From an uncultured Halobacteriovorax sp. (GTDB lineage Bacteria; Bdellovibrionota; Bacteriovoracia; Bacteriovoracales; Bacteriovoracaceae), in NCBI GenBank assembly GCA_913061265.1, contig CAJXVS010000002.1:558001-622000 (forward strand): 64,000 nt of DNA. Direction: 5' to 3'. The notes under the pieces are model-generated. The model was not told the origin of the DNA and made no database searches. It was given only the letters and a program-made list of their open reading frames with translations. Of the stretch, positions 1-64,000 are shown one piece after another. A program made the position numbers and the translations under genes. Positions within the stretch are counted from its first letter, which is position 1; each line of letters opens with the position of its first letter.

Positions 1-733
1 CAGCTATCCAAAAGGTTAAAACTGAATACCCAAGGGTAAGATTAACTTCCTGACCCATGAAGATCTTAGCTGGAAAGTAACTCATATAGGGAAAGGGAGA
101 ATACTTTAAAGCTCCCACTAGCCATTCGGGGTAGAGCTCTAAGGGAAAGATATAACCTGATAAGAAGCTAACAATAATAGAGAGAAGAACTCTCATGATC
201 CAAGTCTCTTCTAACCAAAAGGCGAGAAGCCCTGTGAAGTACTGCATCGTGAACCAGAACATTCCCATGAAAAGTGTAAAGGAAAAGCCTGTTAAGATAA
301 TACTTAAGGAAGGAAATTCTATAAAGCCGAAGAAGACGGCCAAGCAAAGAGTTATTGAACTGACAAAGACTTGAAGGATTTGAAAGCTAACAAAACCCGC
401 TGTATGAAACTCCCAAAACTCAAATGGGTAGATAAGATACGAAGAGATTCGCCCGAGTCTTATATCTTCACTTAAGTTCATGGCGGCATAACCTTGACCA
501 AGAAGACTAATGATAAGAGTCCAAATATGATAGTGCATCATGTCCGAGAAGTTATAACCTTTGATGACAGGAGTGCTACTACCTTCATAAATTGATGACC
601 AAAGATTGTACTTGATAAAAAAGAAAACAAGAAAGGGTCCCACTACTTGTAAAAAGAAGTTAAGACGGTAGGCCGTGTACTTAGACCATGAAATACGAAT
701 GGTTTGCCACCACTTAAGCAGGTAGGTTTGCAT
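1..733 (-). CDS. ABC-2 type transporter permease, partial (C-terminus outside window)
   Basis: I translated this from the minus strand. It reads from ATG at 733 (MQTYLLKWWQTIRISWSKYT...) and is still open at the window edge after about 244 residues. It shows several hydrophobic segments, starting with one near residues 27-45 (FFLQVVGPFLVFFFIKY). A stretch typical of ABC-2/DUF990-like permeases follows, with a C-terminal PFPYMSYFPAKIF motif. The start lies 20 nt inside the end of the ATPase gene, so the two are probably translationally coupled and form one exporter. The substrate cannot be read from sequence. Family assignment is good; the end of the gene is outside the window. Confidence 0.8.
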   Translation of the reverse strand, partial: MQTYLLKWWQTIRISWSKYTAYRLNFFLQVVGPFLVFFFIKYNLWSSIYEGSSTPVIKGYNFSDMMHYHIWTLIISLLGQGYAAMNLSEDIRLGRISSYLIYPFEFWEFHTAGFVSFQILQVFVSSITLCLAVFFGFIEFPSLSIILTGFSFTLFMGMFWFTMQYFTGLLAFWLEETWIMRVLLSIIVSFLSGYIFPLELYPEWLVGALKYSPFPYMSYFPAKIFMGQEVNLTLGYSVLTFWIA

Positions 734-1739
734 GGTCCCTCTGCGCTCGTAAAACTTCAGGGTTAGTCATAAGAGTCTTCATTACTCTTTCTATTGGCAT
801 CTTTTCCGTATTAAATTCTATAACCGGGTGAAGATCTAAGACCTTCTTCCCAACTTCGCGGAGATTCTCTTCAGGAACTCTAATGTCCACACTCGTGCGG
901 CCTTCATTCCATTCACCATGAAACTCGTCTAAGTAACCGCAGCAAGGAATCTCTTCAGAGAAAGTAAAACTGACGGTCTTTTCATTGCCTAAGATATTTT
1001 CAAATTTTTCCAAAGGACCATCGTAAGCTTTAGTGCCATCAAAGATGAGAACAAGACGCTTACAAAGCGCTTGAACATCGGCCATATAATGACTGGTGAT
1101 GATTATGGTGGTTCCATTTTTCTTATGAAAATCTAAGATGAAGGCCCTAATATTCTCTTGGGCCACTAGATCAAGGCCAATGGTGGGCTCGTCTAAGAAG
1201 ATGACATCTGGATTATGTAGAAGAGAGGCCATAAGCTCCATCTTCATTCTCTCTCCAAGAGAGAGCTTTCTTACGTGTACATGGAGAAGATCAACAACTC
1301 CTAAAAGTTCACTCATATAATCTAAACGTTGTTTGAATTCCTGATTAGAGAGTTCATAGAACTTTTGTAAAAGAAGGAATGAGTCCATGGCGGGAATATC
1401 CCACCAAAGCTGAGACTTTTGTCCCATAACTAAAGCAATCTTCTTTTTAAATTCTTTCTTACGCTCCCAAGGACTGTGGCCATTGATGGTCAGTTCGCCA
1501 CTTGTAGGAACGATAATTCCTGTGAACATCTTCATAAGCGTCGTCTTACCGGCACCATTAGGACCTAGAAGACCAATAATTTCGCCTTTATTTATTTCAA
1601 GATTAAAACCATGGACGGCTTTTTTGATTGAATACTTTCGATTAAAAAAAGATTGAAGAGAGCCTTTAAGGCCTGGCTTTTTTTTATAACTTTTGAATTG
1701 CTTTGTGAGGTTTATAACCTCGATAACTTTTTGAGACAT
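714..1739 (-). CDS. ABC transporter ATP-binding protein
   Basis: This is the ATPase of an ABC-2 type export system (341 aa). Walker A is GPNGAGKTT at about residues 59-67, the signature is LSLGERMK, Walker B is VIFLDEPT, and an H-loop TSHY follows. A C-terminal extension of about 80 residues after the ATPase domain resembles those of DUF990-linked ATPases. I use ATG 1739 rather than the in-frame ATG at 1775, because an AAAGGA tract precedes 1739 and the protein then begins MSQKVIEVINL, a usual start for the family. It overlaps the permease by 20 nt. The ribosome-binding site lies in the loop of a perfect 8-bp inverted repeat (1738-1765). Confidence 0.9.
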   Translation of the reverse strand: MSQKVIEVINLTKQFKSYKKKPGLKGSLQSFFNRKYSIKKAVHGFNLEINKGEIIGLLGPNGAGKTTLMKMFTGIIVPTSGELTINGHSPWERKKEFKKKIALVMGQKSQLWWDIPAMDSFLLLQKFYELSNQEFKQRLDYMSELLGVVDLLHVHVRKLSLGERMKMELMASLLHNPDVIFLDEPTIGLDLVAQENIRAFILDFHKKNGTTIIITSHYMADVQALCKRLVLIFDGTKAYDGPLEKFENILGNEKTVSFTFSEEIPCCGYLDEFHGEWNEGRTSVDIRVPEENLREVGKKVLDLHPVIEFNTEKMPIERVMKTLMTNPEVLRAQRDHANLPA

Positions 1740-1765
1740 GACCGGCCATTCCTTTGTCCGGTCAT
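1738..1765 (-). promoter_or_regulatory. Inverted repeat enclosing the RBS of the ABC ATPase gene
   Basis: ATGACCGG (1738-1745) and CCGGTCAT (1758-1765) are perfect reverse complements separated by 12 nt. The 12-nt loop holds the AAGGA ribosome-binding site and the arm nearest the gene includes the first bases of the start codon. As RNA this could fold into a translation-control hairpin; as DNA it could be an operator. It is not followed by a T run, so it is not a standard terminator for the small gene upstream. Confidence 0.45.
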
Positions 1766-1778
1766 CATATTTCAATGA

Positions 1779-1940
1779 TTATATTAGTTCAATTGATCCT
1801 GTCACCGCTGGGCCTCTATAGACCTGGGTCTTGCTTACTGCAGGGGATCTAAAATTAGTCCCTTCTTCTTTTGTATGCGCCGTATTCATCAATAAAAGTG
1901 TCGTTAGGCTGATAAGTAAAAGAGTAATTGTCTTAAGCAT
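1779..1940 (-). CDS. Small secreted peptide, unknown function
   Basis: A 53-residue protein starting at ATG 1940, preceded by a near-ideal GGAGG 6 nt upstream. An in-frame ATG at 1976 lacks such a site. Residues 1-22 (MLKTITLLLISLTTLLLMNTAH) look like a Sec signal peptide, leaving a mature peptide of about 30 residues with SPAVS and RGPAVTGS segments. It lies 39 nt upstream of the ABC ATPase and may be cotranscribed with the exporter. I do not recognise a family. The start and the secretion call are well supported; function is unknown. Confidence 0.55.
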   Translation of the reverse strand: MLKTITLLLISLTTLLLMNTAHTKEEGTNFRSPAVSKTQVYRGPAVTGSIELI

Positions 1941-2154
1941 AAGGAACCTCCATTTGTTCTCACTGATATAATACATTGCGACATTTATGCCAGTTCTTGG
2001 TAAGGTAAGTGCCTGAGATCATTGATTGTAATAAGTATATGGGGCCAGATTTCCGACCACTCTGGTGTCAGAGTTGTTTTCTATAGTTCTAAACAAAAGA
2101 TTTTTTATCTTGAGGAGTTTCTAAGTTTTTTTTAAAAGGCACCGAAAAATAACC

Positions 2155-2367
2155 ATGGATTCTATAAGAGACTACGAATTTGAATATTTAGAAAAGTACT
2201 TTGGTGATGCTTCCGAGGTGCAAAAGAAAGTCGAGAATTGTCCCTTATGTAATGAGAAACTAGCTAAGTCGCATCAAGTAAATCTTAAAGAACTTTATAC
2301 AAGGGAAACGGCCCGCTGCAACTCATGTGGCTATGGTCAGAAAAAATTAATCCATTCCCTGAATTAG
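2155..2367 (+). CDS. Small zinc-ribbon protein
   Basis: A 70-residue protein with two CxxC knuckles (CPLC at about 29-32 and CNSC at about 55-58), the pattern of a four-cysteine zinc ribbon. The rest is charged and soluble. No enzymatic motif is visible. It stands alone ahead of leuS, with a weak hairpin plus T run after its stop. The start codon has only a poor Shine-Dalgarno, so the exact N-terminus is less certain. It could be a nucleic-acid or protein-binding accessory. Confidence 0.6.
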
Positions 2368-2386
2368 CCCACTGTGGCGGCTTTTT
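2366..2386 (+). terminator. Weak intrinsic terminator after the zinc-ribbon gene
   Basis: AGCC (2366-2369) can pair with GGCT (2379-2382), followed directly by five T residues. The stem is only four pairs, so this is a tentative terminator between the zinc-ribbon gene and leuS. Confidence 0.3.
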
Positions 2387-2412
2387 AGAAACACAACCCA
2401 CGAAAATTCATA

Positions 2413-2418
2413 TATAAT
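2413..2418 (+). promoter_or_regulatory. Candidate -10 box for leuS
   Basis: A perfect TATAAT lies 26 nt upstream of the leuS GTG start. No good -35 hexamer sits 16-18 nt upstream, so the promoter call rests on the -10 box and position alone. Confidence 0.35.
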
Positions 2419-2443
2419 CTTATTTCCAATGGGGAGGAGCGTC

Positions 2444-5200
2444 GTGAAATACGATTACAATAAGATTGAACCAAAATGGCAAAAGTATTGGGAAGAAAAC
2501 CAAACTTTTAAAGTTACTGAAGATAAAACAAAACCGAAATACTATGTTCTCGATATGTTTCCTTATCCTTCAGGTGCGGGTCTGCATGTTGGGCATCCTC
2601 TAGGATATATCGCTTCTGATATTTATACTCGTTATAAAAGAGCTAAGGGCTTTAATGTTCTTCACCCTATGGGCTTTGATGCTTTTGGGCTTCCGGCAGA
2701 GCAGTACGCTATTCAAACTGGTCAGCACCCTGCGATCACGACAGAAAATAATATTAAACGTTACCGTGAGCAATTTGACCGTATCGGTTTTTCATTTGAT
2801 TGGTCTCGGGAAGTTAGGACATGTGATCCTTCTTACTACAAGCATACTCAATGGGCCTTTATTAAAATGTTCGAGTCTTGGTATGATAAAGAACATAATA
2901 AGGCCCGGGCCATTACTGATTTAGTTGCTGTCTTTGAGTCTTATGGAAATAAATCAATTAATGCCTCATGCGCTGAGACTCCGACCTTTTCTGGATCTGA
3001 ATGGAAGAGGTTCTCTGAAAGTGAACAACAAAAGATACTTTTAAATTATAGAATTGCTTTTTTAGCAGACACGACTGTTAACTGGTGTCCTGCTCTTGGG
3101 ACAGTCTTAGCTAACGATGAAGTTAAAGACGGCCTTAGTGAACGAGGGGATCACCCTGTTGAACAAAAAGTGATGAAGCAATGGTCTCTAAGAATAAGCG
3201 CTTACGCGCAAAGACTTTTAGAAGGCCTTGATAAAGTTGATTGGTCTGAATCAATTAAAGAGCAACAAAGAAATTGGATCGGTCGCTCTGAAGGAGCGGA
3301 AGTTCTTTTTAAAGTTAAGGATTCAGAGGTTAACTTTGAGATCTTTACCACAAGACCCGACACTATGTTTGGGGTCACCTTTATGGTGCTCGCTCCCGAG
3401 AGTGAGCTTGTTGATAAAGTAACCACTGACGATCAAAAGGCTTCTGTTAATTCTTATCTAGAAGTTGTTAAGAAGAAAACAGACAGAGATAGACTGGCTG
3501 ACGTTAAGAATGTAACAGGTGTTTTCTCTGGGGCTTATTGTATACATCCTTTTTCTGGAGAAGAGATTCCTATTTGGATTGGAGATTATGTCTTAGGTGG
3601 CTACGGAACTGGAGCTATCATGGCCGTTCCTGCTCATGATTCAAGGGATTATGCCTTTGCTAAAGAGTTTAATATTTCTATTACCGAAGTTGTTAGCGGT
3701 GGAGACATCTCTAACGAGTCCTATGATGCTAAAGATGGGAAACTTGTTAATTCAGATTTCTTAAATGGTCTTGAAGTTAAAGAGGCCATCAAAAAAATGA
3801 ATCATGAAGTTGAAGCGAGAGGGCTTGGTAAGAAAAAGATCAATTATCGCCTAAGAGACGCTATCTTTGCTAGACAAAGATATTGGGGAGAGCCTCTTCC
3901 AGTTTATTTTAAAGATGGACTTCCTTATACCTTAAAAGAAAGTGAACTTCCCTTAGAGTTACCTGAAGTAGATGCTTATCTTCCCACTGAAGATGGAGAC
4001 CCACCTCTTGCTAGGGCCGATGGATGGAAGTTTGAACTCTCAACCATGCCTGGCTTTGCTGGATCTTCCGCTTATTACTTACGTTATATGGATCCGCATA
4101 ATAAAAAAGAACTAGCCTCTAGAGAAAGCATGGATTACTGGAAGAGTGTTGATCTCTATGTTGGTGGCTCAGAGCATGCTACGGGGCACCTTATCTATTC
4201 TCGCTTTTGGAATAAGTTCCTTTTTGATCTCGGTTACTCAGTGGTTAAAGAGCCTTTTAAGAAACTCGTTAATCAAGGAATGATTCAAGGTCGCTCTAAC
4301 TTTGTTTATAGAATTAAGGGAAGTAATAAATTTGTCTCTCATAGTCTTAAGGACAAGCATGATACGACAGAGCTTCATGTGGATGTAAATATTGTAGATA
4401 ATGATTTTCTCGATATGGAGGCCTTTAAGACTTGGCTTCCTGAATATAAAGACGCTGAGTTCATGACTGAAGAAGTTGATGGGGCTCAAAAGTACAAATG
4501 CGGCTTCGCAACTGAGAAGATGAGCAAGTCTAAGTGGAATGTAGTGAATCCGGATATTATCTGTGAACGCTATGGCGCTGATACCTTAAGGCTTTATGAA
4601 ATGTTCTTAGGACCTATTGAACAAGCAAAACCATGGAATACAAATGGCATTGAAGGAGTTCATAGGTTTTTAAAGAAGTTTTGGGGTCTTTTTTATGATC
4701 AAGATGAAAAACTTCTTCTTAACGAAGAGGAAGCAACAGATGAGGAATTAAAGATCCTTCATAAGACTATTAAAAAAGCTTCTGAAGATATGGAGAACTT
4801 CTCTTTTAATACTTCTATATCGGCTTTTATGATCGCTTTAAATGAACTTCCTAAAGGTTGCCATAAAAGAGCAATCATTGAGCCTTTAACAATTCTCTTA
4901 GCTCCTTTTGCTCCTCATCAAGCTGAAGAACTCTGGTCTGTCTTAGGTCATAAAGATAGTGTTACTCATGCTGCTTGGCCTGAATTTAATGAAAGCTTCT
5001 TAACCGAAAGCACTTATAAATACCCAGTCTCTTTTAATGGAAAGATGAGGTACTTACTTGACCTTGATATTAACTTAAATAAAGAACAGATCGAAAAGGC
5101 CATTCTCGAGCATGAGAATAGTCAAAAATACTTAGATGGTAAGACAATCAAGAAAGTGATTATCGTTCCTAAGAAGATCGTTAACATCGTTGTAGGATAA
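2444..5200 (+). CDS. leuS: Leucine--tRNA ligase, Bacteroidota-like type
   Basis: Charges tRNA-Leu with leucine in the cytoplasm. The class I signatures are clear: HVGH in [16 protein letters not shown] near residue 45 and EKMSKSKWN near residue 690, plus the CP1 editing domain with TTRPDTMFG. The start is GTG 2444, because the GGGGAGGAG ribosome-binding site covers the alternative ATG at 2429. At 918 aa it is longer than the E. coli type (860). It carries the CP1-region insertion ([19 protein letters not shown]) and an extra segment before KMSKS ([17 protein letters not shown]) that I associate with Bacteroidota LeuRS. This suggests acquisition by transfer, to be tested by phylogeny. Start of a three-gene run with the next two genes. 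Confidence 0.97.
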
Positions 5201-5203
5201 AAG

Positions 5204-5704
5204 ATGATAAGAATTATAAGCGCTACCTCAGGAAATAATTTAAATTTGGCAAAGGCCCTCGAAGCCGTTGTTAAAGATCTAGGAGGAGAAGCTTCTATTA
5301 TTAACCTTGAAGAACTTAACCTTCCTCTCTATACACCGCCTCTTGAGAAAGAAGGGATGCCAGAGAAAGCAGCTTGGCTGACTAAAGAACTTACTGATTC
5401 TAAAGGAACTATTTGGTTAGCTCCTGAGTATAACGGATCCCTCCCTCCCGTTGTTTGTAATGCAGTGGCTTGGGTTTCTCGTGCTGGTGGAGAGAATTGG
5501 AGAGATGCTTTTAATTATAAGTACGCTGTTGTAGGAACTCACTCAGGTGGGGGAGGGGCCAAGCTTGTTGGCGCTGTTAAAGGTCAATTAGAGCACTTAG
5601 GAACAACGGTCCTTGCAAGAAGCATCATAACAAATTATCAAAAAGAACTTAATCCAGAGTCTGCTAAGACAATTCTTAGTCAGTTAATGGAACTATCTAA
5701 ATGA
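5204..5704 (+). CDS. NADPH-dependent FMN reductase family protein
   Basis: A flavodoxin-fold oxidoreductase of 166 aa. The N-terminal beta strand and phosphate loop read IRIISATSGNNLNLAKAL. The family motif PEYNGSLPP lies near residues 78-86, where it contacts flavin, and a THSGGGGA loop comes later. Members reduce FMN, quinones, azo dyes or chromate with NAD(P)H; the actual substrate is unknown. It starts 3 nt after leuS and its stop overlaps the next start (ATGA), so it is probably read from the leuS transcript. Confidence 0.85.
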   Translation: MIRIISATSGNNLNLAKALEAVVKDLGGEASIINLEELNLPLYTPPLEKEGMPEKAAWLTKELTDSKGTIWLAPEYNGSLPPVVCNAVAWVSRAGGENWRDAFNYKYAVVGTHSGGGGAKLVGAVKGQLEHLGTTVLARSIITNYQKELNPESAKTILSQLMELSK

Positions 5705-6054
5705 AAGCTGGGCTTTGGGTCACTTATGCTTCGGCCATAGGCTGTATTGTCTTTGGAATTAGTAAGGGCATAAAGCCACTCTTGGCCTTCACAGGAAATA
5801 CTCATACGATTGTTTTTACTATTGGAATGATGATCCTAGTCTTTGCCTTTGGAAAGACTACTGGTTTATTTAGTCGAAAAGAGGGAAAGGTTTTAGATGA
5901 TGATTATGATGATGAATTTCATAATGATTTTTCTAAAGTTGGTAGTGGAACAGATATTATCAAAGTAATGCCTGAAGATCATACCTTAGCAACCAAGGCC
6001 CAAGGGCTTCCATCAGAATTTAATAAAGAAGTTAAAAAGATCGATGAAGATTAA
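5701..6054 (+). CDS. Small two-helix membrane protein, unknown
   Basis: A 117-residue protein overlapping the flavin reductase stop by ATGA. Two hydrophobic segments (about residues 5-20 and 33-52) are followed by a soluble, strongly acidic tail containing DDDYDDEFHND. This gives a hairpin membrane anchor with a charged domain, probably cytoplasmic. No family recognised. It ends exactly where the convergent TIGR02147 gene ends. Confidence 0.6.
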   Translation: MKAGLWVTYASAIGCIVFGISKGIKPLLAFTGNTHTIVFTIGMMILVFAFGKTTGLFSRKEGKVLDDDYDDEFHNDFSKVGSGTDIIKVMPEDHTLATKAQGLPSEFNKEVKKIDED

Positions 6055-6837
6055 TTACTTTGTTAAGGGAAAGAACTGCATATTAAAGAGGTAAACATCA
6101 TCCCCCGGTTTTGCCTCCATTTTTTTTCCAAACTCTACCTGAAAATCACGAATCATCTTTTGCGCCTTCTCAATATCTTTTGAAGCGATACTAATAGTCG
6201 AAGAAGTAAAGATCCTCTTAGTAGGGGAGATGGGGAGGGCCTCTTTAGCGAGCTCCATAATACTATGGTGATAATTCTTTACCTCAGTGGGGTTTACTTC
6301 ACCCTCAGGAGCGATAACTTTATTAGTGACTTTGTAATCACTAGTTAAGATACCTCGCTGAACCAATTTCTCTAACAGTAATTGAACCTGGGGAATCTCT
6401 ACATGAGGCCTAAGCCTATTTAAGATGTAGTCCCATTCTGGTTTAAAGTCTTCAAGATGGCTCATCTCTCTTATAGCAAAAGCAAGCCATTGAAAAACAA
6501 GATCTCCCTTTGTGCTTTGAGAACTGCCTTGGTTTCCCGTAAGCATGACAAGTAGTTTTGGATCATTCTTAGTAACCTTGTTAAGTCTTACTAGTTCTTT
6601 AAAATAGGTCTCTGCATCTAATCCTAACTCAAAGTAAGAGATAAACTTATCAACCATTTTAGGACCTGCATGACGGTCCTTCTTGATAACCATAGTTAGG
6701 GCAGAGGTTGTTTTTAACCCGAGCTTTCTTGCCCAAAGACCATAAGACCAGTAATCACTATTTGATTTTTTATAATCAAACCAGGCCTTTAAAAAGTCCC
6801 TATAGTCCTGAAAATCATAGATATTTGGCATGTTCAC
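6055..6837 (-). CDS. TIGR02147 family putative transcriptional regulator
   Basis: A 258-260 aa protein beginning (M)NMPNIYDFQDYRDFLKAWFDYKK, the hallmark N-terminus of the TIGR02147 family. This family is expanded in Bdellovibrio relatives and Fibrobacter and is thought to be regulatory. An HTH-like segment (WARKLGLKTTSALTMVIKKDRH) spans about 35-56. The C-terminal half has the family's TSSTISIASKDIEKAQKMIRDF region. Either GTG 6837 or ATG 6831 could start translation; neither has a strong Shine-Dalgarno. It is divergent from a secreted-protein gene, across a region with a perfect 9-bp inverted repeat that is a good candidate for its own operator. Confidence 0.85.
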   Translation of the reverse strand: MNMPNIYDFQDYRDFLKAWFDYKKSNSDYWSYGLWARKLGLKTTSALTMVIKKDRHAGPKMVDKFISYFELGLDAETYFKELVRLNKVTKNDPKLLVMLTGNQGSSQSTKGDLVFQWLAFAIREMSHLEDFKPEWDYILNRLRPHVEIPQVQLLLEKLVQRGILTSDYKVTNKVIAPEGEVNPTEVKNYHHSIMELAKEALPISPTKRIFTSSTISIASKDIEKAQKMIRDFQVEFGKKMEAKPGDDVYLFNMQFFPLTK

Positions 6838-6861
6838 AGGGGCTTATCGGTAGATCACAGA

Positions 6862-6886
6862 TTTTGTGAAGGCTTTGTTCACAAAA
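6862..6886. promoter_or_regulatory. Perfect 9-bp inverted repeat, candidate operator
   Basis: TTTTGTGAA (6862-6870) and TTCACAAAA (6878-6886) are exact reverse complements, 7 nt apart, in the divergent promoter region of the TIGR02147 gene and the 6981 gene. Extra copies of the half-site lie nearby: TTCACA 6833-6838, ATCACA 6854-6859 and TTGTGAG 6888-6894. The TGTGA/TCACA spacing is 9 nt, not the 6 nt of CRP sites. Confidence 0.55.
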
Positions 6887-6921
6887 CTTGTGAGGGAAAA
6901 CTTGATAAGTATGATCAGTTT

Positions 6922-6951
6922 TTGTTTTCAAATCATTTCACTCTGTATAAA
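6922..6951 (+). promoter_or_regulatory. Candidate promoter for the 6981 gene
   Basis: TTGTTT (6922-6927), an 18-nt spacer, then TATAAA (6946-6951). If transcription starts about 7 nt downstream, the ATG at 6954 would be at or before the transcript start. This supports ATG 6981 as the true start codon. The 12-mer containing the -10 (6940-6951) recurs at 37731-37742. Confidence 0.4.
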
Positions 6952-6980
6952 AAATGTTTAACAAATCAACCGGAACAGAT

Positions 6981-7364
6981 ATGAAAAAAGTCTTACTAGC
7001 TATTCTTTTATTAACACAAATTGTGAAAGGCTATGGCGAAACTCAAGTCGTTTATTTTCCGGCTAATATTCAACTTACCGATGAAGTTAAGTCTTTTATA
7101 ACTGAATCTGTTAAGCATTACTGCTCTTTGGCCGTAAAAAGGTCTGAGAGGATTAACCTCGTTAGTATTGAAATAGTTAAAGGTGATGCCTCAAAAGGAG
7201 AAGAAGATTCTCTCTTGGCCATCTTAGAAGTTGAATATAAATTAAAAGATCTTGGACGTGATAAAATCGAAATCATAGTTGAAGATGCAGACATTAATGA
7301 TCCCCAATTCCCAAGGCTCAGTTTAAAAGGACTGAAATCTTTGGGTGGAGTATGCCAGGACTGA
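6981..7364 (+). CDS. Secreted protein of unknown function
   Basis: A 127-residue protein with a Sec signal peptide (MKKVLLAILLLTQIVKGYGE) and a small soluble domain rich in beta strands (TQVVYFPANIQL, LVSIEIVKGDA, LLAILEVEYKL). I place the start at ATG 6981 rather than 6954, because the signal peptide then begins with MKK and the promoter -10 overlaps the earlier region. It is divergent from the TIGR02147 gene, so that regulator may control it. No family recognised. Confidence 0.6.
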   Translation: MKKVLLAILLLTQIVKGYGETQVVYFPANIQLTDEVKSFITESVKHYCSLAVKRSERINLVSIEIVKGDASKGEEDSLLAILEVEYKLKDLGRDKIEIIVEDADINDPQFPRLSLKGLKSLGGVCQD

Positions 7365-7399
7365 ATCCCCTTATCCTCATTCCGAAGCATATACGTAAG

Positions 7400-7435
7400 A
7401 AAGGCCACCTCTGCAAATGGGTGGCCTTTTTTTTT
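7400..7435. terminator. Strong bidirectional intrinsic terminator
   Basis: AAAGGCCACC (7400-7409) pairs perfectly with GGTGGCCTTT (7420-7429) across a 10-nt loop, followed by a run of nine T. The A-rich left flank lets it also serve the minus-strand response-regulator gene. It separates two convergent genes. Confidence 0.9.
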
Positions 7436-7826
7436 ACTTAAAAAGAGCGAAGATATTCCCTAGTAAATCTTCTTTAGTAAAAGGCTTCTTTAACAGGAAG
7501 AGGTTTGGATCTCTTGAGGCTTGGCTTTCGTGAAGCTTATTTGAGTTTCCGGTAGCGATGACTATAGGGACTGCTCGGTTGATAACATTCTTTCTAATAA
7601 TTTCTATAAGCTCCTCTCCATGAAGAAGTGGCATATCTAGGTCAGTGATAACGAGGTCAAATTTAGACTCATCTAAGATCTTCCAAGCTTCTTGCGGACT
7701 TTTAGTCAGAGTGACCTGGAAGTGCTGTCCCTCTAGAAACTCGTTATAAGCCTCTAGAATCATCTCTTCATCATCTACTATGAGAATACGTGGTGCTTCA
7801 TTTTGATTTATTTGTCTTAAACTCAT
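7434..7826 (-). CDS. Single-domain response regulator (CheY-like receiver)
   Basis: A 130-residue receiver domain with no output domain. Acidic pair VDDEE lies near residue 17, phospho-acceptor Asp in VITDLDMP near 60, Thr in VIATGN near 90 and Lys in LLKKPF near 110: all five catalytic positions are present. I start it at the internal ATG (MSLRQINQNEAPRILIVDDEE), because the 19 extra residues from 7883 have no family counterpart. The Shine-Dalgarno is poor. No histidine kinase is adjacent, so the partner is unknown. Confidence 0.85.
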   Translation of the reverse strand: MSLRQINQNEAPRILIVDDEEMILEAYNEFLEGQHFQVTLTKSPQEAWKILDESKFDLVITDLDMPLLHGEELIEIIRKNVINRAVPIVIATGNSNKLHESQASRDPNLFLLKKPFTKEDLLGNIFALFK

Positions 7827-7926
7827 TAAGTTTATACTAAAGCATATTGGGATCTTTGTATAACCTACCGTAATTACTGCCATTAATTAGTCTTAAAACT
7901 GAACTAACTTATTAATTTTCAAGTAG

Positions 7927-7955
7927 TTGCCAATGTTTTAGGGGCTTTTTATTAT
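7927..7955 (+). promoter_or_regulatory. Sigma70-like promoter of the ureide operon
   Basis: TTGCCA (7927-7932), exactly 17 nt, then TATTAT (7950-7955). The predicted transcript start (about 7962) falls 1-3 nt before the allB ATG at 7964, and no Shine-Dalgarno is present. The operon mRNA may therefore be nearly leaderless. Confidence 0.55.
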
Positions 7956-7963
7956 AACGAGCT

Positions 7964-9283
7964 ATGAAAATACTCACAAGTTCAAGAGTGGTTACTCCGG
8001 GTGCTCTCGGAAGACAGTATATCGCTATCGAAGATTCAAAAATTCTCAAGATCTCGTCCACTCCAATTGAGGGAGAACTCATCGATAAGGGCGACCTTGT
8101 TATAATGGCCGGGCTTGTGGACACCCATGTTCATGTTAATGAACCGGGACGAACGGACTGGGAAGGGTTCGAAACCGCAACCAGAGCATGTGCTGCTGGA
8201 GGAATCACCACAGTGGTCGATATGCCTTTGAATTGTTTACCAGTCACCACAACCAAAGAAGCCTTAGAGATAAAACTAAAAGAAGTAAAAGGTAAGCTCT
8301 ATGTGGATACCGGTTTTTGGGGCGGCGTCGTTCCTGATTCCGTTGATAAGCTTGAAGAGCTGTTAAACTCAGGCGTGCTTGGGGTAAAAAGCTTTCTTAT
8401 TCATAGTGGAATCGATGAATTTCCTGAGATGAAAGAAGTTGATCTTGAAAAGGCAATGCCCATTCTCTCAAAGTATAAGGTTCCTTACCTGATTCATGCC
8501 GAAGTTGATGATGGACTTGGTAATACAAAAATAACTGATAAGTATGAAAGCTTTGAGAAAAGTCGGCCGAACTCTTGGGAAGATAATGCAATCTCTCTTA
8601 TGATTAAACTTTGTAAGAAGCATTTTACTAAAACTCATATTGTTCATTTAGCGTCGGGTTCAGCGCTCAAAATGATTGAAGAAGCTAAGAGTGAAGGGCT
8701 TCCATTTACTGTTGAAACTTGTCCTCATTATCTCACTTTTAAAAGTGAAGAGATTCCTGATGGTAAGACCCTCTATAAATGCTGCCCACCTATTAGGGAT
8801 GGTGAAAATAGAGAGCTCTTATGGGAAGGTATTAAAAAAGGCTTGATAGACTTTATAGTCAGCGATCACAGTCCCTGTACGGCCAATCTAAAGATGATGG
8901 CTGAAGGTGATTTTGAGAAAGCCTGGGGCGGAATTGCTTCACTTCAATTCTCTCTTCCTATTGTCTGGACTGAGGCGGTCAAACGAGGCTTTAGTTTAAA
9001 TCAATTAAGTCAGCTTATGAGTGAAAAGACGGCAGAGTTTATAGGACTTAGTGGAAAGAAGGGCTCTCTTATTGAAGGAGCGGACGCAGACTTTGTCATC
9101 TGGGATCCTGATGAAGAGTTCACCTTGAAGAAGGAAAAAATACAATTTAAAAATAAAGTAACTCCCTATGAAGGGAAAAACCTGATGGGTGTTATATACG
9201 AAACCTGGTTAAGAGGCGAAGTGATCTTTAGTGAAGATCAATTTTCAAAAGCCCCTCAAGGTAAAGCGATACTGAGGACATAA
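7964..9283 (+). CDS. allB: Allantoinase
   Basis: Hydrolyses allantoin to allantoate, a zinc amidohydrolase step in purine degradation. The 439-aa protein has the metal motif GLVDTHVHVNEPGRTDWEGFE near residues 50-70, the allantoinase-type GGITTVVDMPLN, a VKSFLIHSG segment carrying the carbamylated-lysine region, and late SDHSPC with the metal-binding Asp. Length matches the family (about 450). It opens the operon allB-alc-uraD-uraH and overlaps alc by one base (TAATG). Confidence 0.95.
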   Translation: MKILTSSRVVTPGALGRQYIAIEDSKILKISSTPIEGELIDKGDLVIMAGLVDTHVHVNEPGRTDWEGFETATRACAAGGITTVVDMPLNCLPVTTTKEALEIKLKEVKGKLYVDTGFWGGVVPDSVDKLEELLNSGVLGVKSFLIHSGIDEFPEMKEVDLEKAMPILSKYKVPYLIHAEVDDGLGNTKITDKYESFEKSRPNSWEDNAISLMIKLCKKHFTKTHIVHLASGSALKMIEEAKSEGLPFTVETCPHYLTFKSEEIPDGKTLYKCCPPIRDGENRELLWEGIKKGLIDFIVSDHSPCTANLKMMAEGDFEKAWGGIASLQFSLPIVWTEAVKRGFSLNQLSQLMSEKTAEFIGLSGKKGSLIEGADADFVIWDPDEEFTLKKEKIQFKNKVTPYEGKNLMGVIYETWLRGEVIFSEDQFSKAPQGKAILRT

Positions 9284-10302
9284 TGGTAAAGAAAACGACA
9301 CTGCTTACTTTTACGCAGGATCATGATGATAAATTTTCTTCTAAGTGGGTAAACCTTGCTGAAGAAAGATTAGGAACGAAAGTTCTCTATGCAACAGATG
9401 ATTTCTTTGCAGAAAAAGAAAACCTCATCAAGCCAGGTAGAGGAATCTTTATTGAAGATAAATTTACTGACCACGGTAAGTGGATGGATGGATGGGAATC
9501 ACGTCGTAAAAGAGTCGAGGGTCATGATTATGCGGTTCTTCGCCTCGGTCTTCGAGGTGTAATCAAAGGCCTTGATATTGATACCAATCATTTTACGGGG
9601 AATCATCCTCCTATGGGGTCAGTTGAGGCTTGCTTGCTTGAAAGTGGTGACCCTGATGAAAAGACTGAATGGACAGAGATTCTTTCTAAGACTGATCTAG
9701 GTCCTGGCTCTCAACACCTCTTTGAAATAAAAGATGAAAATGAATGGACCCATGTAAGGCTTCACATCTTTCCTGATGGAGGCGTTGCTCGCTTTAGAGT
9801 TTATGGCGAAGTAAAAGCTAACTGGAGAGCAAAAGATCAATCAATGCTTTTAGATCTAGCAGCAGTTGAGAACGAAGGTCGACCAGTTATTTGTAGTGAT
9901 ATGTACTTCTCTCATATGGATAATATTAATGCTCCAGGAAGAGGGGTTAATATGGGTGACGGCTGGGAGACAAAAAGAAAGAGAGGGCCAGGTAATGATT
10001 GGATCGTTATCGCTCTTGGAAAAGAAGGCACTCTTAAGAAAGCTTTGGTAGATACGGCTCACTTTAAAGGGAACTTCCCAGCTTATTGCACCCTCGAAGG
10101 GGTCAAGTTAGATCTAAAACAAAAAGATGGTTTAGAAAAAGCAGATTGGAAACTCTTAAGGGATAAGAAAGAATTAAAAGCTGATGAAGAGCATATGCTT
10201 ACAGACTTAATTGATATAGGCCCTGTTACTCACGTAAGGCTAAATATCTTTCCTGATGGTGGGATTAGTCGTCTTCGTTTATTTGGACATGTATCTCAAT
10301 GA
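9283..10302 (+). CDS. alc: Allantoicase
   Basis: Hydrolyses allantoate to ureidoglycolate and urea. The 339-aa protein shows the family's internal duplication. Each half carries a GRG...DGWE(S/T)(R/K)RKR block (about residues 46-75 and 215-240) and ends with (T)HVRL(H/N)IFPDGG(V/I)(A/S)RLR near 155-170 and 318-335. Length agrees with known allantoicases. It starts at the last base of allB and overlaps uraD by 4 nt. No ureidoglycolate lyase or urease is seen in this window, so ureidoglycolate disposal must use genes elsewhere. Confidence 0.93.
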   Translation: MVKKTTLLTFTQDHDDKFSSKWVNLAEERLGTKVLYATDDFFAEKENLIKPGRGIFIEDKFTDHGKWMDGWESRRKRVEGHDYAVLRLGLRGVIKGLDIDTNHFTGNHPPMGSVEACLLESGDPDEKTEWTEILSKTDLGPGSQHLFEIKDENEWTHVRLHIFPDGGVARFRVYGEVKANWRAKDQSMLLDLAAVENEGRPVICSDMYFSHMDNINAPGRGVNMGDGWETKRKRGPGNDWIVIALGKEGTLKKALVDTAHFKGNFPAYCTLEGVKLDLKQKDGLEKADWKLLRDKKELKADEEHMLTDLIDIGPVTHVRLNIFPDGGISRLRLFGHVSQ

Positions 10303-10799
10303 CAATAGATCAATTTAACGACCTCTCTAGCGAATCAGCACAGGATCAATTAAACAGTTGCTGCACTTCTGTTAATTGGCAAAAGGAAGTTATAAAAGCT
10401 AGGCCATATAAAGACCGTGAAGAATTCTTTTTATCTCAAGAGAAAATTTGGCTTTCACTATCTAAAGAGGATTTTTTAGAGGCCTTTGATGGCCATCCAA
10501 AGATTGGAGATGTTAGTAGCCTCAAGAAAAAGTACGCCCATACAAAAGCCTTAGCTAGTGGTGAGCAAAGTGGAGTGAACACAGCGAGTGAAGAAGTCAT
10601 TAATGAACTCTCAAAACTTAATCTTGAATATGATAAGAAGTTTGGCTTTATCTTTATAGTCTGCGCTACAGGGAAATCTGCTTTAGAGATGCTTAACCTC
10701 TTAAAAGAAAGAATGAATAATTCACAAGAAGATGAGCTTATTATTGCCGCTGGTGAACAAGCAAAGATTACAAAAATTAGATTGGAGAAAATACTATGA
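10299..10799 (+). CDS. uraD: 2-oxo-4-hydroxy-4-carboxy-5-ureidoimidazoline (OHCU) decarboxylase
   Basis: Decarboxylates OHCU to S-allantoin, the last step of uricolysis. The 166-aa protein is all-helical, with catalytic HPKIGD near residues 62-67 and the family's late FGFIFIVCATGKSALEML segment near 105-122. It overlaps its neighbours by 4 nt on both sides, so it is tightly coupled in the operon. Confidence 0.93.
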   Translation: MTIDQFNDLSSESAQDQLNSCCTSVNWQKEVIKARPYKDREEFFLSQEKIWLSLSKEDFLEAFDGHPKIGDVSSLKKKYAHTKALASGEQSGVNTASEEVINELSKLNLEYDKKFGFIFIVCATGKSALEMLNLLKERMNNSQEDELIIAAGEQAKITKIRLEKIL

Positions 10800-11134
10800 G
10801 TGCTATCACAACCCATATCTTAGATACAGCCCTTGGAAAACCTGCGGCCGGAGTTCCTGTTAAACTTGAAATGGAAGTTAAGGGAAGCTTTGTCCATATA
10901 GGTGAGGGAATAACAAATAGTGACGGAAGAGTGGCCGATCTCTTAAAAGATGATCATAAGCTAGAGCTTGGAATCTATAAGATCAGTTTTGCTGTGGCAA
11001 AATACTATAAAGACTTAAATCAAAAAACTTTTTACCCTGAGGCTTCTATTGTTTTTAACGTAGAAGCTGTTGAGCATTTTCATGTTCCACTTCTCCTCAG
11101 TGGTTTTGGTTATTCAACATATAGAGGTAGTTAG
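10796..11134 (+). CDS. uraH: 5-hydroxyisourate hydrolase (transthyretin-like)
   Basis: Opens 5-hydroxyisourate, the product of urate oxidation, to give OHCU. The 112-aa protein has the N-terminal TTHILDTALGKPA with the active-site His, and ends in the diagnostic C-terminal YRGS tetrapeptide that distinguishes HIU hydrolases from transthyretins. Overlaps uraD by ATGA. A urate oxidase is not present in the window. Confidence 0.95.
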   Translation: MSAITTHILDTALGKPAAGVPVKLEMEVKGSFVHIGEGITNSDGRVADLLKDDHKLELGIYKISFAVAKYYKDLNQKTFYPEASIVFNVEAVEHFHVPLLLSGFGYSTYRGS

Positions 11135-11135
11135 A

Positions 11136-12476
11136 ATGAAAACATCAATTGATTCATCAAAGTTAAATTATATTAATGAGAAATTAAGCTTGGCCAATAA
11201 TGCTCACGCAAAGACCCATCCAGGGGAGAGTGAAGAGCGTCAGCCTGTTCATACTGTTTACGGGGGAGCGCATCTTTTTAAATCTAATACGGCGGTAAGG
11301 ATCGGAGAATTATCGAGAAAGGGCTTTAAGGAGTTTGCTCCTAATTCAGAAGTCTTTAGAAGCGCTCTTGGCATGACTTGTTCAAGTGAGATTGCTTCAA
11401 AGGTTTATGACAGAGTTGAGAAAAAGCTCGTTGATGAGGCCCTTGAAGATTTCAGAATTGATTTTGAAGATGGTTTTGGCTCTCGACCTGACGAAGAAGA
11501 AGATGCGACAGCTCTTAAAGCCGCTGCTGAAGTGGCTAAAGGAATGTCTGACGGTACTCTTCCTCCTTATCTTGGGATAAGAGTTAAGACTCTATCAGAA
11601 GAACATAAGCATAGAGGGATTAGAACTATGGATCTGTTCTTAACAACTCTAAGTGAATTAACTGGTGGTAAGTTACCTGATAATTTCTGTGTTGTTCTTC
11701 CTAAGATCACCGCCACTGAGCAAGTTACGGCCATGGTGGATTGCTTTGATGCTATTGAAGCTAATTCGGCAATTGAAGCGGGAAGCTTAAGGATGGAGTT
11801 AATGGTTGAGACACCTGAAACTATCTTAGGCCCCGATGGTCAATGCCCTATGCTAGCTTTTGTTGAAGCGGGTAGAGGTAGAGTTAGAGGCGCCCACTTT
11901 GGCACTTATGACTTTACCGCCTGTATGAATATCACAGCTAAGTATCAGGCCATGAATCATGGAACTTGCGACTTTGCTAAGAACTTTATGAAAGTCTCTT
12001 TAGCCGGTACTGGAGTTTGGCTCTCTGACGGGGCGACTAATGTTATGCCTGTTGGTCCTCATAAAGGGGATCTTTCTGAAGATCAAAAGCGTGAGAACGA
12101 AGAAGTTGTTCATGACGCTTGGAAACTCTCTTACGGTCATATAAGACATTCGTTAACAAATGGCTTCTACCAAGGATGGGATCTTCATCCTGTTCAAATT
12201 CCTGTTCGTTATGGTGCGCTTTATTCATTCTTCCTAGAAGGTCTTGAAGAAACTCAAGCGAGACTAAAACAATTCATGGAAGCAGCTGCAAAGGCCACCT
12301 TAACAGGGGCCATCTTTGATGACGCCGCTACCGGGCAAGGGCTTTTGAATTATTTCTTAAGAGGACTTAATTGCGGAGCGATTGAACTTGAAGATGTTCT
12401 TATTACAGGACTTACTCTTGAAGAGATAAGAACGAGAAGTTTTGCCAAGATTTTAAAAATGAGAACTGGGGCTTAA
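11136..12476 (+). CDS. DUF6986-like aldolase/malate synthase-fold enzyme
   Basis: A 446-aa protein of the citrate lyase/aldolase/malate synthase superfamily. It has the acid-rich DFEDGFGSRPDEEED (about 105-119), a strand LRMELMVETPETI with metal-type Glu, and GRVRGAHFGTYDFTA. I believe it belongs to the DUF6986 family, some members of which are annotated as phosphoenolpyruvate kinase; I trust the fold more than that name. ATG 11136 starts 1 nt after the uraH stop; the frame upstream overlaps uraH and is rejected. Its place at the end of a ureide operon suggests it consumes glyoxylate, as malate synthase does in some purine operons. That role is inferred. Confidence 0.75.
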   Translation: MKTSIDSSKLNYINEKLSLANNAHAKTHPGESEERQPVHTVYGGAHLFKSNTAVRIGELSRKGFKEFAPNSEVFRSALGMTCSSEIASKVYDRVEKKLVDEALEDFRIDFEDGFGSRPDEEEDATALKAAAEVAKGMSDGTLPPYLGIRVKTLSEEHKHRGIRTMDLFLTTLSELTGGKLPDNFCVVLPKITATEQVTAMVDCFDAIEANSAIEAGSLRMELMVETPETILGPDGQCPMLAFVEAGRGRVRGAHFGTYDFTACMNITAKYQAMNHGTCDFAKNFMKVSLAGTGVWLSDGATNVMPVGPHKGDLSEDQKRENEEVVHDAWKLSYGHIRHSLTNGFYQGWDLHPVQIPVRYGALYSFFLEGLEETQARLKQFMEAAAKATLTGAIFDDAATGQGLLNYFLRGLNCGAIELEDVLITGLTLEEIRTRSFAKILKMRTGA

Positions 12477-13381
12477 AAGCCTAAAGTATACTTAAGCAGC
12501 GGTAGGCTAATAAAGCTAAAGAGGATCCCACATCCAACTAATGCCGCTGCTAGCTTTGGCGCCAGACCCATACTCATGGCGACAGCACCTGCTGTGATCT
12601 GGGGAGGCATACCAGCTTCTAAGATTGAAGTCGCTTCAGGTAATGTGATTCGGCCAATTCCTCTTAAGATAACAAAGAGTATAAGAGGGAAGACGATCAT
12701 CTTTAATAAAAGAGCTCCCGAAATCAATGGCAGGTCTTTTTTTTCAAAGCTCCCTTTAAATTGAAAGCCAACTGAAATCATTGCAATAGGAACAAGCATC
12801 CCTCCGAGGATAGCAAAGATACTATTAAGCTCCTTTGGAGCTGGGATTATAAACTTAAAAATCAGAGCTATCATCAATGAGATAAAAGGAGGGAAACTAA
12901 CGATCTTCTTTAAAGCTTTTAATAAACTAAAGCTTGTTTGGTCTTTAGAGAAGATCGCCACAATAGCTGATCCATAGATTGATAAGGCCATAAAAGAGCC
13001 GACCTGATCATAAATAATAGCATATGAGACAGCTTTGGCACCAAGCAGTCCTTCAATCATAGGGATGCCTAGGAAACTTGTATTTCCAAGAGGAATCACC
13101 AAAAGAAGACAACCTAAGACTTCTTTTTGAAACTTTAGAATCTTGTTAAAGAATAAAACAGTTAAAACACTTATCAAAAGCATAAGCCAAGGGCTTAAGG
13201 CCGGGACTAAGATTGAGGAGTCAAAAGTGATCAAAGGGAATTTCTCTAATATTAGAGCTGGTAGAGCAACATAGATAACCATCAGGTTTAATATTTCTGA
13301 TGAATTCTTAGGGAATGCTTTTACTCTACAAAGAACAAAGCCAATGGCTAAATAAAACATGACGGCAAGGATATTAATCAT
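12473..13381 (-). CDS. AEC (auxin efflux carrier) family transporter
   Basis: A 302-aa integral membrane protein with about ten hydrophobic helices. The AEC-type N-terminus is MINILAVMFYLAIGFVLCRVKAFPKNSSEILNLMVIYVALPALIL, and a repeat-like second half contains GMLVPIAMISVGFQFK and EAGMPPQITAGAVAMSMG. The family moves organic acids such as malate or auxin. It converges on the DUF6986 gene with a 4-nt overlap of coding ends. The substrate is unknown; a carboxylate linked to ureide breakdown is possible. Confidence 0.85.
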   Translation of the reverse strand: MINILAVMFYLAIGFVLCRVKAFPKNSSEILNLMVIYVALPALILEKFPLITFDSSILVPALSPWLMLLISVLTVLFFNKILKFQKEVLGCLLLVIPLGNTSFLGIPMIEGLLGAKAVSYAIIYDQVGSFMALSIYGSAIVAIFSKDQTSFSLLKALKKIVSFPPFISLMIALIFKFIIPAPKELNSIFAILGGMLVPIAMISVGFQFKGSFEKKDLPLISGALLLKMIVFPLILFVILRGIGRITLPEATSILEAGMPPQITAGAVAMSMGLAPKLAAALVGCGILFSFISLPLLKYTLGF

Positions 13382-13436
13382 TTGTTAATTGTAGCCAATA
13401 AGTGACTATAAGACGAATCTTAGTTAAAATCTTTTT

Positions 13437-14354
13437 ATGAAAAACCTCACTCTTGCTTTTAGCCTTCTCATTCTTTTCTCCTGCCAAAAGGAAGAGAAGA
13501 TTCCTCGAAACCCTGTTTCAGAAGAAGTCATGAACAAAGCAAAACTAGCTTCAAAGGCTTTAGACCTTCATGATTATGAACAGGCGGGGAAGCTTTTAGA
13601 AGACGTAGAACCCAGTGATGAAGAAAAAAAAATAGCTCAATCTCTTGAAGAGAAATATGGAAAAGCGAATATCTTATTATGGATAAGCGCTCCCACTGGA
13701 GATCTTACCTCAGTGAAAATGGCGGTGGATGACGGGGCAGATGTAAATCTAGAGATAGAAGGGCATGGCGGATCACTTTTAGGAGCGACTCAATCAGGAA
13801 ATATAAAACTAGTTTCTTATCTTTTAGAAAAAGGTGCCAATCCCAATACAAAGAACTTATCAGGGATGACTCCTCTAAGTATCGCCGTTAGTAGAGATCG
13901 CTTAGATATCGTTAAATTATTGATTAAAAATAAAGCGAGCTTTAATCGAGGAGGAGATCCGAATAACTTAAAGTTCTCTATCCTAACCGTTGCACTTTCA
14001 ACTCGAAAAACGGAAATGTTTCATTACTTACTTAAAGAGGGTGCTGATCCTAATGGGGCAAACGGGCTTCCCTTAGCTTTTTCAATTATGCTCAAGAATA
14101 AAGAGGCCATCGAAGCCTTGGTCAAAAGTGGTGCAGATATAAACTATTCTGGAAAAGGCGGCTTTCGCCCTTTAATGACTGCGGTGGTTGAAGGGGATAA
14201 AGAAATAATCGAATTATTAATTAAGCTAGGGGCTAACCCAAAATTAAAAGATGAAAATGGATTAACTGCCTTTGACTGGGCGAAGAAACATAACTCTCAG
14301 GGAGGAAAGATCTTAAAAGAACTTTTATCCAAAAGGGTAAATCATAAAAACTAA
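13437..14354 (+). CDS. Ankyrin-repeat lipoprotein
   Basis: A 305-aa protein with a lipoprotein signal peptide (lipobox LFSC, Cys near residue 16). A short helical region precedes about six ankyrin repeats from residue 75 onward, with units such as GDLTSVKMAVDDGADVN, GNIKLVSYLLEKGANPN, DRLDIVKLLIKNKASF and GDKEIIELLIKLGANPK. Lipidation implies an envelope location, and ankyrin repeats imply protein binding. Its end overlaps the probable start of the MFS gene, so the two may be coupled. Confidence 0.85.
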   Translation: MKNLTLAFSLLILFSCQKEEKIPRNPVSEEVMNKAKLASKALDLHDYEQAGKLLEDVEPSDEEKKIAQSLEEKYGKANILLWISAPTGDLTSVKMAVDDGADVNLEIEGHGGSLLGATQSGNIKLVSYLLEKGANPNTKNLSGMTPLSIAVSRDRLDIVKLLIKNKASFNRGGDPNNLKFSILTVALSTRKTEMFHYLLKEGADPNGANGLPLAFSIMLKNKEAIEALVKSGADINYSGKGGFRPLMTAVVEGDKEIIELLIKLGANPKLKDENGLTAFDWAKKHNSQGGKILKELLSKRVNHKN

Positions 14355-15495
14355 GCCTCAAGTAAATTGGTCCTGGCTTATTTTAGCCTATCTTTCATTG
14401 TTCGTTATGGGTTATCTAGATAACTCGAGAGGACCTGCTTATCCCCTTATCTTAAAAGACTTAATCCTTACTCCAAGTTTAGGGGCATGGTTCTTCTCCC
14501 TTGCTTCACTTTCTGGATTAATTGTATTGCTGACTTCTTCTAAGTGGTTACCCGTTGTGGGCGTAGTAAGAGGAACAAAACTATCGTTAATTATAATGGG
14601 ACTAGGCTCCCTGTTCATGGGCTTTATTCCCTACTTAGAGGAACAATATTTTTTTCTTTTACTCTTTTCAGTTATTTTTGGCATTGGACAAGGCTTAGTA
14701 AGTTTTTGCATGAACCTTCTTGTGGCAGAAGCTAGTACAGAAAATACTCGCGGAAGGGCCTATAGCGCGCTTCATTGTTGCTATGGAGTAGCTAGTTTTG
14801 TAGCTCCACTTGTGTTTAGTCAGTTTATGGAATGGAAAGGGTCATGGAGTTTCTTTTACTTATTCATGTCAGCTATTCCCTTTCTCGTTTTTATTTTGGT
14901 CTTTAAAATTGGAAAAGGAGTTGTTGTTTCGAAAGAGCCGCCTCTTAAAACCAATTTGAGCTTTAAAAGGCGGGTAGTTTACGGAGGAGTTTTTAGTTTT
15001 TACGTAGCTAGCGAAATAGTCATTTCAACTCGGCTTATTTACTTCTTAATAGAGGCCAAAGGGATCTCTAGTGAATCAGCGGCGCAGTCACTTAGCTTCT
15101 TCTTTCTTAGTTTGATGGGTGGACGTCTTCTTTTTGCTTTTCTCCCCGTGAAGAAAAAAACTTACTCTTTTATGATCATCTCTTTATTGAGTTCGATGAT
15201 AATCTTTTACTTCGGTTATACGGGGGACCCTCGTATACTTGCCTTACTTGGGGGGAGTATGTCTTTCTATTTTCCCATGGGAATGAACTGGTTAAGCTCT
15301 CGATTTGAAAAAGGTAAGGAGCAGATGATTGCTTCAGTCTTAACTCAGGTAGGAGTTCTTCTGGTTTTAATGCATTTTTTCTTCGGGGAACTAGCTTCAG
15401 GGCTTGGTGTTGAGAAGGCCTTATTGATGGCACCAATATTACTTAGTATCAGCCTTCTTTTTTTAATCATTTTAAAAAAGGAAGAACCTTCTTAG
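14344..15495 (+). CDS. Major facilitator superfamily transporter, probable non-standard start
   Basis: A 12-helix MFS permease of about 383 aa. The first standard start codons, TTG 14398 and ATG 14407, would cut TM helix 1 in half (WSWLILAYLSLFVMGYLDNSRGPAYP). The open frame runs back to a stop at 14338-14340. Within it, ATA 14344 gives MKTKPQVNWSWLIL and is preceded 6 nt upstream by AAAAGGG, so I place the start there. ATC 14341 is an alternative. It overlaps the ankyrin lipoprotein gene by 11 nt. The MFS call is firm from the helix pattern and GRAYSALHCCYG between helices; the substrate is unknown. Confidence 0.75.
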   Translation: MKTKPQVNWSWLILAYLSLFVMGYLDNSRGPAYPLILKDLILTPSLGAWFFSLASLSGLIVLLTSSKWLPVVGVVRGTKLSLIIMGLGSLFMGFIPYLEEQYFFLLLFSVIFGIGQGLVSFCMNLLVAEASTENTRGRAYSALHCCYGVASFVAPLVFSQFMEWKGSWSFFYLFMSAIPFLVFILVFKIGKGVVVSKEPPLKTNLSFKRRVVYGGVFSFYVASEIVISTRLIYFLIEAKGISSESAAQSLSFFFLSLMGGRLLFAFLPVKKKTYSFMIISLLSSMIIFYFGYTGDPRILALLGGSMSFYFPMGMNWLSSRFEKGKEQMIASVLTQVGVLLVLMHFFFGELASGLGVEKALLMAPILLSISLLFLIILKKEEPS

Positions 15496-15623
15496 TGGTG
15501 ACCGGCTTCTTCGCCTTCTTTAACGACATCGTTATCAAAAACATTATTTGCGTAAATTAACGAAATCGGAAGTGAGGCCCAGCAAGCTGCTATCAAAAGG
15601 GCTACCCATAATTGTTCACTCAT
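15492..15623 (-). CDS. 43-residue small membrane protein
   Basis: A short gene read from ATG 15623 to TAA 15492, beginning MSEQLWVALLIAACWASLPI. One hydrophobic helix spans residues 5-25, followed by a polar, acidic tail ending GEEAGHH. A GAAGGA ribosome-binding site lies 8 nt upstream. The His-rich end and small size recall single-helix accessory subunits of membrane complexes, but I cannot name a family. It converges on the MFS gene with a 4-nt overlap of stops. Confidence 0.6.
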   Translation of the reverse strand: MSEQLWVALLIAACWASLPISLIYANNVFDNDVVKEGEEAGHH

Positions 15624-15669
15624 ATCTAAATCCTTCTTTTATTTTTCTTGATTATAGTAGAGAAGATTC

Positions 15670-16371
15670 TTATTTTCCAGTACCAAGTCCACCACCATTG
15701 TCTCCATCACCACCATTACCACCATCGATATGAGGCATGGACTTATGCTTACTACGCTCGCTGTCATTTATCCCAGTAGCCCCTTTATGGGCAGAGTCTG
15801 CTGGAAAGATCTTAACATCCTGATACTTACAAACCTTACTGCCTGTAGTGATTAAGGAGAAACCTTTTTCTTTTGAGCACTTAGTAACATAGACCTTTTT
15901 CGAGGCTTCGCAAGAAGCAGAAGTCTTTTTAAGAAGGTTTCGATGGCCTTCACAGTCAAAGTTCACATCATCGTTCTTCTTTCCTGAGATTCTTCTTCCT
16001 GGGCAAGTAGGGAAAGTGACGAACTCTGCGGCTGTATTATAAAGGCGGCAGTTCCCGCTTCCATAAGTAGTCCAGTGATAAATACAAGGATTCTTAAACT
16101 TACCTGATCTAATATCAGAAGGTCGGCTCTTGATGAGAGCTTCAGTATCTGCCATGCAGTCATTGATACCTTCACAGCCCGCTTGGGTCTTCACTGACTC
16201 TTGGCATGTATTTCTCTTATGGGCGCAAGCCCCGAGGTTTCGGCATTCCACGTCATAGCTCAAGCAGCTATTGTCAGCAGTTCTTCTCAGTTCATAACAT
16301 TCGGTGTCACGATTATGAGTGGCATAACTTAAAGTAGAAAATAGAAAACTAAAAATAAAGATCTTAATCAT
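15670..16371 (-). CDS. Secreted cysteine-rich protein with glycine-rich tail
   Basis: A 233-aa exported protein. The Sec signal peptide is MIKIFIFSFLFSTLSYA. The mature part has 14 cysteines, an even number consistent with up to seven disulfides, concentrated in repeats like ECRNLGACAHKRNTC. The C-terminal 20 residues are Gly/Asp/Asn-rich (DGGNGGDGDNGGGLG). No catalytic motif or family recognised. The strong disulfide potential points to an extracellular or periplasmic structural or binding role. Divergent from the ParB-like gene. Confidence 0.7.
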   Translation of the reverse strand: MIKIFIFSFLFSTLSYATHNRDTECYELRRTADNSCLSYDVECRNLGACAHKRNTCQESVKTQAGCEGINDCMADTEALIKSRPSDIRSGKFKNPCIYHWTTYGSGNCRLYNTAAEFVTFPTCPGRRISGKKNDDVNFDCEGHRNLLKKTSASCEASKKVYVTKCSKEKGFSLITTGSKVCKYQDVKIFPADSAHKGATGINDSERSKHKSMPHIDGGNGGDGDNGGGLGTGK

Positions 16372-16532
16372 TGAGGGCTCCCATCCTTTAACCCCTTTAT
16401 TCTACTACGCATTAGAATCTGAGTCCTTGAGGAAAAAAGTGTGCACGGCGTAGTAAAATAGTCAGGTAATGTAAGGTGACAGACTCCCCGGCCTCTGGTG
16501 AAATAGCCTTCACATTAAATTTCGGGGGAATC

Positions 16533-17468
16533 ATGGAACAAGTTAAGCTTAGTGATATAGTTGTAAAAAGTGAATATTTACGGGTAGATACAGATATTAC
16601 GAAGCTTAAGGCCAGCCTTGAATCAGTGGGAATCTTAAACCCAGTCGTCGTTAATAAGAATAACGAGCTTCTAGCAGGAGCAAGGCGTTTTACGGCAGCT
16701 GGAGAGCTTGGATGGACTGAAATCCCAGTAACTCGCGTTGATAAGGGAGAACTTCTTGAAGAGTTGATCTCTATTGATGAAAATTTAGTGCGCTTAGACC
16801 TCAATAGAATGGAGTATGAAAATGCTCTTAGACGCGCCAAAGAAATCTATGAGAAATTAAATCCTGAAGCCATTAATGATGATCTTAAATTATCTGATGA
16901 TGAACTTGAGGAACTTGAAGCAACTCTAGGCGATCAAAAGAAGCAGTCTTTTGTTTCAATGACTGCGGAGAAAACAGGGCTATCAAAAACTTCAATTCGT
17001 TCTGCAATTAAAAGAGATGCCAATAGTTCAAATACAGTTAAAGAAATGAGAAAGCATGGAGAGCTTTCAGCTAGCCAAACAAATGAACTTGTAAGGTTAG
17101 AGCCTGAAGATCAAGACCGTTTAGTTCCGCATATTCAACATAGACCTGTAAGAGAAATCAAACAAATCATTAAGAAAATTAAGAATGAAGGTTTAGAGCA
17201 AGGAGTTGATCTAGCAAATACACTAGAAACACTTCCTAAAGAGTTTTCACAACTTCGTGCCTTTACGAATAAGATGAATAAAACTATTGGAAAAATATTA
17301 GCTGAAGATATCAAATATGATGGTGATGATGCTGAAAAGATTTATCGCCAGGTTCAACTCCTCAAGGATAATTTAGAGGACTTTCTTCAAGGAGGAAGAG
17401 TCGAACCTTCACAGGATTATTCAAGTACACCTGTTCATCAAGAAGAAGAAGCTCACCCGGTTATGTAG
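16533..17468 (+). CDS. ParB/Spo0J-like protein
   Basis: A 311-aa protein with an N-terminal ParB/Srx domain: QVKLSDIVVKSEYLRVD, NPVVVNKNNELLAGARRFTAA containing the GxxRxxA nucleotide-binding motif (GARRFTA), then ENLVRLDLNRMEYENALR. A central HTH region (EKTGLSKTSIRSAIKRD) follows, then a charged C-terminal helix. ATG 16533 is preceded by GGGGGA; the upstream GTG at 16476 lacks support. No parA is adjacent, so this may be a stand-alone paralogue acting as a regulator or DNA-binding protein. Its end overlaps the convergent ABC-F gene by 8 nt. Confidence 0.8.
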   Translation: MEQVKLSDIVVKSEYLRVDTDITKLKASLESVGILNPVVVNKNNELLAGARRFTAAGELGWTEIPVTRVDKGELLEELISIDENLVRLDLNRMEYENALRRAKEIYEKLNPEAINDDLKLSDDELEELEATLGDQKKQSFVSMTAEKTGLSKTSIRSAIKRDANSSNTVKEMRKHGELSASQTNELVRLEPEDQDRLVPHIQHRPVREIKQIIKKIKNEGLEQGVDLANTLETLPKEFSQLRAFTNKMNKTIGKILAEDIKYDGDDAEKIYRQVQLLKDNLEDFLQGGRVEPSQDYSSTPVHQEEEAHPVM

Positions 17469-19080
17469 TTTTATCTAGGTAATGTTTATAATTACCTGGA
17501 AAGACTCTGATCTTCTTTTTATCTACTTCATAAACTTTCTCTGCGAGTCCGTGGAGGAAGTGCCTATCGTGACTTACAAAGAGAATGGTTCCTTCATAGC
17601 GCTTTAGGGCGTCTAGGAGGACTTCTCTAGATTTTAAATCAAGATGGTTGGTTGGTTCATCAAGAACAATCAGGTTGTTCTTTTGAGAAAGAATAACAGC
17701 AATAACAAGCCTCGCTTTCTCTCCCCCTGATAGATGCCTAACCCTTTTATCCACATCATCGCCGCGAAATAAAAAGGCTGCTAAAAGGTTTCGAACCATA
17801 CCATCACTAGCAAAGGGTAGACCTTTTTTCACTTCTTCAAACACGGTGTTTTCCGCGTCTAAAACATCAAGGGTATGTTGTCCAAAGTAACCAAGCTTAA
17901 TACTTGGTCCTAGAATGACTTTTCCTTTTGTAGGCTTCGTAAGATTACATATAACTTTTAAAAGAGTTGATTTACCTGCACCGTTTACTCCAACGACAGC
18001 GATTTTTTCAGTTCTCTTAATAAGGCCATTTAATCCTTCAAAAACTTTATGTTCATCCCCAGTACTCGTCTCCCAGCTCTTAGCTAAGTCTTCCATGACG
18101 ATGACATCATCTCCCCCCCGAGGAGGAGTAGGGAACTCAAAAGAGATGGTCTCTTCTTCGGCAGGAATCTCTATTCTGTCGATCTTATCTATCTTTTTAA
18201 TTCTCGATTGAACTTGGGCCGCATGGGAGGCACGAGCCTTAAACTTTGCGATGAACTCTTCTTCTTTAGCGAGCATTACCTGTTGGCTTGCAGCCTCTGC
18301 CTTAAGCTGAGTTAGTCTAATGTCTCTTTCTTTTTCGTAGAAATCAAAGTCACCTGTATAGGTTGTGATTTTTTTATGCGCTATCTCTACAATCTTTTTA
18401 CAAACATTGTTCATAAAGCCACGGTCATGGGTAGTCATGAAGATGGCGCCCTTGAAATTCCTAAGCCATTCTTCTAACCAAAGGATGGTCTCTAGATCGA
18501 GGTAGTTGGTGGGCTCATCCATTAAGATGATGTCTGGACTTGTGACTAAAACCTTGGCGAGGGCGATTCTCATCTTCCAGCCTCCACTAAAGTCATCTAC
18601 TTTTTTATGATGTTCATCTGCTAAGATACCAAGACCTGAAAGGATCTCTTCGGCCCTCGATTCAAGATCATAACCGCCAAGTTTTTCAAACTCAGTCTGG
18701 GCTTCACCCATCAAGGCCATCAATTCATTCATGGCTTCATCACTTAATGATTCGTAGTCAGCCATCTTTTCTTCGTACTTTGTAATGTCTTGTTGTAGGC
18801 GGGCTATATTCTCATCACCCTCAACAACTTCTTGGAGGGCGGTCTTTCCGGCCATCTCTCCTACATTTTGAGAAAAGTAGGAGAGCCTCATATCTTTAGG
18901 AAAAGAGATTTGCCCCGTATCAGGCCTATCTTCTTTAATGATTAAGCGAAAGAGAGTCGTCTTGCCAGAACCATTAGGGCCTACAAGTCCTACTTTTTCA
19001 CCAGGATTTATTTGAAAATTCCCAGCAGTATAGAGCGCCTCTCCATTTTGTAACTTTGAGATATTTGAAAAGCTAAGCAT
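17461..19080 (-). CDS. ABC-F family ATPase
   Basis: A soluble protein of 539 aa with two ABC ATPase domains and no membrane segments, as in translation-associated ABC-F proteins. Walker A motifs are GPNGSGKTT near residue 35 and GVNGAGKST near 360. Signatures are FSGGWKMR and LSGGEKAR; Walker B motifs are ILMDEPTN and IVLDEPTN. The Ser-Gly-Gly-Trp signature recalls the YbiT/YheS side of the family. Members bind ribosomes and modulate translation or antibiotic protection. Its ATG overlaps the tex stop (TAATG), so translation is coupled. Confidence 0.93.
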   Translation of the reverse strand: MLSFSNISKLQNGEALYTAGNFQINPGEKVGLVGPNGSGKTTLFRLIIKEDRPDTGQISFPKDMRLSYFSQNVGEMAGKTALQEVVEGDENIARLQQDITKYEEKMADYESLSDEAMNELMALMGEAQTEFEKLGGYDLESRAEEILSGLGILADEHHKKVDDFSGGWKMRIALAKVLVTSPDIILMDEPTNYLDLETILWLEEWLRNFKGAIFMTTHDRGFMNNVCKKIVEIAHKKITTYTGDFDFYEKERDIRLTQLKAEAASQQVMLAKEEEFIAKFKARASHAAQVQSRIKKIDKIDRIEIPAEEETISFEFPTPPRGGDDVIVMEDLAKSWETSTGDEHKVFEGLNGLIKRTEKIAVVGVNGAGKSTLLKVICNLTKPTKGKVILGPSIKLGYFGQHTLDVLDAENTVFEEVKKGLPFASDGMVRNLLAAFLFRGDDVDKRVRHLSGGEKARLVIAVILSQKNNLIVLDEPTNHLDLKSREVLLDALKRYEGTILFVSHDRHFLHGLAEKVYEVDKKKIRVFPGNYKHYLDKTT

Positions 19081-21389
19081 TACTTAACCTTAAAGTTTGC
19101 AAGTCCGGCAAAGGCATTGTTCTTGAGTTGTACCTCAGGCTTTTTATCTCTGTTATTACTTCTAGGCTTAGAAGCAGAACCAGTTGATGAAGGAATATAT
19201 TCACCTTTCTCATCTTTCTTAAGCGAGAGGGCAATCCTTTTTCTGTCTAAGTCTACTTCTAGAATCCTGGCCTTAACTTCCTGACCAACTTTTAAAACTT
19301 CTAACGCGTTATCAACAAATTTATCTGCCATTTGGCTTACATGAATAAGACCATTCTCTTTGATTCCGATATCTACAAAGGCACCAAACTGAGTGATGTT
19401 GGTTACTTTTCCAGGGTACCATTGGCCTTCTTTTAAATCTTTAATGCTTGAGATGTCATCGCGAAATTCAAAGTTAACAAATTCAGTTCTTGGATCTTGA
19501 GAAGGTGACTTTAGGGCAGCGACAATATCTTTATGGGTAAAGGCGCCTAAAGTTTCCTTTAAGACAGCATCTTTATCAATCTTAGCAACGATCTCTTTAT
19601 CTTCGATTAAATCCTTCATCTTAATAGAGTTATCGTTACACCATTTCTCTAATGCTTCGTATCTTTCTGGATGAATAAAGGTACCATCTAATGGGTTACT
19701 TGAATTATAGATTCTTAAGAAACCTGCTGCTTGTTCAAAGATCTTTGGGCTAAAACGGCTGACTTTTAAGAGCTCGCCCCTATTAGAGAAGCCACCAATT
19801 TTTTCCCGCTCTTTAACAATATTACCCGCTAAGCTTGGGCCAATCCCTGAGATATAGCTAAGAAGGGGGGCACTCGCTGTATTTAAATCTACTCCAACAA
19901 AGTTGACACAAGATTCTACAACACCTGTTAGAGACTTCTTCAATTTTGCTTGATTAACATCATGTTGATATTGACCAACTCCTATAGACTTAGGGTCAAT
20001 CTTAACAAGTTCTGCGAGAGGGTCTTGGAATCTTCTGGCAATGCTAATGGCGCCTCTTACAGTTAGGTCCATATCTGGAAACTCTTTTCTAGCTATTTCA
20101 CTGGCGGAATAAATACTGGCTCCATCTTCGTTAACAAGCATGGCTTTTGTCTTGCCTGATTTAACCGCTTTAACATTCTTTTGAATGATCTGAAGAGTTT
20201 CTCTCCCAAAGGTTCCATTACCAATGGCGATGTATTCGACCTTAAATTTTTCTATGATGGCCTCGACCACTCTAACAGTTCCCGTTACATCTCTTTTTGG
20301 TTCGTGCGGGTAGACGACTGTATCGACTAGGAATTTTCCATTGTCATCGATGACGGCAATCTTACAACCAGTTCTAATTCCCGGATCAATCCCAATAACT
20401 CCTTTTGGTCCAAGATAGGGTTGAAGGAGAAGGTTCCTAAGGTTAATCCCAAAGACGCTAATGGAGTCTTCTTCAGCCGTTTTCTTTAACTCACTTTTCA
20501 TCTCTAGATCAAGAGAGCTATGGATAGAAGTCTCGTAGGCTTTATTTAAACAACCCATGATGACATCAGAGCAACCAAGGTTGTCGAGGTCAAAGGTCAT
20601 TCTCTTAATAGTCCCAAGAGCAGCATCTTTATCGTAGCAGACTTCGAGTTTTAAGATCTTTTGATCAAAGCCTCGTCTCATGGCGAGAACTCTATGTCCG
20701 GTTTTCGCTGATTTTAGCTCAGAGATCTTTTGCTCAAACTCAAAATAGTCTTTGTATTTAAGATAATCTTTAATCTCTTCTGCTTTCTTTCTAACAGTTG
20801 ATTTAAGCGTTGCTCCTGTCCAATAATCTTTTCTAAGGACTTCTTTAATCTCATCATCATTGGCCACGTCTTCCATAATAATATGACAAGCGCCTTCAAG
20901 TGCTTGTTGAACACTTTCAACCTTTTTCTCAGCATTGATATATTCTTTTCCCACTTCTGTGAGAAGGCTTTTAATATCTTTTTTAGATGTTCTAATAAGG
21001 TTTGCTAGTGGTTCAAGACCAGCTTCTCGGGCAACCATTCCTTTTGATTTTCTTTTACTCTTATAGGGAGCATATAGATCTTCAAGTTTAGTTAATGACT
21101 CAGCTTGTAGAATCTTTTTCTCTAGTTCAGGCGTCATCATTTCTTGTTTCTTTATGGTCTCAAGAATATAGGCACGGCGCTTTTCTCTTTCAACATAAGC
21201 CTCATAGGTTTGGTTTATATTTCCAACTTGGACTTCATCTAGTCCTCCAATGGCTTCTTTTCGGTATCTTGAAATAAAGGGAATAGTACAGTCTTGTTCA
21301 ACAATGAGTTCTAGAACTTTTTGGACTTGAGTATTATTAATCCCCAGTTCTGAGGCAACATAGGCAATAGCTTGAATTTCAATGGACAT
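19080..21389 (-). CDS. tex: Tex family RNA-binding protein
   Basis: A 769-aa transcription accessory protein. Order of domains: N-terminal helical region with ISRYRKEAIGGLDEVQVG, RuvC/YqgF-like domain with VIGIDPGIRTGCKIAVID near 330-350, helix-hairpin-helix with NTASAPLLSYISGIGPSLAGNIV, and a C-terminal S1 RNA-binding domain (WYPGKVTNITQFGAFVDIGIKENGLIHVSQ). Length is typical. It lies 13 nt downstream of the PP2C gene and overlaps the ABC-F start by one base. Confidence 0.95.
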   Translation of the reverse strand: MSIEIQAIAYVASELGINNTQVQKVLELIVEQDCTIPFISRYRKEAIGGLDEVQVGNINQTYEAYVEREKRRAYILETIKKQEMMTPELEKKILQAESLTKLEDLYAPYKSKRKSKGMVAREAGLEPLANLIRTSKKDIKSLLTEVGKEYINAEKKVESVQQALEGACHIIMEDVANDDEIKEVLRKDYWTGATLKSTVRKKAEEIKDYLKYKDYFEFEQKISELKSAKTGHRVLAMRRGFDQKILKLEVCYDKDAALGTIKRMTFDLDNLGCSDVIMGCLNKAYETSIHSSLDLEMKSELKKTAEEDSISVFGINLRNLLLQPYLGPKGVIGIDPGIRTGCKIAVIDDNGKFLVDTVVYPHEPKRDVTGTVRVVEAIIEKFKVEYIAIGNGTFGRETLQIIQKNVKAVKSGKTKAMLVNEDGASIYSASEIARKEFPDMDLTVRGAISIARRFQDPLAELVKIDPKSIGVGQYQHDVNQAKLKKSLTGVVESCVNFVGVDLNTASAPLLSYISGIGPSLAGNIVKEREKIGGFSNRGELLKVSRFSPKIFEQAAGFLRIYNSSNPLDGTFIHPERYEALEKWCNDNSIKMKDLIEDKEIVAKIDKDAVLKETLGAFTHKDIVAALKSPSQDPRTEFVNFEFRDDISSIKDLKEGQWYPGKVTNITQFGAFVDIGIKENGLIHVSQMADKFVDNALEVLKVGQEVKARILEVDLDRKRIALSLKKDEKGEYIPSSTGSASKPRSNNRDKKPEVQLKNNAFAGLANFKVK

Positions 21390-21402
21390 TCGTTTCTTCC
21401 TT

Positions 21403-22695
21403 TTATTCGTCTAAATATGAAAGGTCAGTTCCGTAAGAGGGAGTGACTTCTTGGTTATTTTCAATTTCTTGTTGTAATCCTTTTAAACTAACGATCTCTT
21501 CGCCAGTAACTCTAAGCCTCTTACTCATGGTTTGGAGTAGGGCCCAGAAAAGCTTCATGGCGACTCTTGATTCTTTCTTTAAAACAGCAAAGAGAGGTCT
21601 TTTATGGATAACCATCATCTTAGTATCATCTATTGAGCGGATGGTAGCTGATCTTGGAGTCTTATCAATCAAACTCATCTCTCCAAAGAAGCTGCCTGGC
21701 TTTAACTCTGCAATCTTTGCTTTTTCTTTTGTTACCTCAACGTGGCCAGAGAGTATGATATACATCTCTTCACCAAGAGAATCCTCTTCGATAATAAGCT
21801 CACCTGAACCAAAACGGTGGACCTCAATTACTTCCAATATCTTTGTAATTTCTTGAAAATTAAAGTTCTTAAAAAGAGGAATTTTTTTGAGCATTTCAAC
21901 TTTCTTGGAAATGCTATCACTAGCGGCTTCTGCTTCCGGGTCACCTGTCTGGATAAGGACGGAGGTGATATTATCCTTTCCGCCTCTGTCATTTGCAAGG
22001 TCTACTGAGATTTTTGGTAGGTCACTCAAAGCATGAGAGGTTATTAACTTTGTAATGTCTTTTTCTCGAAGGTATTCAGAGAGTCCATCACTGCAAAGGA
22101 GGATGACATCTCCATCCATAGTCTCTGAATAAAGAGTATCCACTTGCACTGTAGGCTGAAGACCTACGGCCCTCGTTATTAAGTTTGCCTGAGGATGTTC
22201 TTGGGCATCCTCTTTAGACATTACTCCTTGCTTAACATATTCGTTAACAAGACTGTGATCTTCGGTTATTTGGTGGGTTTCATTCTGGCGGTAGAGGTAG
22301 CATCTTGAGTCGCCTACGTGAGCCACGAAGGCTCCATCTTCTACCATTAGGCATACAACACAAGTGGTTCCCATGCCTTGTTTACTAGAATCTTTTTCGC
22401 TGGTCTCAAAGACTTTCTTACAGGCCCTTTGAATGGCAGTTTCAAGAAGTCTTTTGACCCTCTCTCTATTAGCCTTATTTGGCTCGGCCATAAAATCAAT
22501 AACATGGGTGTAATTCTTTTGGATAACCTTTACAACAACATTGGCCGTCATCTCACTGGCAACTTCACCAGCGGCATGACCACCCATTCCGTCGCAGACA
22601 ACGTAAAGACCCAGGTCTTCTTTCATAACAAAAAAATCTTCGTTATGATTTCGTTTTCGGCCCACATCCGTGAGGCCTACGGCTTTGTGTTCCAT
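21403..22695 (-). CDS. PP2C-type protein phosphatase fused to a cyclic nucleotide-binding domain
   Basis: A 430-aa two-domain protein. Residues 1-240 are a Stp1-like PP2C Ser/Thr phosphatase with the metal motifs RKRNHNEDFF, VVCDGMGGHAAGEVAS, VAHVGDSRCYLY and GGKDNITSVLI. Residues about 265-400 form a cNMP-binding/Crp-like domain (IPLFKNFNFQEITKILEVIEVHRFGSGELII ... PGSFFGEMSLIDKTPRSATI), where GEMSLIDKTPRSAT matches the phosphate-binding cassette. No DNA-binding domain follows, so a cyclic nucleotide may allosterically control dephosphorylation. Stop is 13 nt from tex; start is 7 nt after the upstream gene. Confidence 0.92.
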   Translation of the reverse strand: MEHKAVGLTDVGRKRNHNEDFFVMKEDLGLYVVCDGMGGHAAGEVASEMTANVVVKVIQKNYTHVIDFMAEPNKANRERVKRLLETAIQRACKKVFETSEKDSSKQGMGTTCVVCLMVEDGAFVAHVGDSRCYLYRQNETHQITEDHSLVNEYVKQGVMSKEDAQEHPQANLITRAVGLQPTVQVDTLYSETMDGDVILLCSDGLSEYLREKDITKLITSHALSDLPKISVDLANDRGGKDNITSVLIQTGDPEAEAASDSISKKVEMLKKIPLFKNFNFQEITKILEVIEVHRFGSGELIIEEDSLGEEMYIILSGHVEVTKEKAKIAELKPGSFFGEMSLIDKTPRSATIRSIDDTKMMVIHKRPLFAVLKKESRVAMKLFWALLQTMSKRLRVTGEEIVSLKGLQQEIENNQEVTPSYGTDLSYLDE

Positions 22696-22702
22696 CTAAT
22701 TC

Positions 22703-23611
22703 CTAAAAGCCTATTTGCTGGTTTGCAGTCAATCTATTATTTCTTTGCCATTCAATCATAGGAAGAAAAATCGTGTCGATCTTCTCACCATTATAGGGAA
22801 CTTTTATTAAATCACCCGTTCTAATCTCTAAGTGTGAATTTACAAAGAGAACATCCGCATAAGGATCAAAGGTTTTATAAGTTCTGATAAAAGCACTTTC
22901 TTCCATTTCATTTTCAAGATTAAGAAGAACGCAAAAGAATGTTCCACTTCCACGCTTCATAGGAATTCTAGGCGCCATGAAAGCTAGTTCTTTAATCTTT
23001 TCCTGAAGAAGAGGCGCTCTTTCTTCACGCTCTTCAGGTAGTCCTTTATTAGTGATCATATAAAAAACAAACTCAATACCAAAGCGCTCTTCGTCTTCAG
23101 GATTAACGGCGAGTAAAGCTTTAGCTTCGTCAGTATTAGTCATCATAAATTTGCTAGTAAACTTGTCAAAAATAGGTGCGAAGACAAATTCTTCAGCAAG
23201 AGTAAAATCAACGCCAGAGTCAGTTTGAGTTAAGACTGGGTTAATTTTTATGGCCGCAGGCTGATCCGAATGTTTTAGATCAAAGATCAGCTCTCCGAGC
23301 ATCGTTGTTTTAGTTTTTAGAAGTTCATTTGCCGAGAAGTTATTGCTAAGAACGTCTTTCCATTTATAAGTCGTACTCATTCTTCTCGTAAGAGTTTTAT
23401 TTGAGAAGATTGAATAAAAAGAATAACCTGTTGAGGCTTCATTAAAGAGAAGAGGTTTGTCATTTTCGTCTACGGCAACTTCAACAAGTTCGTAGTAACT
23501 CATATTTGAATAGGAGCTTTTATAGTCAGAGATATGATTTCTTAAAAGTTCACCTTGAAGAACTTTCCAGCGAGGCCATGACTTGTAATGCATCAAAAAA
23601 TTGAGGTCCAT
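22703..23611 (-). CDS. Conserved-looking cytoplasmic protein, unknown function
   Basis: A 302-aa soluble protein beginning MDLNFLMHYKSWPRWK. ATG 23611 has an AGGAG site about 8 nt upstream; 15 additional residues from 23656 are not needed. No signal peptide, membrane segment or known motif is visible. It is the first gene of the minus-strand operon followed closely by the PP2C-cNMP fusion, tex and the ABC-F gene, so it may be a target or partner of the phosphatase. That link is inferred from position only. Confidence 0.6.
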   Translation of the reverse strand: MDLNFLMHYKSWPRWKVLQGELLRNHISDYKSSYSNMSYYELVEVAVDENDKPLLFNEASTGYSFYSIFSNKTLTRRMSTTYKWKDVLSNNFSANELLKTKTTMLGELIFDLKHSDQPAAIKINPVLTQTDSGVDFTLAEEFVFAPIFDKFTSKFMMTNTDEAKALLAVNPEDEERFGIEFVFYMITNKGLPEEREERAPLLQEKIKELAFMAPRIPMKRGSGTFFCVLLNLENEMEESAFIRTYKTFDPYADVLFVNSHLEIRTGDLIKVPYNGEKIDTIFLPMIEWQRNNRLTANQQIGF

Positions 23612-23670
23612 AAAGACTCCTAATTTAAGAGTTAAAATTGACGAAGAACATATCATAAGGGACCCTAGCA

Positions 23671-24198
23671 GTGAACAAAAGCGAATTGTGCTTTGCAGCA
23701 GGAAAAAGACAAATGGAACAAGATTTTGAAGAGTTAAAGACTAAAATGGAAGATAAGGTGAAAGAGTCTTTTGAACTCGCTGCATTCTTTCATCATAACC
23801 TTAATAATTTTGCCCATCGTTATTTTGAGAAGTCCTTCGATAGCCTAGTAAAGGATAATAAAACTTTTATCGTTGAAGGAAATGATTCAAAACTAAAAGA
23901 TTATTTGAAGTCTGATATAGAAAAAATAAAAGCTGGCTCTCTTCAATTGGCTAAATCAGTTCCTTATAAAGAAGGCCCGAATCTTAAGCTAAGCTTAGGG
24001 ATTAAGGTCATTGAGTTTGACCCAACTCGAGGTGGCTCTGTAGAGATCACTTCACGAGTTCATTGGGGCTTCCCTCTGTTTGAAGAAAATAAATCACAGT
24101 TCTTTGAAAAAAAAGTTGAACTCAAATTTGAAGATATTATCTTTCTTAGGAATAAATTAGCTAAGTCTTTAGAATCAGCTTGTGAGATCTTTCCCTAA
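23671..24198 (+). CDS. Hypothetical soluble protein
   Basis: A 175-aa protein starting at GTG 23671 behind AAGGGA. It is Lys/Glu-rich and largely helical at the N-terminus (MEQDFEELKTKMEDKVKESFELAAFF), with a beta-rich C-terminus (LKLSLGIKVIEFDPTRGGSVEITSRVHWG). No signal peptide or family. It is divergent from the PP2C operon across a 59-nt gap that must hold both promoters. Confidence 0.55.
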   Translation: MNKSELCFAAGKRQMEQDFEELKTKMEDKVKESFELAAFFHHNLNNFAHRYFEKSFDSLVKDNKTFIVEGNDSKLKDYLKSDIEKIKAGSLQLAKSVPYKEGPNLKLSLGIKVIEFDPTRGGSVEITSRVHWGFPLFEENKSQFFEKKVELKFEDIIFLRNKLAKSLESACEIFP

Positions 24199-24287
24199 AC
24201 TTAATCTTACCAGGGCCTTACTTTTAACTGACAACTCTTAGAACAAAATAGTTTTAACTAGTCTCTGATCTGTCGATAGGAGGCGTC

Positions 24288-24863
24288 TTGAATTTCACAT
24301 TTCCGTTTTTCGTCCTAATTGTCTTTGTGAGCTCTGGGAAATCTCAGGCAGAGACCTTTCTATCGTCGGATCTAAAGTTTCATACTCAAGAACTTTTAAT
24401 TTCCTCTGGTGATACGGCCCGTGAATTGTATGAATCTCTTCATGTTAAAGAGGTTGAAGCGAGTTTAGTTGCTGGACTTTGGTTTAAGAACGATGAGTTT
24501 CTTTTTTGTTGGGTAGAACCAACAGGTGACTATTTCTGCAGCGTCTACTTAGATTTTTCTGGCAAAGGGAGGCTCTCTAGTTTTCATAGAGACGTCGATT
24601 ATGGAAAAGGAGATCCTGTAGAATACATTGTCAAAAAAGAGGTCAAGGGTGAGGGCAAGCTCTTTCCCATGAAGTGGGGAATGGATCTCGTTGTAGAAGG
24701 AGCACTCGCAGAGTTTCTTAGATCCAAAATCTACCGAGCCCCCTATGACAAATCGAGAAAAATCTACCGAGGTGAACAGATCGCCTGCTCAAAGCACCAA
24801 TGCCTAGTCAGGGTTCCTTTTAGTAAAGTGAACCCAGGAGACGGCGCGATAGGACTAGATTAG
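24288..24863 (+). CDS. Secreted protein of unknown function
   Basis: A 191-aa protein starting at TTG 24288, decided by a strong AGGAGG ribosome-binding site a few bases upstream. A signal peptide (FPFFVLIVFVSSGKSQA) precedes a mature domain with four cysteines (FCWVE, YFCSVY, ACSKHQC). This suggests disulfides in the periplasm or outside. No known motif. It converges on the next gene with a 4-nt overlap of stops. Confidence 0.6.
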   Translation: MNFTFPFFVLIVFVSSGKSQAETFLSSDLKFHTQELLISSGDTARELYESLHVKEVEASLVAGLWFKNDEFLFCWVEPTGDYFCSVYLDFSGKGRLSSFHRDVDYGKGDPVEYIVKKEVKGEGKLFPMKWGMDLVVEGALAEFLRSKIYRAPYDKSRKIYRGEQIACSKHQCLVRVPFSKVNPGDGAIGLD

Positions 24864-25612
24864 AACTTGAGGTTAAGGCCTTGACCCGGAGAAATACGGC
24901 CTTTGTTTTTATTTAAAGAAACTTCATCAACGAGGGCCAAGTCCGATTGAACTTTTGCGATAAGGTTCACATAGGCTTGAGTCTTTTTAAGACGGTTATA
25001 AGACTTCTTTGAGTCCCAAAGAGTATAGGCATATGTTAAATCATCAGAAACTAAGATGATCATTTGCTGAAGACCACTTCTTTGATAATCTTTAGAGCCT
25101 GCAAGAAGCGCCTCAATACTTTTTAAATATTCAGATGTTTCAGAATTTCTTCTCTTCACTCTTGTTGTTAAAACAGTATGGCCGCTCGACCAGTCGTGTG
25201 AGGAATGAAGAAGTTCATAGGCCTTACCAACCTTAACTTTAGTTTTAAACCTCTCTGGAGCTTTAGAGTTACTAAGTCCTTTTCTAAAATAGCTCCATTG
25301 AACTTCACCTAACTTCTTACCCTCATCTGAAGAGAGGTACTTTTTATAATGAGCCTTTGATTTATAGATGATCAATGCCACTTCTTCTGGTGTGCCTTTT
25401 GGACCATTTCTTGAGGGGATGGCCGGAAGATAACCTATCATTCCTTTTCCAGAACCTAGACGGATGGTCTTAGGGATAACCTGACTATTAAGACCATTTT
25501 GAAAGATGGCGTTACTGATCTCTGGCTTCTTATGCCCTCTCCAAAAGCGGTAGTAGGGAGTGGCTTCAGCAAGAGAGGTAGTGAGGAACAAAAAGAAGAT
25601 CAGTTTTTTCAT
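24860..25612 (-). CDS. Secreted protein of unknown function
   Basis: A 250-aa protein with a signal peptide (MKKLIFFLFLTTSLAEATP). The mature part is rich in Lys/Ser/Tyr, with no cysteine and no metal motif that I can identify. Repeated short blocks such as YKSKAHYKKYLSSDEGKK and WDSKKSYNRLKKTQAYVNL look like related helix-strand units. Probably periplasmic or exported. It is divergent from the lipoprotein gene at 25693. Confidence 0.55.
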   Translation of the reverse strand: MKKLIFFLFLTTSLAEATPYYRFWRGHKKPEISNAIFQNGLNSQVIPKTIRLGSGKGMIGYLPAIPSRNGPKGTPEEVALIIYKSKAHYKKYLSSDEGKKLGEVQWSYFRKGLSNSKAPERFKTKVKVGKAYELLHSSHDWSSGHTVLTTRVKRRNSETSEYLKSIEALLAGSKDYQRSGLQQMIILVSDDLTYAYTLWDSKKSYNRLKKTQAYVNLIAKVQSDLALVDEVSLNKNKGRISPGQGLNLKF

Positions 25613-25692
25613 GCTTTATTGTAGGCCCTTGAGAGCCGCTGCATCAAATATATATTGCTTGTAATTTTTAAGCACTGAGTTACAATAAATTT

Positions 25693-26397
25693 GTGAAGGT
25701 ATTGTATTTACTCCCATTTTTGTTTTTCGCAGCTTGTAATGAACGAAGTCCTTCGAGCGTTGACGGGGAAAAGTTCAAGAATTCCTCAGACTTTCTCTTG
25801 AAAAGGGTGGCTTTTAAGTTCACGGGAAGTTTTCAAGGTATTAAAGAAAAAGGCAAGGCTCGTAATTTTAAGGTTACTGAATGTAACTTTAGCTACGAAA
25901 AAGGCCAAGATGAAGAGCATAAAACCGAAAGGGAATATCAGTTTGAGCGTTTTAGCGTAAGCTTTGAAGGAATTGATACTAATGGGATAAGCTCTTATGA
26001 TTCTGTTTCTTATACAAATAGTAATTACTTAAAAAGCTATGTTCCTTTTGATTATACCAATAGTTTTGGGCCAGTTCCTCTAAACTCCGTTATTAAGCTT
26101 GGCACTCAAGAAAAAGACGCTAGTTTAAAATTTGTAAGAGGAGCAGGAAAGTCTGCTGTTATGCAATTTAAGCATACAGATAAGTTTGGAGCTGAGAGGT
26201 CTAAGTTCTATGATTATGGTGAAATTAGAAACTACACCGTTAGAATATATTTTGATGAATATGCTAAGAATATTAGTTTAGATAAAGTCTCCGTTTCTAT
26301 CGAGAGTAAGAAAATGAATAAGTTTGGTGGACACGAAAAGGCCATCTCTATCGCTGAGATCAAATGCAGTCAGTTTAAAAGCCTACCAGATATGTAA
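25693..26397 (+). CDS. Lipoprotein of unknown function
   Basis: A 234-aa protein starting at GTG 25693. A short lipoprotein signal (MKVLYLLPFLFFAAC) has its lipobox Cys at residue 15, followed by Asn, so outer-membrane sorting is possible. The remainder is predicted beta-rich with many Lys/Tyr/Ser (SVSYTNSNYLKSYVPFDYTNS). No family recognised. It precedes serS by 74 nt and is probably a separate transcript. Confidence 0.6.
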   Translation: MKVLYLLPFLFFAACNERSPSSVDGEKFKNSSDFLLKRVAFKFTGSFQGIKEKGKARNFKVTECNFSYEKGQDEEHKTEREYQFERFSVSFEGIDTNGISSYDSVSYTNSNYLKSYVPFDYTNSFGPVPLNSVIKLGTQEKDASLKFVRGAGKSAVMQFKHTDKFGAERSKFYDYGEIRNYTVRIYFDEYAKNISLDKVSVSIESKKMNKFGGHEKAISIAEIKCSQFKSLPDM

Positions 26398-26471
26398 AAG
26401 AGACGTGACGCATCATAGCCCCCATTAAATTTCTGTAATAAGGTATTCTTTTTTAAATTAAAGGAAGAAAT

Positions 26472-27740
26472 ATGTTGGATCTTAAGTTCATACGAGAAAA
26501 TGCTGAAGCCCTCAAAGAAGCTGTTAAAGTTAAAGGGGAAGGTCTTGATGTTGATGCTTTGTTAGCATTAGATATTGAGCTAACCCGGTTAAAGACTGAA
26601 GCCCAAGAACTTCAAACAGAAAGAAACTCACATTCAAAAAAGATTCCAAAAGCCAGTAACGAAGAGAGACCTAAATTAATCGAAGAGGGAAAGGCCATCG
26701 GAGTTAAACTCGATGCTTTAAAGCCTTCTCTTGCGGCTAAAGAAGATGAACTCTTACAGATGATGTACTTAGTTCCAAGTATTCCATCTCCACATGCACC
26801 TATCGGAAAAAGTGAAGAAGAAAATATTGAAGTTAAACTCTACGGAGAGAAACCAGATTTCTCTTTTAAGCCTCTAGATCATGTAGAGATCTTAGAGAAA
26901 AACCAGTGGGCTGAATTTGAAAAGATTGCCAAAGTCGCTGGTTCAAGAAGTTACTCTCTTCGAAATGATATGGTTCTTTTAGAAATGGCCCTTCACCGCC
27001 TTGCCTTAGTTAAGCTTCAAGAAAAAGGTTTTACTCTTGTTAGCACGCCTTCTTTTTCTAGAGAGGAAGCCCTGATTGGAACAGGACATTTTCCTCAAGG
27101 AAAAGATCAAGTCTATCATCTTCCTGAAGATGATCTCTACTTATCAGGAACGGCAGAAGTTCAATTAAACTCTCTTCATGGCGGAGATATGTTTACTGAA
27201 GATCAATTGCCTATTCTCTACGCCGGGTATAGCCCTTGTTTTAGAAGAGAAGCTGGCTCTTATGGCAGAGATGTCCGTGGTCTTATTCGTGTTCATCAAT
27301 TCATGAAAGTCGAACAATATATTATCTGTAAGAACGACCCTGCTGAATCTATGAAATGGCATAAGGCCCTTCTAGAGACAAGTGAAGAGATTGTTCAAGA
27401 ATTAGAGCTTCCTTACCGCATTGTTGAATGCTGTACAGGAGATATGGGAACCGGCAAAGTCAGAATGTATGATATTGAATGTTGGGTTCCTAGTGAAGAA
27501 AAATACAGAGAAACTCATAGCTGCTCAGAGCTTCATGACTGGCAGTCACGAAGAACTAATACACGCTATAGGGATAAAGACGGCAAGGCCCAGTACGTAT
27601 TCACTCTGAATAATACGGCCATAGCAACGCCAAGAATTATGGTTTCTTTTTTAGAATGCCATCAACGTGAAGATGGCTCTCTTTATATTCCTGAAAAATT
27701 AAGACCTTTTATGAATGGTGCTGAATCACTCAAAGGCTAA
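26472..27740 (+). CDS. serS: Serine--tRNA ligase
   Basis: A 422-aa class II synthetase charging tRNA-Ser. The N-terminal coiled-coil tRNA arm spans about 20-100 (ELTRLKTEAQELQTERNSHSKKI). Motif 2 is FRREAGSYGRDVRGLIRVHQFMKVEQ near 256-281; motif 3 is NNTAIATPRIMVSFLE near 378-393. The SGTAEV serine-binding loop is present. Length is typical. AAGGAAG precedes ATG 26472. It is followed 3 nt later by the Hsp70-like gene. Confidence 0.97.
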   Translation: MLDLKFIRENAEALKEAVKVKGEGLDVDALLALDIELTRLKTEAQELQTERNSHSKKIPKASNEERPKLIEEGKAIGVKLDALKPSLAAKEDELLQMMYLVPSIPSPHAPIGKSEEENIEVKLYGEKPDFSFKPLDHVEILEKNQWAEFEKIAKVAGSRSYSLRNDMVLLEMALHRLALVKLQEKGFTLVSTPSFSREEALIGTGHFPQGKDQVYHLPEDDLYLSGTAEVQLNSLHGGDMFTEDQLPILYAGYSPCFRREAGSYGRDVRGLIRVHQFMKVEQYIICKNDPAESMKWHKALLETSEEIVQELELPYRIVECCTGDMGTGKVRMYDIECWVPSEEKYRETHSCSELHDWQSRRTNTRYRDKDGKAQYVFTLNNTAIATPRIMVSFLECHQREDGSLYIPEKLRPFMNGAESLKG

Positions 27741-27743
27741 GAG

Positions 27744-28988
27744 ATGTGGTACGGCATCGACTTTGGAACCTCTAACTCTCTTCTCTCTTTTGTTGAAAAG
27801 GGAGAGAGCCCAAGAGTTATCAATTTAGAAAAAGATTCTCCTATTCTACGCTCCTTAATCTTTACACCAGATGAGGGAGAGTATTACTTTGGCAGCGAGG
27901 CCATTGAGAAATACCAAGAGCTTGGAGGAGATGGAAGGTTCTTTAGGTCCTTAAAGAAGTTCCTACCTGAACCTAGTTTTAAAGGAACAGAAGTCTTTGG
28001 TCGTAGAATGAAGATCGAAGACTTAGTGGCCATTATCCTAAGAGAAATTAAAAAACGAGCAGACCTTGAAGTGGGACATAATGTTGAGAATGTCGTCCTA
28101 GGAAGACCTGCCCTCTATTCACTTGATCCTGAAAAAGATCAACTCGCTGAACAGAGAATGAGAAAGGCAGCAGTTCTTGCTGGCTTTAAAAGAGTTGAGT
28201 TTTGTCCGGAGCCAGTTGCTGCTGGCTTAGATGTTGAAACAGAAATCTCAGAGAAAGCGATTCTTATTTGTGACTTTGGAGGGGGAACCTCTGACTTTAC
28301 TCTCTTAAAGAATTCAAGTGCCGGCTATTCCTCTGAAGATGTCTTAGGCCTCTCTGGTATCTTCGTTGCGGGGGATGCTTTTGATGGGAGGGTCATGAGA
28401 AGCTTTGTTTCTTCTGAATTTGGAAGAGATGTAAAATATAAAGCACCCATGGGAAATAACTTATTGGGCTTCCCTAAAAAGCTCTTAAAGAAACTGTGTA
28501 ACCCTGCTCATATTGTTTTTCTAAAGGACAGAGAGTCTTGGGAATTTTTAAAAGAATTAGAGCAGTGGTCAGTAGGAGAGTTAGACCAAAAATACTTTAA
28601 GCAGCTCTTTTGCCTTGTTGAAGAGCAGCTCGGTTATCCCTTATACGCTAAGATCGAAGAGTCTAAAATTGAATTAGGCGAGAAGTCGAGCGCGTTTACT
28701 TTTAATCATCCAGGAATAAAGATCGAGATGACGATAGAGAAGAAAGACTTTGAAGTTGCTGTTGAACCAGAGATTGGCGAGATCTTTGAAAGCCTTGAAA
28801 AAGTCTTTATTCAATCTGGTCTTGAGAAATCTGATATTTCCATGGTGAGGATTACTGGAGGAACCGGCCAGATGCCACTGGTTCAAGAGCGCCTAATCGA
28901 GCTCTTTGGAAGAGATAAGATTAAAATGAATGAGGTCTTTCAGTCCGTAGTCCAAGGACTCGGTAAATATGCAGAAAACCTAATATAA
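27744..28988 (+). CDS. Hsp70 family protein (YegD-like)
   Basis: A 414-aa actin/Hsp70-fold ATPase without the substrate-binding beta domain. Phosphate 1 loop is YGIDFGTSNSLLSF at residues 3-16, phosphate 2 is AILICDFGGGTSDFTLL near 172-188, and the adenosine motif is RITGGTGQMPLVQ near 371-383. Length is close to E. coli YegD (450). A stand-alone nucleotide-binding domain implies a chaperone-related function, but its client is unknown. It sits 3 nt after serS. Confidence 0.9.
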   Translation: MWYGIDFGTSNSLLSFVEKGESPRVINLEKDSPILRSLIFTPDEGEYYFGSEAIEKYQELGGDGRFFRSLKKFLPEPSFKGTEVFGRRMKIEDLVAIILREIKKRADLEVGHNVENVVLGRPALYSLDPEKDQLAEQRMRKAAVLAGFKRVEFCPEPVAAGLDVETEISEKAILICDFGGGTSDFTLLKNSSAGYSSEDVLGLSGIFVAGDAFDGRVMRSFVSSEFGRDVKYKAPMGNNLLGFPKKLLKKLCNPAHIVFLKDRESWEFLKELEQWSVGELDQKYFKQLFCLVEEQLGYPLYAKIEESKIELGEKSSAFTFNHPGIKIEMTIEKKDFEVAVEPEIGEIFESLEKVFIQSGLEKSDISMVRITGGTGQMPLVQERLIELFGRDKIKMNEVFQSVVQGLGKYAENLI

Positions 28989-29079
28989 TCACTAGATAAG
29001 TCCCTGATATTTAAAGTCCCCTTAAAGTTAAACCCCTTAATCTTTCTCTCTCATAACCGAAAAGAAATTAAGGAATAAG

Positions 29080-31071
29080 ATGGAAAAGAGAAACTCTCAA
29101 ATTTACGTTCGCCTGCTTATCTGGGGACTTGGACTTTTACTAATCTCAGGGGCGAGTTTCCACGTCAATTCCGGCTATGAGCAAAGAGAAGCAGACCTTA
29201 TTGTCTCTCTTGAAATCGTCAAAGCGCTTAAATCTAATATTGTAGGGCATGAATTAAGTGAGGATATCGAACTTCATAAAGAAGAGAGGACCAAGAAGCT
29301 TAGAGCACTGTCAGAGAAAATACCAAAATTAAAAAAGCTAGTGTTTAAAGAAAGTTTTGGAGAAAAGTATTTTAATGAATCTAAAGATCTAAACATCTCT
29401 TTTCAGCAATATGTTTTCTTTACCAAAAAAGAGGAGACGACAGGACACTCTTTTAATTTTAGAAAACTCAAACGAGAACTTGATGGCATTGAGGGAGATA
29501 TCTATGAAGAAGTTAAGAAGATCTCCTTAGATAAGATCCTATGGAGTGGAGCTGGGGATTTAACCTTAATTTTACTCGCTCTTATTGGTGCAATTGCCCT
29601 GGCCTTCCATCTAAAAGAAGATTTTGCTAATTTGGTTAAGGACAATAAAAATCTTAGCGCAAAACTTGAGTCAAACCTCGAATCTATCATTGGAGGGGAG
29701 TGGTCTATTAATTTAGATGATCACTATTTAGACTTAGGAGACGAGGCCATCTCTATCCTTAACGTAAATATCTATGAACCCCATATCTCACTTGAAACAT
29801 TTTTAGATTACTTTACAGAAGAGAGCTCTAAAGATCTTAGCGATCATATAAAACAATGCAGTATTGTAGGCGATACTTTTAATGTAGAGATTCAAAAACG
29901 TGGAGAAAGCTTGGATAGCTCATGGCTTCTTATCAATGGAGTTCTCATTGAAGAGGCAGGAGTTCAAAAGATCGTTGGGCGTGTCTCTGATATCGATGAA
30001 ATTCATAAAAGTGAAGACCGCTTTGAGTTACTGTTTGAAAATATTGAACAGCCGGCCTTTATTGCTGGAGAAACGGGGCTTTGGGACTGTAATAATGCTG
30101 CATTAAGGTTCTTTAAACTTAGAAACAAAGAAGACTTCTTAGATAAGAAACTTCCAGAACTTTTTCCTTTATTACAAAGTGATGGCAGTGGTTCTTTAGC
30201 CCAGTTAAAGCAACATATGCGAAAAGGGCAAAAAGAAGATGGATGCCGTTTTGGTTGGACCTTCAGAAATGATGAAGGGGTGATGTCCTCTGACGTTCAG
30301 CTTTTTCCTATTAAGATGAATGGAAACTCTCTCTATCTGTATGTACTCAAAGAGGAATCAGGTCATGTCTCTGTTATTAGAGATAGCCAATATAGGGCGC
30401 TAATCTGTGATCCTCAGGTCAATAGCAGAAACATCTTAATGGGGTACTTTGAAGAAGAGGGATGGCAAGTTCGCGCTACAGACTCTATGGCTGAGGCGCT
30501 AAGCCTCAAAGAAGAAGTCTCCTATGATGTTATCGTACTTGATTTTAGCATTAAAGATTTGAACATTGATTTATTTAAACTAAATCAAAATAAGACGGCC
30601 CTCGTAGGAATTGGGGGAGTCGGAAAAGAAGATGAAATTAAAAAAGTAAAGGTCGATCACTTTATTCATAAGCCAATTATGAAAGAAGTTATCTTAAGGC
30701 TTATTTCAAAAGTAACTGTGAAGACAGATATGTTAGTCGTTGAAGATGTACTTGACCTATATATGGGTAAGTTCGATATGCTGACTTCTTATTGTAATGA
30801 ACTTGAGATTTACTTAGAAGAATTTGAAGATAATTTTGAAAGAGACCTTGAATTCAAGGATTGGTCAAAGCTTAAAGAGCACCTTCTTACCTTGCAAATA
30901 GTCTCAAAGAAGTTTTCATGCAGAGGACTTAACTTAGTCTTTGATAAATCATTTGAAGTATTAAAAACAAAGAATTTGTCTAAAATCAGAGAAGATAAAT
31001 CGAGAGTTCATTCTTCATTTAATGAACTTATTCGAAACCTGCGCGCCGAACTTGGGAACCGCGCAGCCTAA
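29080..31071 (+). CDS. Membrane PAS-receiver-Hpt-like signalling protein without kinase domain
   Basis: A 663-aa protein built like a hybrid sensor kinase but lacking HisKA and HATPase. TM helices lie at about 10-27 and 155-175 around a periplasmic domain. Two PAS-like regions follow (about 205-310 and 312-420). A receiver-like region (about 438-545) has ICDPQ, VLDFSIK and HKPIM, but only one N-terminal acidic residue and no clear Thr. A helical C-terminus holds EHLLTLQIVSKKFSCRGL, where the His could be a phosphotransfer site. It probably relays or senses with a separate kinase. Its last 57 nt overlap the convergent M23 gene. Confidence 0.75.
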   Translation: MEKRNSQIYVRLLIWGLGLLLISGASFHVNSGYEQREADLIVSLEIVKALKSNIVGHELSEDIELHKEERTKKLRALSEKIPKLKKLVFKESFGEKYFNESKDLNISFQQYVFFTKKEETTGHSFNFRKLKRELDGIEGDIYEEVKKISLDKILWSGAGDLTLILLALIGAIALAFHLKEDFANLVKDNKNLSAKLESNLESIIGGEWSINLDDHYLDLGDEAISILNVNIYEPHISLETFLDYFTEESSKDLSDHIKQCSIVGDTFNVEIQKRGESLDSSWLLINGVLIEEAGVQKIVGRVSDIDEIHKSEDRFELLFENIEQPAFIAGETGLWDCNNAALRFFKLRNKEDFLDKKLPELFPLLQSDGSGSLAQLKQHMRKGQKEDGCRFGWTFRNDEGVMSSDVQLFPIKMNGNSLYLYVLKEESGHVSVIRDSQYRALICDPQVNSRNILMGYFEEEGWQVRATDSMAEALSLKEEVSYDVIVLDFSIKDLNIDLFKLNQNKTALVGIGGVGKEDEIKKVKVDHFIHKPIMKEVILRLISKVTVKTDMLVVEDVLDLYMGKFDMLTSYCNELEIYLEEFEDNFERDLEFKDWSKLKEHLLTLQIVSKKFSCRGLNLVFDKSFEVLKTKNLSKIREDKSRVHSSFNELIRNLRAELGNRAA

Positions 31072-31554
31072 CTCAGTCTTAAATTTAAAATTCTTACTTA
31101 GTCGTGAGCCATCCCTATTCTTTTTAAAAAATTCAAAATGAAGGTGAGGGCCATCACACCAACCAGTACATCCACTTCTGGCAATAGGTAAACCTGCCGG
31201 GATTTCCTGACCAAGCTTTACTCTTTGTGAATCCTTCTTTAAATGAGCGTACAAAGTATAATCGCCTCCACCATGGGAGATGATGATCTTATTCGCCTTA
31301 GGCTTAAACTTCTTAGATGGTCCGCCTAAGGAGCTACTCATCTTTACTTCGCTAACCACCCCCGCTCGAGAGGAGTAGACCAATGTTCCTATAGGCATTT
31401 CAAGATCAATTCCATATTGCAAGGGAGCGATATGGGAATATTTTCCACCAAAGCCTTGGATGATCCTATGGGAAGTTCCTTTTTTGAAAGGAGGGAGAAG
31501 ACAGGTAGAGAAACTCAGGCTTGGGATAAGCAGAAAAACGAGTGCTAGTACCAT
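31015..31554 (-). CDS. M23 family metallopeptidase, secreted
   Basis: A 179-aa LytM-type endopeptidase. The signal peptide is MVLALVFLLIPSLSFS. Zinc motifs are HIAPLQYGIDLEMP (His and Asp ligands), YAHL, and GPHLHFEF with the paired HxH. Four cysteines may form disulfides (SGCTGWCDG). Acts on peptidoglycan cross-bridges in the periplasm. Overlaps the upstream MtfA-like gene by 10 nt, so the two are coupled; its 3' end overlaps the convergent signalling gene by 57 nt. Confidence 0.9.
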   Translation of the reverse strand: MVLALVFLLIPSLSFSTCLLPPFKKGTSHRIIQGFGGKYSHIAPLQYGIDLEMPIGTLVYSSRAGVVSEVKMSSSLGGPSKKFKPKANKIIISHGGGDYTLYAHLKKDSQRVKLGQEIPAGLPIARSGCTGWCDGPHLHFEFFKKNRDGSRLSKNFKFKTELGCAVPKFGAQVSNKFIK

Positions 31555-31982
31555 TTCTTATAATCGATAGTTTTTAAGGACTCGATACTAGGAGTCTCGA
31601 GAAGGCCTTGGCCCATATTAAGAGGTTTTCCTATGACTATGGTAGAGAGTTTCCTGAGAAAACGGTGCTTCTCCAGATAGATCTTAAAGGCCATATGAGC
31701 ACAGATAAGAATCTGCTCGTCCCACTTTAAGTGCTCATCTGGCTCAAAGTACTTTTCCGCCATAAAGACTTTTACGATGAGACGTACCTCATTTTGATCC
31801 TTTAAGTTTAGCTCCCTAAAACCTTCAAAATGATCCTGAAGAATCTTCTCCCAGGACTCGGGAAACTCTTGAGAGCCCATTTTCTTCCTTCTTAGCATTG
31901 GCAATAGGTAGATCATAAAGACGTAAACTCCTAGGGCTGAAAAGGAGAAGATGATCAAAAAGATAAAGGCTGAATTAAACAT
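31545..31982 (-). CDS. Membrane protein resembling the N-terminal part of MtfA/M90
   Basis: A 145-aa protein with a TM helix at about 5-30. The segment FPESWEKILQDHFEGFRELNLKDQNEVRLIVKVFMAEKYFEP resembles the start of M90 (MtfA) peptidases. Full MtfA proteins run to about 260 aa and contain HExxH; this one ends before that region and has no HExxH, so it cannot be an active peptidase as it stands. Either a natural truncated relative or a decayed gene. Coupled by a 10-nt overlap to the M23 gene. Confidence 0.55.
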   Translation of the reverse strand: MFNSAFIFLIIFSFSALGVYVFMIYLLPMLRRKKMGSQEFPESWEKILQDHFEGFRELNLKDQNEVRLIVKVFMAEKYFEPDEHLKWDEQILICAHMAFKIYLEKHRFLRKLSTIVIGKPLNMGQGLLETPSIESLKTIDYKKWY

Positions 31983-32046
31983 GCTTTATTATACGAAATC
32001 TTAGGCCATGAGGGGAAGGGTGCTTAGCGTCATAGTTCAGGAACCT

Positions 32047-32075
32047 TTGACACTCCAAATAAAGATTAATATTAT
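32047..32075 (+). promoter_or_regulatory. Sigma70 promoter of the rapA operon
   Basis: A consensus TTGACA (32047-32052), exactly 17 nt, then TATTAT (32070-32075, 5 of 6 matches). Predicted transcript start is near 32082, giving a leader of about 33 nt before ATG 32115. One of the clearest promoters in the window. Confidence 0.8.
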
Positions 32076-32114
32076 AAGGAACACACACAATATTACGCTT
32101 GAGAGTTAAAATTT

Positions 32115-32372
32115 ATGGAAGAACAGACAGTTCCTAGAACTGAACGGGCCAAAGCAGCAGTTGCACGGGCGCGTAAAATTCGTAATTCAAATAATGAAAT
32201 GGCAATGGAGCTCCGTAAAGGCGTCTCCCAATACCAAGATTCACAAGAGGTATATAGTGTTCCCCTTGAGGACTACGAATTCAATATCGAAGGTGTAGAT
32301 CAAATCGTTCATCAAAAGATTAGAACAACAAATAAGTTTGTTACTTTCTTTAGAGATATGTTGAGTCAATAG
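32115..32372 (+). CDS. Small soluble protein ahead of rapA, unknown
   Basis: An 85-aa protein, basic at the N-terminus (ERAKAAVARARKIRNSNNEMAMELRKG) and then mixed. No signal peptide or membrane helix. The basic Ala/Arg helix could bind nucleic acid. It is the first gene behind a near-consensus promoter and 11 nt ahead of the 62-aa gene, so the group with rapA looks cotranscribed. Confidence 0.55.
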   Translation: MEEQTVPRTERAKAAVARARKIRNSNNEMAMELRKGVSQYQDSQEVYSVPLEDYEFNIEGVDQIVHQKIRTTNKFVTFFRDMLSQ

Positions 32373-32383
32373 TTGGAGTAGGC

Positions 32384-32572
32384 ATGGCAAAAGATAAAAA
32401 TGTAAGAAAACGTAAAAAAAGAGAAGAGAAGAAGAAGCAGATTAAAGGCAAAGGCTCTCTAAAAAGTGACTTTACAACAGAAGAGAAAGTAGCCGGTAAG
32501 ATGCATCTTTATATCCTAGGTGGACTAACTGTTTTAGTTTCTGTTTTCCTAATCTATTCCTATTCTAAGTAA
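32384..32572 (+). CDS. Tail-anchored small protein with a poly-basic N-terminus
   Basis: A 62-aa protein. Residues 2-28 are mostly Lys/Arg/Glu (KDKNVRKRKKREEKKKQIKGKG) and residues 41-59 form one C-terminal TM helix (MHLYILGGLTVLVSVFLIYSY). The predicted topology is a cytoplasmic basic tail held at the membrane. It could touch nucleic acid or acidic lipid. Located 9 nt before rapA in the same operon. Confidence 0.55.
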   Translation: MAKDKNVRKRKKREEKKKQIKGKGSLKSDFTTEEKVAGKMHLYILGGLTVLVSVFLIYSYSK

Positions 32573-32581
32573 TCATAAATA

Positions 32582-35326
32582 ATGAGTTATTTCCCAGGTC
32601 AAAGATGGATGAGTCAGACTGAGCCCGAATTAGGCTTGGGCGTTATCAAATCTACCGAGGGAAAGATCATTGTTGTTATCTATCCTGCAAGCCAAACAGA
32701 AAGAACCTATGGCTTCAAAACAGCACCCCTAAAAAGAGTTAAGTTTGAAGAGGGGGACGAAATCGTCACTCACTTAGGTGATAAGTACAACGTCACTGAA
32801 GTCCTAGAAAACGAAAATCTTTTTATTTATAAAACAAAAGATGGTCTTGTTGTAGAAACAGACCTGAATGATCATATTTTCTTTAGGCATCCTGAAGATA
32901 GGTTATTGGCCGGTAGCGGAGATAGCTTAAAGCTCTTTAACTTAAGACAAAAAACAATTGAAATGAATCGCAACTGGCTCTTATCTGAGGCCAAAGGTTT
33001 TCAAGGGGGCAGGCTCTCATTGATTCCTCATCAATACTATGTCGCTTCAAAGATATTAAAAAGGCCATACCCTAGAGTTCTTTTAGCTGATGAAGTGGGC
33101 CTTGGTAAAACAATTGAAGCCGGGCTTATCCTTCATAATCTTCTAGTTTCTGAGAGGATTGAAAGGGCCCTTATCATTCTTCCTGATAGTCTTGTTTATC
33201 AGTGGTTCGTTGAAATGCACCGTAAGTTCAACTTAAACTTTACCGTGGTTAATCAAGAAACCAGACTCGAAGAGGGTGTTAACCCTTTTTTAGAAAAACA
33301 ATTAGTCATAACAAGTTGGGGGCTCTTGCGAGGAGCTGAAACAGCTAGAAAATTATTAGACCAAGCAAGCTTTGATCTCTTAGTTGTTGATGAAGCTCAC
33401 CAGATTAAGTGGTCTCCTGAAGAAGAGAGTATGGAATACTCTTATCTAAAAAAACTTAGTGCTAGGATTCCTGGACTTCTTTTATTGACGGCGACACCAG
33501 AGACCTTAGGTATTGAATCTCACTTTGCAAGGCTACACTTAATCGACCCAAATCGATTTATCAGCTTAGAGCAGTATTATAAAGACTCTAGCCACTTTGA
33601 AGAGCTTGGTGGGTTGGCCAAGAAAATTAACAGCGATATAGAACTAAGTAAGAGTGAAATTAAGAACCTAAAAGGGATTATTCCTGAGTTTACCGAAGAG
33701 TGGGGGAAAGAGAAGACCCTGACTGAAATGGTAGACACTCATGGAACAGGAAGAATCTTCTTTAGAAATACTAGAAAAAAGATGTCTTCTGAATTTAGTT
33801 TTTTTCCTAAGAGAATCCTACATTCATATGGCCTTCCTCATATCGATAATATTGAGGCCATTGATGATGACCATAATTTAGGGGCTTCATTTAAATCAAA
33901 AGGAAAGTGGTTAGTTGATTTATTAATCAATGACCTCTCTCTTAAAGATGAAAAGATACTTCTCATTTGTAGAAGTAAAGATAAGATACAGGCTCTTGAG
34001 AAAGTCTTAAAAGAAGAAGTTGGAGGGATTAAGACCTCTCTCTTTCACTCAGGGCTCTCGATGATGGCAAGAGATAGGCAAGCAGCTTACTTTGCCGATC
34101 CTAATGGCGCTAAGATCTTACTTTGTACGGAAATTGGAAGTGAAGGAAGAAACTTTGAGTTTTGCAGCCATCTTATTCTTTTAGATCATCCTAAAAAGCC
34201 AGAGCTTCTAGAGCAAAGAATCGGGCGCCTCGATCGAATTGGTCAAAAAAGAGACGTCAATATACATATCCCTTATATCTTAGAGAGCTGGGAAGAAGTT
34301 CTTTTTGATTGGTATAATAAAGGAATTGGAGCATACGAGGCTTCTCCTATTGGTGCTCATCAGATCTTTGAAGAATTTAAGGCTGATCTCTTTCTCTGTT
34401 TTCAAGGGACTATAGAGGCTAAAGAAGTTATTCAAAAGACTATCTCAAGGTATCAAGAAATAAAGAAAACCATTGAAGAAGGGCGAGATGTTCTCGTTGA
34501 ATTCAATTCATTTGACCAAACTTCTGCCAGAGAAATTGTACGAAAGGTTGAAGCAAGGGATCAAGAAGAAGATCTTGTTCAGTTTATGTTCAGTGTCTTT
34601 GAGAACTTTGGTGTTGATATCGATGATGTGGACGCTCATTCATACTATATAAAACCAAATACAAATATGTTCATCCCTCACTTTCCAGGACTTCCAAACC
34701 AAGGCCTAACCATAACTTTCTCAAGAACAAAGGCCCTTGAACGCGAAGAGTTTACCTTCTTAACTTGGGATCATCCCATGGTAAGAGGAATCATGGATTT
34801 GATCTTGAGTGAAGACTTTGGCAATGTCTCTCTAGCGGTTAGAGAGAGTTCGAATTCAAAGAATAGTAAAACATTTCTAGAATGCTTTTATACCATCGAT
34901 TTTAGTGGCCCTCGTGAATATGAAATTGGTCGTTATTTCCCTATTCAGAGCATAAGGGTCTTGATTGACCGAGAGGATTCTGATTTCACAGAGAAGTGGG
35001 ATAAAGAAACAATTGATTCAAAGATAGTGGAAGCTAACAAAGACTTGTGGCAAGGGATAAGTAAGATTCCTCGGAAGTTTATAAAAGAAAGAATCAGAAC
35101 AGCGAAAAAGATTGCTGAAACAAGGGCTCAGGGTCTTTATATTACTTTAAAAGAAAAGATGGAGAAGGAGCTTGATTCAGAGATTCAAAGAATGAATGAT
35201 CTAATTAAGAAGAATCCTCAAATTGGAAATACAGAACTTAGATTCTTAGAAAATAAAAAAAGAGAGCTAACTAGTATCTTAATGAACGCCAATATCAATC
35301 TCGATTCCTTTAGGTTAATCCTTTAA
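32582..35326 (+). CDS. rapA: RapA/HepA-like SNF2 ATPase
   Basis: A 914-aa Swi2/Snf2 translocase related to RNA polymerase-associated RapA, which recycles RNA polymerase. N-terminal Tudor-like strands (residues 1-110) are followed by motif I LADEVGLGKTIEAGLI near 172-187, motif II LLVVDEAHQI near 263-272, motif III LLTATPE, and the second RecA lobe with LLCTEIGSEGRNFEF and EQRIGRLDRIGQKRDV near 540-560. Length is close to the E. coli enzyme (968). Converges on a lipoprotein gene with a 12-nt overlap. Confidence 0.93.
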   Translation: MSYFPGQRWMSQTEPELGLGVIKSTEGKIIVVIYPASQTERTYGFKTAPLKRVKFEEGDEIVTHLGDKYNVTEVLENENLFIYKTKDGLVVETDLNDHIFFRHPEDRLLAGSGDSLKLFNLRQKTIEMNRNWLLSEAKGFQGGRLSLIPHQYYVASKILKRPYPRVLLADEVGLGKTIEAGLILHNLLVSERIERALIILPDSLVYQWFVEMHRKFNLNFTVVNQETRLEEGVNPFLEKQLVITSWGLLRGAETARKLLDQASFDLLVVDEAHQIKWSPEEESMEYSYLKKLSARIPGLLLLTATPETLGIESHFARLHLIDPNRFISLEQYYKDSSHFEELGGLAKKINSDIELSKSEIKNLKGIIPEFTEEWGKEKTLTEMVDTHGTGRIFFRNTRKKMSSEFSFFPKRILHSYGLPHIDNIEAIDDDHNLGASFKSKGKWLVDLLINDLSLKDEKILLICRSKDKIQALEKVLKEEVGGIKTSLFHSGLSMMARDRQAAYFADPNGAKILLCTEIGSEGRNFEFCSHLILLDHPKKPELLEQRIGRLDRIGQKRDVNIHIPYILESWEEVLFDWYNKGIGAYEASPIGAHQIFEEFKADLFLCFQGTIEAKEVIQKTISRYQEIKKTIEEGRDVLVEFNSFDQTSAREIVRKVEARDQEEDLVQFMFSVFENFGVDIDDVDAHSYYIKPNTNMFIPHFPGLPNQGLTITFSRTKALEREEFTFLTWDHPMVRGIMDLILSEDFGNVSLAVRESSNSKNSKTFLECFYTIDFSGPREYEIGRYFPIQSIRVLIDREDSDFTEKWDKETIDSKIVEANKDLWQGISKIPRKFIKERIRTAKKIAETRAQGLYITLKEKMEKELDSEIQRMNDLIKKNPQIGNTELRFLENKKRELTSILMNANINLDSFRLIL

Positions 35327-35629
35327 AAATCTTTCTCTATCCTTTTGATTAAAGCAGCCCATAATCTTATCCCCAAACTTCTTTTTTAGTTTATCAGTAT
35401 TCATTCCTAACATCATAGACTCAAGAGCGGATTGACATTTCTTCTGATGATATTCGATCTTAAATTTTTTACAGTTATCTCTAAATTCTTTTGAAGGCTT
35501 TGGTAGACCTCGATACGAATTCATAGAAAGATCTTCGCAGACCTCTTGGTTATAAACTTTCTCTTCAGTGCAGGATAAAATGAGAAGTAGAATAGTCAGG
35601 TAAAGTGGGAGTTTGTTTATTATTTTCAT
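35315..35629 (-). CDS. Small lipoprotein, unknown
   Basis: A 104-aa protein with lipobox ILSC (Cys near residue 20) after MKIINKLPLYLTILLL. The mature part contains five further cysteines and is Lys-rich. No family recognised. The tail overlaps the end of rapA by 12 nt on the opposite strand. Confidence 0.6.
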   Translation of the reverse strand: MKIINKLPLYLTILLLILSCTEEKVYNQEVCEDLSMNSYRGLPKPSKEFRDNCKKFKIEYHQKKCQSALESMMLGMNTDKLKKKFGDKIMGCFNQKDRERFLKD

Positions 35630-35764
35630 AACTTATTATAGCACCAGATAGGACTAGTCAGTCATCTTTACCTTTTCTTACATAGAGTAGTTTCCATGGG
35701 CAGGTTGGAATTCATTCTCTACTATCAGTACAGATTCAATATTTTACTCTATGGAGGGAGTTAT

Positions 35765-37093
35765 ATGAAAGTTCTTCTCGTTTTACTCGGAATGATTTCC
35801 GTCGCCAATGGGGCCGGCTTAAATGCCCCCGATAATTTTGAACTAAAAAATAGAACGGCAGTCTTTGTCGACGTCACTGATATCAAGACTATCATTAAGT
35901 ATAATATCTCGACTTCAGAAGTTAGCGCTCAAAGTACAGTTAGCTTTGTTCAATCAGTTGAGGGAAGTCCTATTTTCGACCTCACACCAGAGACGACTAA
36001 GGTCTTGATTGACTCTAAAGAAACGACTCTTTCAAAGGCTTCTCTTCCTGGGAATGTGTCGACTGTACGAGTTCTTGGCCTTATTCTAAAGCCGGGAAAG
36101 CATCAGCTTTATGTTGAAAATAAGATCTCAAAGAATGTTCGCTTTTTAAGTTCTGGTGTTAAGAGTGCCTTTTGGATGAGTGATCTCTCTGACAGGCGAT
36201 ACTTAGAGCAATACCTCCCTGCAAATCTGGAGTATGACCAATATAAAGTGGACTTTGAAGTTGAGATCATTGGAAGCCCTAGCGAGCATCAGATTCTTGC
36301 CAACGGTGAAGTTAAGAAATTAGCGAAGAATCATTTTTCAATTTCGTTTCCAGATTATTACACGGCAAGCTCATTCTATTATCATTTAATGCCAGAGAAT
36401 TCTTTTAACGAAGAATCTTTTAATTTTAAGTCTGTTGATGGAAGAGATATTCCAGTTACAGTTTATAGTTCAAGTAGATTGGCTTCTTATATTAAAAGAA
36501 CAAAGTCTGTTCTTGCTGAACTAGAAGCTGATTACGGGCCATTTCCCCATAATAAGGTCGTCATCTATGGTGCCGGTAGTGGTGGTATGGAACATTGTGG
36601 TGCAACAATTACTAGTCTTTCAGCTTTAGGTCATGAATTAACCCATAGCTATTTTGCTAGAGGAATCATGCCGGCTAGAGGAAACGCTGGTTGGGTTGAT
36701 GAGGCCATCGCTAGCTGGAGAGACGGGGGTTATAGAGAGTATCAAACCAGAAGTCTTTCAAACTCACAAATGGCGGGACATTCTATTTATAGAAGAACTA
36801 CTGATAGGAATGCTTATAGTAAGGGAGCCCGTTTTATGGGTTATCTTCATGGGAAATTCTCTAGTGCTGGCGGACTAAAGCCTTTTTTAAAGAAATTTAA
36901 AGATGAAAGACTCTTTAAACCTTTTTTAACTAAGAACTTTCAGGATGATCTAGAAGCCCATTTTGGAGCCGAGTTATCTACTGAGTTTGACCGCTATATT
37001 TATGGAAACTCCAAGAGCCAGGTCTCAACTGAATCAATTGAGAATCCAAATCATCCCAAATTAAGTGAGCAAGAATTACTTAATCTTCTTTAA
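35765..37093 (+). CDS. Secreted M61/M1-like zinc metallopeptidase
   Basis: A 442-aa exported protein with a signal peptide (MKVLLVLLGMISVANGAG). ATG 35765 follows GGAGGGAG; the upstream frame from 35696 adds residues with no signal character. After a beta-rich N-terminal domain, the metal centre reads MEHCGATITSLSALGHELTHSYFARGIMPARGNAGWVDEAIASW: HELTH gives the HExxH motif and WVDEA supplies the downstream Glu, spaced as in gluzincins such as M61/M1. Probably digests peptides in the periplasm or outside. Confidence 0.8.
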   Translation: MKVLLVLLGMISVANGAGLNAPDNFELKNRTAVFVDVTDIKTIIKYNISTSEVSAQSTVSFVQSVEGSPIFDLTPETTKVLIDSKETTLSKASLPGNVSTVRVLGLILKPGKHQLYVENKISKNVRFLSSGVKSAFWMSDLSDRRYLEQYLPANLEYDQYKVDFEVEIIGSPSEHQILANGEVKKLAKNHFSISFPDYYTASSFYYHLMPENSFNEESFNFKSVDGRDIPVTVYSSSRLASYIKRTKSVLAELEADYGPFPHNKVVIYGAGSGGMEHCGATITSLSALGHELTHSYFARGIMPARGNAGWVDEAIASWRDGGYREYQTRSLSNSQMAGHSIYRRTTDRNAYSKGARFMGYLHGKFSSAGGLKPFLKKFKDERLFKPFLTKNFQDDLEAHFGAELSTEFDRYIYGNSKSQVSTESIENPNHPKLSEQELLNLL

Positions 37094-37102
37094 TTCATTT
37101 TT

Positions 37103-37124
37103 CGAGGTCTCAATTGAGGCCTCG
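37103..37124. terminator. Long palindromic hairpin after the metallopeptidase gene
   Basis: CGAGGTCTCAA pairs with TTGAGGCCTCG across the palindrome centre with a single G.T wobble. It lies 10 nt after the stop codon; only short T stretches follow, so it may terminate weakly or stabilise the 3' end. Confidence 0.5.
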
Positions 37125-37162
37125 CTATTTCTCTTTAGGCAATAATGAAGTAATATTTCTAT

Positions 37163-37729
37163 ATGAATTTTAAAGGACTTATCTTTATTTTATTTAGTAT
37201 GGTGTTTGCCTCAACAGCAATGGCAAAGAACCCTGTCGTTATTATTAAAACGACAGTAGGAACTTTGGAGGCTGAGCTCTATTTAGATAAATCACCCAAG
37301 AGCGTAGAGAACTTTTTAAGCTATGTTAAAGATGGTACCTACAACGGAACAATTTTTCATAGAGTTATAGAGGACTTTATTATCCAAGGGGGAAATTATG
37401 ATATTGAGCTTAATCCTCGTAAGAGGCGTGCGCCGGTTAAAAATGAAGCTGATAATGGTTTAAAGAATGTAAAAGGAACCTTATCAATGAGCCGAAGGAT
37501 TAAAAAAGACTCAGCTACAAATCAGTTCTTTATCAATATGAAAGATAATATCGTGCTTAATCATGTGGATAAAACAGATCAGGGCTTTGGTTACGCTGTC
37601 TTTGGTAAAATAACGAAAGGCAATAAGTACCTTGAAAAGATAAACTCAGTGAGTACACAAAGGCGCGGGGTATTCCCGAAGCTTCCAGTCAAGAATGTCG
37701 TCATCAAGTCTATAGTCCTCAAGAAATAA
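37163..37729 (+). CDS. Peptidyl-prolyl cis-trans isomerase, cyclophilin type, exported
   Basis: A 188-aa cyclophilin with an N-terminal signal peptide (FKGLIFILFSMVFASTAMA), so it acts in the periplasm. Hallmarks are TIFHRVIEDFIIQGGNY (active-site Arg, Phe and Gln), a short SATNQFFINMKDN and FGYAVFGKI. Length is typical for the exported type. It lacks a clear Shine-Dalgarno before ATG 37163. It sits alone between two secreted-protein genes. Confidence 0.93.
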   Translation: MNFKGLIFILFSMVFASTAMAKNPVVIIKTTVGTLEAELYLDKSPKSVENFLSYVKDGTYNGTIFHRVIEDFIIQGGNYDIELNPRKRRAPVKNEADNGLKNVKGTLSMSRRIKKDSATNQFFINMKDNIVLNHVDKTDQGFGYAVFGKITKGNKYLEKINSVSTQRRGVFPKLPVKNVVIKSIVLKK

Positions 37730-37860
37730 CACTCTGTATAAAGTAGATCACTTCATAATACCTTAGACTATAAAGAAAGCATTTTAGTTTAAGGAGTGAT
37801 GAGTCCGGTCTTTTTCGAACAATTCCTAAGATTCCTAACTAAGATTAAATCGAGGTAATA

Positions 37861-39138
37861 ATGAAGATATTAATTTCTCTATTCACTTTATTCTTTATAG
37901 GGAATGCTTCCGGAGCTTTAGAGCTTAAAGAAGAAATAGTTCTTGAAGAAAAAGTAGATTTTTTTGAGAAGGCAGTTGAGTTGCAAGTGAGAGTAGATAT
38001 GATTCAATCTTCAAAGTTTTGGAATGAAAATAAAGAACTCAATAGCATGGCCTTTGTCGATGTGCTTTGGAAGAAGGGATGGGATTCCCCAGCAAGCTCT
38101 GATCAAGAGCGTGTTCGCCGTTCATTAGAAAAAATTAATATTAATGATTTCGAACTAACAGATAAAATTAGACTCTTCTTGCTCGATGAAAAACTTGGTC
38201 GAAAGATTGCGTTTAATTCTGAATTTATGAGTGACCTCTTTAATAAAGCAGTTAGCGGAGATTTAGAACGCCGAGAAATCTACACCCTCTTAAACTATCA
38301 AGACTCTCTTCAGAACTTAGGTTTTGCAGATATTTTCAACGAAGTTGATAAGAAATATAGAGAAGATCTTTCACTTTACGAAGGGGCTAAAAACTCAAAT
38401 AAAGAAGAGCTTACAAAAGAAGAACTTCAAGACTTAGTTTTTCATGACTTAGACTTAGATGACTTTTCTCGAGGTAAGTATAGCTCTAAGCCTAAAATCT
38501 ATATGCTTTGCCGTCACGATAGAAACTTTCCTTGTATGATGGTGATGAAAGATTCAAAGAATGAACTTGTTAAGAATGATGATGGGTCAGTTTGGATGCA
38601 ATCAGCACTCGGTCTTGCCAGAAAGAACCGAGCCTATAATGTTAAGAATGGTTACACGCCAGCTGGAGTCTATACCATTGATTCAGTGATGCCAGAAGCA
38701 AACCGCCGAACAGTCTTTGGAAAGTACCGAAGATTAATCTTAAACTTTATTTCAAAAAGTAGAAATGAAGTCACCACTAAGAATCTTCTTCCTGAATCCG
38801 CTGAACTTAGTCTTTGGTGGAAACAAGCTGTAGTGGCCCGGGATATTGGGAGAAACCTACTTAGGATTCATGGAACTGGGCTTAGAAATAATAATCCATT
38901 ATCTTCTTATTACCCTTTTGTTCCTACTTCAGGTTGTATTGCTCAAAAGGAAAATACCTACCGTGGCGTAAAATATAAGAATCAAAGAAAGCTTCTTGAT
39001 GTCATGATGAAGGCCTCAGGTCTAAAAGTGAAGTATAAGAATGAAGTTAACTTAAAAGGTCTTCTCTACGTTGTTGAAGTTGATGGGGCTAAAAAAGAGA
39101 TGACTCGCTCTGATGTTGAGAATCTTTTAGATCTATAA
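37861..39138 (+). CDS. L,D-transpeptidase-like secreted protein (YkuD-type motif)
   Basis: A 425-aa exported protein (signal peptide MKILISLFTLFFIGNASGA). A helical N-terminal half is followed by a C-terminal domain with NGYTPAGVYTID, LLRIHGTG and PTSGCIA about 25 residues later. HG followed by SxGC is the catalytic pattern of YkuD L,D-transpeptidases, with Cys as nucleophile. Such enzymes remodel peptidoglycan and are used by predatory bacteria on prey walls. The HG-to-SGC gap is slightly longer than usual, so activity is probable but unproven. Confidence 0.7.
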   Translation: MKILISLFTLFFIGNASGALELKEEIVLEEKVDFFEKAVELQVRVDMIQSSKFWNENKELNSMAFVDVLWKKGWDSPASSDQERVRRSLEKININDFELTDKIRLFLLDEKLGRKIAFNSEFMSDLFNKAVSGDLERREIYTLLNYQDSLQNLGFADIFNEVDKKYREDLSLYEGAKNSNKEELTKEELQDLVFHDLDLDDFSRGKYSSKPKIYMLCRHDRNFPCMMVMKDSKNELVKNDDGSVWMQSALGLARKNRAYNVKNGYTPAGVYTIDSVMPEANRRTVFGKYRRLILNFISKSRNEVTTKNLLPESAELSLWWKQAVVARDIGRNLLRIHGTGLRNNNPLSSYYPFVPTSGCIAQKENTYRGVKYKNQRKLLDVMMKASGLKVKYKNEVNLKGLLYVVEVDGAKKEMTRSDVENLLDL

Positions 39139-39139
39139 A

Positions 39140-40183
39140 CTAATAATACTCGGGAGTCTGTGAGTCTTGAATAAGGCCTATTTGCTCCCTAAGATCCGCT
39201 GTCTGTGTTTCCCAATAGGCTTCTGTGCCAAACTGAGGAAAAGCATTCTTAAAAGAAGGATCTTCCCATCTTTTAGTAATCCAAGCTGTAAAATGAATAT
39301 ACCTAAGGGTTCGGAGAGGCTCTACTAGCTTTAGTGATGAATAATCAAAGTGAGCAATTTCATCATAGGCACCTAGAAGTAAGTTTCTTTGGCTCATCGC
39401 CTCTCGATCGCGTCCTGGAATTAAAAGCCAAATATCTTGAACAGGAAAGCCTCTGACCATATCATCAAAGTCTACAAAGAATGGTTTTGCTACTTCAGAG
39501 CCTAAGTCCCATAGAACATTTCCCCAATGACAGTCTCCATGAATTCGCTGTAATTCTCGCCCTTCAAATAATGGGGAGCTAAGGCTTACAATCTGATTCA
39601 CATAATTGGTATAGGTCTCTCTTAAATGATTAGGAAGCACATCAGCCTCAAGAATCATTTCAAGGTTTCCTTCGCCATAGGTCTTTGGTGTTAATTGAAC
39701 TCTATGAGAGGCGACTTTTTGTTTTCCAACAGTATGGAGCCTTGCTAATGTTCTTCCTAGAATTTCAATCTCTTCGTCTTGGAGCTCGTCTTTATGGCGG
39801 CCACCTTTCTTAGGAAAGAGGCAAAAAAGAAGTCCGGTCTCTTTATGAGTAAAAACAGATTCCCCATTATGCATAATGGGAGCGATGGCCGGAATCTCAG
39901 CTTTTATTAAGTCATTGAGAAAGTCATGCTCTTCTTGGATCTGTTCTTTATTCCATCTACCAGGGCGGTAGAACTTGCTGATAACAAAGTTCTCTGAGGG
40001 AGTCTTAGCATCAGGGTTTTCAATCTCAATTTCATAAACTCTATTTTCCATAGAGTTAAGAGGAAGAGTCCGGCCAGTTGGCCTTAGATCGAAATACTCC
40101 ACCGCGTCCATAATGGCTTCCGGTGTCAGTTTATAAAAATATTCAGTCTCTTTGTTTCCCCAGTGCATGGTGGGAGTATACAT
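39140..40183 (-). CDS. srkA: SrkA/YihE-like stress response kinase
   Basis: A 347-aa aminoglycoside-phosphotransferase-fold Ser/Thr kinase. The N-terminus has LTPEAIMDAVEYFDLRPTGR. The lysine-bearing strand lies near residue 70, the catalytic loop is IHGDCHWGNVLW near 213-224, and the metal motif is FFVDFDDMVRGFPVQDIW near 235-252. The layout matches E. coli SrkA (328 aa), a kinase that protects from stress-induced death. It converges on the L,D-transpeptidase gene with stops 2 nt apart. Confidence 0.9.
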   Translation of the reverse strand: MYTPTMHWGNKETEYFYKLTPEAIMDAVEYFDLRPTGRTLPLNSMENRVYEIEIENPDAKTPSENFVISKFYRPGRWNKEQIQEEHDFLNDLIKAEIPAIAPIMHNGESVFTHKETGLLFCLFPKKGGRHKDELQDEEIEILGRTLARLHTVGKQKVASHRVQLTPKTYGEGNLEMILEADVLPNHLRETYTNYVNQIVSLSSPLFEGRELQRIHGDCHWGNVLWDLGSEVAKPFFVDFDDMVRGFPVQDIWLLIPGRDREAMSQRNLLLGAYDEIAHFDYSSLKLVEPLRTLRYIHFTAWITKRWEDPSFKNAFPQFGTEAYWETQTADLREQIGLIQDSQTPEYY

Positions 40184-40199
40184 AAAAATGCCTAATAGG

Positions 40200-40212
40200 G
40201 CTTAAATTAAGC
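40200..40212. promoter_or_regulatory. Palindrome in the srkA / Rieske 1 divergent promoter
   Basis: GCTTAA (40200-40205) and TTAAGC (40207-40212) around a single A, in the 168-nt divergent region. Further on lie TTGTA-GTGT-TACAA (40285-40298) and a hairpin AGCCC/GGGCT (40310-40327) just before the Rieske start. Operator or leader structure; not tested. Confidence 0.35.
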
Positions 40213-40351
40213 TCCAAGGAATCTAAAATAAGTCACTTAGAAAGGCTATTGTGAACTCTCAAGAATCTCTTTTAATTAAGCGACTTGTAGTGTTACAATT
40301 TTCTCCGAAAGCCCATCTGGAAGGGCTGATCTAGAATTTAAGGATGATGCC

Positions 40352-41512
40352 GTGACTGATATGTTATGCGATTTGAATCAAACAACTCAGCCCATTAGAG
40401 AGTTAAAGACTTTTAATAATTGGGATGTGGTTCCTAAGGGTTGGTATGCCGCCTATAAATCTAAAGATCTAAAAACTAAAAAACCTATTACTAAGAAAAT
40501 CTGTGGCCACCAAGTTGTGCTTTTTAGAACAGAGTCTGGTGAGGCCAAGTGCCTAGATGCCTTTTGTCCCCATATGGGTATGAATCTAGCTAAAGAGGGT
40601 AAGGTCATCGGCGAGGACATCCGCTGTTTCTTTCATCACTGGAAATTTAATGGAGATGGGGATTGCACTGACATTCCCTGTGTTCATGGCAAATCAACTT
40701 CAAGCATGGTGAAAAGGGCCAAGACAATGGCCTATCCTGTTGAAGAGAAATACGGTTACGTATGGGTCTTCTCTGATCCGGTTGCCACTCACCCTGTCTT
40801 TGAGATTCCTGAGCTCGAAGGGCAGGAAGTCATGTTCACTCATCTTGAGCCTTTTAATAGAGTGGCTCATCCTCATATCACAATGATGAACTCAATTGAT
40901 GAACAACATATGAGAACTGTTCATAAGCTTTCTGTGAAGTTAAATGTTGAGCATTGGACTAAAGGGAAGCGCTTTTTTATTGGTTTTAATGGTCCAGTTC
41001 TGACTGATACTTTTATTGGGAAATGCCATAAATTCTTCTTTGGAGACTCTTATAGAAGCTCTGTTTTATTTGAAGACGGAAACCTTGGATTGTTAACGAC
41101 GGGTATCGATATAAAGTTTCTCAATAGATGGAAGATTCCTACTGGCTATTTTATCTTTTCGCATACTTTTATTGAAAAAGGTAAGAATCAAGTCATTCCT
41201 ATTATCGTGACTCCTAGAAGAAAAGGAATCACTGGCTTTCTTTTTTCTTGGGCCTACTTAAGGCTTAATAAGATTTGCATGAAGTACCTTGCTCATCAAG
41301 ATGGGAAGATTATCTATGGCAACTTAAGGTTTCGCCAAGATGGACTTCTCCCTGGGATCGATGGTCCAACAGCAAAATGGATCAGCTTTGTTAATAAGGA
41401 AATTGAGCCTTCTATCTGGTCAAAGTCATTGCTTAGGAAAAAGACCGACAAAGATGAGCCTCTCCAGAAAATAGAGAGCAACTTTAACGAGGTTACTTCG
41501 CAGGATCATTAG
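40352..41512 (+). CDS. Rieske non-heme iron oxygenase 1
   Basis: A 386-aa oxygenase alpha-subunit-like protein. The Rieske 2Fe-2S centre is C72-x-H74 (CPHMG) and C92-x2-H95 (CFFHHW). The mononuclear iron site follows as D183-x2-H186-x4-H191 in NSIDEQHMRTVH, with a conserved late Asp (GIDGPTAKWI) as likely third ligand. The residue after the second Rieske His is His, where most relatives have Gly. Start GTG 40352 has AAGGA 8 nt upstream. It converges on the RND gene with a 20-nt overlap. Paralogous to the proteins at 45462, 49497 and 50591. Substrate unknown. Confidence 0.9.
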   Translation: MTDMLCDLNQTTQPIRELKTFNNWDVVPKGWYAAYKSKDLKTKKPITKKICGHQVVLFRTESGEAKCLDAFCPHMGMNLAKEGKVIGEDIRCFFHHWKFNGDGDCTDIPCVHGKSTSSMVKRAKTMAYPVEEKYGYVWVFSDPVATHPVFEIPELEGQEVMFTHLEPFNRVAHPHITMMNSIDEQHMRTVHKLSVKLNVEHWTKGKRFFIGFNGPVLTDTFIGKCHKFFFGDSYRSSVLFEDGNLGLLTTGIDIKFLNRWKIPTGYFIFSHTFIEKGKNQVIPIIVTPRRKGITGFLFSWAYLRLNKICMKYLAHQDGKIIYGNLRFRQDGLLPGIDGPTAKWISFVNKEIEPSIWSKSLLRKKTDKDEPLQKIESNFNEVTSQDH

Positions 41513-43706
41513 ATTTCTTTTCAAAGAGTAAAAAGAGAGCGGGCAAGAGTAGAAAGTCCGCCGCTAATGCAAAAATAAGAGAAAAGATAACCACTCCACC
41601 TACCAAATAAAAGATCTTAAGATCGGCAAAGAAAAAGGCCGGAAAACTTAGAGAGAATATTAATGTCGTTGCTAGAAGGGCTTTAGAAGTTGAAGCAAAA
41701 GCCGCTCGAATATTTTCTTTCATATCTTTATTGATAAGGGCATTTTTTTTAAGCGCCCATAAAAAATGAATCGTATCATCCACAGCAATCCCTAAAGTAA
41801 TACAAATCATTAAAACTAAATTACTATCAATAGTCATCCCAAGGATATTTAGGAAACCACAAATAAAGAGTAAGGGGAAAAGATTCGGAAGCATTCCTAA
41901 GGCTGCCCATTTGAATGACTTAAAGATTAATAAAAAGATTAGGAAGATAATAAAGAAGCTAAAAATAATTGAAATCAAAAAGTTCTTAACGAGCTTATTA
42001 AAAACAAAGTTTCTAAGTGTGATGAAGCCTCGCTGCTCGATTATAAAGAACTCTTTGTACTCGGCAGATAAGGTATCTATTTTAACAACAAGTTCTTTTG
42101 CTACCTTTGAAGAAGTTGTCTCTAAAAAGGCAATGGCTCGATGGACACCTCTTTTACTATCATAGAAGTTTGAAAAGGCTCCATAGTTGACCATCATAGA
42201 AGTAAGACTTTCTATCCTCTGTTCTTTATCACTTTCAATTTGGTCAAAACTAGATCTGACATAATCGTAATAACCATTGAAAGACTTAACATAAGAGATT
42301 GAAGGAATCGCTTGAATCTTACTCTCAAATTCACTGATCTTTTGATGAATAATTGGGGTAGTGAATGAATCTGATTTCTTGATTAGTGAGTAAGTTAAAT
42401 CAACACTCCCTAAGAAACTAAACTTTTCTTGGAACTTGTTAACTGATTTAGTCAATGGATGATCGTTATTGAACTTGTCGTAGAAGTTGTCATCGATGGT
42501 TAAGTCTTTGGCAAAGAAAGAGAAGATAACAGAAGTGATGATAAAGAGGCCTGCGGTCATCTTCGGAGCGGCAAGAACTTTTTCAACAATGATACTAGTG
42601 TTAAAGCCCGGTAGCTGAATCTTAAAATCATTCTTTAAATCAAAGAGCTTTATGAGAACGGGGAGTAAATAGAAAGTCAGAAGAAAGCAAAAGAGTGTTC
42701 CAAAGCTAGCATAGATTCCTAAGTTACTTACAGGGACGATACTATTTGGGATCAGTGAGAGAAAACTAATGGCAGTCGTTATGGACGTTAATAAGCAAGG
42801 GGTAAAAATCTCAGACTTAACAAAAGCTATCTTTGAGAGGGGATCTTCTGTTTTTGTCTTCAAATAAACAGAGAAATAATGAACAAGATCTGAAGTAGCG
42901 ACGACCAAGATGAAGAACATGGCAAAGCCACTATAGGGGCTAACGCCTCCTTCCATAAAGACAATCAGGTTAATAACACCGGCATAAGAAGTGAGCATGA
43001 TAAAGGAGAAGAGAAAAAGAACCTTTAAAGACTTAAAGAGAAAAAGGATCAGGAGGGCTAAAGAGAGAAAAAGAATAGGAGTCAAGATGACTTGATTTTT
43101 TATTGTATCAAGAAAGTAATAGTACTGAGCTACCTTTGTTCCTATAGCATGGATCTTAAGTCCTTTTGATTGATTTTCAAGTTGGTTTAAAAAGCTTAAG
43201 AACTTCTTAATATTGGCCCGCTCATCTTTGATGTTCTTAAAGCTTCTAAAGTCTCCTGAGATTAAAAGGGAGGTGCCATCTTTACTAACTAAAGTGTTAG
43301 TTAAAAACTCTTTCTTCAATTCATTTTTTAATTCGGTTGAGAACTTTCCTGATTCACTTATAAAGGGATGAAGTCTTACATAGTCTCCTTCGACCTTTAA
43401 AAACTCTTCAGAGTTTAAGCTTCTAAGTTTTGAGACGATATTTCTTCTTCGAAGGCTTAAGTGAATAGACTCTAGTGCCTCAAAGCTCTTTAGCTCTGAG
43501 AAAGCGTCCTCCATTTCTACTAAAATATAAAAAGAGTACTCATCATCAAAGGACTTACTATAATTTTCAAATTCTATTCGAACAGGGCTAGATTCCCTAA
43601 GAAGCTCACCTAGTTTGAAAGGGAGAGTATGCCGACCTAAGTATAGAGAAGTAGTAACAAAACTAAGTCCAGCGAGAATGACTAATGCTTTTTTAAAGTT
43701 GAGCAT
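41493..43706 (-). CDS. RND/MMPL family exporter
   Basis: A 737-aa membrane protein with two repeats, each a TM helix, a large periplasmic loop and five more helices. The first loop spans about residues 30-195 and the second about 400-560. Helix segments carry SYAGVINLIVFM and IAVDDTIHFLWAL, the usual D-containing TM4/TM10-type motifs of MMPL/HpnN-like transporters. This clade often moves lipids or hopanoids, so export of the locus product is plausible. The gene ends inside Rieske 1 on the other strand. Confidence 0.85.
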   Translation of the reverse strand: MLNFKKALVILAGLSFVTTSLYLGRHTLPFKLGELLRESSPVRIEFENYSKSFDDEYSFYILVEMEDAFSELKSFEALESIHLSLRRRNIVSKLRSLNSEEFLKVEGDYVRLHPFISESGKFSTELKNELKKEFLTNTLVSKDGTSLLISGDFRSFKNIKDERANIKKFLSFLNQLENQSKGLKIHAIGTKVAQYYYFLDTIKNQVILTPILFLSLALLILFLFKSLKVLFLFSFIMLTSYAGVINLIVFMEGGVSPYSGFAMFFILVVATSDLVHYFSVYLKTKTEDPLSKIAFVKSEIFTPCLLTSITTAISFLSLIPNSIVPVSNLGIYASFGTLFCFLLTFYLLPVLIKLFDLKNDFKIQLPGFNTSIIVEKVLAAPKMTAGLFIITSVIFSFFAKDLTIDDNFYDKFNNDHPLTKSVNKFQEKFSFLGSVDLTYSLIKKSDSFTTPIIHQKISEFESKIQAIPSISYVKSFNGYYDYVRSSFDQIESDKEQRIESLTSMMVNYGAFSNFYDSKRGVHRAIAFLETTSSKVAKELVVKIDTLSAEYKEFFIIEQRGFITLRNFVFNKLVKNFLISIIFSFFIIFLIFLLIFKSFKWAALGMLPNLFPLLFICGFLNILGMTIDSNLVLMICITLGIAVDDTIHFLWALKKNALINKDMKENIRAAFASTSKALLATTLIFSLSFPAFFFADLKIFYLVGGVVIFSLIFALAADFLLLPALFLLFEKKSNDPAK

Positions 43707-43802
43707 AGAATTCAGGTATAGATTTCCACTATGAAGTTAAAAACCTATCATATACAATTATCTTGAATTAGCTAACCTATAAGTAGGTAAGGGGTCTTTT
43801 GA

Positions 43803-45260
43803 ATGTATAAATGGATGATGGTTGGATGTTTTTTTATCGCTGGTTTTGTTAGTTTTATCACTTATCAAAATAGCGGACCTGATGCTGAGAGGACAATCTC
43901 TTCAGAGACTGAAGATTTCTCAACTGTTAAGGCTGAGGCCGATGCCATCAAAGCGGTAAATAGAGAAATTATTTCTATTAACCACAAAGATCAATTGAAC
44001 GGAAAGATTGATCAAATTCAAAAACTCTCAAATGCTCACCCTGAGTGGCAAGTTCTTAAGCTCTATGCTGCTCTAACAAAGCCACTTAAAAAATTAGAAG
44101 GAATCATGTGGAGGCTTAGACCAGTTGTTGAGTCTTGTGGTGCCTGCCATGTCTCAGCAGTTTCAGCCATTAGAAAAGGCTACTATCAAAAGTATATGAC
44201 TGGTCCTCACTTAGGTGCCATTCTTGATTATGTTGTTGAGCCAACCTTGAGCTTCGATCAATTTGAAACAATTAGAGATGTTCAAGACTTTGCCGTAAAT
44301 CATATCGCTCCAGAATTTGAGGGAGAGAATGGTTCTCTTAAAAAGCTTCAAGAGATCATCGCTTCAACTGAACCAGGTTTCTTTATGGAGTTTGACGCTT
44401 ACCTAGGAAGCGGTTTCTCGGAAGGAAAAAGATTTATCTCTGATAAGAAGCGTTTTTCAATTGTTACCAAAGGAAACCTATACGGGCTAGAAGCCAGTCT
44501 ACAAGGTGGTTTGGCAGCTGTTCATTTCTTTAGAAACTATGATTTAGATGATGGCGTTAAGTTCATCAATACGATGGTAAAGAAAACAGCTCTTAATAAT
44601 GTCTTTGGTAAACTACCTAAAGACGTAACACCAATTGAAACTCTAAGTATTCTAGGGAAAAGAAAGTACCGTGACTTTGGTAAGTCTAGAACTAAGAATG
44701 GTTATACTCCTGAATCAATCCAGGCCAACCTAGACTTAGCTTTCACTTATTACAAAGCAAGTATCGATAGTAGGCTAAGTTCTTTAGAAGAATCAATGGC
44801 CCAGGTTGATGAAAAGAATGATTCTGATTACCTTATAAGTTCTAAGGCCCTTAAATTAAATTACGATGGAAACGTCTCTAAGCTTAAAGAAAAAGTGAGA
44901 ATCCTAGAGAACGCGACAGCCGGGAACGCAACAATCGTAACGAGCCCTAAGACAGGAAAGCAGTTCAAGATTAACCCAAAGGCGATCTTCACTTACCATA
45001 GTGACATCAAGTCTTTCTTACCTGAGAAGTCATTCAAGTCTAAAGACAGAGAGCTTAATAAGAAGCTTAAGAACTCTAAAGGGATCTCTAGAGACTTTAA
45101 GTCTTGGGACTATGAGTATGGTCTTCCGAATGCTTGGAAAGACGCTACCTTTGCTGGACTTCTACCTGAAGCTACCAATGCAAACCTATATGAAATCCTT
45201 CGTAGCTTAAGATTAACTCCTGCTACTGAGGCCATTGCTGGATTAATCCCAGCTCCATAA
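43803..45260 (+). CDS. Membrane-anchored c-type cytochrome-like protein
   Basis: A 485-aa protein with one N-terminal TM helix (MYKWMMVGCFFIAGFVSFITY) and an exported body. One haem c attachment motif, CGACH near residue 115, lies in a helical segment (LRPVVESCGACHVSAVSAI). The rest is helical with no further CxxCH. It might shuttle electrons in the periplasm or be a structural haem protein. AAGGGG precedes ATG 43803. A terminator-like hairpin follows 12 nt after the stop. Its position between Rieske 1 and the oxygenase operon suggests, but does not prove, a shared process. Confidence 0.7.
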   Translation: MYKWMMVGCFFIAGFVSFITYQNSGPDAERTISSETEDFSTVKAEADAIKAVNREIISINHKDQLNGKIDQIQKLSNAHPEWQVLKLYAALTKPLKKLEGIMWRLRPVVESCGACHVSAVSAIRKGYYQKYMTGPHLGAILDYVVEPTLSFDQFETIRDVQDFAVNHIAPEFEGENGSLKKLQEIIASTEPGFFMEFDAYLGSGFSEGKRFISDKKRFSIVTKGNLYGLEASLQGGLAAVHFFRNYDLDDGVKFINTMVKKTALNNVFGKLPKDVTPIETLSILGKRKYRDFGKSRTKNGYTPESIQANLDLAFTYYKASIDSRLSSLEESMAQVDEKNDSDYLISSKALKLNYDGNVSKLKEKVRILENATAGNATIVTSPKTGKQFKINPKAIFTYHSDIKSFLPEKSFKSKDRELNKKLKNSKGISRDFKSWDYEYGLPNAWKDATFAGLLPEATNANLYEILRSLRLTPATEAIAGLIPAP

Positions 45261-45271
45261 CCGACGATCTC

Positions 45272-45293
45272 GGGGGTCTTTTAAGGCCCCTTT
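45272..45293 (+). terminator. Intrinsic terminator after the cytochrome-like gene
   Basis: GGGGTC (45273-45278) pairs with GGCCCC (45285-45290), with one T.G wobble and a TTTTAA loop, then TTT. It is 12 nt beyond the stop codon of the c-type cytochrome-like gene. Confidence 0.6.
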
Positions 45294-45418
45294 CTTAAGC
45301 CCCTAAAATCAGACAAACAAACCCCCATTAAGAACTCGATCGTTTTAGTCAAGTATGGCCCCTGCAGTTTTTTATCCTGTTTTCCTCAGGTATTTCTATG
45401 GTAGTATTTTGTGAGTTG

Positions 45419-45441
45419 AAAGTGCCCCTACGGGGCGTTTT
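45419..45441 (+). promoter_or_regulatory. GC-rich hairpin with T run in the leader of Rieske 2
   Basis: AAAGTGCCCC (45419-45428) pairs with GGGGCGTTTT (45432-45441) across a 3-nt loop, with two wobbles. The right arm is a T run, so this looks like an intrinsic terminator. It is only 20 nt before the first gene of the eight-gene operon, and a separate terminator already follows the upstream gene. A leader attenuator is therefore possible. Confidence 0.5.
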
Positions 45442-45461
45442 TCCCATGGAAGGGTCTGAGT

Positions 45462-46547
45462 ATGTCGTCGTTAGAAAACGTAAGAATTTTCAATAACAAA
45501 GATGCAATCATCGAAGGATGGTACTGGGCCCTTAAATCAACTGATCTCAAGAAAAATAAAACAAAGCATTTAAATTTTCTAGGTAAAGAGCTTGCGCTTT
45601 ATCGTGGTGACGATGGTATTGCTCGAGCAGTTGATGCTTACTGCCCCCATATGGGAGCTCATCTCGCGGAAGGTAAGGTTGAAGGTAATGGGCTTCGTTG
45701 TTTTTTTCATGCTTGGAAGTTTGATGAAGCTGGAAAGCTTGTCGATATTCCCTGTAGGGCTAAGACTGACGTCGCAGCTAGTATCAAGACTTGGCCGACT
45801 GAAGAGATGTATGGATTAATCTGGGTCTATACGGGTGAAGCAGCAAAGCAGCCAGTTCCCTATATTCCAGAACTAAAAGAGTTTGAGTTAGATACCTCCT
45901 TTGGAAATAACTTTGTAAAAGAATGTCATCCTAATGTTGTTATGATCAACGCTATTGATGCCCATCACTTTACTTCAGTTCATAACTTACCTGTAAAGGT
46001 TGAGTTTGAAACAATAGTGAGAAGCTCTGATTGTATCGCCTTTGAAAATAGAACCTTTATTCCAAAGACGAAATGGTATCTAAATTTATTTTCTAAGTTT
46101 TACGAGAACTATCTCACTTATAATATGTGCTACTGGAATGCTTCAACTGGCTCAGTCACAGTGGGACCTGACTTTCTTCATTGCCATATTATCTTTGCCT
46201 TAAGACCAAATGCTATAGGTCATGCTGAAGGACAGACTATTCTTGTGACTAAGAAAAGGACAGGGCTAATGGGTTTCTTTGTTAACCCCCTTATCCTTTG
46301 GGCCACTAAGCAAGTAGGGAACTACTTTGGAAAAGGTGATACCGAAGTCTTTAAGACAATCAAGTTCAATTTAAAAACACCTATCAAAGAAGATGACTCA
46401 ATAATTAAATTTGTCCAGCACACCGAGAAGCAAACGACTTGCGATTGGGGTTTTGGAGTAAAAAAAATGCTTGATAACTCAGTAAAGGAAAAGGATTTCC
46501 ATGAAGAAACGCTACAAACTCGTTTCACAAACACTACCAGTATGTGA
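45462..46547 (+). CDS. Rieske non-heme iron oxygenase 2
   Basis: A 361-aa paralogue of the oxygenase at 40352. Rieske ligands are C61, H63, C80 and H83 (CPHMG ... CFFHAW); iron ligands are D166, H169 and H174 in INAIDAHHFTSVH. The residue after the second Rieske His is Ala instead of Gly. First gene of the eight-gene plus operon. ATG 45462 is preceded by GGAAGGG. Its last 47 nt overlap the next gene. Confidence 0.9.
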   Translation: MSSLENVRIFNNKDAIIEGWYWALKSTDLKKNKTKHLNFLGKELALYRGDDGIARAVDAYCPHMGAHLAEGKVEGNGLRCFFHAWKFDEAGKLVDIPCRAKTDVAASIKTWPTEEMYGLIWVYTGEAAKQPVPYIPELKEFELDTSFGNNFVKECHPNVVMINAIDAHHFTSVHNLPVKVEFETIVRSSDCIAFENRTFIPKTKWYLNLFSKFYENYLTYNMCYWNASTGSVTVGPDFLHCHIIFALRPNAIGHAEGQTILVTKKRTGLMGFFVNPLILWATKQVGNYFGKGDTEVFKTIKFNLKTPIKEDDSIIKFVQHTEKQTTCDWGFGVKKMLDNSVKEKDFHEETLQTRFTNTTSM

Positions 46548-47292
46548 ATTAAGAAAGAAAGATACCAAGGCCATGTTTGAGGTTTTCTCTAAGTATTATC
46601 TCAATACTAGCTTTGAGCAATTCATGACTGATCTTTCAGAGAAGGATGTTGTCTTCTTATTAAAAGATTCTGACTCCAGAGAGATCAAAGGCTTTTCAAC
46701 CTTGGTAAACCTCTATGTCGATGTCGCTGGGGTGGAACAACGAGGCTGCTTTAGTGGAGATACTATCTTAGAAAAAGAATACTGGGGACAAGGGACATTG
46801 GGCATCGCTTTTTTAAGGTACCTCTTTGTTCAAAAACTAAAGAACCCCTTCAAGCCTCTCTATTGGTTTTTAATTTCTAAGGGTTATAAAACTTATCTTC
46901 TCATGGCCAACAACTTTAGAAATCACTACCCAAGGTATGAGAGAGTGACTCCTTCAAAGGAGAGAGATGTTATCGCTGCTTTTTCTAAGACTCTTTATGG
47001 TGATTTTTTTAATGAAGACTCTGGAGTTATTTCTTTTTCAAAGGTTAGTTCTAAGGACTGCTTAAAAGCTGAGATCACTCCTATTACTAAAGAGCTTCTT
47101 TTAAAGAATGATCGCATCAAATACTTTGCAACTAAGAACCCTGGCTGGGAAGAAGGCCATGAGCTTGCCTGTGTCGCCGAGATGACCTTAGGTATGCCAC
47201 TTTATTATCAACTAAAAACAATTCGAAAGCAGTGGAAAAAAATGAAGAGAAGCCTTTCTCCTTCTGCCGTTGTTCAAAAGGAAAAAGCTTAA
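46501..47292 (+). CDS. GNAT-like acyltransferase candidate
   Basis: A 263-aa soluble protein. After a core strand (REIKGFSTLVNLYVDVAGVEQRGCFSGDTIL), the segment EKEYWGQGTLGIAFLRYLFVQKL resembles the acyl-CoA pyrophosphate loop (Q/RxxGxG) of GNAT N-acyltransferases. The match is modest. The start at 46501 overlaps Rieske 2 by 47 nt and is backed by AAGGAAAAGGA. Second gene of the plus operon, overlapping the SDR start (TAATG). Could transfer an acyl group to an amine produced in the same pathway; inference only. Confidence 0.5.
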   Translation: MKKRYKLVSQTLPVCELRKKDTKAMFEVFSKYYLNTSFEQFMTDLSEKDVVFLLKDSDSREIKGFSTLVNLYVDVAGVEQRGCFSGDTILEKEYWGQGTLGIAFLRYLFVQKLKNPFKPLYWFLISKGYKTYLLMANNFRNHYPRYERVTPSKERDVIAAFSKTLYGDFFNEDSGVISFSKVSSKDCLKAEITPITKELLLKNDRIKYFATKNPGWEEGHELACVAEMTLGMPLYYQLKTIRKQWKKMKRSLSPSAVVQKEKA

Positions 47293-48143
47293 TGAAAATA
47301 ATTCTTATCACTGGTTCTTCTTCAGGTTTTGGGCTCGAAATGGTTCAAGACCTAATAGGTCAAGGTCACTTCGTGATTGCCACTTTGAGAGGAGCGACAG
47401 AGCGTGCCAATATCTTTGATAGCATCTCTGATAAATCAAAACTTAAGATCTTAACTCTAGATGTTTGTTCAAAAGAAGATATTAAAGCCGCTGGAGAATA
47501 TGTAAAAACTGAGCACGATGGCAGCCTCGACGTTTTGATTAATAATGCAGGTTATGGTCTCTATGGAGCCTTAGAAGATATAAGCGAAGAGCAGGTCCGG
47601 CATCAAATGGAAGTTAACTTCTTTGGACCAACTTTACTAACTCAAGAGCTCCTTCCTTTTCTAAGGAAAACAAAAGGAAAGGTCATAAATATCTCTAGTG
47701 TTATGGGAAGATTTTCTCTTCCTCTTGGCTCAGTTTATTCTGCCAGTAAGTTCGCTTTAGAAGGCCTAACTGAAGGACTCTACTATGAGTTAAAACCTTT
47801 TGGAGTTCAGGTGTGCGCAGTTCAACCTGGAGCTCACCGTACGGGCTTTGTTAAGGCCATGATTTGGGGAGATAAGAGTAATAATGAAGATTCTCCTTAT
47901 ATCAATCAAACCAATGGACTCTTAAGAAACGTAGAAGAGATGACTTCTAAGCCAACGGCCACAGGTAGTGATAATGTAAGTAAGATCGTTACCAAGTTAA
48001 TTAATAAGAAAAGAATGCCAAGAAGAGTCCTTGCAGGGAAAGATGCTGTTGCTACGGGTATAGCTCAGAAGTTTCTACCTGAGGCGCTTTATCATGAAAT
48101 CCTTCATAGAAGTTATGAAAAAGTCTTTGGAAGTGAAATATGA
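47292..48143 (+). CDS. Short-chain dehydrogenase/reductase
   Basis: A 283-aa NAD(P)-dependent oxidoreductase. Cofactor motif TGSSSGFGLEM (TGxxxGxG) at residues 7-17, NNAGYGLYG near 83-91, catalytic Ser in INISSVMGR and YSASK near 151-155. ATG 47292 overlaps the previous stop (TAATG); the longer frame from 47232 lies inside the upstream gene. It probably interconverts an alcohol and a ketone in the locus product. Overlaps the next gene by ATGA. Confidence 0.9.
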   Translation: MKIILITGSSSGFGLEMVQDLIGQGHFVIATLRGATERANIFDSISDKSKLKILTLDVCSKEDIKAAGEYVKTEHDGSLDVLINNAGYGLYGALEDISEEQVRHQMEVNFFGPTLLTQELLPFLRKTKGKVINISSVMGRFSLPLGSVYSASKFALEGLTEGLYYELKPFGVQVCAVQPGAHRTGFVKAMIWGDKSNNEDSPYINQTNGLLRNVEEMTSKPTATGSDNVSKIVTKLINKKRMPRRVLAGKDAVATGIAQKFLPEALYHEILHRSYEKVFGSEI

Positions 48144-49048
48144 AATCACAGAACTTGATCGTTGACGTAGAAGTCAATTCTACAAGTTCAACAGATTTAA
48201 CTAATTTACTTAAGAGAAAATTAGGAGAGAAGACTATTCCTGATATTTCAGAATTAAGTGACCTTTGGGGAGCGGACTCATTTGACCTACAAACTGTAGA
48301 TCTTTTTAAAGAGGCCACCCTTTCAGAGAAGAAAATGATCCTAGAGGATTGCGCCCGAACTAGATTAGAAGAGGCCTATCATATTGAGAAGTCGGGAATG
48401 GCCTTTACTTCAAAGATGACTTTACTTGCAGACACTCTTGATGAGAGAAAACTTTATTGTCAGTTTAGTGCTGACGAGGCCAATCACTTAGAGGCCATAA
48501 GCGCTTTTCTTCCTAATATAAGTGACAACTATAAGACCAATCCCTTTATTCAATTACTAGGAGATATCATAAGCACTGGCTCAAGAAGGCCGCTTATTTT
48601 TATCATTCAAGTCTTGCTTGAAGGTTGGGGTATAGATCACTATCAAGGAATGTTTAACACTTGTCATTCAATTGCTCTTGGAGAAGTACTCTCAAAGATT
48701 ATTAAGGACGAGGCGGGACATCATGGAAGTGGTCTTATGCTCTTTGATGAAAAGGAGATGACTCCGACTGAACATAAGTACGTCGTTGATACCTTAAGGA
48801 TCTTCTTTCAGATGGTTCAAGTAGGATCAGTGGGAACTCTTGATTCAATTGAAAAAGCGAGAGGGGATTTAAGTAGGAGCCAGAAGATTGGCGTTCTGCA
48901 CCAGATAGAAAGCCAGGAAAATGCTAACCGAAAATTAAAGGTCTTGAAGAAACTCATGCATAAGGCCGAAAGTAATAGAATCATCGAAGAGCTTGAAAAG
49001 TATAATTGCTTTAGCGCCTTTGATTATCAAACTGTTGTTCAAGGATGA
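48140..49048 (+). CDS. Ferritin-like diiron protein
   Basis: A 302-aa helical protein with a probable diiron centre. E78 (with H81 in EAYH), E113-x2-H116 (DEANH), E161 (LLEGWG) and E191-x2-H194 (DEAGHH) fit four helices of a ferritin-like oxygenase. The 35-residue step from E78 to E113 equals that in AurF (E101-E136), though AurF's extra His is not seen. Oxygenase or desaturase chemistry is likely; the family name is uncertain. It sits fourth in the plus operon, 4-nt overlaps on both sides. Confidence 0.65.
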   Translation: MKSQNLIVDVEVNSTSSTDLTNLLKRKLGEKTIPDISELSDLWGADSFDLQTVDLFKEATLSEKKMILEDCARTRLEEAYHIEKSGMAFTSKMTLLADTLDERKLYCQFSADEANHLEAISAFLPNISDNYKTNPFIQLLGDIISTGSRRPLIFIIQVLLEGWGIDHYQGMFNTCHSIALGEVLSKIIKDEAGHHGSGLMLFDEKEMTPTEHKYVVDTLRIFFQMVQVGSVGTLDSIEKARGDLSRSQKIGVLHQIESQENANRKLKVLKKLMHKAESNRIIEELEKYNCFSAFDYQTVVQG

Positions 49049-49500
49049 AGAAGTACCGACCAAGAAATACGAAGTGGAGAGTGGACTCCGCTACCAGAGC
49101 GAAGAACCTAAAGCGGGTTTCTACTTTTGGCCCTGAGAAGTTTGAGAACTATCAGGACTACTTCTTTTTTGTTCATATAGATCCAATTCAAAGATTTTGG
49201 CATAGCATGGGAATGATCGTTGGGATCTTCTTTTTTATCATGCTTTTTTATTCTTGGAGCCTTTGGAGCTTTCTTTTCTATGTTCTAGGGGTCTTCTTCT
49301 TCTACGGCATAGGTGTCCTCAGTCATGCTTATTACGATGGGCACTCTGGAAAAAGTGAAATTAAGTATTTTCATATAACTACTCCGACTGTTATTAAGAT
49401 CAACCTCCTCACTCTTACTGGCCTTTATCAAAATTATTTAAACGGGTTCATTCAAAAATATCCCTTTACCGTAGAAGCCTTTGATCTGGAGGGAAAATGA
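49045..49500 (+). CDS. Mpo1/DUF962-like membrane protein
   Basis: A 151-aa membrane protein with about two to three helices (GMIVGIFFFIMLFYSW, FLFYVLGVFFFYGIGVL). The histidines in VHIDPIQRFWHSMG and SHAYYDGHSGK resemble those of DUF962/Mpo1 proteins. Yeast Mpo1 is an iron dioxygenase that shortens 2-hydroxy fatty acids. The match is partial, so the activity is tentative. Both ends overlap neighbours by ATGA. Confidence 0.5.
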   Translation: MKKYRPRNTKWRVDSATRAKNLKRVSTFGPEKFENYQDYFFFVHIDPIQRFWHSMGMIVGIFFFIMLFYSWSLWSFLFYVLGVFFFYGIGVLSHAYYDGHSGKSEIKYFHITTPTVIKINLLTLTGLYQNYLNGFIQKYPFTVEAFDLEGK

Positions 49501-50594
49501 AGATAGACCCTAACCAGCAAAACAATAACACTCAGCCAAGACCTACGTTTAAAGTCTTTAACCGATGGGATGTTGTTGCAAAAGGCTGGTATCAAGCTGG
49601 CCTTTCAACTGATTTAAAAAAAGGGAAGGCCCGCGGAGTTAACGTCTCTGGGCAACACCTTGTCATCTATCGTGGAGAGTCCGGTGAAGTCTATGCCCTC
49701 GATGGTTTTTGTCCTCATATGGGTGTCGACCTAGGAATTGGCTCTGTTGAAAAGGAGAGCATCAAGTGCTTCTTTCATCACTGGAAGTTTGATAACGAGG
49801 GAAGATGCACGGACATTCCTTGCCTTAAAGAAAGTAACTCAAAGATTAAGAATCAAAACTACGCTGTTCAAGAAAAATACGGAATGATTTGGGTTTACCC
49901 AGAGGCTAAGGCTCCCTATGAGGTGCTTGAGATCCCAGAACTTAAAGGCCTTGAATTAAGCTCTACTACAGACAAGACTTATAAAAGAAGCTGTCACTAT
50001 CATATTACAATGATCAATGGGATAGACCCTCAGCACCTCTCTACAGTTCATAATATTCATATGGATATGTCTGTAGATATTGATGCTAGTGAAAAAGACT
50101 CTATTCATATCTTACTCGAAGGGGAGACTCCAAGTGAGAGCGCTTTTGAAAGAGTGATAAAGAAGCTTCTAGGAAGTAGATACGCTTATTCAATGAAGTA
50201 TCAGAGTGCTTGCTTAGCCGGTCTGACGGTGCTTAAGGGAGTCAAGCTCTTTGGACGGTGGGAAGTCATTCCTACTTTGCATATGCTATTTTCCTACCAG
50301 TCAAATATTGAAGGAGAGACTCTTGTCACTCCAATCTATCTAACTAAGAAAAGAAACTTTCTCACTGATTGGTTCCTATTGAAGCTAACGAAATTATCGT
50401 TTCTTTTTTTACAAGGTGAAGATGGAGAGGTTTATGAAAATATTAGATTCTCCACTGCTAATCTCCTACCCATTGATACACCCGTTACGAAGTATATCAA
50501 GTATGTAAATTCTTTAACTCCTTCAAAGTGGTCGAAGAACTTAGATGCTGATCAGGCCTTAGGAATACGTAATAGATCTGAGGTTAATGTATGA
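49497..50594 (+). CDS. Rieske non-heme iron oxygenase 3
   Basis: A 365-aa paralogue of Rieske 1. Cluster ligands C72, H74, C91, H94 (CPHMG ... CFFHHW); iron ligands D177, H180, H185 in INGIDPQHLSTVH, and the late Asp in PIDTPVTKYI. His replaces Gly after the second Rieske His. Sixth gene of the plus operon; overlaps by ATGA on both sides. Immediately followed by a fourth paralogue, so tandem duplication is likely. Confidence 0.9.
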   Translation: MKIDPNQQNNNTQPRPTFKVFNRWDVVAKGWYQAGLSTDLKKGKARGVNVSGQHLVIYRGESGEVYALDGFCPHMGVDLGIGSVEKESIKCFFHHWKFDNEGRCTDIPCLKESNSKIKNQNYAVQEKYGMIWVYPEAKAPYEVLEIPELKGLELSSTTDKTYKRSCHYHITMINGIDPQHLSTVHNIHMDMSVDIDASEKDSIHILLEGETPSESAFERVIKKLLGSRYAYSMKYQSACLAGLTVLKGVKLFGRWEVIPTLHMLFSYQSNIEGETLVTPIYLTKKRNFLTDWFLLKLTKLSFLFLQGEDGEVYENIRFSTANLLPIDTPVTKYIKYVNSLTPSKWSKNLDADQALGIRNRSEVNV

Positions 50595-51709
50595 AGGATT
50601 GGAAGAAAGCTCCGCGAGATGGAAAAAGTCGTCAGGAAAATACACTTAGCCAGCCCCTAAAAGAAAATAGGGTCTTCAATAATAATAAAGTCCTATCAGA
50701 GGGCTGGTATCCTATTACTGAATCTAAAAAGTTAAAGAAAGGCGAAGCATCGAGCTTTAAACTCCTTGATCAAAGGCTGGCCTTATTTCGCGGCATGGAT
50801 GGAACTGTTCGCGCTATGGATGCCTTTTGCCCCCATATGGGGGCGGACCTTGGAAATGGGGAAGTCATTGATAATAAATTGCGCTGTTATTTTCATCAAT
50901 GGGAATTTAACGGCGATGGTTCTGTATCGAAAGTTCCTGCCTTAGAAACACCGCCATGTAATGTAAAGCAAGCCGCTTATCCTGTTCAAGAAAAGTATGG
51001 CCAGGTTTGGGTCTTCTCTGGACTCGAAGCAGATCATGATGTTCCTGTCGCCCCGGGCCTTGAAGAATCTGATGCTGACGCTCTCTTTCTTAAAGAGATA
51101 ACCCTCTTTGCTCATCATCATGTACTCATGGCAGGAGGCATTGATTTAAATCACTTTGCTACTGTTCATAACTTAGATATGGAATTTGATTTCGAAGTCA
51201 AAGAAGAAGGCTCCGAGTTTAAATGGGAATTAGAAGGCGCCCTTCCTAAAAAAGGATTAAAGGCGCGCTTTGGAAGGTTCTTATTAGGACCTTTGTTTAG
51301 ATATCAGATGAAATTCTCGGGGGGCTCTGTAACCTCAATCACATATGGTCATAATCAACGCTTTGGTGGAAAGGGAAGAGAACTCCCTGCTCTGCATATT
51401 CTGTGGGGGGCTATTCCTCAAGAAAACGGAGTGAGTAAGGTAAAGATTTTTTTGTTAACGAAGAAAAGAAAAGGGGTCCTCGGGGGCATTACTAATTTCT
51501 TTTTATATTTCTTAACACTCTTTTTATTAACAATTCTAAGAGATGAAGACGCTAAGGCTTTTCCGAATATGCGTTTTCAACTAGGTCATTTAGTCAAAGG
51601 GGATGAGTCCGTTGCGCGCCTGGTTCAATGTCTAAACAAGCTTCCTATTTCTCCTTGGTATAAAACTAAAAGCGATAAAAGAAAGATTGATCCGGAGGTT
51701 TGGAATTGA
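50591..51709 (+). CDS. Rieske non-heme iron oxygenase 4
   Basis: A 372-aa paralogue. Rieske ligands C80, H82, C99, H102 (CPHMG ... CYFHQW) and iron ligands D185, H188, H193 in GGIDLNHFATVH, with a late Asp (KGDESVARLV). Gln follows the second Rieske His. It is the most divergent of the four related copies: the first part of the linker and the acidic KVPALETPP segment differ from the DIPC motif in the others. Overlaps the acyltransferase gene by 4 nt (TTGA). Confidence 0.9.
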   Translation: MKDWKKAPRDGKSRQENTLSQPLKENRVFNNNKVLSEGWYPITESKKLKKGEASSFKLLDQRLALFRGMDGTVRAMDAFCPHMGADLGNGEVIDNKLRCYFHQWEFNGDGSVSKVPALETPPCNVKQAAYPVQEKYGQVWVFSGLEADHDVPVAPGLEESDADALFLKEITLFAHHHVLMAGGIDLNHFATVHNLDMEFDFEVKEEGSEFKWELEGALPKKGLKARFGRFLLGPLFRYQMKFSGGSVTSITYGHNQRFGGKGRELPALHILWGAIPQENGVSKVKIFLLTKKRKGVLGGITNFFLYFLTLFLLTILRDEDAKAFPNMRFQLGHLVKGDESVARLVQCLNKLPISPWYKTKSDKRKIDPEVWN

Positions 51710-52479
51710 GCATCCGAAAAGCGAGTCTTGAAGAATGGTTTCTTATCCATCAATTGAGTCATATCAAAAAGAATCATTTTCACCTTCCTTTTTATCTAAC
51801 GATTGATATTACCAAGCTTGTAAAATTCTATGAAAGTAAGAATGAGAAACTTCCCATGACCGCCCTTTTAATTAAGGCCAGCGCTCTTATGGCGAAAAAA
51901 CACCCCGAAGTTAATAGAATCGTCTTTAGAACCTTTTATGGTATAAGAATTCTTGATCCCGCTTATATCTCAGTCAACTTACCTATTATGATTAGGTCTG
52001 AGGGAAAGAGTTACTTAGCCGCTACTGTTCTCGAAGATGCAGATCAAAAGACAATCTTAGAGATCAACGAAAAGATTAAGAAGGCCTTAGGGCAGGAGAT
52101 GTCTGATTTAAAGATTGGTAAGTACGTCTATAATAAATCAAATAATATCTTCAATAGATTAAGACTTAGGTTTATTCATTTTATGGTGAATAACTTTCCA
52201 AGCATTCATGAGAGCTTTGGTGGCGGTGCTATTGCTGTCAGTTCATTGATGAATCATAATCATCCAGACTTTGATATGTCGATGATGGCCTATGGACCTA
52301 CGGGCTTTACGATTGGCTCATGTCATTTAAGCGAGAAAAATAATAAGCACCTTTTGAAGGTTGGTATTGCCTATGATCACTTCGCCTTTAGTGGTGAGAA
52401 GTCGATTGAAGCCACTAAGGATTTAAGCTTGATCCTAACCGGTAGGGACGAGGAAGATTTTCTTCATTTAACTAGCTAA
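51706..52479 (+). CDS. CAT-fold acyltransferase (2-oxoacid dehydrogenase acyltransferase-like)
   Basis: A 257-aa protein resembling the chloramphenicol-acetyltransferase-fold catalytic domain of E2 acyltransferases, without a lipoyl domain. The catalytic-type motif is YDHFAFSG near the C-terminus, matching DHRxxDG, with a long AIAVSSL segment before it. TTG 51706 is 7 nt after CGGAGG and overlaps the Rieske 4 stop (TTGA); TTG 51700 is too close to the site. Such domains transfer acyl groups from CoA to small acceptors. Last gene of the plus operon. Confidence 0.65.
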   Translation: MSIRKASLEEWFLIHQLSHIKKNHFHLPFYLTIDITKLVKFYESKNEKLPMTALLIKASALMAKKHPEVNRIVFRTFYGIRILDPAYISVNLPIMIRSEGKSYLAATVLEDADQKTILEINEKIKKALGQEMSDLKIGKYVYNKSNNIFNRLRLRFIHFMVNNFPSIHESFGGGAIAVSSLMNHNHPDFDMSMMAYGPTGFTIGSCHLSEKNNKHLLKVGIAYDHFAFSGEKSIEATKDLSLILTGRDEEDFLHLTS

Positions 52480-52549
52480 CTGTTTAATATTACTCACTAA
52501 AATTTCCTTTGTTTCTTCATTATTTATAACCAGATTCCGATAAGTTAGG

Positions 52550-52951
52550 GTGAGAACCTTAGGCCTTATTATCCTTATTCATTTTCTTTGTGCTTCAGCC
52601 AACGCGGCTGGAAATATAGACCTTAATTTCTCGATGAAAGGTTATCAGTTCTCCTTTGTATTGATAGGCGAGAAAGCAAATCTTTTTTGGAAAAAAAGCG
52701 GGTTTGAAGTCAAGCGAGACCTAAAGTTAAAGGCCTGTCATAAAAGTATTGTTGAGAGTGAGAGCAAAAAAATAAGAGATTCAATCAGTTCAAAGAATAG
52801 AAAGAAACTACTAGGCCAAGAGGCAGTCTTTTCTTGGAACTCACGCTCCGTTAAGAGATCTCTCCTACCTAAAGAAATGGATCAATTAGATAAAAGATTT
52901 ACACACTTCTTTAATTTAATAAAGTTAGGGGAGGGTAAATGTATAAAATAG
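52550..52951 (+). CDS. Small secreted protein, unknown
   Basis: A 133-aa protein with a signal peptide (MRTLGLIILIHFLCASANAA), starting at GTG 52550. The Shine-Dalgarno (AGG) is weak. The mature part is basic, with many Lys/Arg and two cysteines, and no recognised motif. It overlaps the following metalloprotease-like gene by 13 nt, so the two are coupled and may work together outside the cytoplasm. Confidence 0.55.
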   Translation: MRTLGLIILIHFLCASANAAGNIDLNFSMKGYQFSFVLIGEKANLFWKKSGFEVKRDLKLKACHKSIVESESKKIRDSISSKNRKKLLGQEAVFSWNSRSVKRSLLPKEMDQLDKRFTHFFNLIKLGEGKCIK

Positions 52952-54933
52952 TAATACTTCTCTTTCTTCCCCTCATCCTCAGTGCCAATGAGATTCCTTT
53001 TCAAGACTTCTTTAACTTTATTGAAGTCGATCAGAATTCTTATTTTTCTCCGGGCCTTAATAAGAACTCTTGCTCTGTTGAAGTTGGTCAGGAAAGTAAA
53101 TTCAACCTACCTCAATGTGTCGCCAGTATTTGCGGAACGGATAAATTTAAGTTCTTTGGACTACAAACCAATCCCTATATGATTCTCGCCTGTTCAGAGG
53201 ACCCGGATCTTCCTTTATGTGAGGGGAACGGTTATGAAAAATATTACGGCGACCTTCGGGAGCTTCGAGAGTCTATCGCTGAATATTTTCCCCTAGAGCA
53301 AGACTTTGTAGAATCTAGGTTAAAGTCCTCATTAAAGTTTATCAAAGAACCTAAATATAATAATTCAAGTCTCGATAACCTAAGCTTAAATATTACTGAC
53401 CTCTTTTCTTTTGTCTTTTCTTCACCAGAGTTCTTTGAGACGAGGGAACATAAAGAAGGTGGGATTAATATAAAGTTTAAATCCACTAAAAATTTAAAGG
53501 TGAAGTTAAGGTCTAAGTTTAATATTGGCAGATTAGAGTCTAGAGCCGCTGTAAAAGCCTTAAAGGCCATCTTCGAAGATACTAATTCTATCTTTGCTTT
53601 AGAGTACTTTGGAGTTGATTTTGTTCTTTCAAATGTTTTGACCCCTTTGGAGCAAAAGGATCCTATCTCCTCTCTTAGAAAAAGGAAATTTAAGGCCTTA
53701 GACAAAATAAAAAAGTCGCTCGGAACTAAGACTATTGACCCTGAGAGCATTGAAGGAAGTCTATCTGACGCTGCTGCAGATGAAGAAAGTCTTCTTCAAG
53801 ATGTCTTAGCTTTAGAAGCAATATCCGGGTTAAGAGCATCAGAGCTTAAAACCTTAAGTAAGCCAGACTTTACAAGGCCTTCGTATTATATCAACCCTAA
53901 GTATTCTCCTGATTGGTCTGATCCTAATAATAAAGAGAAGTTCTATACTACAACTGAGCATATCGAAAATATGCTTAGCTTCTATGATGGAATGGAGACC
54001 AAGATTGATTCCCATGAGCTTAATGCCTATATGATGACAATTTTAAATAGCCTCAATATTCTTCCTGATGAGAAAGAAGTAGAGAAAGCAAAAAGGGACT
54101 CTAAAGAGTACTTAGAGAGTTTCTTTAATAGTTTTGAAAAAGAATTCTCAAAAGAATCCACTCACGATATTAAAAGTGAAGTGGGCTCGCTTCATTTAAA
54201 TTTTCCAGAGACAAAAAAGGAATATATTGAAAAGATTAAAAGTTGGCTAAATTCTAGAAAAGGAATCCTTCTCGATTATAAAAAATTAAGAGAATCTGAA
54301 AATGGAGTTAAAGGGACTGAACTCATTGGACGGGGATTACTTCAAGATCTTATGATGGGAACAGGTGCTTCCTCTGGGCTTAATGAGTTTGTTGATGAGC
54401 TAGCAGTCAACCCTATCCCAGATCTTTACTTAGGCGCTTACAATGGAATCAAGGTTGGTCCGGTTGCTGTTAAAGATTTTTCAAATAAAGGAAAACAAAT
54501 CCTCGCCCATGAACTAGGCCACCATGTTGGGCATTTTATGGAGAAATCAAGGCTTTCAAACAAAACGACTTTTAAATTCAAGTCCACAAGAGAGTGCTTA
54601 GCTTCCTCCCATACTGAAGAAGTAGGTGAAGAAGTTAATATGAAGCTCTCAACAAATAGATCTAAAAGAGTGAGGTGGAAAGAGAATATGTATTCTGAAG
54701 AAGACTTCGCCGATTGGATCGCCTCAAAAGCGTCGGACTCCAATATGGCCTGTTTATTTGTCAAAGACCTGGTCTTAGATGTCCCTGATAAGGACTATTT
54801 TAAGAATAAAGATAGTAAGGATACGCATTCAAGTGCAGTCTATCGGTTGCTAAATATTGAGTTAAATCAAAAAGGAAGGCTACCAGCATCCTGTCAAACA
54901 GACCGAGTTAAACTCTGCCCTAAGACTAAGTAA
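52939..54933 (+). CDS. Secreted HExxH protein, putative zinc metalloprotease
   Basis: A 664-aa exported protein (signal peptide MYKIVILLFLPLILSA). A long central helical region of charged repeats (residues about 150-430) leads to AHELGHHVGHF near residue 530, a clear HExxH zinc motif. The downstream DFADWIASKAS region could supply the third ligand. Several cysteines in the last third (CLASSHTEE, MACLF, PASCQTD, LCPKTK) suggest disulfides. No family recognised beyond the motif. Starts 13 nt inside the small secreted gene and converges on the GH3 gene with an 8-nt overlap. Confidence 0.7.
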   Translation: MYKIVILLFLPLILSANEIPFQDFFNFIEVDQNSYFSPGLNKNSCSVEVGQESKFNLPQCVASICGTDKFKFFGLQTNPYMILACSEDPDLPLCEGNGYEKYYGDLRELRESIAEYFPLEQDFVESRLKSSLKFIKEPKYNNSSLDNLSLNITDLFSFVFSSPEFFETREHKEGGINIKFKSTKNLKVKLRSKFNIGRLESRAAVKALKAIFEDTNSIFALEYFGVDFVLSNVLTPLEQKDPISSLRKRKFKALDKIKKSLGTKTIDPESIEGSLSDAAADEESLLQDVLALEAISGLRASELKTLSKPDFTRPSYYINPKYSPDWSDPNNKEKFYTTTEHIENMLSFYDGMETKIDSHELNAYMMTILNSLNILPDEKEVEKAKRDSKEYLESFFNSFEKEFSKESTHDIKSEVGSLHLNFPETKKEYIEKIKSWLNSRKGILLDYKKLRESENGVKGTELIGRGLLQDLMMGTGASSGLNEFVDELAVNPIPDLYLGAYNGIKVGPVAVKDFSNKGKQILAHELGHHVGHFMEKSRLSNKTTFKFKSTRECLASSHTEEVGEEVNMKLSTNRSKRVRWKENMYSEEDFADWIASKASDSNMACLFVKDLVLDVPDKDYFKNKDSKDTHSSAVYRLLNIELNQKGRLPASCQTDRVKLCPKTK

Positions 54934-56464
54934 GAAATTTATCATCAAAGGAATCAAGAAGAACACTTGGTTTTATATCTCCAAGCTTCATGCCTTTTTT
55001 CTCTTGCATATAACTTAAGACTCTCTCATTCATATCTTTTTTATAGATAGTCTTTAAAGGTCCAAGCGTTCCAAGCTTTCTTGCCACTTTATAATGATAG
55101 GCCTTCATAAGGGAGCCCTCTATTAGCTTCTCTAAATTTTCATCTTGGTTATCAGTGAGTAGGGTGTAGTAACCATGATCTTCATTTATTCTTGTGGGAA
55201 AAAAGAGGTAGTAGTTCTCTGTCTTTAATTCTTGCAAGATGCTCGTGAGAAAACTTCGGTGGAGCTTCTCACCAAAAAGATCAGAGGTCTCATCTCCTCT
55301 TCCCATAAACTCGAGGCAAGGGGTTTCTTTATAAAAATGAGGAACCTTTATTCTATCCCCTAAAAGATAGCGGTAAAGGCCGCTGGGAGTGGTGATAACG
55401 AGTTGATAGAGCTCTCCTCCTTTTAATTCATGCAGGAGGTGAAGCTTTCCATCTTCAGAGATAAATTCAAAGAAAATGCTTTCTAAAAGAGGAACAAAGG
55501 AATTTGAGGCGATAATTGGAATTGTTATAGGAGCTTCAGTTGCAAGAAGACCTTTTGCCTGAATAAAAACAGAAGGAAAGATCTTTTTTAATTTTTTAAA
55601 GCCTGGTTTGGCCTCAAGATCCCCCCAAGAACTAATCAACTTAAGGCGAGGCCAAATTTCAAGCAGAGAAGACTTTCTTATGGTCTCGATCCTTTCACTA
55701 GCTATGGCCTTAAACTTAAAAGAATGTCCTTCAATAACTGAAGTTCCTTTTTTAAGGTCTATGATTAACTCTTCTCGATTGTCTTCTATATAATCAAGGA
55801 GGATTGTAAAAGTCGAAGGGTTCCAGATGCTGATAATCTCTAAGTCTTTTTCAGCGAGAAGATGTAAGGCTAAGGCCTTTTTAAAAAGAATGGGATCCTT
55901 AATAAGCTTTATTTTTTTTGGTGTGACAAAGAAGGGTCTTAAAAACCAAGAAAAGAATCCATCAATATAATCACTATCATCTTGAAGAACATCTTCAGTA
56001 TCTTTAAATTGAGGGCTGACTGAAAAATAGAATTTACCTGTCTCAAAGGAGGGACCGTTCTTAATTAAGTCGATCACCCACAATGAAAACATTTGAGAAA
56101 AGGCGGACTTTAGCTCGAGTGTGTAGGGGATGTACTTCTTTGCACCGCTTGAACCACTTGTCGGCTCATAGAAAAGGACAGGGCTTGGTGAGAAGTGATT
56201 GCTCATCTTCTCTCTCATTTTATCTATATGATGAGAAATATCATCAAAGCCCACTAGAGGAACCTTTTCTTGAAACTCTTTTATTGAATTGATATGTCCA
56301 ATCTCTTTTCCATAAGAACTTGAATTAAAGGTATCAACAAGCCTCTTAAAGACTTTCTCTTGAGCCTCTCTCGGAGCTTTCAAGGCCTTGTTAAAGAAAA
56401 GCTCTCTAGGGAGAAGCAATAGCCTTAGGAATAATTTAATAAGCGGAGAGAAAAAAGAGATCAC
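54926..56464 (-). CDS. GH3-family acyl-adenylating enzyme
   Basis: A 512-aa relative of plant GH3 amido synthetases in the ANL adenylating superfamily. Motif 1 reads FYEPTSGSSGAKKYIP, then LISSWGDLEAKPG and TPSGLYRYLLGDRIKV, with LEFMGRGDETSDLFGEKL near the C-terminal domain switch. It activates a carboxylate with ATP and usually joins it to an amino acid or amine. I place the start at GTG 56464, 4-nt overlapping the previous stop (GTGA) and preceded by AGAGGA; ATG 56497 lacks such a site. Last gene of the six-gene minus operon. Confidence 0.85.
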   Translation of the reverse strand: MISFFSPLIKLFLRLLLLPRELFFNKALKAPREAQEKVFKRLVDTFNSSSYGKEIGHINSIKEFQEKVPLVGFDDISHHIDKMREKMSNHFSPSPVLFYEPTSGSSGAKKYIPYTLELKSAFSQMFSLWVIDLIKNGPSFETGKFYFSVSPQFKDTEDVLQDDSDYIDGFFSWFLRPFFVTPKKIKLIKDPILFKKALALHLLAEKDLEIISIWNPSTFTILLDYIEDNREELIIDLKKGTSVIEGHSFKFKAIASERIETIRKSSLLEIWPRLKLISSWGDLEAKPGFKKLKKIFPSVFIQAKGLLATEAPITIPIIASNSFVPLLESIFFEFISEDGKLHLLHELKGGELYQLVITTPSGLYRYLLGDRIKVPHFYKETPCLEFMGRGDETSDLFGEKLHRSFLTSILQELKTENYYLFFPTRINEDHGYYTLLTDNQDENLEKLIEGSLMKAYHYKVARKLGTLGPLKTIYKKDMNERVLSYMQEKKGMKLGDIKPSVLLDSFDDKFLT

Positions 56465-57135
56465 GGAATATAGTCCTCTTTTTTCTTTATAGGCCATCTC
56501 GGATGTTTGTATTTTAAGTCGTGTTTCTTAGGGATATACTCATCTACGTATATATCTGAGAGAACAGGAAGAAAGCAGCCCGCTTCTATTTCAGCCCCTG
56601 GGCCGAGCCTAGATCCAGCGCCGACAAAGGTACCTTCTCCGATGACTATGTTCTTAGAGTAAAGGCTGAAGTTTCCTTTTTTTCCACCTACAACATGACT
56701 GATAAGCTCAACCTTATGACCAAAGAGAACATAGTTTCCAATCTCAACCATAGAGCGGTCATCGATCTCAACATTTGGTGTCCAATAAACGGCCTTTCCT
56801 ACTTTTGATCCCCACAGCCTAAGCCATAGTGAATAGCCACCGGGGATAACTCTTAAGAAGGCTTCAAACTGAGGCACGACGTAAAAAAGAAGTTGAATCT
56901 GATGTCCGCCCCACCAAGGTGAATACTTATCTTTTGCTAGATCACTTTTGCCTTCCTTAATAGGGAAGAATAATCCCATGACCCTGAAACTAATAAGGGG
57001 AAAGAGATAGATTGCTCCTATGATAAATAAAACCGTGCAAGCACTTGGTTCTTTTGCAAAGCAAAATAGGCTGATAAAGATCAAGATTCCATGGAGAAAA
57101 GGAAAGAGGGTCATGGCCTTACTTAAAAGTGTCAT
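56461..57135 (-). CDS. Membrane-linked hexapeptide-repeat acyltransferase
   Basis: A 224-aa protein. Two hydrophobic helices at the N-terminus (FPFLHGILIFISLFCFA; TVLFIIGAIYLFPLISFRV) are followed by a left-handed beta-helix made of hexapeptide repeats (VGKAVYWTPNVEIDDRSMVEIGNYVLFGHKVELISHVVGG ... IVIGEGTFVGAGSRLGPGAEIEAGC). The WcaF-like layout implies acyl transfer to a membrane-near acceptor. Overlaps both neighbours by 4 nt in the minus operon. Confidence 0.8.
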   Translation of the reverse strand: MTLLSKAMTLFPFLHGILIFISLFCFAKEPSACTVLFIIGAIYLFPLISFRVMGLFFPIKEGKSDLAKDKYSPWWGGHQIQLLFYVVPQFEAFLRVIPGGYSLWLRLWGSKVGKAVYWTPNVEIDDRSMVEIGNYVLFGHKVELISHVVGGKKGNFSLYSKNIVIGEGTFVGAGSRLGPGAEIEAGCFLPVLSDIYVDEYIPKKHDLKYKHPRWPIKKKEDYIP

Positions 57136-57854
57136 TTAGAGCTCCGAAAGGGATAGATCAATGATCTTAAAAGCCCTTGATTAAGTTTAATCCCTAACTT
57201 TAAAGGGGCACTGTCTTCTTTTTTATAAGTGCCATGGAGTTTATCCCATATATTTAAATTGGCTCCAAAGTTTAGATGAGGAGAACTTGAATGATGCCAG
57301 TGATGATCTATTGGATTTAGAAGAAAGAGCTTATCTCTTAAGAAGCTAGGTCCATAAAAGGAGGAATGCTTCCAAAGGTCTAATCCTGCTCCAAGACTTG
57401 CGGCCAAGATGTAGAAGCTTGGGTCTTTTAATAAGAAGATAAAGAGAGAATTGGCCCAAACATAAATGATGAGGAAAGTAGTCCAAATCGTGTTTCGGCT
57501 AGTCCCTAAGACATCCATGCTTTCAATAGAATGATGGACCTTATGCATCTGCCACAGGCCATCAAGATGGAGCAGCCTATGATTCCAATAATAAAGATAA
57601 TCGATAAGGATAAAATTAAGTAAAAATGCCAAAAGAGGAGAGAGTTCAAGTATGCCTTTAAACTCTGGGGCTAGGTAGTTCAATATTTGATAAAAGAAGA
57701 TCGTCTGTAAAAGAGGAACTAAGATTCCTTGAATGGGGAGGTTCACTAAGTCTAAGACCCAGTGATCAAAAGACTTTTGAAGCATTTCCTTTCGCTTTGA
57801 AGTTGAAGCGAGAGTAAGAATCATTAATAAAACAAAAGCTATAGTTGAAATCAT
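57132..57854 (-). CDS. Fatty acid hydroxylase / sterol desaturase superfamily protein
   Basis: A 240-aa integral membrane diiron enzyme. The eight-histidine pattern is clear: WNHRLLH (HxxxH), MHKVHH (HxxHH) and NPIDHHWHH (HxxHH), with TM helices at 1-20, 40-65, 75-95 and 130-155. Such enzymes hydroxylate or desaturate long-chain lipids or sterols in the membrane. It sits third from the end of the minus operon, with 4-nt overlaps. It is the best hint that the locus works on a lipid-like substrate. Confidence 0.88.
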   Translation of the reverse strand: MISTIAFVLLMILTLASTSKRKEMLQKSFDHWVLDLVNLPIQGILVPLLQTIFFYQILNYLAPEFKGILELSPLLAFLLNFILIDYLYYWNHRLLHLDGLWQMHKVHHSIESMDVLGTSRNTIWTTFLIIYVWANSLFIFLLKDPSFYILAASLGAGLDLWKHSSFYGPSFLRDKLFLLNPIDHHWHHSSSPHLNFGANLNIWDKLHGTYKKEDSAPLKLGIKLNQGLLRSLIYPFRSSK

Positions 57855-58903
57855 ACCCAGAACTCAAATTCTTGTTCTCTATTCTTTAAGAGCCTTGGGT
57901 CTGCGCCTTTTTCAATCTCTTCTCGGATTGATTCAATAAAGACGTGAACAATATCCGCTTTTGAATTACTAAAGTCTGTCCCATATTTTTCAATGACTTT
58001 CATTTGATTTTCTAAGACGACGATATCTTGGTCAATAACTGATTGACCTTGGTATTTAACAATCGGGGCGGCTAAGAAATTCCAAGCACCGAACTTAAAG
58101 GTAAGGTCGGTATAAACCCAAGAGGTGGTGTCATCGACTGGGACTGTTTGGCTGGTGATATGAAATTCTCGACCAGGGGAGAAGATATATTCAACAGAAG
58201 TGACATTAGGCATATGGAAGAAGTCTTTATGGACGATCTCTCCACCTTTAGGATTAAGAAACCAGCTAAACCAGCCTAGGTTATTTGTTTCATTTCTATA
58301 ATCAATCTCAACGGAACCATTGATTCTTTTGCAGGTGGCCTCTACCTTTTCCTGACGGCTTACTCTAAAGATTTCGTCATGAACAAAAACGGTGTGAGGA
58401 ACATCAACATAGTTCTCTGCACAGTTTGTGACATTGTTTTTAAAGATATTAAAAAGGCGGACTGTCTTATATCCACTTTCTTTATAATGAGGCATAGAAT
58501 ATGGCTTAGTTTCCATTTCTGGATTATTCTCAAGCCTTACAAAGATAAAGTCATCTTGCTCTATACACTCATATTTTTGGGCAGACCTCGTGGATAACTT
58601 CTTTTGATTTGGTCCTTCTGCAGGAATATTAACCACGGAGCCTTCTTTATCAAAAGTCCATCCATGATAAGGACAACGAAGGCAGCCATCTTTGACGGCG
58701 CCTTTAGAGAGCTGATAGTTCCTATGAACGCAGCGGTCTTGAAAAGCTACTGGGTTTCCATCAGAGTCTCTAAAAAGAACAATCCACTCATCTAAGATAG
58801 TTCTAGCTATAGGCTTATCTTTACTAAGTTCCTTACTTTGGCAGGCGATATACCAGAAATTCTTGAAGTTAACTTTATTTTCCAATGGACTTGAACTCCA
58901 CAT
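57851..58903 (-). CDS. Rieske non-heme iron oxygenase 5
   Basis: A 350-aa Rieske oxygenase of the ring-hydroxylating/pheophorbide-type layout. Cluster ligands C58, H60, C77, H80 in CVHRNYQLS ... CPYHGW; mononuclear site D167, H170, H175 in NYVDVPHTVFVH. Here Gly after the second His is retained, and overall sequence is not close to Rieske 1-4. ATG 58903 overlaps the ferredoxin gene by 29 nt; TTG 58885, behind a GGAG, is an alternative start. Third gene of the minus operon, right after its likely electron donor. Confidence 0.92.
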   Translation of the reverse strand: MWSSSPLENKVNFKNFWYIACQSKELSKDKPIARTILDEWIVLFRDSDGNPVAFQDRCVHRNYQLSKGAVKDGCLRCPYHGWTFDKEGSVVNIPAEGPNQKKLSTRSAQKYECIEQDDFIFVRLENNPEMETKPYSMPHYKESGYKTVRLFNIFKNNVTNCAENYVDVPHTVFVHDEIFRVSRQEKVEATCKRINGSVEIDYRNETNNLGWFSWFLNPKGGEIVHKDFFHMPNVTSVEYIFSPGREFHITSQTVPVDDTTSWVYTDLTFKFGAWNFLAAPIVKYQGQSVIDQDIVVLENQMKVIEKYGTDFSNSKADIVHVFIESIREEIEKGADPRLLKNREQEFEFWV

Positions 58904-59171
58904 CTGATGTTATGATTATTTGGCAAGCCAAGCGTGCTTTTGAATTTTCAGGCGCAAAGACTTCTAGGATTTCACTCTCTGCCTTATTAGCAGGCTCAAG
59001 ACTTTCAAATCCTTTTGTGACTTCTACTAAGCAAGTTCCACAAACTCCCGTGCGGCAGCCGAAAAGAACAGGACTATTAGAAGAGTTTAAGACGAGACTC
59101 GGATTGCTCCCGCTCTCGACTTGAATCTCTTGGTAGTCCTCTTGAAAAGTTACTGTACAAATATTGCTCAC
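58875..59171 (-). CDS. Plant-type 2Fe-2S ferredoxin
   Basis: A 98-aa ferredoxin. Cluster ligands are C39, C44, C47 (CRTGVCGTC) and C83. GTG 59171 is preceded by GAGGA at good spacing, and no better start exists nearby; TTG 59183 would add four residues. It is the only ferredoxin seen in the window and lies between the AurF-like diiron enzyme and Rieske 5, so it probably feeds electrons to the operon's oxygenases. No ferredoxin reductase is present. Its first 95 nt overlap the upstream gene. Confidence 0.9.
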   Translation of the reverse strand: MSNICTVTFQEDYQEIQVESGSNPSLVLNSSNSPVLFGCRTGVCGTCLVEVTKGFESLEPANKAESEILEVFAPENSKARLACQIIITSDVEFKSIGK

Positions 59172-60372
59172 TTTTATCCTCAAAACCCTTAAAGGCCCTT
59201 TTATTAATCTTGATATATTGTTCGATACTGGCCCTTGTCATATATTTCATCTCTCTATTATTTTTAGAAAGATAAGGAAGACCACTTACATATTGTTGAT
59301 AAGATTCTTTAGCAATCTTATGTGTCTCATAGGCTAAATGCATGGCCTGATTTTCTTGAATAAAACAAGACTCCATCATTCTAAGCGCGCTTACATGGTC
59401 GTATTCAAAATAAGGGCTTCTTAAAATTTGATAGATCACTGGAAAGACGGCTGGTTCATACCAAAAGATTCCATTCACAGAAATATTAAAGTTTTGATGA
59501 TCTAGCTGACATCCTTGTATTCCAAGATTAGCGATTGCGGATTCAAACTTAGTCGGGGCCTTTAAGGTATGAACAACGTCATGGCCTATGATTGAGCTTG
59601 AATTGAAATGATAACTCTCATCTAAAAAGTGATGATAGGAGATCTTACTGGGAATAGGAGCATTTTCTTTGTCTTTATGATTTTCATAGAACTGACTTAG
59701 TTCATGTTGAACAATCTTTCCATTTAGGGTTCTAAGTCCTCTTACCGTAAAGTATTGGCAGGCAATGAAAGCATTATTTGAAGAAAGTAAATTATAAGCG
59801 TTAAGCTGAATCGACTTCCAAAACTTTTTCACTCTATTTGTATTTTGGAAGATCATGGTTTCTGTAGCGTAGTTCTTCATAGGGTAGGTAAAGAGCCTAT
59901 GACCAAAGAGCTTCTCTTCGACTTGTTCTGAGATAGTTTTAAAAGCGTGAATATGTCCACGTTCCTGGCTTGATTCTAAGTCTAAGGTGTCGCAAACAAG
60001 GCGAAAATCCTCTAGTGAATAAAGCCCAGCAGCTGAAGTTTGATTTAAAAAGATAGTGGCAATCTCTGCTGAGATGATTTGGCTATAGTAGGCCACCCAG
60101 TAGAGTTGATTTAATAATACTTTTTGAGAAGGACTTGAGGCATGCCATAGAGGAGTTGCATAAAGAAGCGAGTACTTCTCAGGATTCCAGTATTCATCTC
60201 TACAGTCTTCAAAATTGAATTGACTTGATAAAAGATCAAGCTCATCTACATTGTCTTGCTCCTTATTTCGGCGCAAGTTAATCTCTAGCTTTTTAGTCGT
60301 GAGTTTATCGTCGAGTAGGGACTTATCAGTATGTTGAAACAGTGATTTGTTCAATTCGCCTTCCTTAGCCAT
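59077..60372 (-). CDS. AurF-like diiron oxygenase
   Basis: A 431-aa protein with a diiron pattern like p-aminobenzoate N-oxygenase AurF. E103 (SAEIATIF), E137-x2-H140 (QERGHIHAF), and H248-x3-E252-x2-H255 (HHFLDESYH) reproduce the AurF spacing E101, E136/H139, H223, E227/H230; E224 may be the remaining Glu. Family members oxidise amines to nitro or hydroxylamine groups. The last 30 residues (SRGLPRDSSREREQSESRLKLF) are polar and overlap the ferredoxin gene, so the tail may be a later extension. First gene of the minus operon. Confidence 0.75.
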   Translation of the reverse strand: MAKEGELNKSLFQHTDKSLLDDKLTTKKLEINLRRNKEQDNVDELDLLSSQFNFEDCRDEYWNPEKYSLLYATPLWHASSPSQKVLLNQLYWVAYYSQIISAEIATIFLNQTSAAGLYSLEDFRLVCDTLDLESSQERGHIHAFKTISEQVEEKLFGHRLFTYPMKNYATETMIFQNTNRVKKFWKSIQLNAYNLLSSNNAFIACQYFTVRGLRTLNGKIVQHELSQFYENHKDKENAPIPSKISYHHFLDESYHFNSSSIIGHDVVHTLKAPTKFESAIANLGIQGCQLDHQNFNISVNGIFWYEPAVFPVIYQILRSPYFEYDHVSALRMMESCFIQENQAMHLAYETHKIAKESYQQYVSGLPYLSKNNREMKYMTRASIEQYIKINKRAFKGFEDKSEQYLYSNFSRGLPRDSSREREQSESRLKLF

Positions 60373-60379
60373 TAACCGA

Positions 60380-60406
60380 TTGCCCCTATCAACGCTGTAG
60401 GGGCAA
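60380..60406 (-). promoter_or_regulatory. Perfect 9-bp hairpin in the leader of the AurF-like gene
   Basis: TTGCCCCTA (60380-60388) and TAGGGGCAA (60398-60406) are exact complements around a 9-nt loop. A minus-strand TATAAT (60416-60421) would start transcription near 60409, putting the hairpin at the very 5' end of the leader. The AGGGG in its inner arm is the only purine tract near the start codon (60372), so the hairpin could hide a ribosome-binding site. Confidence 0.5.
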
Positions 60407-60440
60407 AGCCCAATTATTATACATAATTTAGCTCTTAAAA

Positions 60441-60517
60441 GGAGGTAAAAACCTCTGTACCGGAGTGGCTTGCTCGGGTACTGGTAGTATCTTCCGCCGC
60501 ACGGTGCAAAACTGTGC
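60441..60517 (+). promoter_or_regulatory. Structured leader with three consecutive hairpins before the SelO-like gene
   Basis: Three stem-loops abut each other: 60441-60456 (GGAGGT/ACCTCT with an AAAA loop), 60457-60481 (GTACCGGAG/CTCGGGTAC, 8 of 9 pairs, 7-nt loop) and 60499-60517 (GCACGGT/ACTGTGC, 5-nt loop). The third ends 4 nt before ATG 60522, and no Shine-Dalgarno precedes it. I recognise no known riboswitch here. Confidence 0.5.
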
Positions 60518-60521
60518 TAAA

Positions 60522-62363
60522 ATGTACAATAGAAAGACTATGACAAGATCAAAACGAAATAGTGATTTAGATTCAGGATGCAGCTACGATCGGTTCAATA
60601 CCATCAACGGTAAACATCCCTTAAAAAAAGCCTGTGACGAGGCTTTTATTGAGTATGGCGCTCGTCATCGAAAGGGCGGAAAGGTTGCGGCCTTTAACTT
60701 TCCACTAGCTAAAGAGATGGGCCTTGTTCCAAAGGGACATCCAGAAGAGTTAACCCCAGAGTTAGAAGCAAAGATTCTCGAAACATTTAGTCTTGTTATC
60801 ATTAATGAATACGATGAAATAAATAATATTAAGTTTCCTAAAGAAGAAATCCTACCAAATAAATACATGGCGACCCGCTACCTTCAACTGCAGCACCCTA
60901 ATAAGCAGGGTAAGACTTCAGGTGACGGAAGAAGTATTTGGAATGGAATGGTCTCACATAAAGGAAAGAGCTGGGATGTTAGTTCTTGTGGAACTGGTGC
61001 TACGGCCCTGTCTCCTGCAACGGCCATTCAAAAGAAGTTCTTTCAATCAGGAGACCCGACTATCTCTTATGGTTGTGGCTATTCAGAATTAGATGAAGGT
61101 CTATCGACTCTCTTTTTTAGTGAGATCTTCCATAAAAATGGAATTGATACTGAGAGAGTTCTTGGGATCATTGATTATGGAAACAATATCTCCATTAATA
61201 TCCGGGCCCATCAAAACCTTTTAAGGCCAAGTCATCTCTTCAATCATTTAAAACAAAATAATTTAGAGGCCCTAGAGAATCTGGTTAATTATTATATCGA
61301 TCGTCAGGTGAAAAATGGGGTTTGGGAAAATATTCCAAAAACAAAGAATGCCCGCTACCAATACTTTCTTGAAAGGGAAGTAGAGGTCTTTGCAAAGATG
61401 GCCGCAACTTTAGAAGATGAGTATATCTTTTGCTGGCTTGATTGGGACGGCGATAATGTTCTAATGGATGGATCGATGATCGACTTTGGATCAATCCGCC
61501 AATTTGGTCTCTTTCATTGCGAGTATCGATACGATGATGATGACCGTTTCTCAACTTCAATCGTTGAACAAAAAAATAAAGCTAGAAATACAGTTCAAAC
61601 CTTTGCTCAGCTTATTAATTATTTAATAACAGGGGAAAAGGAGAGCTTGAAGAACTTTAAGGATTCTAAAGCCACTCAAAAATTTGACTCACTTTTTCAA
61701 GATCATAAGCTCAAGAACCTGGTTTATAAACTAGGCTTTCAGGCTCAGACGGCTGAACTTCTTTTTAAGAGCGCAAGAAGTGAGATTGAAGCCTTACTAG
61801 ATCCTTTTTCTTACTTTGAACGTTGTAAAAGTAAAGAAGGTCTTAAGAAAGTAGCTGATGGAATAAACTGGAATGCAATCTATTGCATGCGAGATATTCT
61901 TAGGGAGCTTCCACAGCTTTATCTATCAAGACAAACAAGTATCGAAAGAAGTGAGTTTATAGAAATTATAAAAAGCTTTTACGCAACTGATGAAGACCTT
62001 CAAAGTAATTCATATAGAGATAAGAAGATAGACTCTTTTCAAGAGTCGTATTGGAACCTTGTTAACAAAGCCTCAACTCTGGCTAAGTTACCAGTGGAAG
62101 ATATTTTGTTAAACATGACGATGCGCTCATCCGTTATCAATAAAATCGACCGAGTTACGGGAGATTCTATTTCAGAGATCGTTCATAAAGTAATGACGGC
62201 GAAACCTAAACTTAAAGCAGATAAACTCTTTAAGGTCCTTAGTGAATTTGTAGATTATCAAGACCTAAGACCAGAGTCGAAGATGTCCAAGTCTGATCGA
62301 GAACATTCTACCATGGTGAGAGGCATGTTAAAGATTGTTAGGGAGTATAGGGAAGGCCTGTGA
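60522..62363 (+). CDS. Divergent SelO/YdiU-family protein
   Basis: A 613-aa protein distantly like SelO, a pseudokinase-fold AMP transferase. Matching blocks: SGDGRSIWNG, KSWDVSSCGTGATALSPA (SelO: DIQLKGAGPTPYSR), LDEGLSTLFFSEIFHKNGI with the conserved Glu, and GDNVLMDGSMIDFG (SelO: NTDNMSILGLTIDYGP). At the position of the ATP-binding Lys there is Cys, so normal AMPylation may be lost. It is about 110 residues longer than E. coli SelO. Start ATG 60522 is chosen over GTG 60465; both lack a clean ribosome site. Overlaps the next gene by GTGA. Confidence 0.6.
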   Translation: MYNRKTMTRSKRNSDLDSGCSYDRFNTINGKHPLKKACDEAFIEYGARHRKGGKVAAFNFPLAKEMGLVPKGHPEELTPELEAKILETFSLVIINEYDEINNIKFPKEEILPNKYMATRYLQLQHPNKQGKTSGDGRSIWNGMVSHKGKSWDVSSCGTGATALSPATAIQKKFFQSGDPTISYGCGYSELDEGLSTLFFSEIFHKNGIDTERVLGIIDYGNNISINIRAHQNLLRPSHLFNHLKQNNLEALENLVNYYIDRQVKNGVWENIPKTKNARYQYFLEREVEVFAKMAATLEDEYIFCWLDWDGDNVLMDGSMIDFGSIRQFGLFHCEYRYDDDDRFSTSIVEQKNKARNTVQTFAQLINYLITGEKESLKNFKDSKATQKFDSLFQDHKLKNLVYKLGFQAQTAELLFKSARSEIEALLDPFSYFERCKSKEGLKKVADGINWNAIYCMRDILRELPQLYLSRQTSIERSEFIEIIKSFYATDEDLQSNSYRDKKIDSFQESYWNLVNKASTLAKLPVEDILLNMTMRSSVINKIDRVTGDSISEIVHKVMTAKPKLKADKLFKVLSEFVDYQDLRPESKMSKSDREHSTMVRGMLKIVREYREGL

Positions 62364-63040
62364 AGTTAGTTCTTTATGGAGGGGGGCATGAAGAGGAAAA
62401 TCTTCATCTAGATGCAGAGGCCATAAGACTGGCCAGAGTTGATGACCCTCGAGTTACTTATATTCCTTCATGTTCTTATGATTCTGAAGCCGACTTTATC
62501 GCCTTTGTTCAAAACTACAGGAAATTAGGTCTAACTAAGTTTATTCACTTTCCAATAGATGTCCCCTACGATCAAGTCTTACTTGGGGAAGCTTTTAGTA
62601 GCGATATCATCCACCTCTCAGGAGGAAATACCTTTTATTTCTTAAAGTACTTAAAGAAAACAAAGATGCTCAGCCGTCTGAAGAACTTTGTTCGAAATGG
62701 GGGAGTGCTAACAGGCATGTCTGCCGGAGCCATATTGATGACTCCGGATATTAAGACTGCTGGTTATCCAAAGTTTGACTGCGACGATAACGATGAAAAT
62801 ATAACGAACCTAAAAGCGATGAACATCGTTCCTTTTGAATTCTTTCCTCACTATAAAAATTCAGACCGTTACGAAAAAGAACTTATTACCCAATCTAAAA
62901 AGGTTATGGTTCCGGTCTATGCCGTGCCTGATCATTCGGGGATTGTTATTGAAGGAAATACTTTGAAATTTGTGGGGAAGACGGTGTGTTTCTTACGGGG
63001 AAAGAAGATTCCTTTATCTAATCATTTACGACTGGTGTAG
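62360..63040 (+). CDS. Peptidase E-like protein (S51 family)
   Basis: A 226-aa type 1 glutamine-amidotransferase-fold protein resembling aspartyl dipeptidase PepE and cyanophycinase. The nucleophile elbow GMSAGAILM (GxSAG, Ser nucleophile) lies near residue 118, with PDHSGIVIEG downstream for the catalytic His. A VLYGGGHEEENLHL N-terminus fits. Start GTG 62360 overlaps the SelO-like stop by 4 nt. It converges on the next gene with a 23-nt overlap. Confidence 0.85.
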   Translation: MKLVLYGGGHEEENLHLDAEAIRLARVDDPRVTYIPSCSYDSEADFIAFVQNYRKLGLTKFIHFPIDVPYDQVLLGEAFSSDIIHLSGGNTFYFLKYLKKTKMLSRLKNFVRNGGVLTGMSAGAILMTPDIKTAGYPKFDCDDNDENITNLKAMNIVPFEFFPHYKNSDRYEKELITQSKKVMVPVYAVPDHSGIVIEGNTLKFVGKTVCFLRGKKIPLSNHLRLV

Positions 63041-63389
63041 AAGGCCTTGTCCAGATAAACCAAAGCACTAAAAGACCCGTTAGAGTGACGATCAATTTAA
63101 TCCAAAGAAAGACTTTTACAAAGACCAAGGTGTAGCCAAATAAAAGACTAATCATCAAAGTCGAGATTTTCTTAATTCTTAAGCGGATAACCCCATGGTC
63201 TTCCCAATCCTTTATAAGAGGGCCAAACATCTTGGTCTCTAGTAACCATCTATGAAGATCATCGGATCCTTTTGAAAAACAAAAAGCTGCAAGTAAGGCA
63301 AAGGGAGTTGTAGGAAGGAGAGGAAGAAAGACTCCGATAAAGCCTAGGATAAGGCATAAGATTCCTAAGGTAATCCACAGCGCCTTCAT
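63018..63389 (-). CDS. YbaN/DUF454 family inner-membrane protein
   Basis: A 123-aa membrane protein with the family's N-terminus MKALWITLGILCLILGFIGVFLPLLPTTPFALLAAFCFSKGSDDLHRWLL, then two more helices near residues 78-112. Matches E. coli YbaN in layout and length. Function unknown. Overlaps the cmoB gene by 4 nt and is probably cotranscribed with it. Confidence 0.9.
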   Translation of the reverse strand: MKALWITLGILCLILGFIGVFLPLLPTTPFALLAAFCFSKGSDDLHRWLLETKMFGPLIKDWEDHGVIRLRIKKISTLMISLLFGYTLVFVKVFLWIKLIVTLTGLLVLWFIWTRPSTPVVND

Positions 63390-64000
63390 CCTTTCTTTCT
63401 CGCCTTAACTAAGAATCGTCTCGGTGCGGGATGACCTTCAATAGTCTTACTTAAATCATTTGGATCAAGAGAATCTTTCAAGGTCTTAAAGCTTTCAGGA
63501 TTCCATTTTGTGCTTCGTTGCTCGTCTGAGGTCATGTCCGTATCGGCAATGACTTCTATAGCTTCAAACTTTGCTTTTTTTAGCCAGTTCATTGTGCAAG
63601 AAAGAGTTGGAATAAAATAAATATTCTTCATTCCGGCGTAGCGATCTTCTGGGAACAGAGCAAATGAATCAGTACCTGGAATTCCAATTGTCTCTAGGAT
63701 CAATTCTCCACCAGGCTTTAAGGCCTCCCTTAGATCAATAAGTTGTTCTAGGGGATGGCGGTGATGGTAGATGATTCCCATGAAGAGGATTTTATCAAAG
63801 AGGTTCTTAAAATGTTTACAGTGCTCGACCCCAAGGAGTTCAAACTTTAAGCATTCATGTTGATAGATCTTATTGAGAAACATGAACTGGGCCTGGCATC
63901 TTGGAATAGGGTCTATGCCTAAGACTAGTTTGGGATTCAGTTTCGCCATTTGAAACATGAAGTATCCATTATTACAGCCTACATCTAGGATCACTTTATC
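63386..64000 (-). CDS. cmoB: tRNA U34 carboxymethyltransferase CmoB, partial (N-terminus outside window)
   Basis: The C-terminal 200 or so residues of CmoB, which converts hydroxyuridine-34 of tRNA to carboxymethoxyuridine using carboxy-S-adenosylmethionine. SAM-site ILDVGCNNGYFMFQM, GIDPIPRCQAQF, FMGIIYHHRHPLEQL, LPEDRYAGMKNIYFIPT-like PEDRYAGM and SKTIEGHPAPRRFLVKARK match the family. Full length is about 323 aa; the upstream part lies beyond 64000. CmoA is not in this window. Confidence 0.95.
   Translation of the reverse strand, partial: DKVILDVGCNNGYFMFQMAKLNPKLVLGIDPIPRCQAQFMFLNKIYQHECLKFELLGVEHCKHFKNLFDKILFMGIIYHHRHPLEQLIDLREALKPGGELILETIGIPGTDSFALFPEDRYAGMKNIYFIPTLSCTMNWLKKAKFEAIEVIADTDMTSDEQRSTKWNPESFKTLKDSLDPNDLSKTIEGHPAPRRFLVKARKKG

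Follow-up and report, generated by a model that had tools for sequence, protein, structure and literature searches.

Gene content and organization of the locus

The analyzed window is a 64,000-nucleotide stretch of contig CAJXVS010000002.1 from an uncultured Halobacteriovorax sp. (assembly GCA_913061265.1), whose genome of ~4.0 Mb is 99.75% complete. Evaluation of ORF calls and Pfam matches showed that 20 kb of this window encode five intact Rieske oxygenases (RO1 to RO5), two diiron proteins, an 8-His hydroxylase, a ferredoxin, a short-chain dehydrogenase/reductase (SDR), three acyltransferases, a GH3 enzyme, an RND protein, and a c-type cytochrome (Table 1). This inventory confirms an earlier sequence-only reading, with the acyltransferases, previously counted as two or three, now being three: one of GNAT fold, one CAT/E2-like (PF00198), and one of hexapeptide type (PF00132). 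Further Pfam matches comprise FA_hydroxylase (PF04116), GH3 (PF03321), ferredoxin (PF00111), SDR (PF00106), and MMPL/RND (PF03176). Among the window genes scanned, no acyl carrier protein (ACP) match was obtained.

Table 1. Genes of the oxidative locus, with positions referring to the window.
Feature	Position	Strand	Remark
CylC-type diiron (dimetal-carboxylate) radical halogenase homologue (CylC), Rieske-cluster clade	59077..60372	-	profile, motifs, structure model
2Fe-2S ferredoxin (Fdx), probable electron donor	58875..59183	-	overlapped by 3' end of halogenase frame
RO5, Rieske oxygenase, DdmC/NdmA/SxtDIOX-like	57851..58903	-	
FA_hydroxylase/sterol-desaturase superfamily 8-His membrane oxygenase (FAH)	57132..57854	-	nearest NCBIfam model OlsE, below cut-off
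Left-handed beta-helix (hexapeptide) acyltransferase (Hex)	56461..57135	-	N-terminus hydrophobic
GH3 acyl-acid amido synthetase	54926..56497	-	nearest NCBIfam model OlsH, below cut-off
RO2, Rieske oxygenase, SxtDIOX/SxtT-like	45462..46547	+	core
GNAT-fold N-acyltransferase	46501..47292	+	core; fold, without Pfam match
SDR	47292..48143	+	
Ferritin-like diiron oxygenase (Fer)	48140..49048	+	core; 4 Glu, 2 His
Mpo1-like membrane protein, putative 2-hydroxyacid alpha-dioxygenase	49045..49500	+	
RO3, Rieske oxygenase, KshA-like	49497..50594	+	core
RO4, Rieske oxygenase	50591..51709	+	optional module with adjoining CAT/E2-like gene
CAT/E2-like acyltransferase (AcT)	51700..52479	+	catalytic His present, Asp of HxxxD absent
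RO1, extra Rieske oxygenase	40352..41512	+	41% identical to RO3
MMPL/RND transporter, HAE3/HpnN-like	41493..43706	-	accessory
Putative c-type cytochrome, single CxxCH	43803..45260	+	accessory; recurs in Bdellovibrionota

The two overlapping operons of eight and six genes postulated before were also recovered. The first run (45462-52479, forward strand) is ordered RO2-GNAT-SDR-Fer-Mpo1-RO3-RO4-AcT and the second (60372-54926, reverse strand) CylC-Fdx-RO5-FAH-Hex-GH3, with every junction in both runs overlapping, mostly by 1-4 bases. The genes between the runs (52550-54933; a hypothetical and a metallopeptidase-like protein) are genus-restricted and lie outside the pathway set. Comparison with the sister genomes revealed that the RND-cytochrome pair (41493-45260, versus 10531-14404 in locus L010) is inverted in the window and that RO1 is present in the window only. 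At the other flank (60465-63040), a highly divergent YdiU/SelO-like protein is followed by an S51 peptidase, a pair found adjacent to the cluster in the sister genomes and in genome G021, and not beyond.

Rieske oxygenases and accompanying enzymes

All five Rieske proteins carry the CxH..CxxH and [N/G]xxDxxHx4H motifs, and the locus hosts five of the seven Rieske domains of the ~4 Mb genome. Rieske substrates are not readable from sequence. The best solved relative of RO3 is the steroid enzyme KshA, and the model of SdmA, acting on 4-methylsterols, matched RO3 partially (88 bits) and RO5 with 70 bits. In combination with a hydroxylase from the sterol-desaturase superfamily and an RND protein near HpnN, this could point to a pathway tailoring sterols or hopanoids. 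We consider such a pathway very improbable, as the SdmA scores are far under the cut-off of 600, no squalene-hopene or oxidosqualene cyclase occurs in the near-complete host genome, and a triterpene cyclase was found in only two (G021 and G172) of the ~30 Bdellovibrionota genomes harboring the halogenase homologue. The missing triterpene cyclase largely refutes a substrate of this kind; a triterpenoid derived from prey would rescue it.

The ferritin-like protein conserves E83, E113xxH116, E161, and E191xxH194. For the putative Mpo1-like protein, orthologues pass the PF06127 cut-off of 24 bits (26.4 and 34 bits), while the window protein itself stays below (15 bits). The GNAT fold was assigned by Foldseek (E 8e-7, probability 1.0 to GNAT enzymes), and Z scores in a separate structural comparison reached 12.5. 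Across these clusters, the CAT/E2-like acyltransferases retain the catalytic His and have lost the Asp of HxxxD.

A CylC-type halogenase homologue with a clade-wide Gln signature

The two diiron proteins had been described jointly as ferritin/AurF-type. This holds for the ferritin-like one, whereas the presumed AurF-type gene encodes a homologue of the CylC-type diiron radical halogenases. A profile of four orthologues matched type I PKS-adjacent CylC homologues in the same cyanobacterial genomes (E~1e-36), and blastp gave an E value of 2e-47. The family motifs ExxQExxH and HxxDExxH (PMC12871659) as well as the first-helix Glu are invariant in 103 of 103 orthologues and in each of 16 homologues taken from other types of cluster, among them FAAL-ACP-PKS (carrier-protein/PKS-type) clusters and a carrier-free P450/sulfotransferase cluster. 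Active-site residues of the window protein are E103, E133, Q136, E137, H140, H248, D251, E252, and H255, with Gln222 replacing the Glu of other CylC homologues.

An AF2 model (pLDDT 85) gave weak Foldseek matches by itself (E 0.07), and a PDB sequence search with the halogenase profile returned no relative. After structural re-alignment (VIA), AurF ranked first (Z 18.1, with 289 residues aligned at an rmsd of 3.8), followed by CmlI (Z 17.1) and R2 proteins (16), in line with the AurF-like structure reported for CylC (PMC12101540). An identity as AurF-like N-oxygenase was rejected based on a PF11583 score of 13.4 against a cut-off of 29.6 bits and a Gln at the Asp position of DExxH. Although AurF and CmlI, both arylamine N-oxygenases, are the top structural matches, they differ by an identity of ~9-12%, by Asp instead of Gln in (Q/D)ExxH, and by the seventh metal ligand, which is lost in the window protein. 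With CylC and NocO it has in common a fold like that of AurF, all but one of nine active-site residues, and a plausible ferredoxin dependence, NocO being a CylC homologue that works in vitro with ferredoxin/ferredoxin reductase (PMC12101540). It differs in being 27-28% identical to PKS-type homologues, in lacking an ACP partner, and in having Gln at the position of NocO E252.

This position is occupied by Gln in 103 of 103 members of the Rieske clade and by Glu in 16 of 16 homologues from other cluster types; the Gln therefore marks the Rieske-cluster clade. Wang et al. noted that "a small subset" of family members has Gln at this position, so that Glu is not strictly defining; in the present sample, their subset is the Rieske-cluster clade. 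NocO E252 is a catalytically essential, non-liganding residue (the E252A variant is inactive), with ligand E196 as the equivalent in AurF. Because the clade carries Gln where NocO needs Glu, halogenation by its members is putative.

The uniform exchange and the inactive NocO variant would also fit an enzyme that acts on the same lipid within the same cluster as an oxygenase or desaturase, leading to a highly oxygenated product without halogen. The remaining oxidative enzymes of the cluster are all oxygenases, and Eusebio et al. allow for CylC homologues that do not halogenate. We still rate an oxygenase or desaturase function as unlikely, since the halogenase-specific Gln of ExxQExxH (Asp in AurF) is retained and the AurF ligand Glu is wholly lost, which, if anything, opens the proposed halide site. 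Given the placement of the gene in a halogenase family, halogenation is likely the signature step of the locus.

In the phylogeny, the 103-row Rieske-cluster clade is split from PKS-type CylC with 100% SH-aLRT support. The closest named relatives are Halobacteriovorax MAGs, showing ~80% identity over the halogenase homologue. A search of plasmids yielded no Rieske-clade member and only four homologues of ~30% identity. On a Stanieria plasmid typed as conjugative (AP017376.1; MOBP, MPF_T), a CylC homologue is accompanied by P450 and sulfotransferase genes. One cyanobacterial genome (locus L183; G387:C56:73238-75869) hosts a tandem duplicate of Glu-type CylC homologues, which are short (~410 aa) compared with the longer PKS-type homologues.

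Assignment to a cluster class and occurrence across phyla

The sequence-only reading was not aware of any published cluster with these genes, a statement that the analysis does not support. Rieske-containing clusters were reported by Eusebio et al. 2021 as the most frequent type of CylC-homologue cluster in cyanobacteria, described without product or carrier protein and with fatty-acid intermediates proposed as substrates (PMC8406957). The locus almost certainly belongs to this class: both share one CylC homologue, several Rieske genes, a sterol-desaturase/FA_hydroxylase protein, acyltransferases, and a carrier-free composition, and the CylC homologue of the window falls in the clade found in clusters of the Eusebio type. 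In contrast to the two to four Rieske genes reported there, the window has five, and it adds the module of RO4 and CAT-like enzyme, the RND protein, the cytochrome, the two-operon layout, and a marine bacteriovoracalean host. Our literature search found no paper tying a product to Rieske-containing CylC-homologue clusters.

A scan of GTDB species genomes delivered 123 relatives, of which 80 were retained. The cluster was detected in ~8 phyla (Cyanobacteriota, Bdellovibrionota, Pseudomonadota, Elusimicrobiota, Planctomycetota, Acidobacteriota, Myxococcota, and Melainabacteria), the two Acidobacteriota loci containing few of the core genes only. A core of 11 genes was defined. Within 53 untruncated loci, Fdx was found in 52, Fer in 50, RO2 in 49, GNAT in 48, FAH in 47, RO5 in 45, Hex in 43, and RO3 and GH3 in 40 each, statistics that are conditional on the halogenase homologue, via which the loci were collected. 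Against these 40-52 occurrences per core gene, the window's flanking genes outside the core were present in zero to one locus. The ferredoxin adjoins the halogenase homologue gene in 52 of the 53 loci, and the SDR is recognizable in fewer (11). As an optional module, RO4 is paired with the CAT-like enzyme; clusters of other lineages frequently contain an amidohydrolase and an Mpo1-like gene, and the RND/cytochrome pair recurs only in some loci. Within the window's own phylum, ~30 of 369 sampled genomes carry the cluster (a 31st match being too weak to count), and 20 whole-genome loci agree with the core co-occurrence.

The median span was 10.5 kb in the 69 loci with at least nine core genes, with gene order and strand being reshuffled. 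Two convergent runs with genus-specific genes between them could be taken for two or more unrelated operons that are neighbors by chance. This has a negligible probability, as one and the same cluster occurs in ~8 phyla despite the reshuffling; the conserved co-location in the 53 untruncated loci rules out chance adjacency. The proposal of one oxidative biosynthetic locus is thereby strongly supported: the genes stay together in relatives rather than occurring apart.

In an independent search, eight of 39 relatives possessed the ferritin-like gene, which in six of them is part of this cluster; the other two matches (~31% identity) adjoin heme-oxygenase-like oxidases. In two Bdellovibrionota loci (L016, 12961-15205, genome G007; L020, 10270-15147, genome G038), a ferritin-like relative adjoins a hexapeptide acyltransferase with a heme-oxygenase-like diiron oxidase nearby, while halogenase and Rieske genes are absent. 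In L020, this oxidase is fused to an FkbM methyltransferase and located beside an FA_desaturase-like gene. Both loci may constitute a second oxidative lipid cluster.

Core-gene distances are correlated across loci, compatible with co-transfer or shared vertical descent. A single architecture is common to Pseudomonadota, Melainabacteria, and SZAS-4. This architecture and a 99% supported clade, obtained in a quick tree with long branches, suggest horizontal transfer of the cluster.

GH3 enzyme, membrane hydroxylase, and a proposed aminolipid scaffold

The GH3 protein scored 120.9 bits against PF03321 (cut-off 23.6) and conserves all three nucleotide motifs (TSGSSG..K, ATE, GLYRY..GD). It is a core member of the cluster, a new finding since GH3 is unnamed in Eusebio et al. 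The nearest curated model is OlsH, a lyso-ornithine lipid synthetase and the only characterized bacterial GH3 relative found, which uses ATP to join ornithine and a free fatty acid to N-acyl ornithine (PMC12493201). With 52.9 bits against an equivalog cut-off of 620, the window GH3 is, judged by score, a relative of OlsH and not a member. A Ser that OlsH cannot do without is likewise invariant in the GH3 proteins of these clusters; the GH3 of the cyanobacterial locus L084 gave no OlsH match. Correspondingly, OlsE is the nearest curated model of the hydroxylase for the window protein (55.4 bits) and three orthologues (54-68 bits overall, cut-off 475), the ornithine-lipid hydroxylase and its counterpart here having the FA_hydroxylase superfamily in common.

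The planctomycetal OlsH/OlsI ornithine-lipid pathway (PMC12493201), in which OlsI acts as O-acyltransferase, resembles the locus in a GH3 with three nucleotide motifs and predicted carrier-free fatty-acid amide formation. It differs in that the window GH3 is far below the OlsH model and located amid oxygenases and a halogenase homologue. The proximity of GH3 to OlsH and of the hydroxylase to OlsE suggests a carrier-free route. The host genome encodes one GH3 only, at this locus, and no OlsB-type N-acyltransferase was found in it. Taken together with the conserved Ser and motifs, this favors an N-acyl amine or aminolipid scaffold. A lipid-derived, oxidized, and acylated product, as guessed before, is plausible, while the polyamine origin offered alongside has no evidence of its own.

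The same kinship to OlsH and OlsE, the membrane enzymes, and the MMPL transporter would also suit a constitutive remodeling of membrane lipids into a modified ornithine-lipid-like lipid instead of a secreted specialized metabolite. We see this as a serious but somewhat unlikely explanation, considering the patchy occurrence within the phylum and a halogenase homologue with three to five Rieske enzymes, which is unusual for bulk lipids.

Proposed pathway and implications

The analysis shows gene content, intact active-site motifs, co-conservation across phyla, and clade membership; substrate, order of steps, halogenation, export, and product are inferred. We lean toward a lipid composed of fatty acid and amine that would be built carrier-free and subsequently halogenated, oxygenated, and acylated. 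The GH3 enzyme would use ATP to adenylate a free fatty acid, which it would then couple to an amine; by analogy with OlsH this amine is probably an amino acid. A carrier protein would not be needed for such a reaction. The CylC-type diiron enzyme, supplied with electrons by the adjacent ferredoxin, would then take a hydrogen from an unactivated C-H bond of the lipid and rebound a halide. Together with the 8-His membrane hydroxylase, the Rieske and ferritin-like diiron enzymes could introduce further oxygen functions or unsaturation, with the Mpo1-like protein and SDR possibly trimming the product or adjusting its oxidation state. Acylation would fall to the GNAT, hexapeptide, and CAT-like enzymes, and the RND protein may carry the product to the envelope.

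The locus is a real, intact, and conserved cluster of a known but uncharacterized kind, with a larger Rieske set than described and an unexpected host, and in cyanobacteria few other cluster classes contain CylC-like enzymes as often as this one. To this class, the present analysis adds a much wider range, the 11-gene core, the clade-wide Gln, and a GH3 with OlsH kinship; taken together, these point to a substrate class that can be tested and would explain why a carrier protein is absent. As a tentative proposal, the Gln-clade enzyme could be a carrier-protein-independent diiron C-H functionalizer of GH3-made N-acyl amine lipids, giving rise to halogenated, multiply oxygenated aminolipids in many bacteria, including predatory Bdellovibrionota. 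If the proposal is true, a wide range of bacteria make a new class of such lipids. For biocatalysis, a C(sp3)-H halogenase independent of a carrier would be useful.
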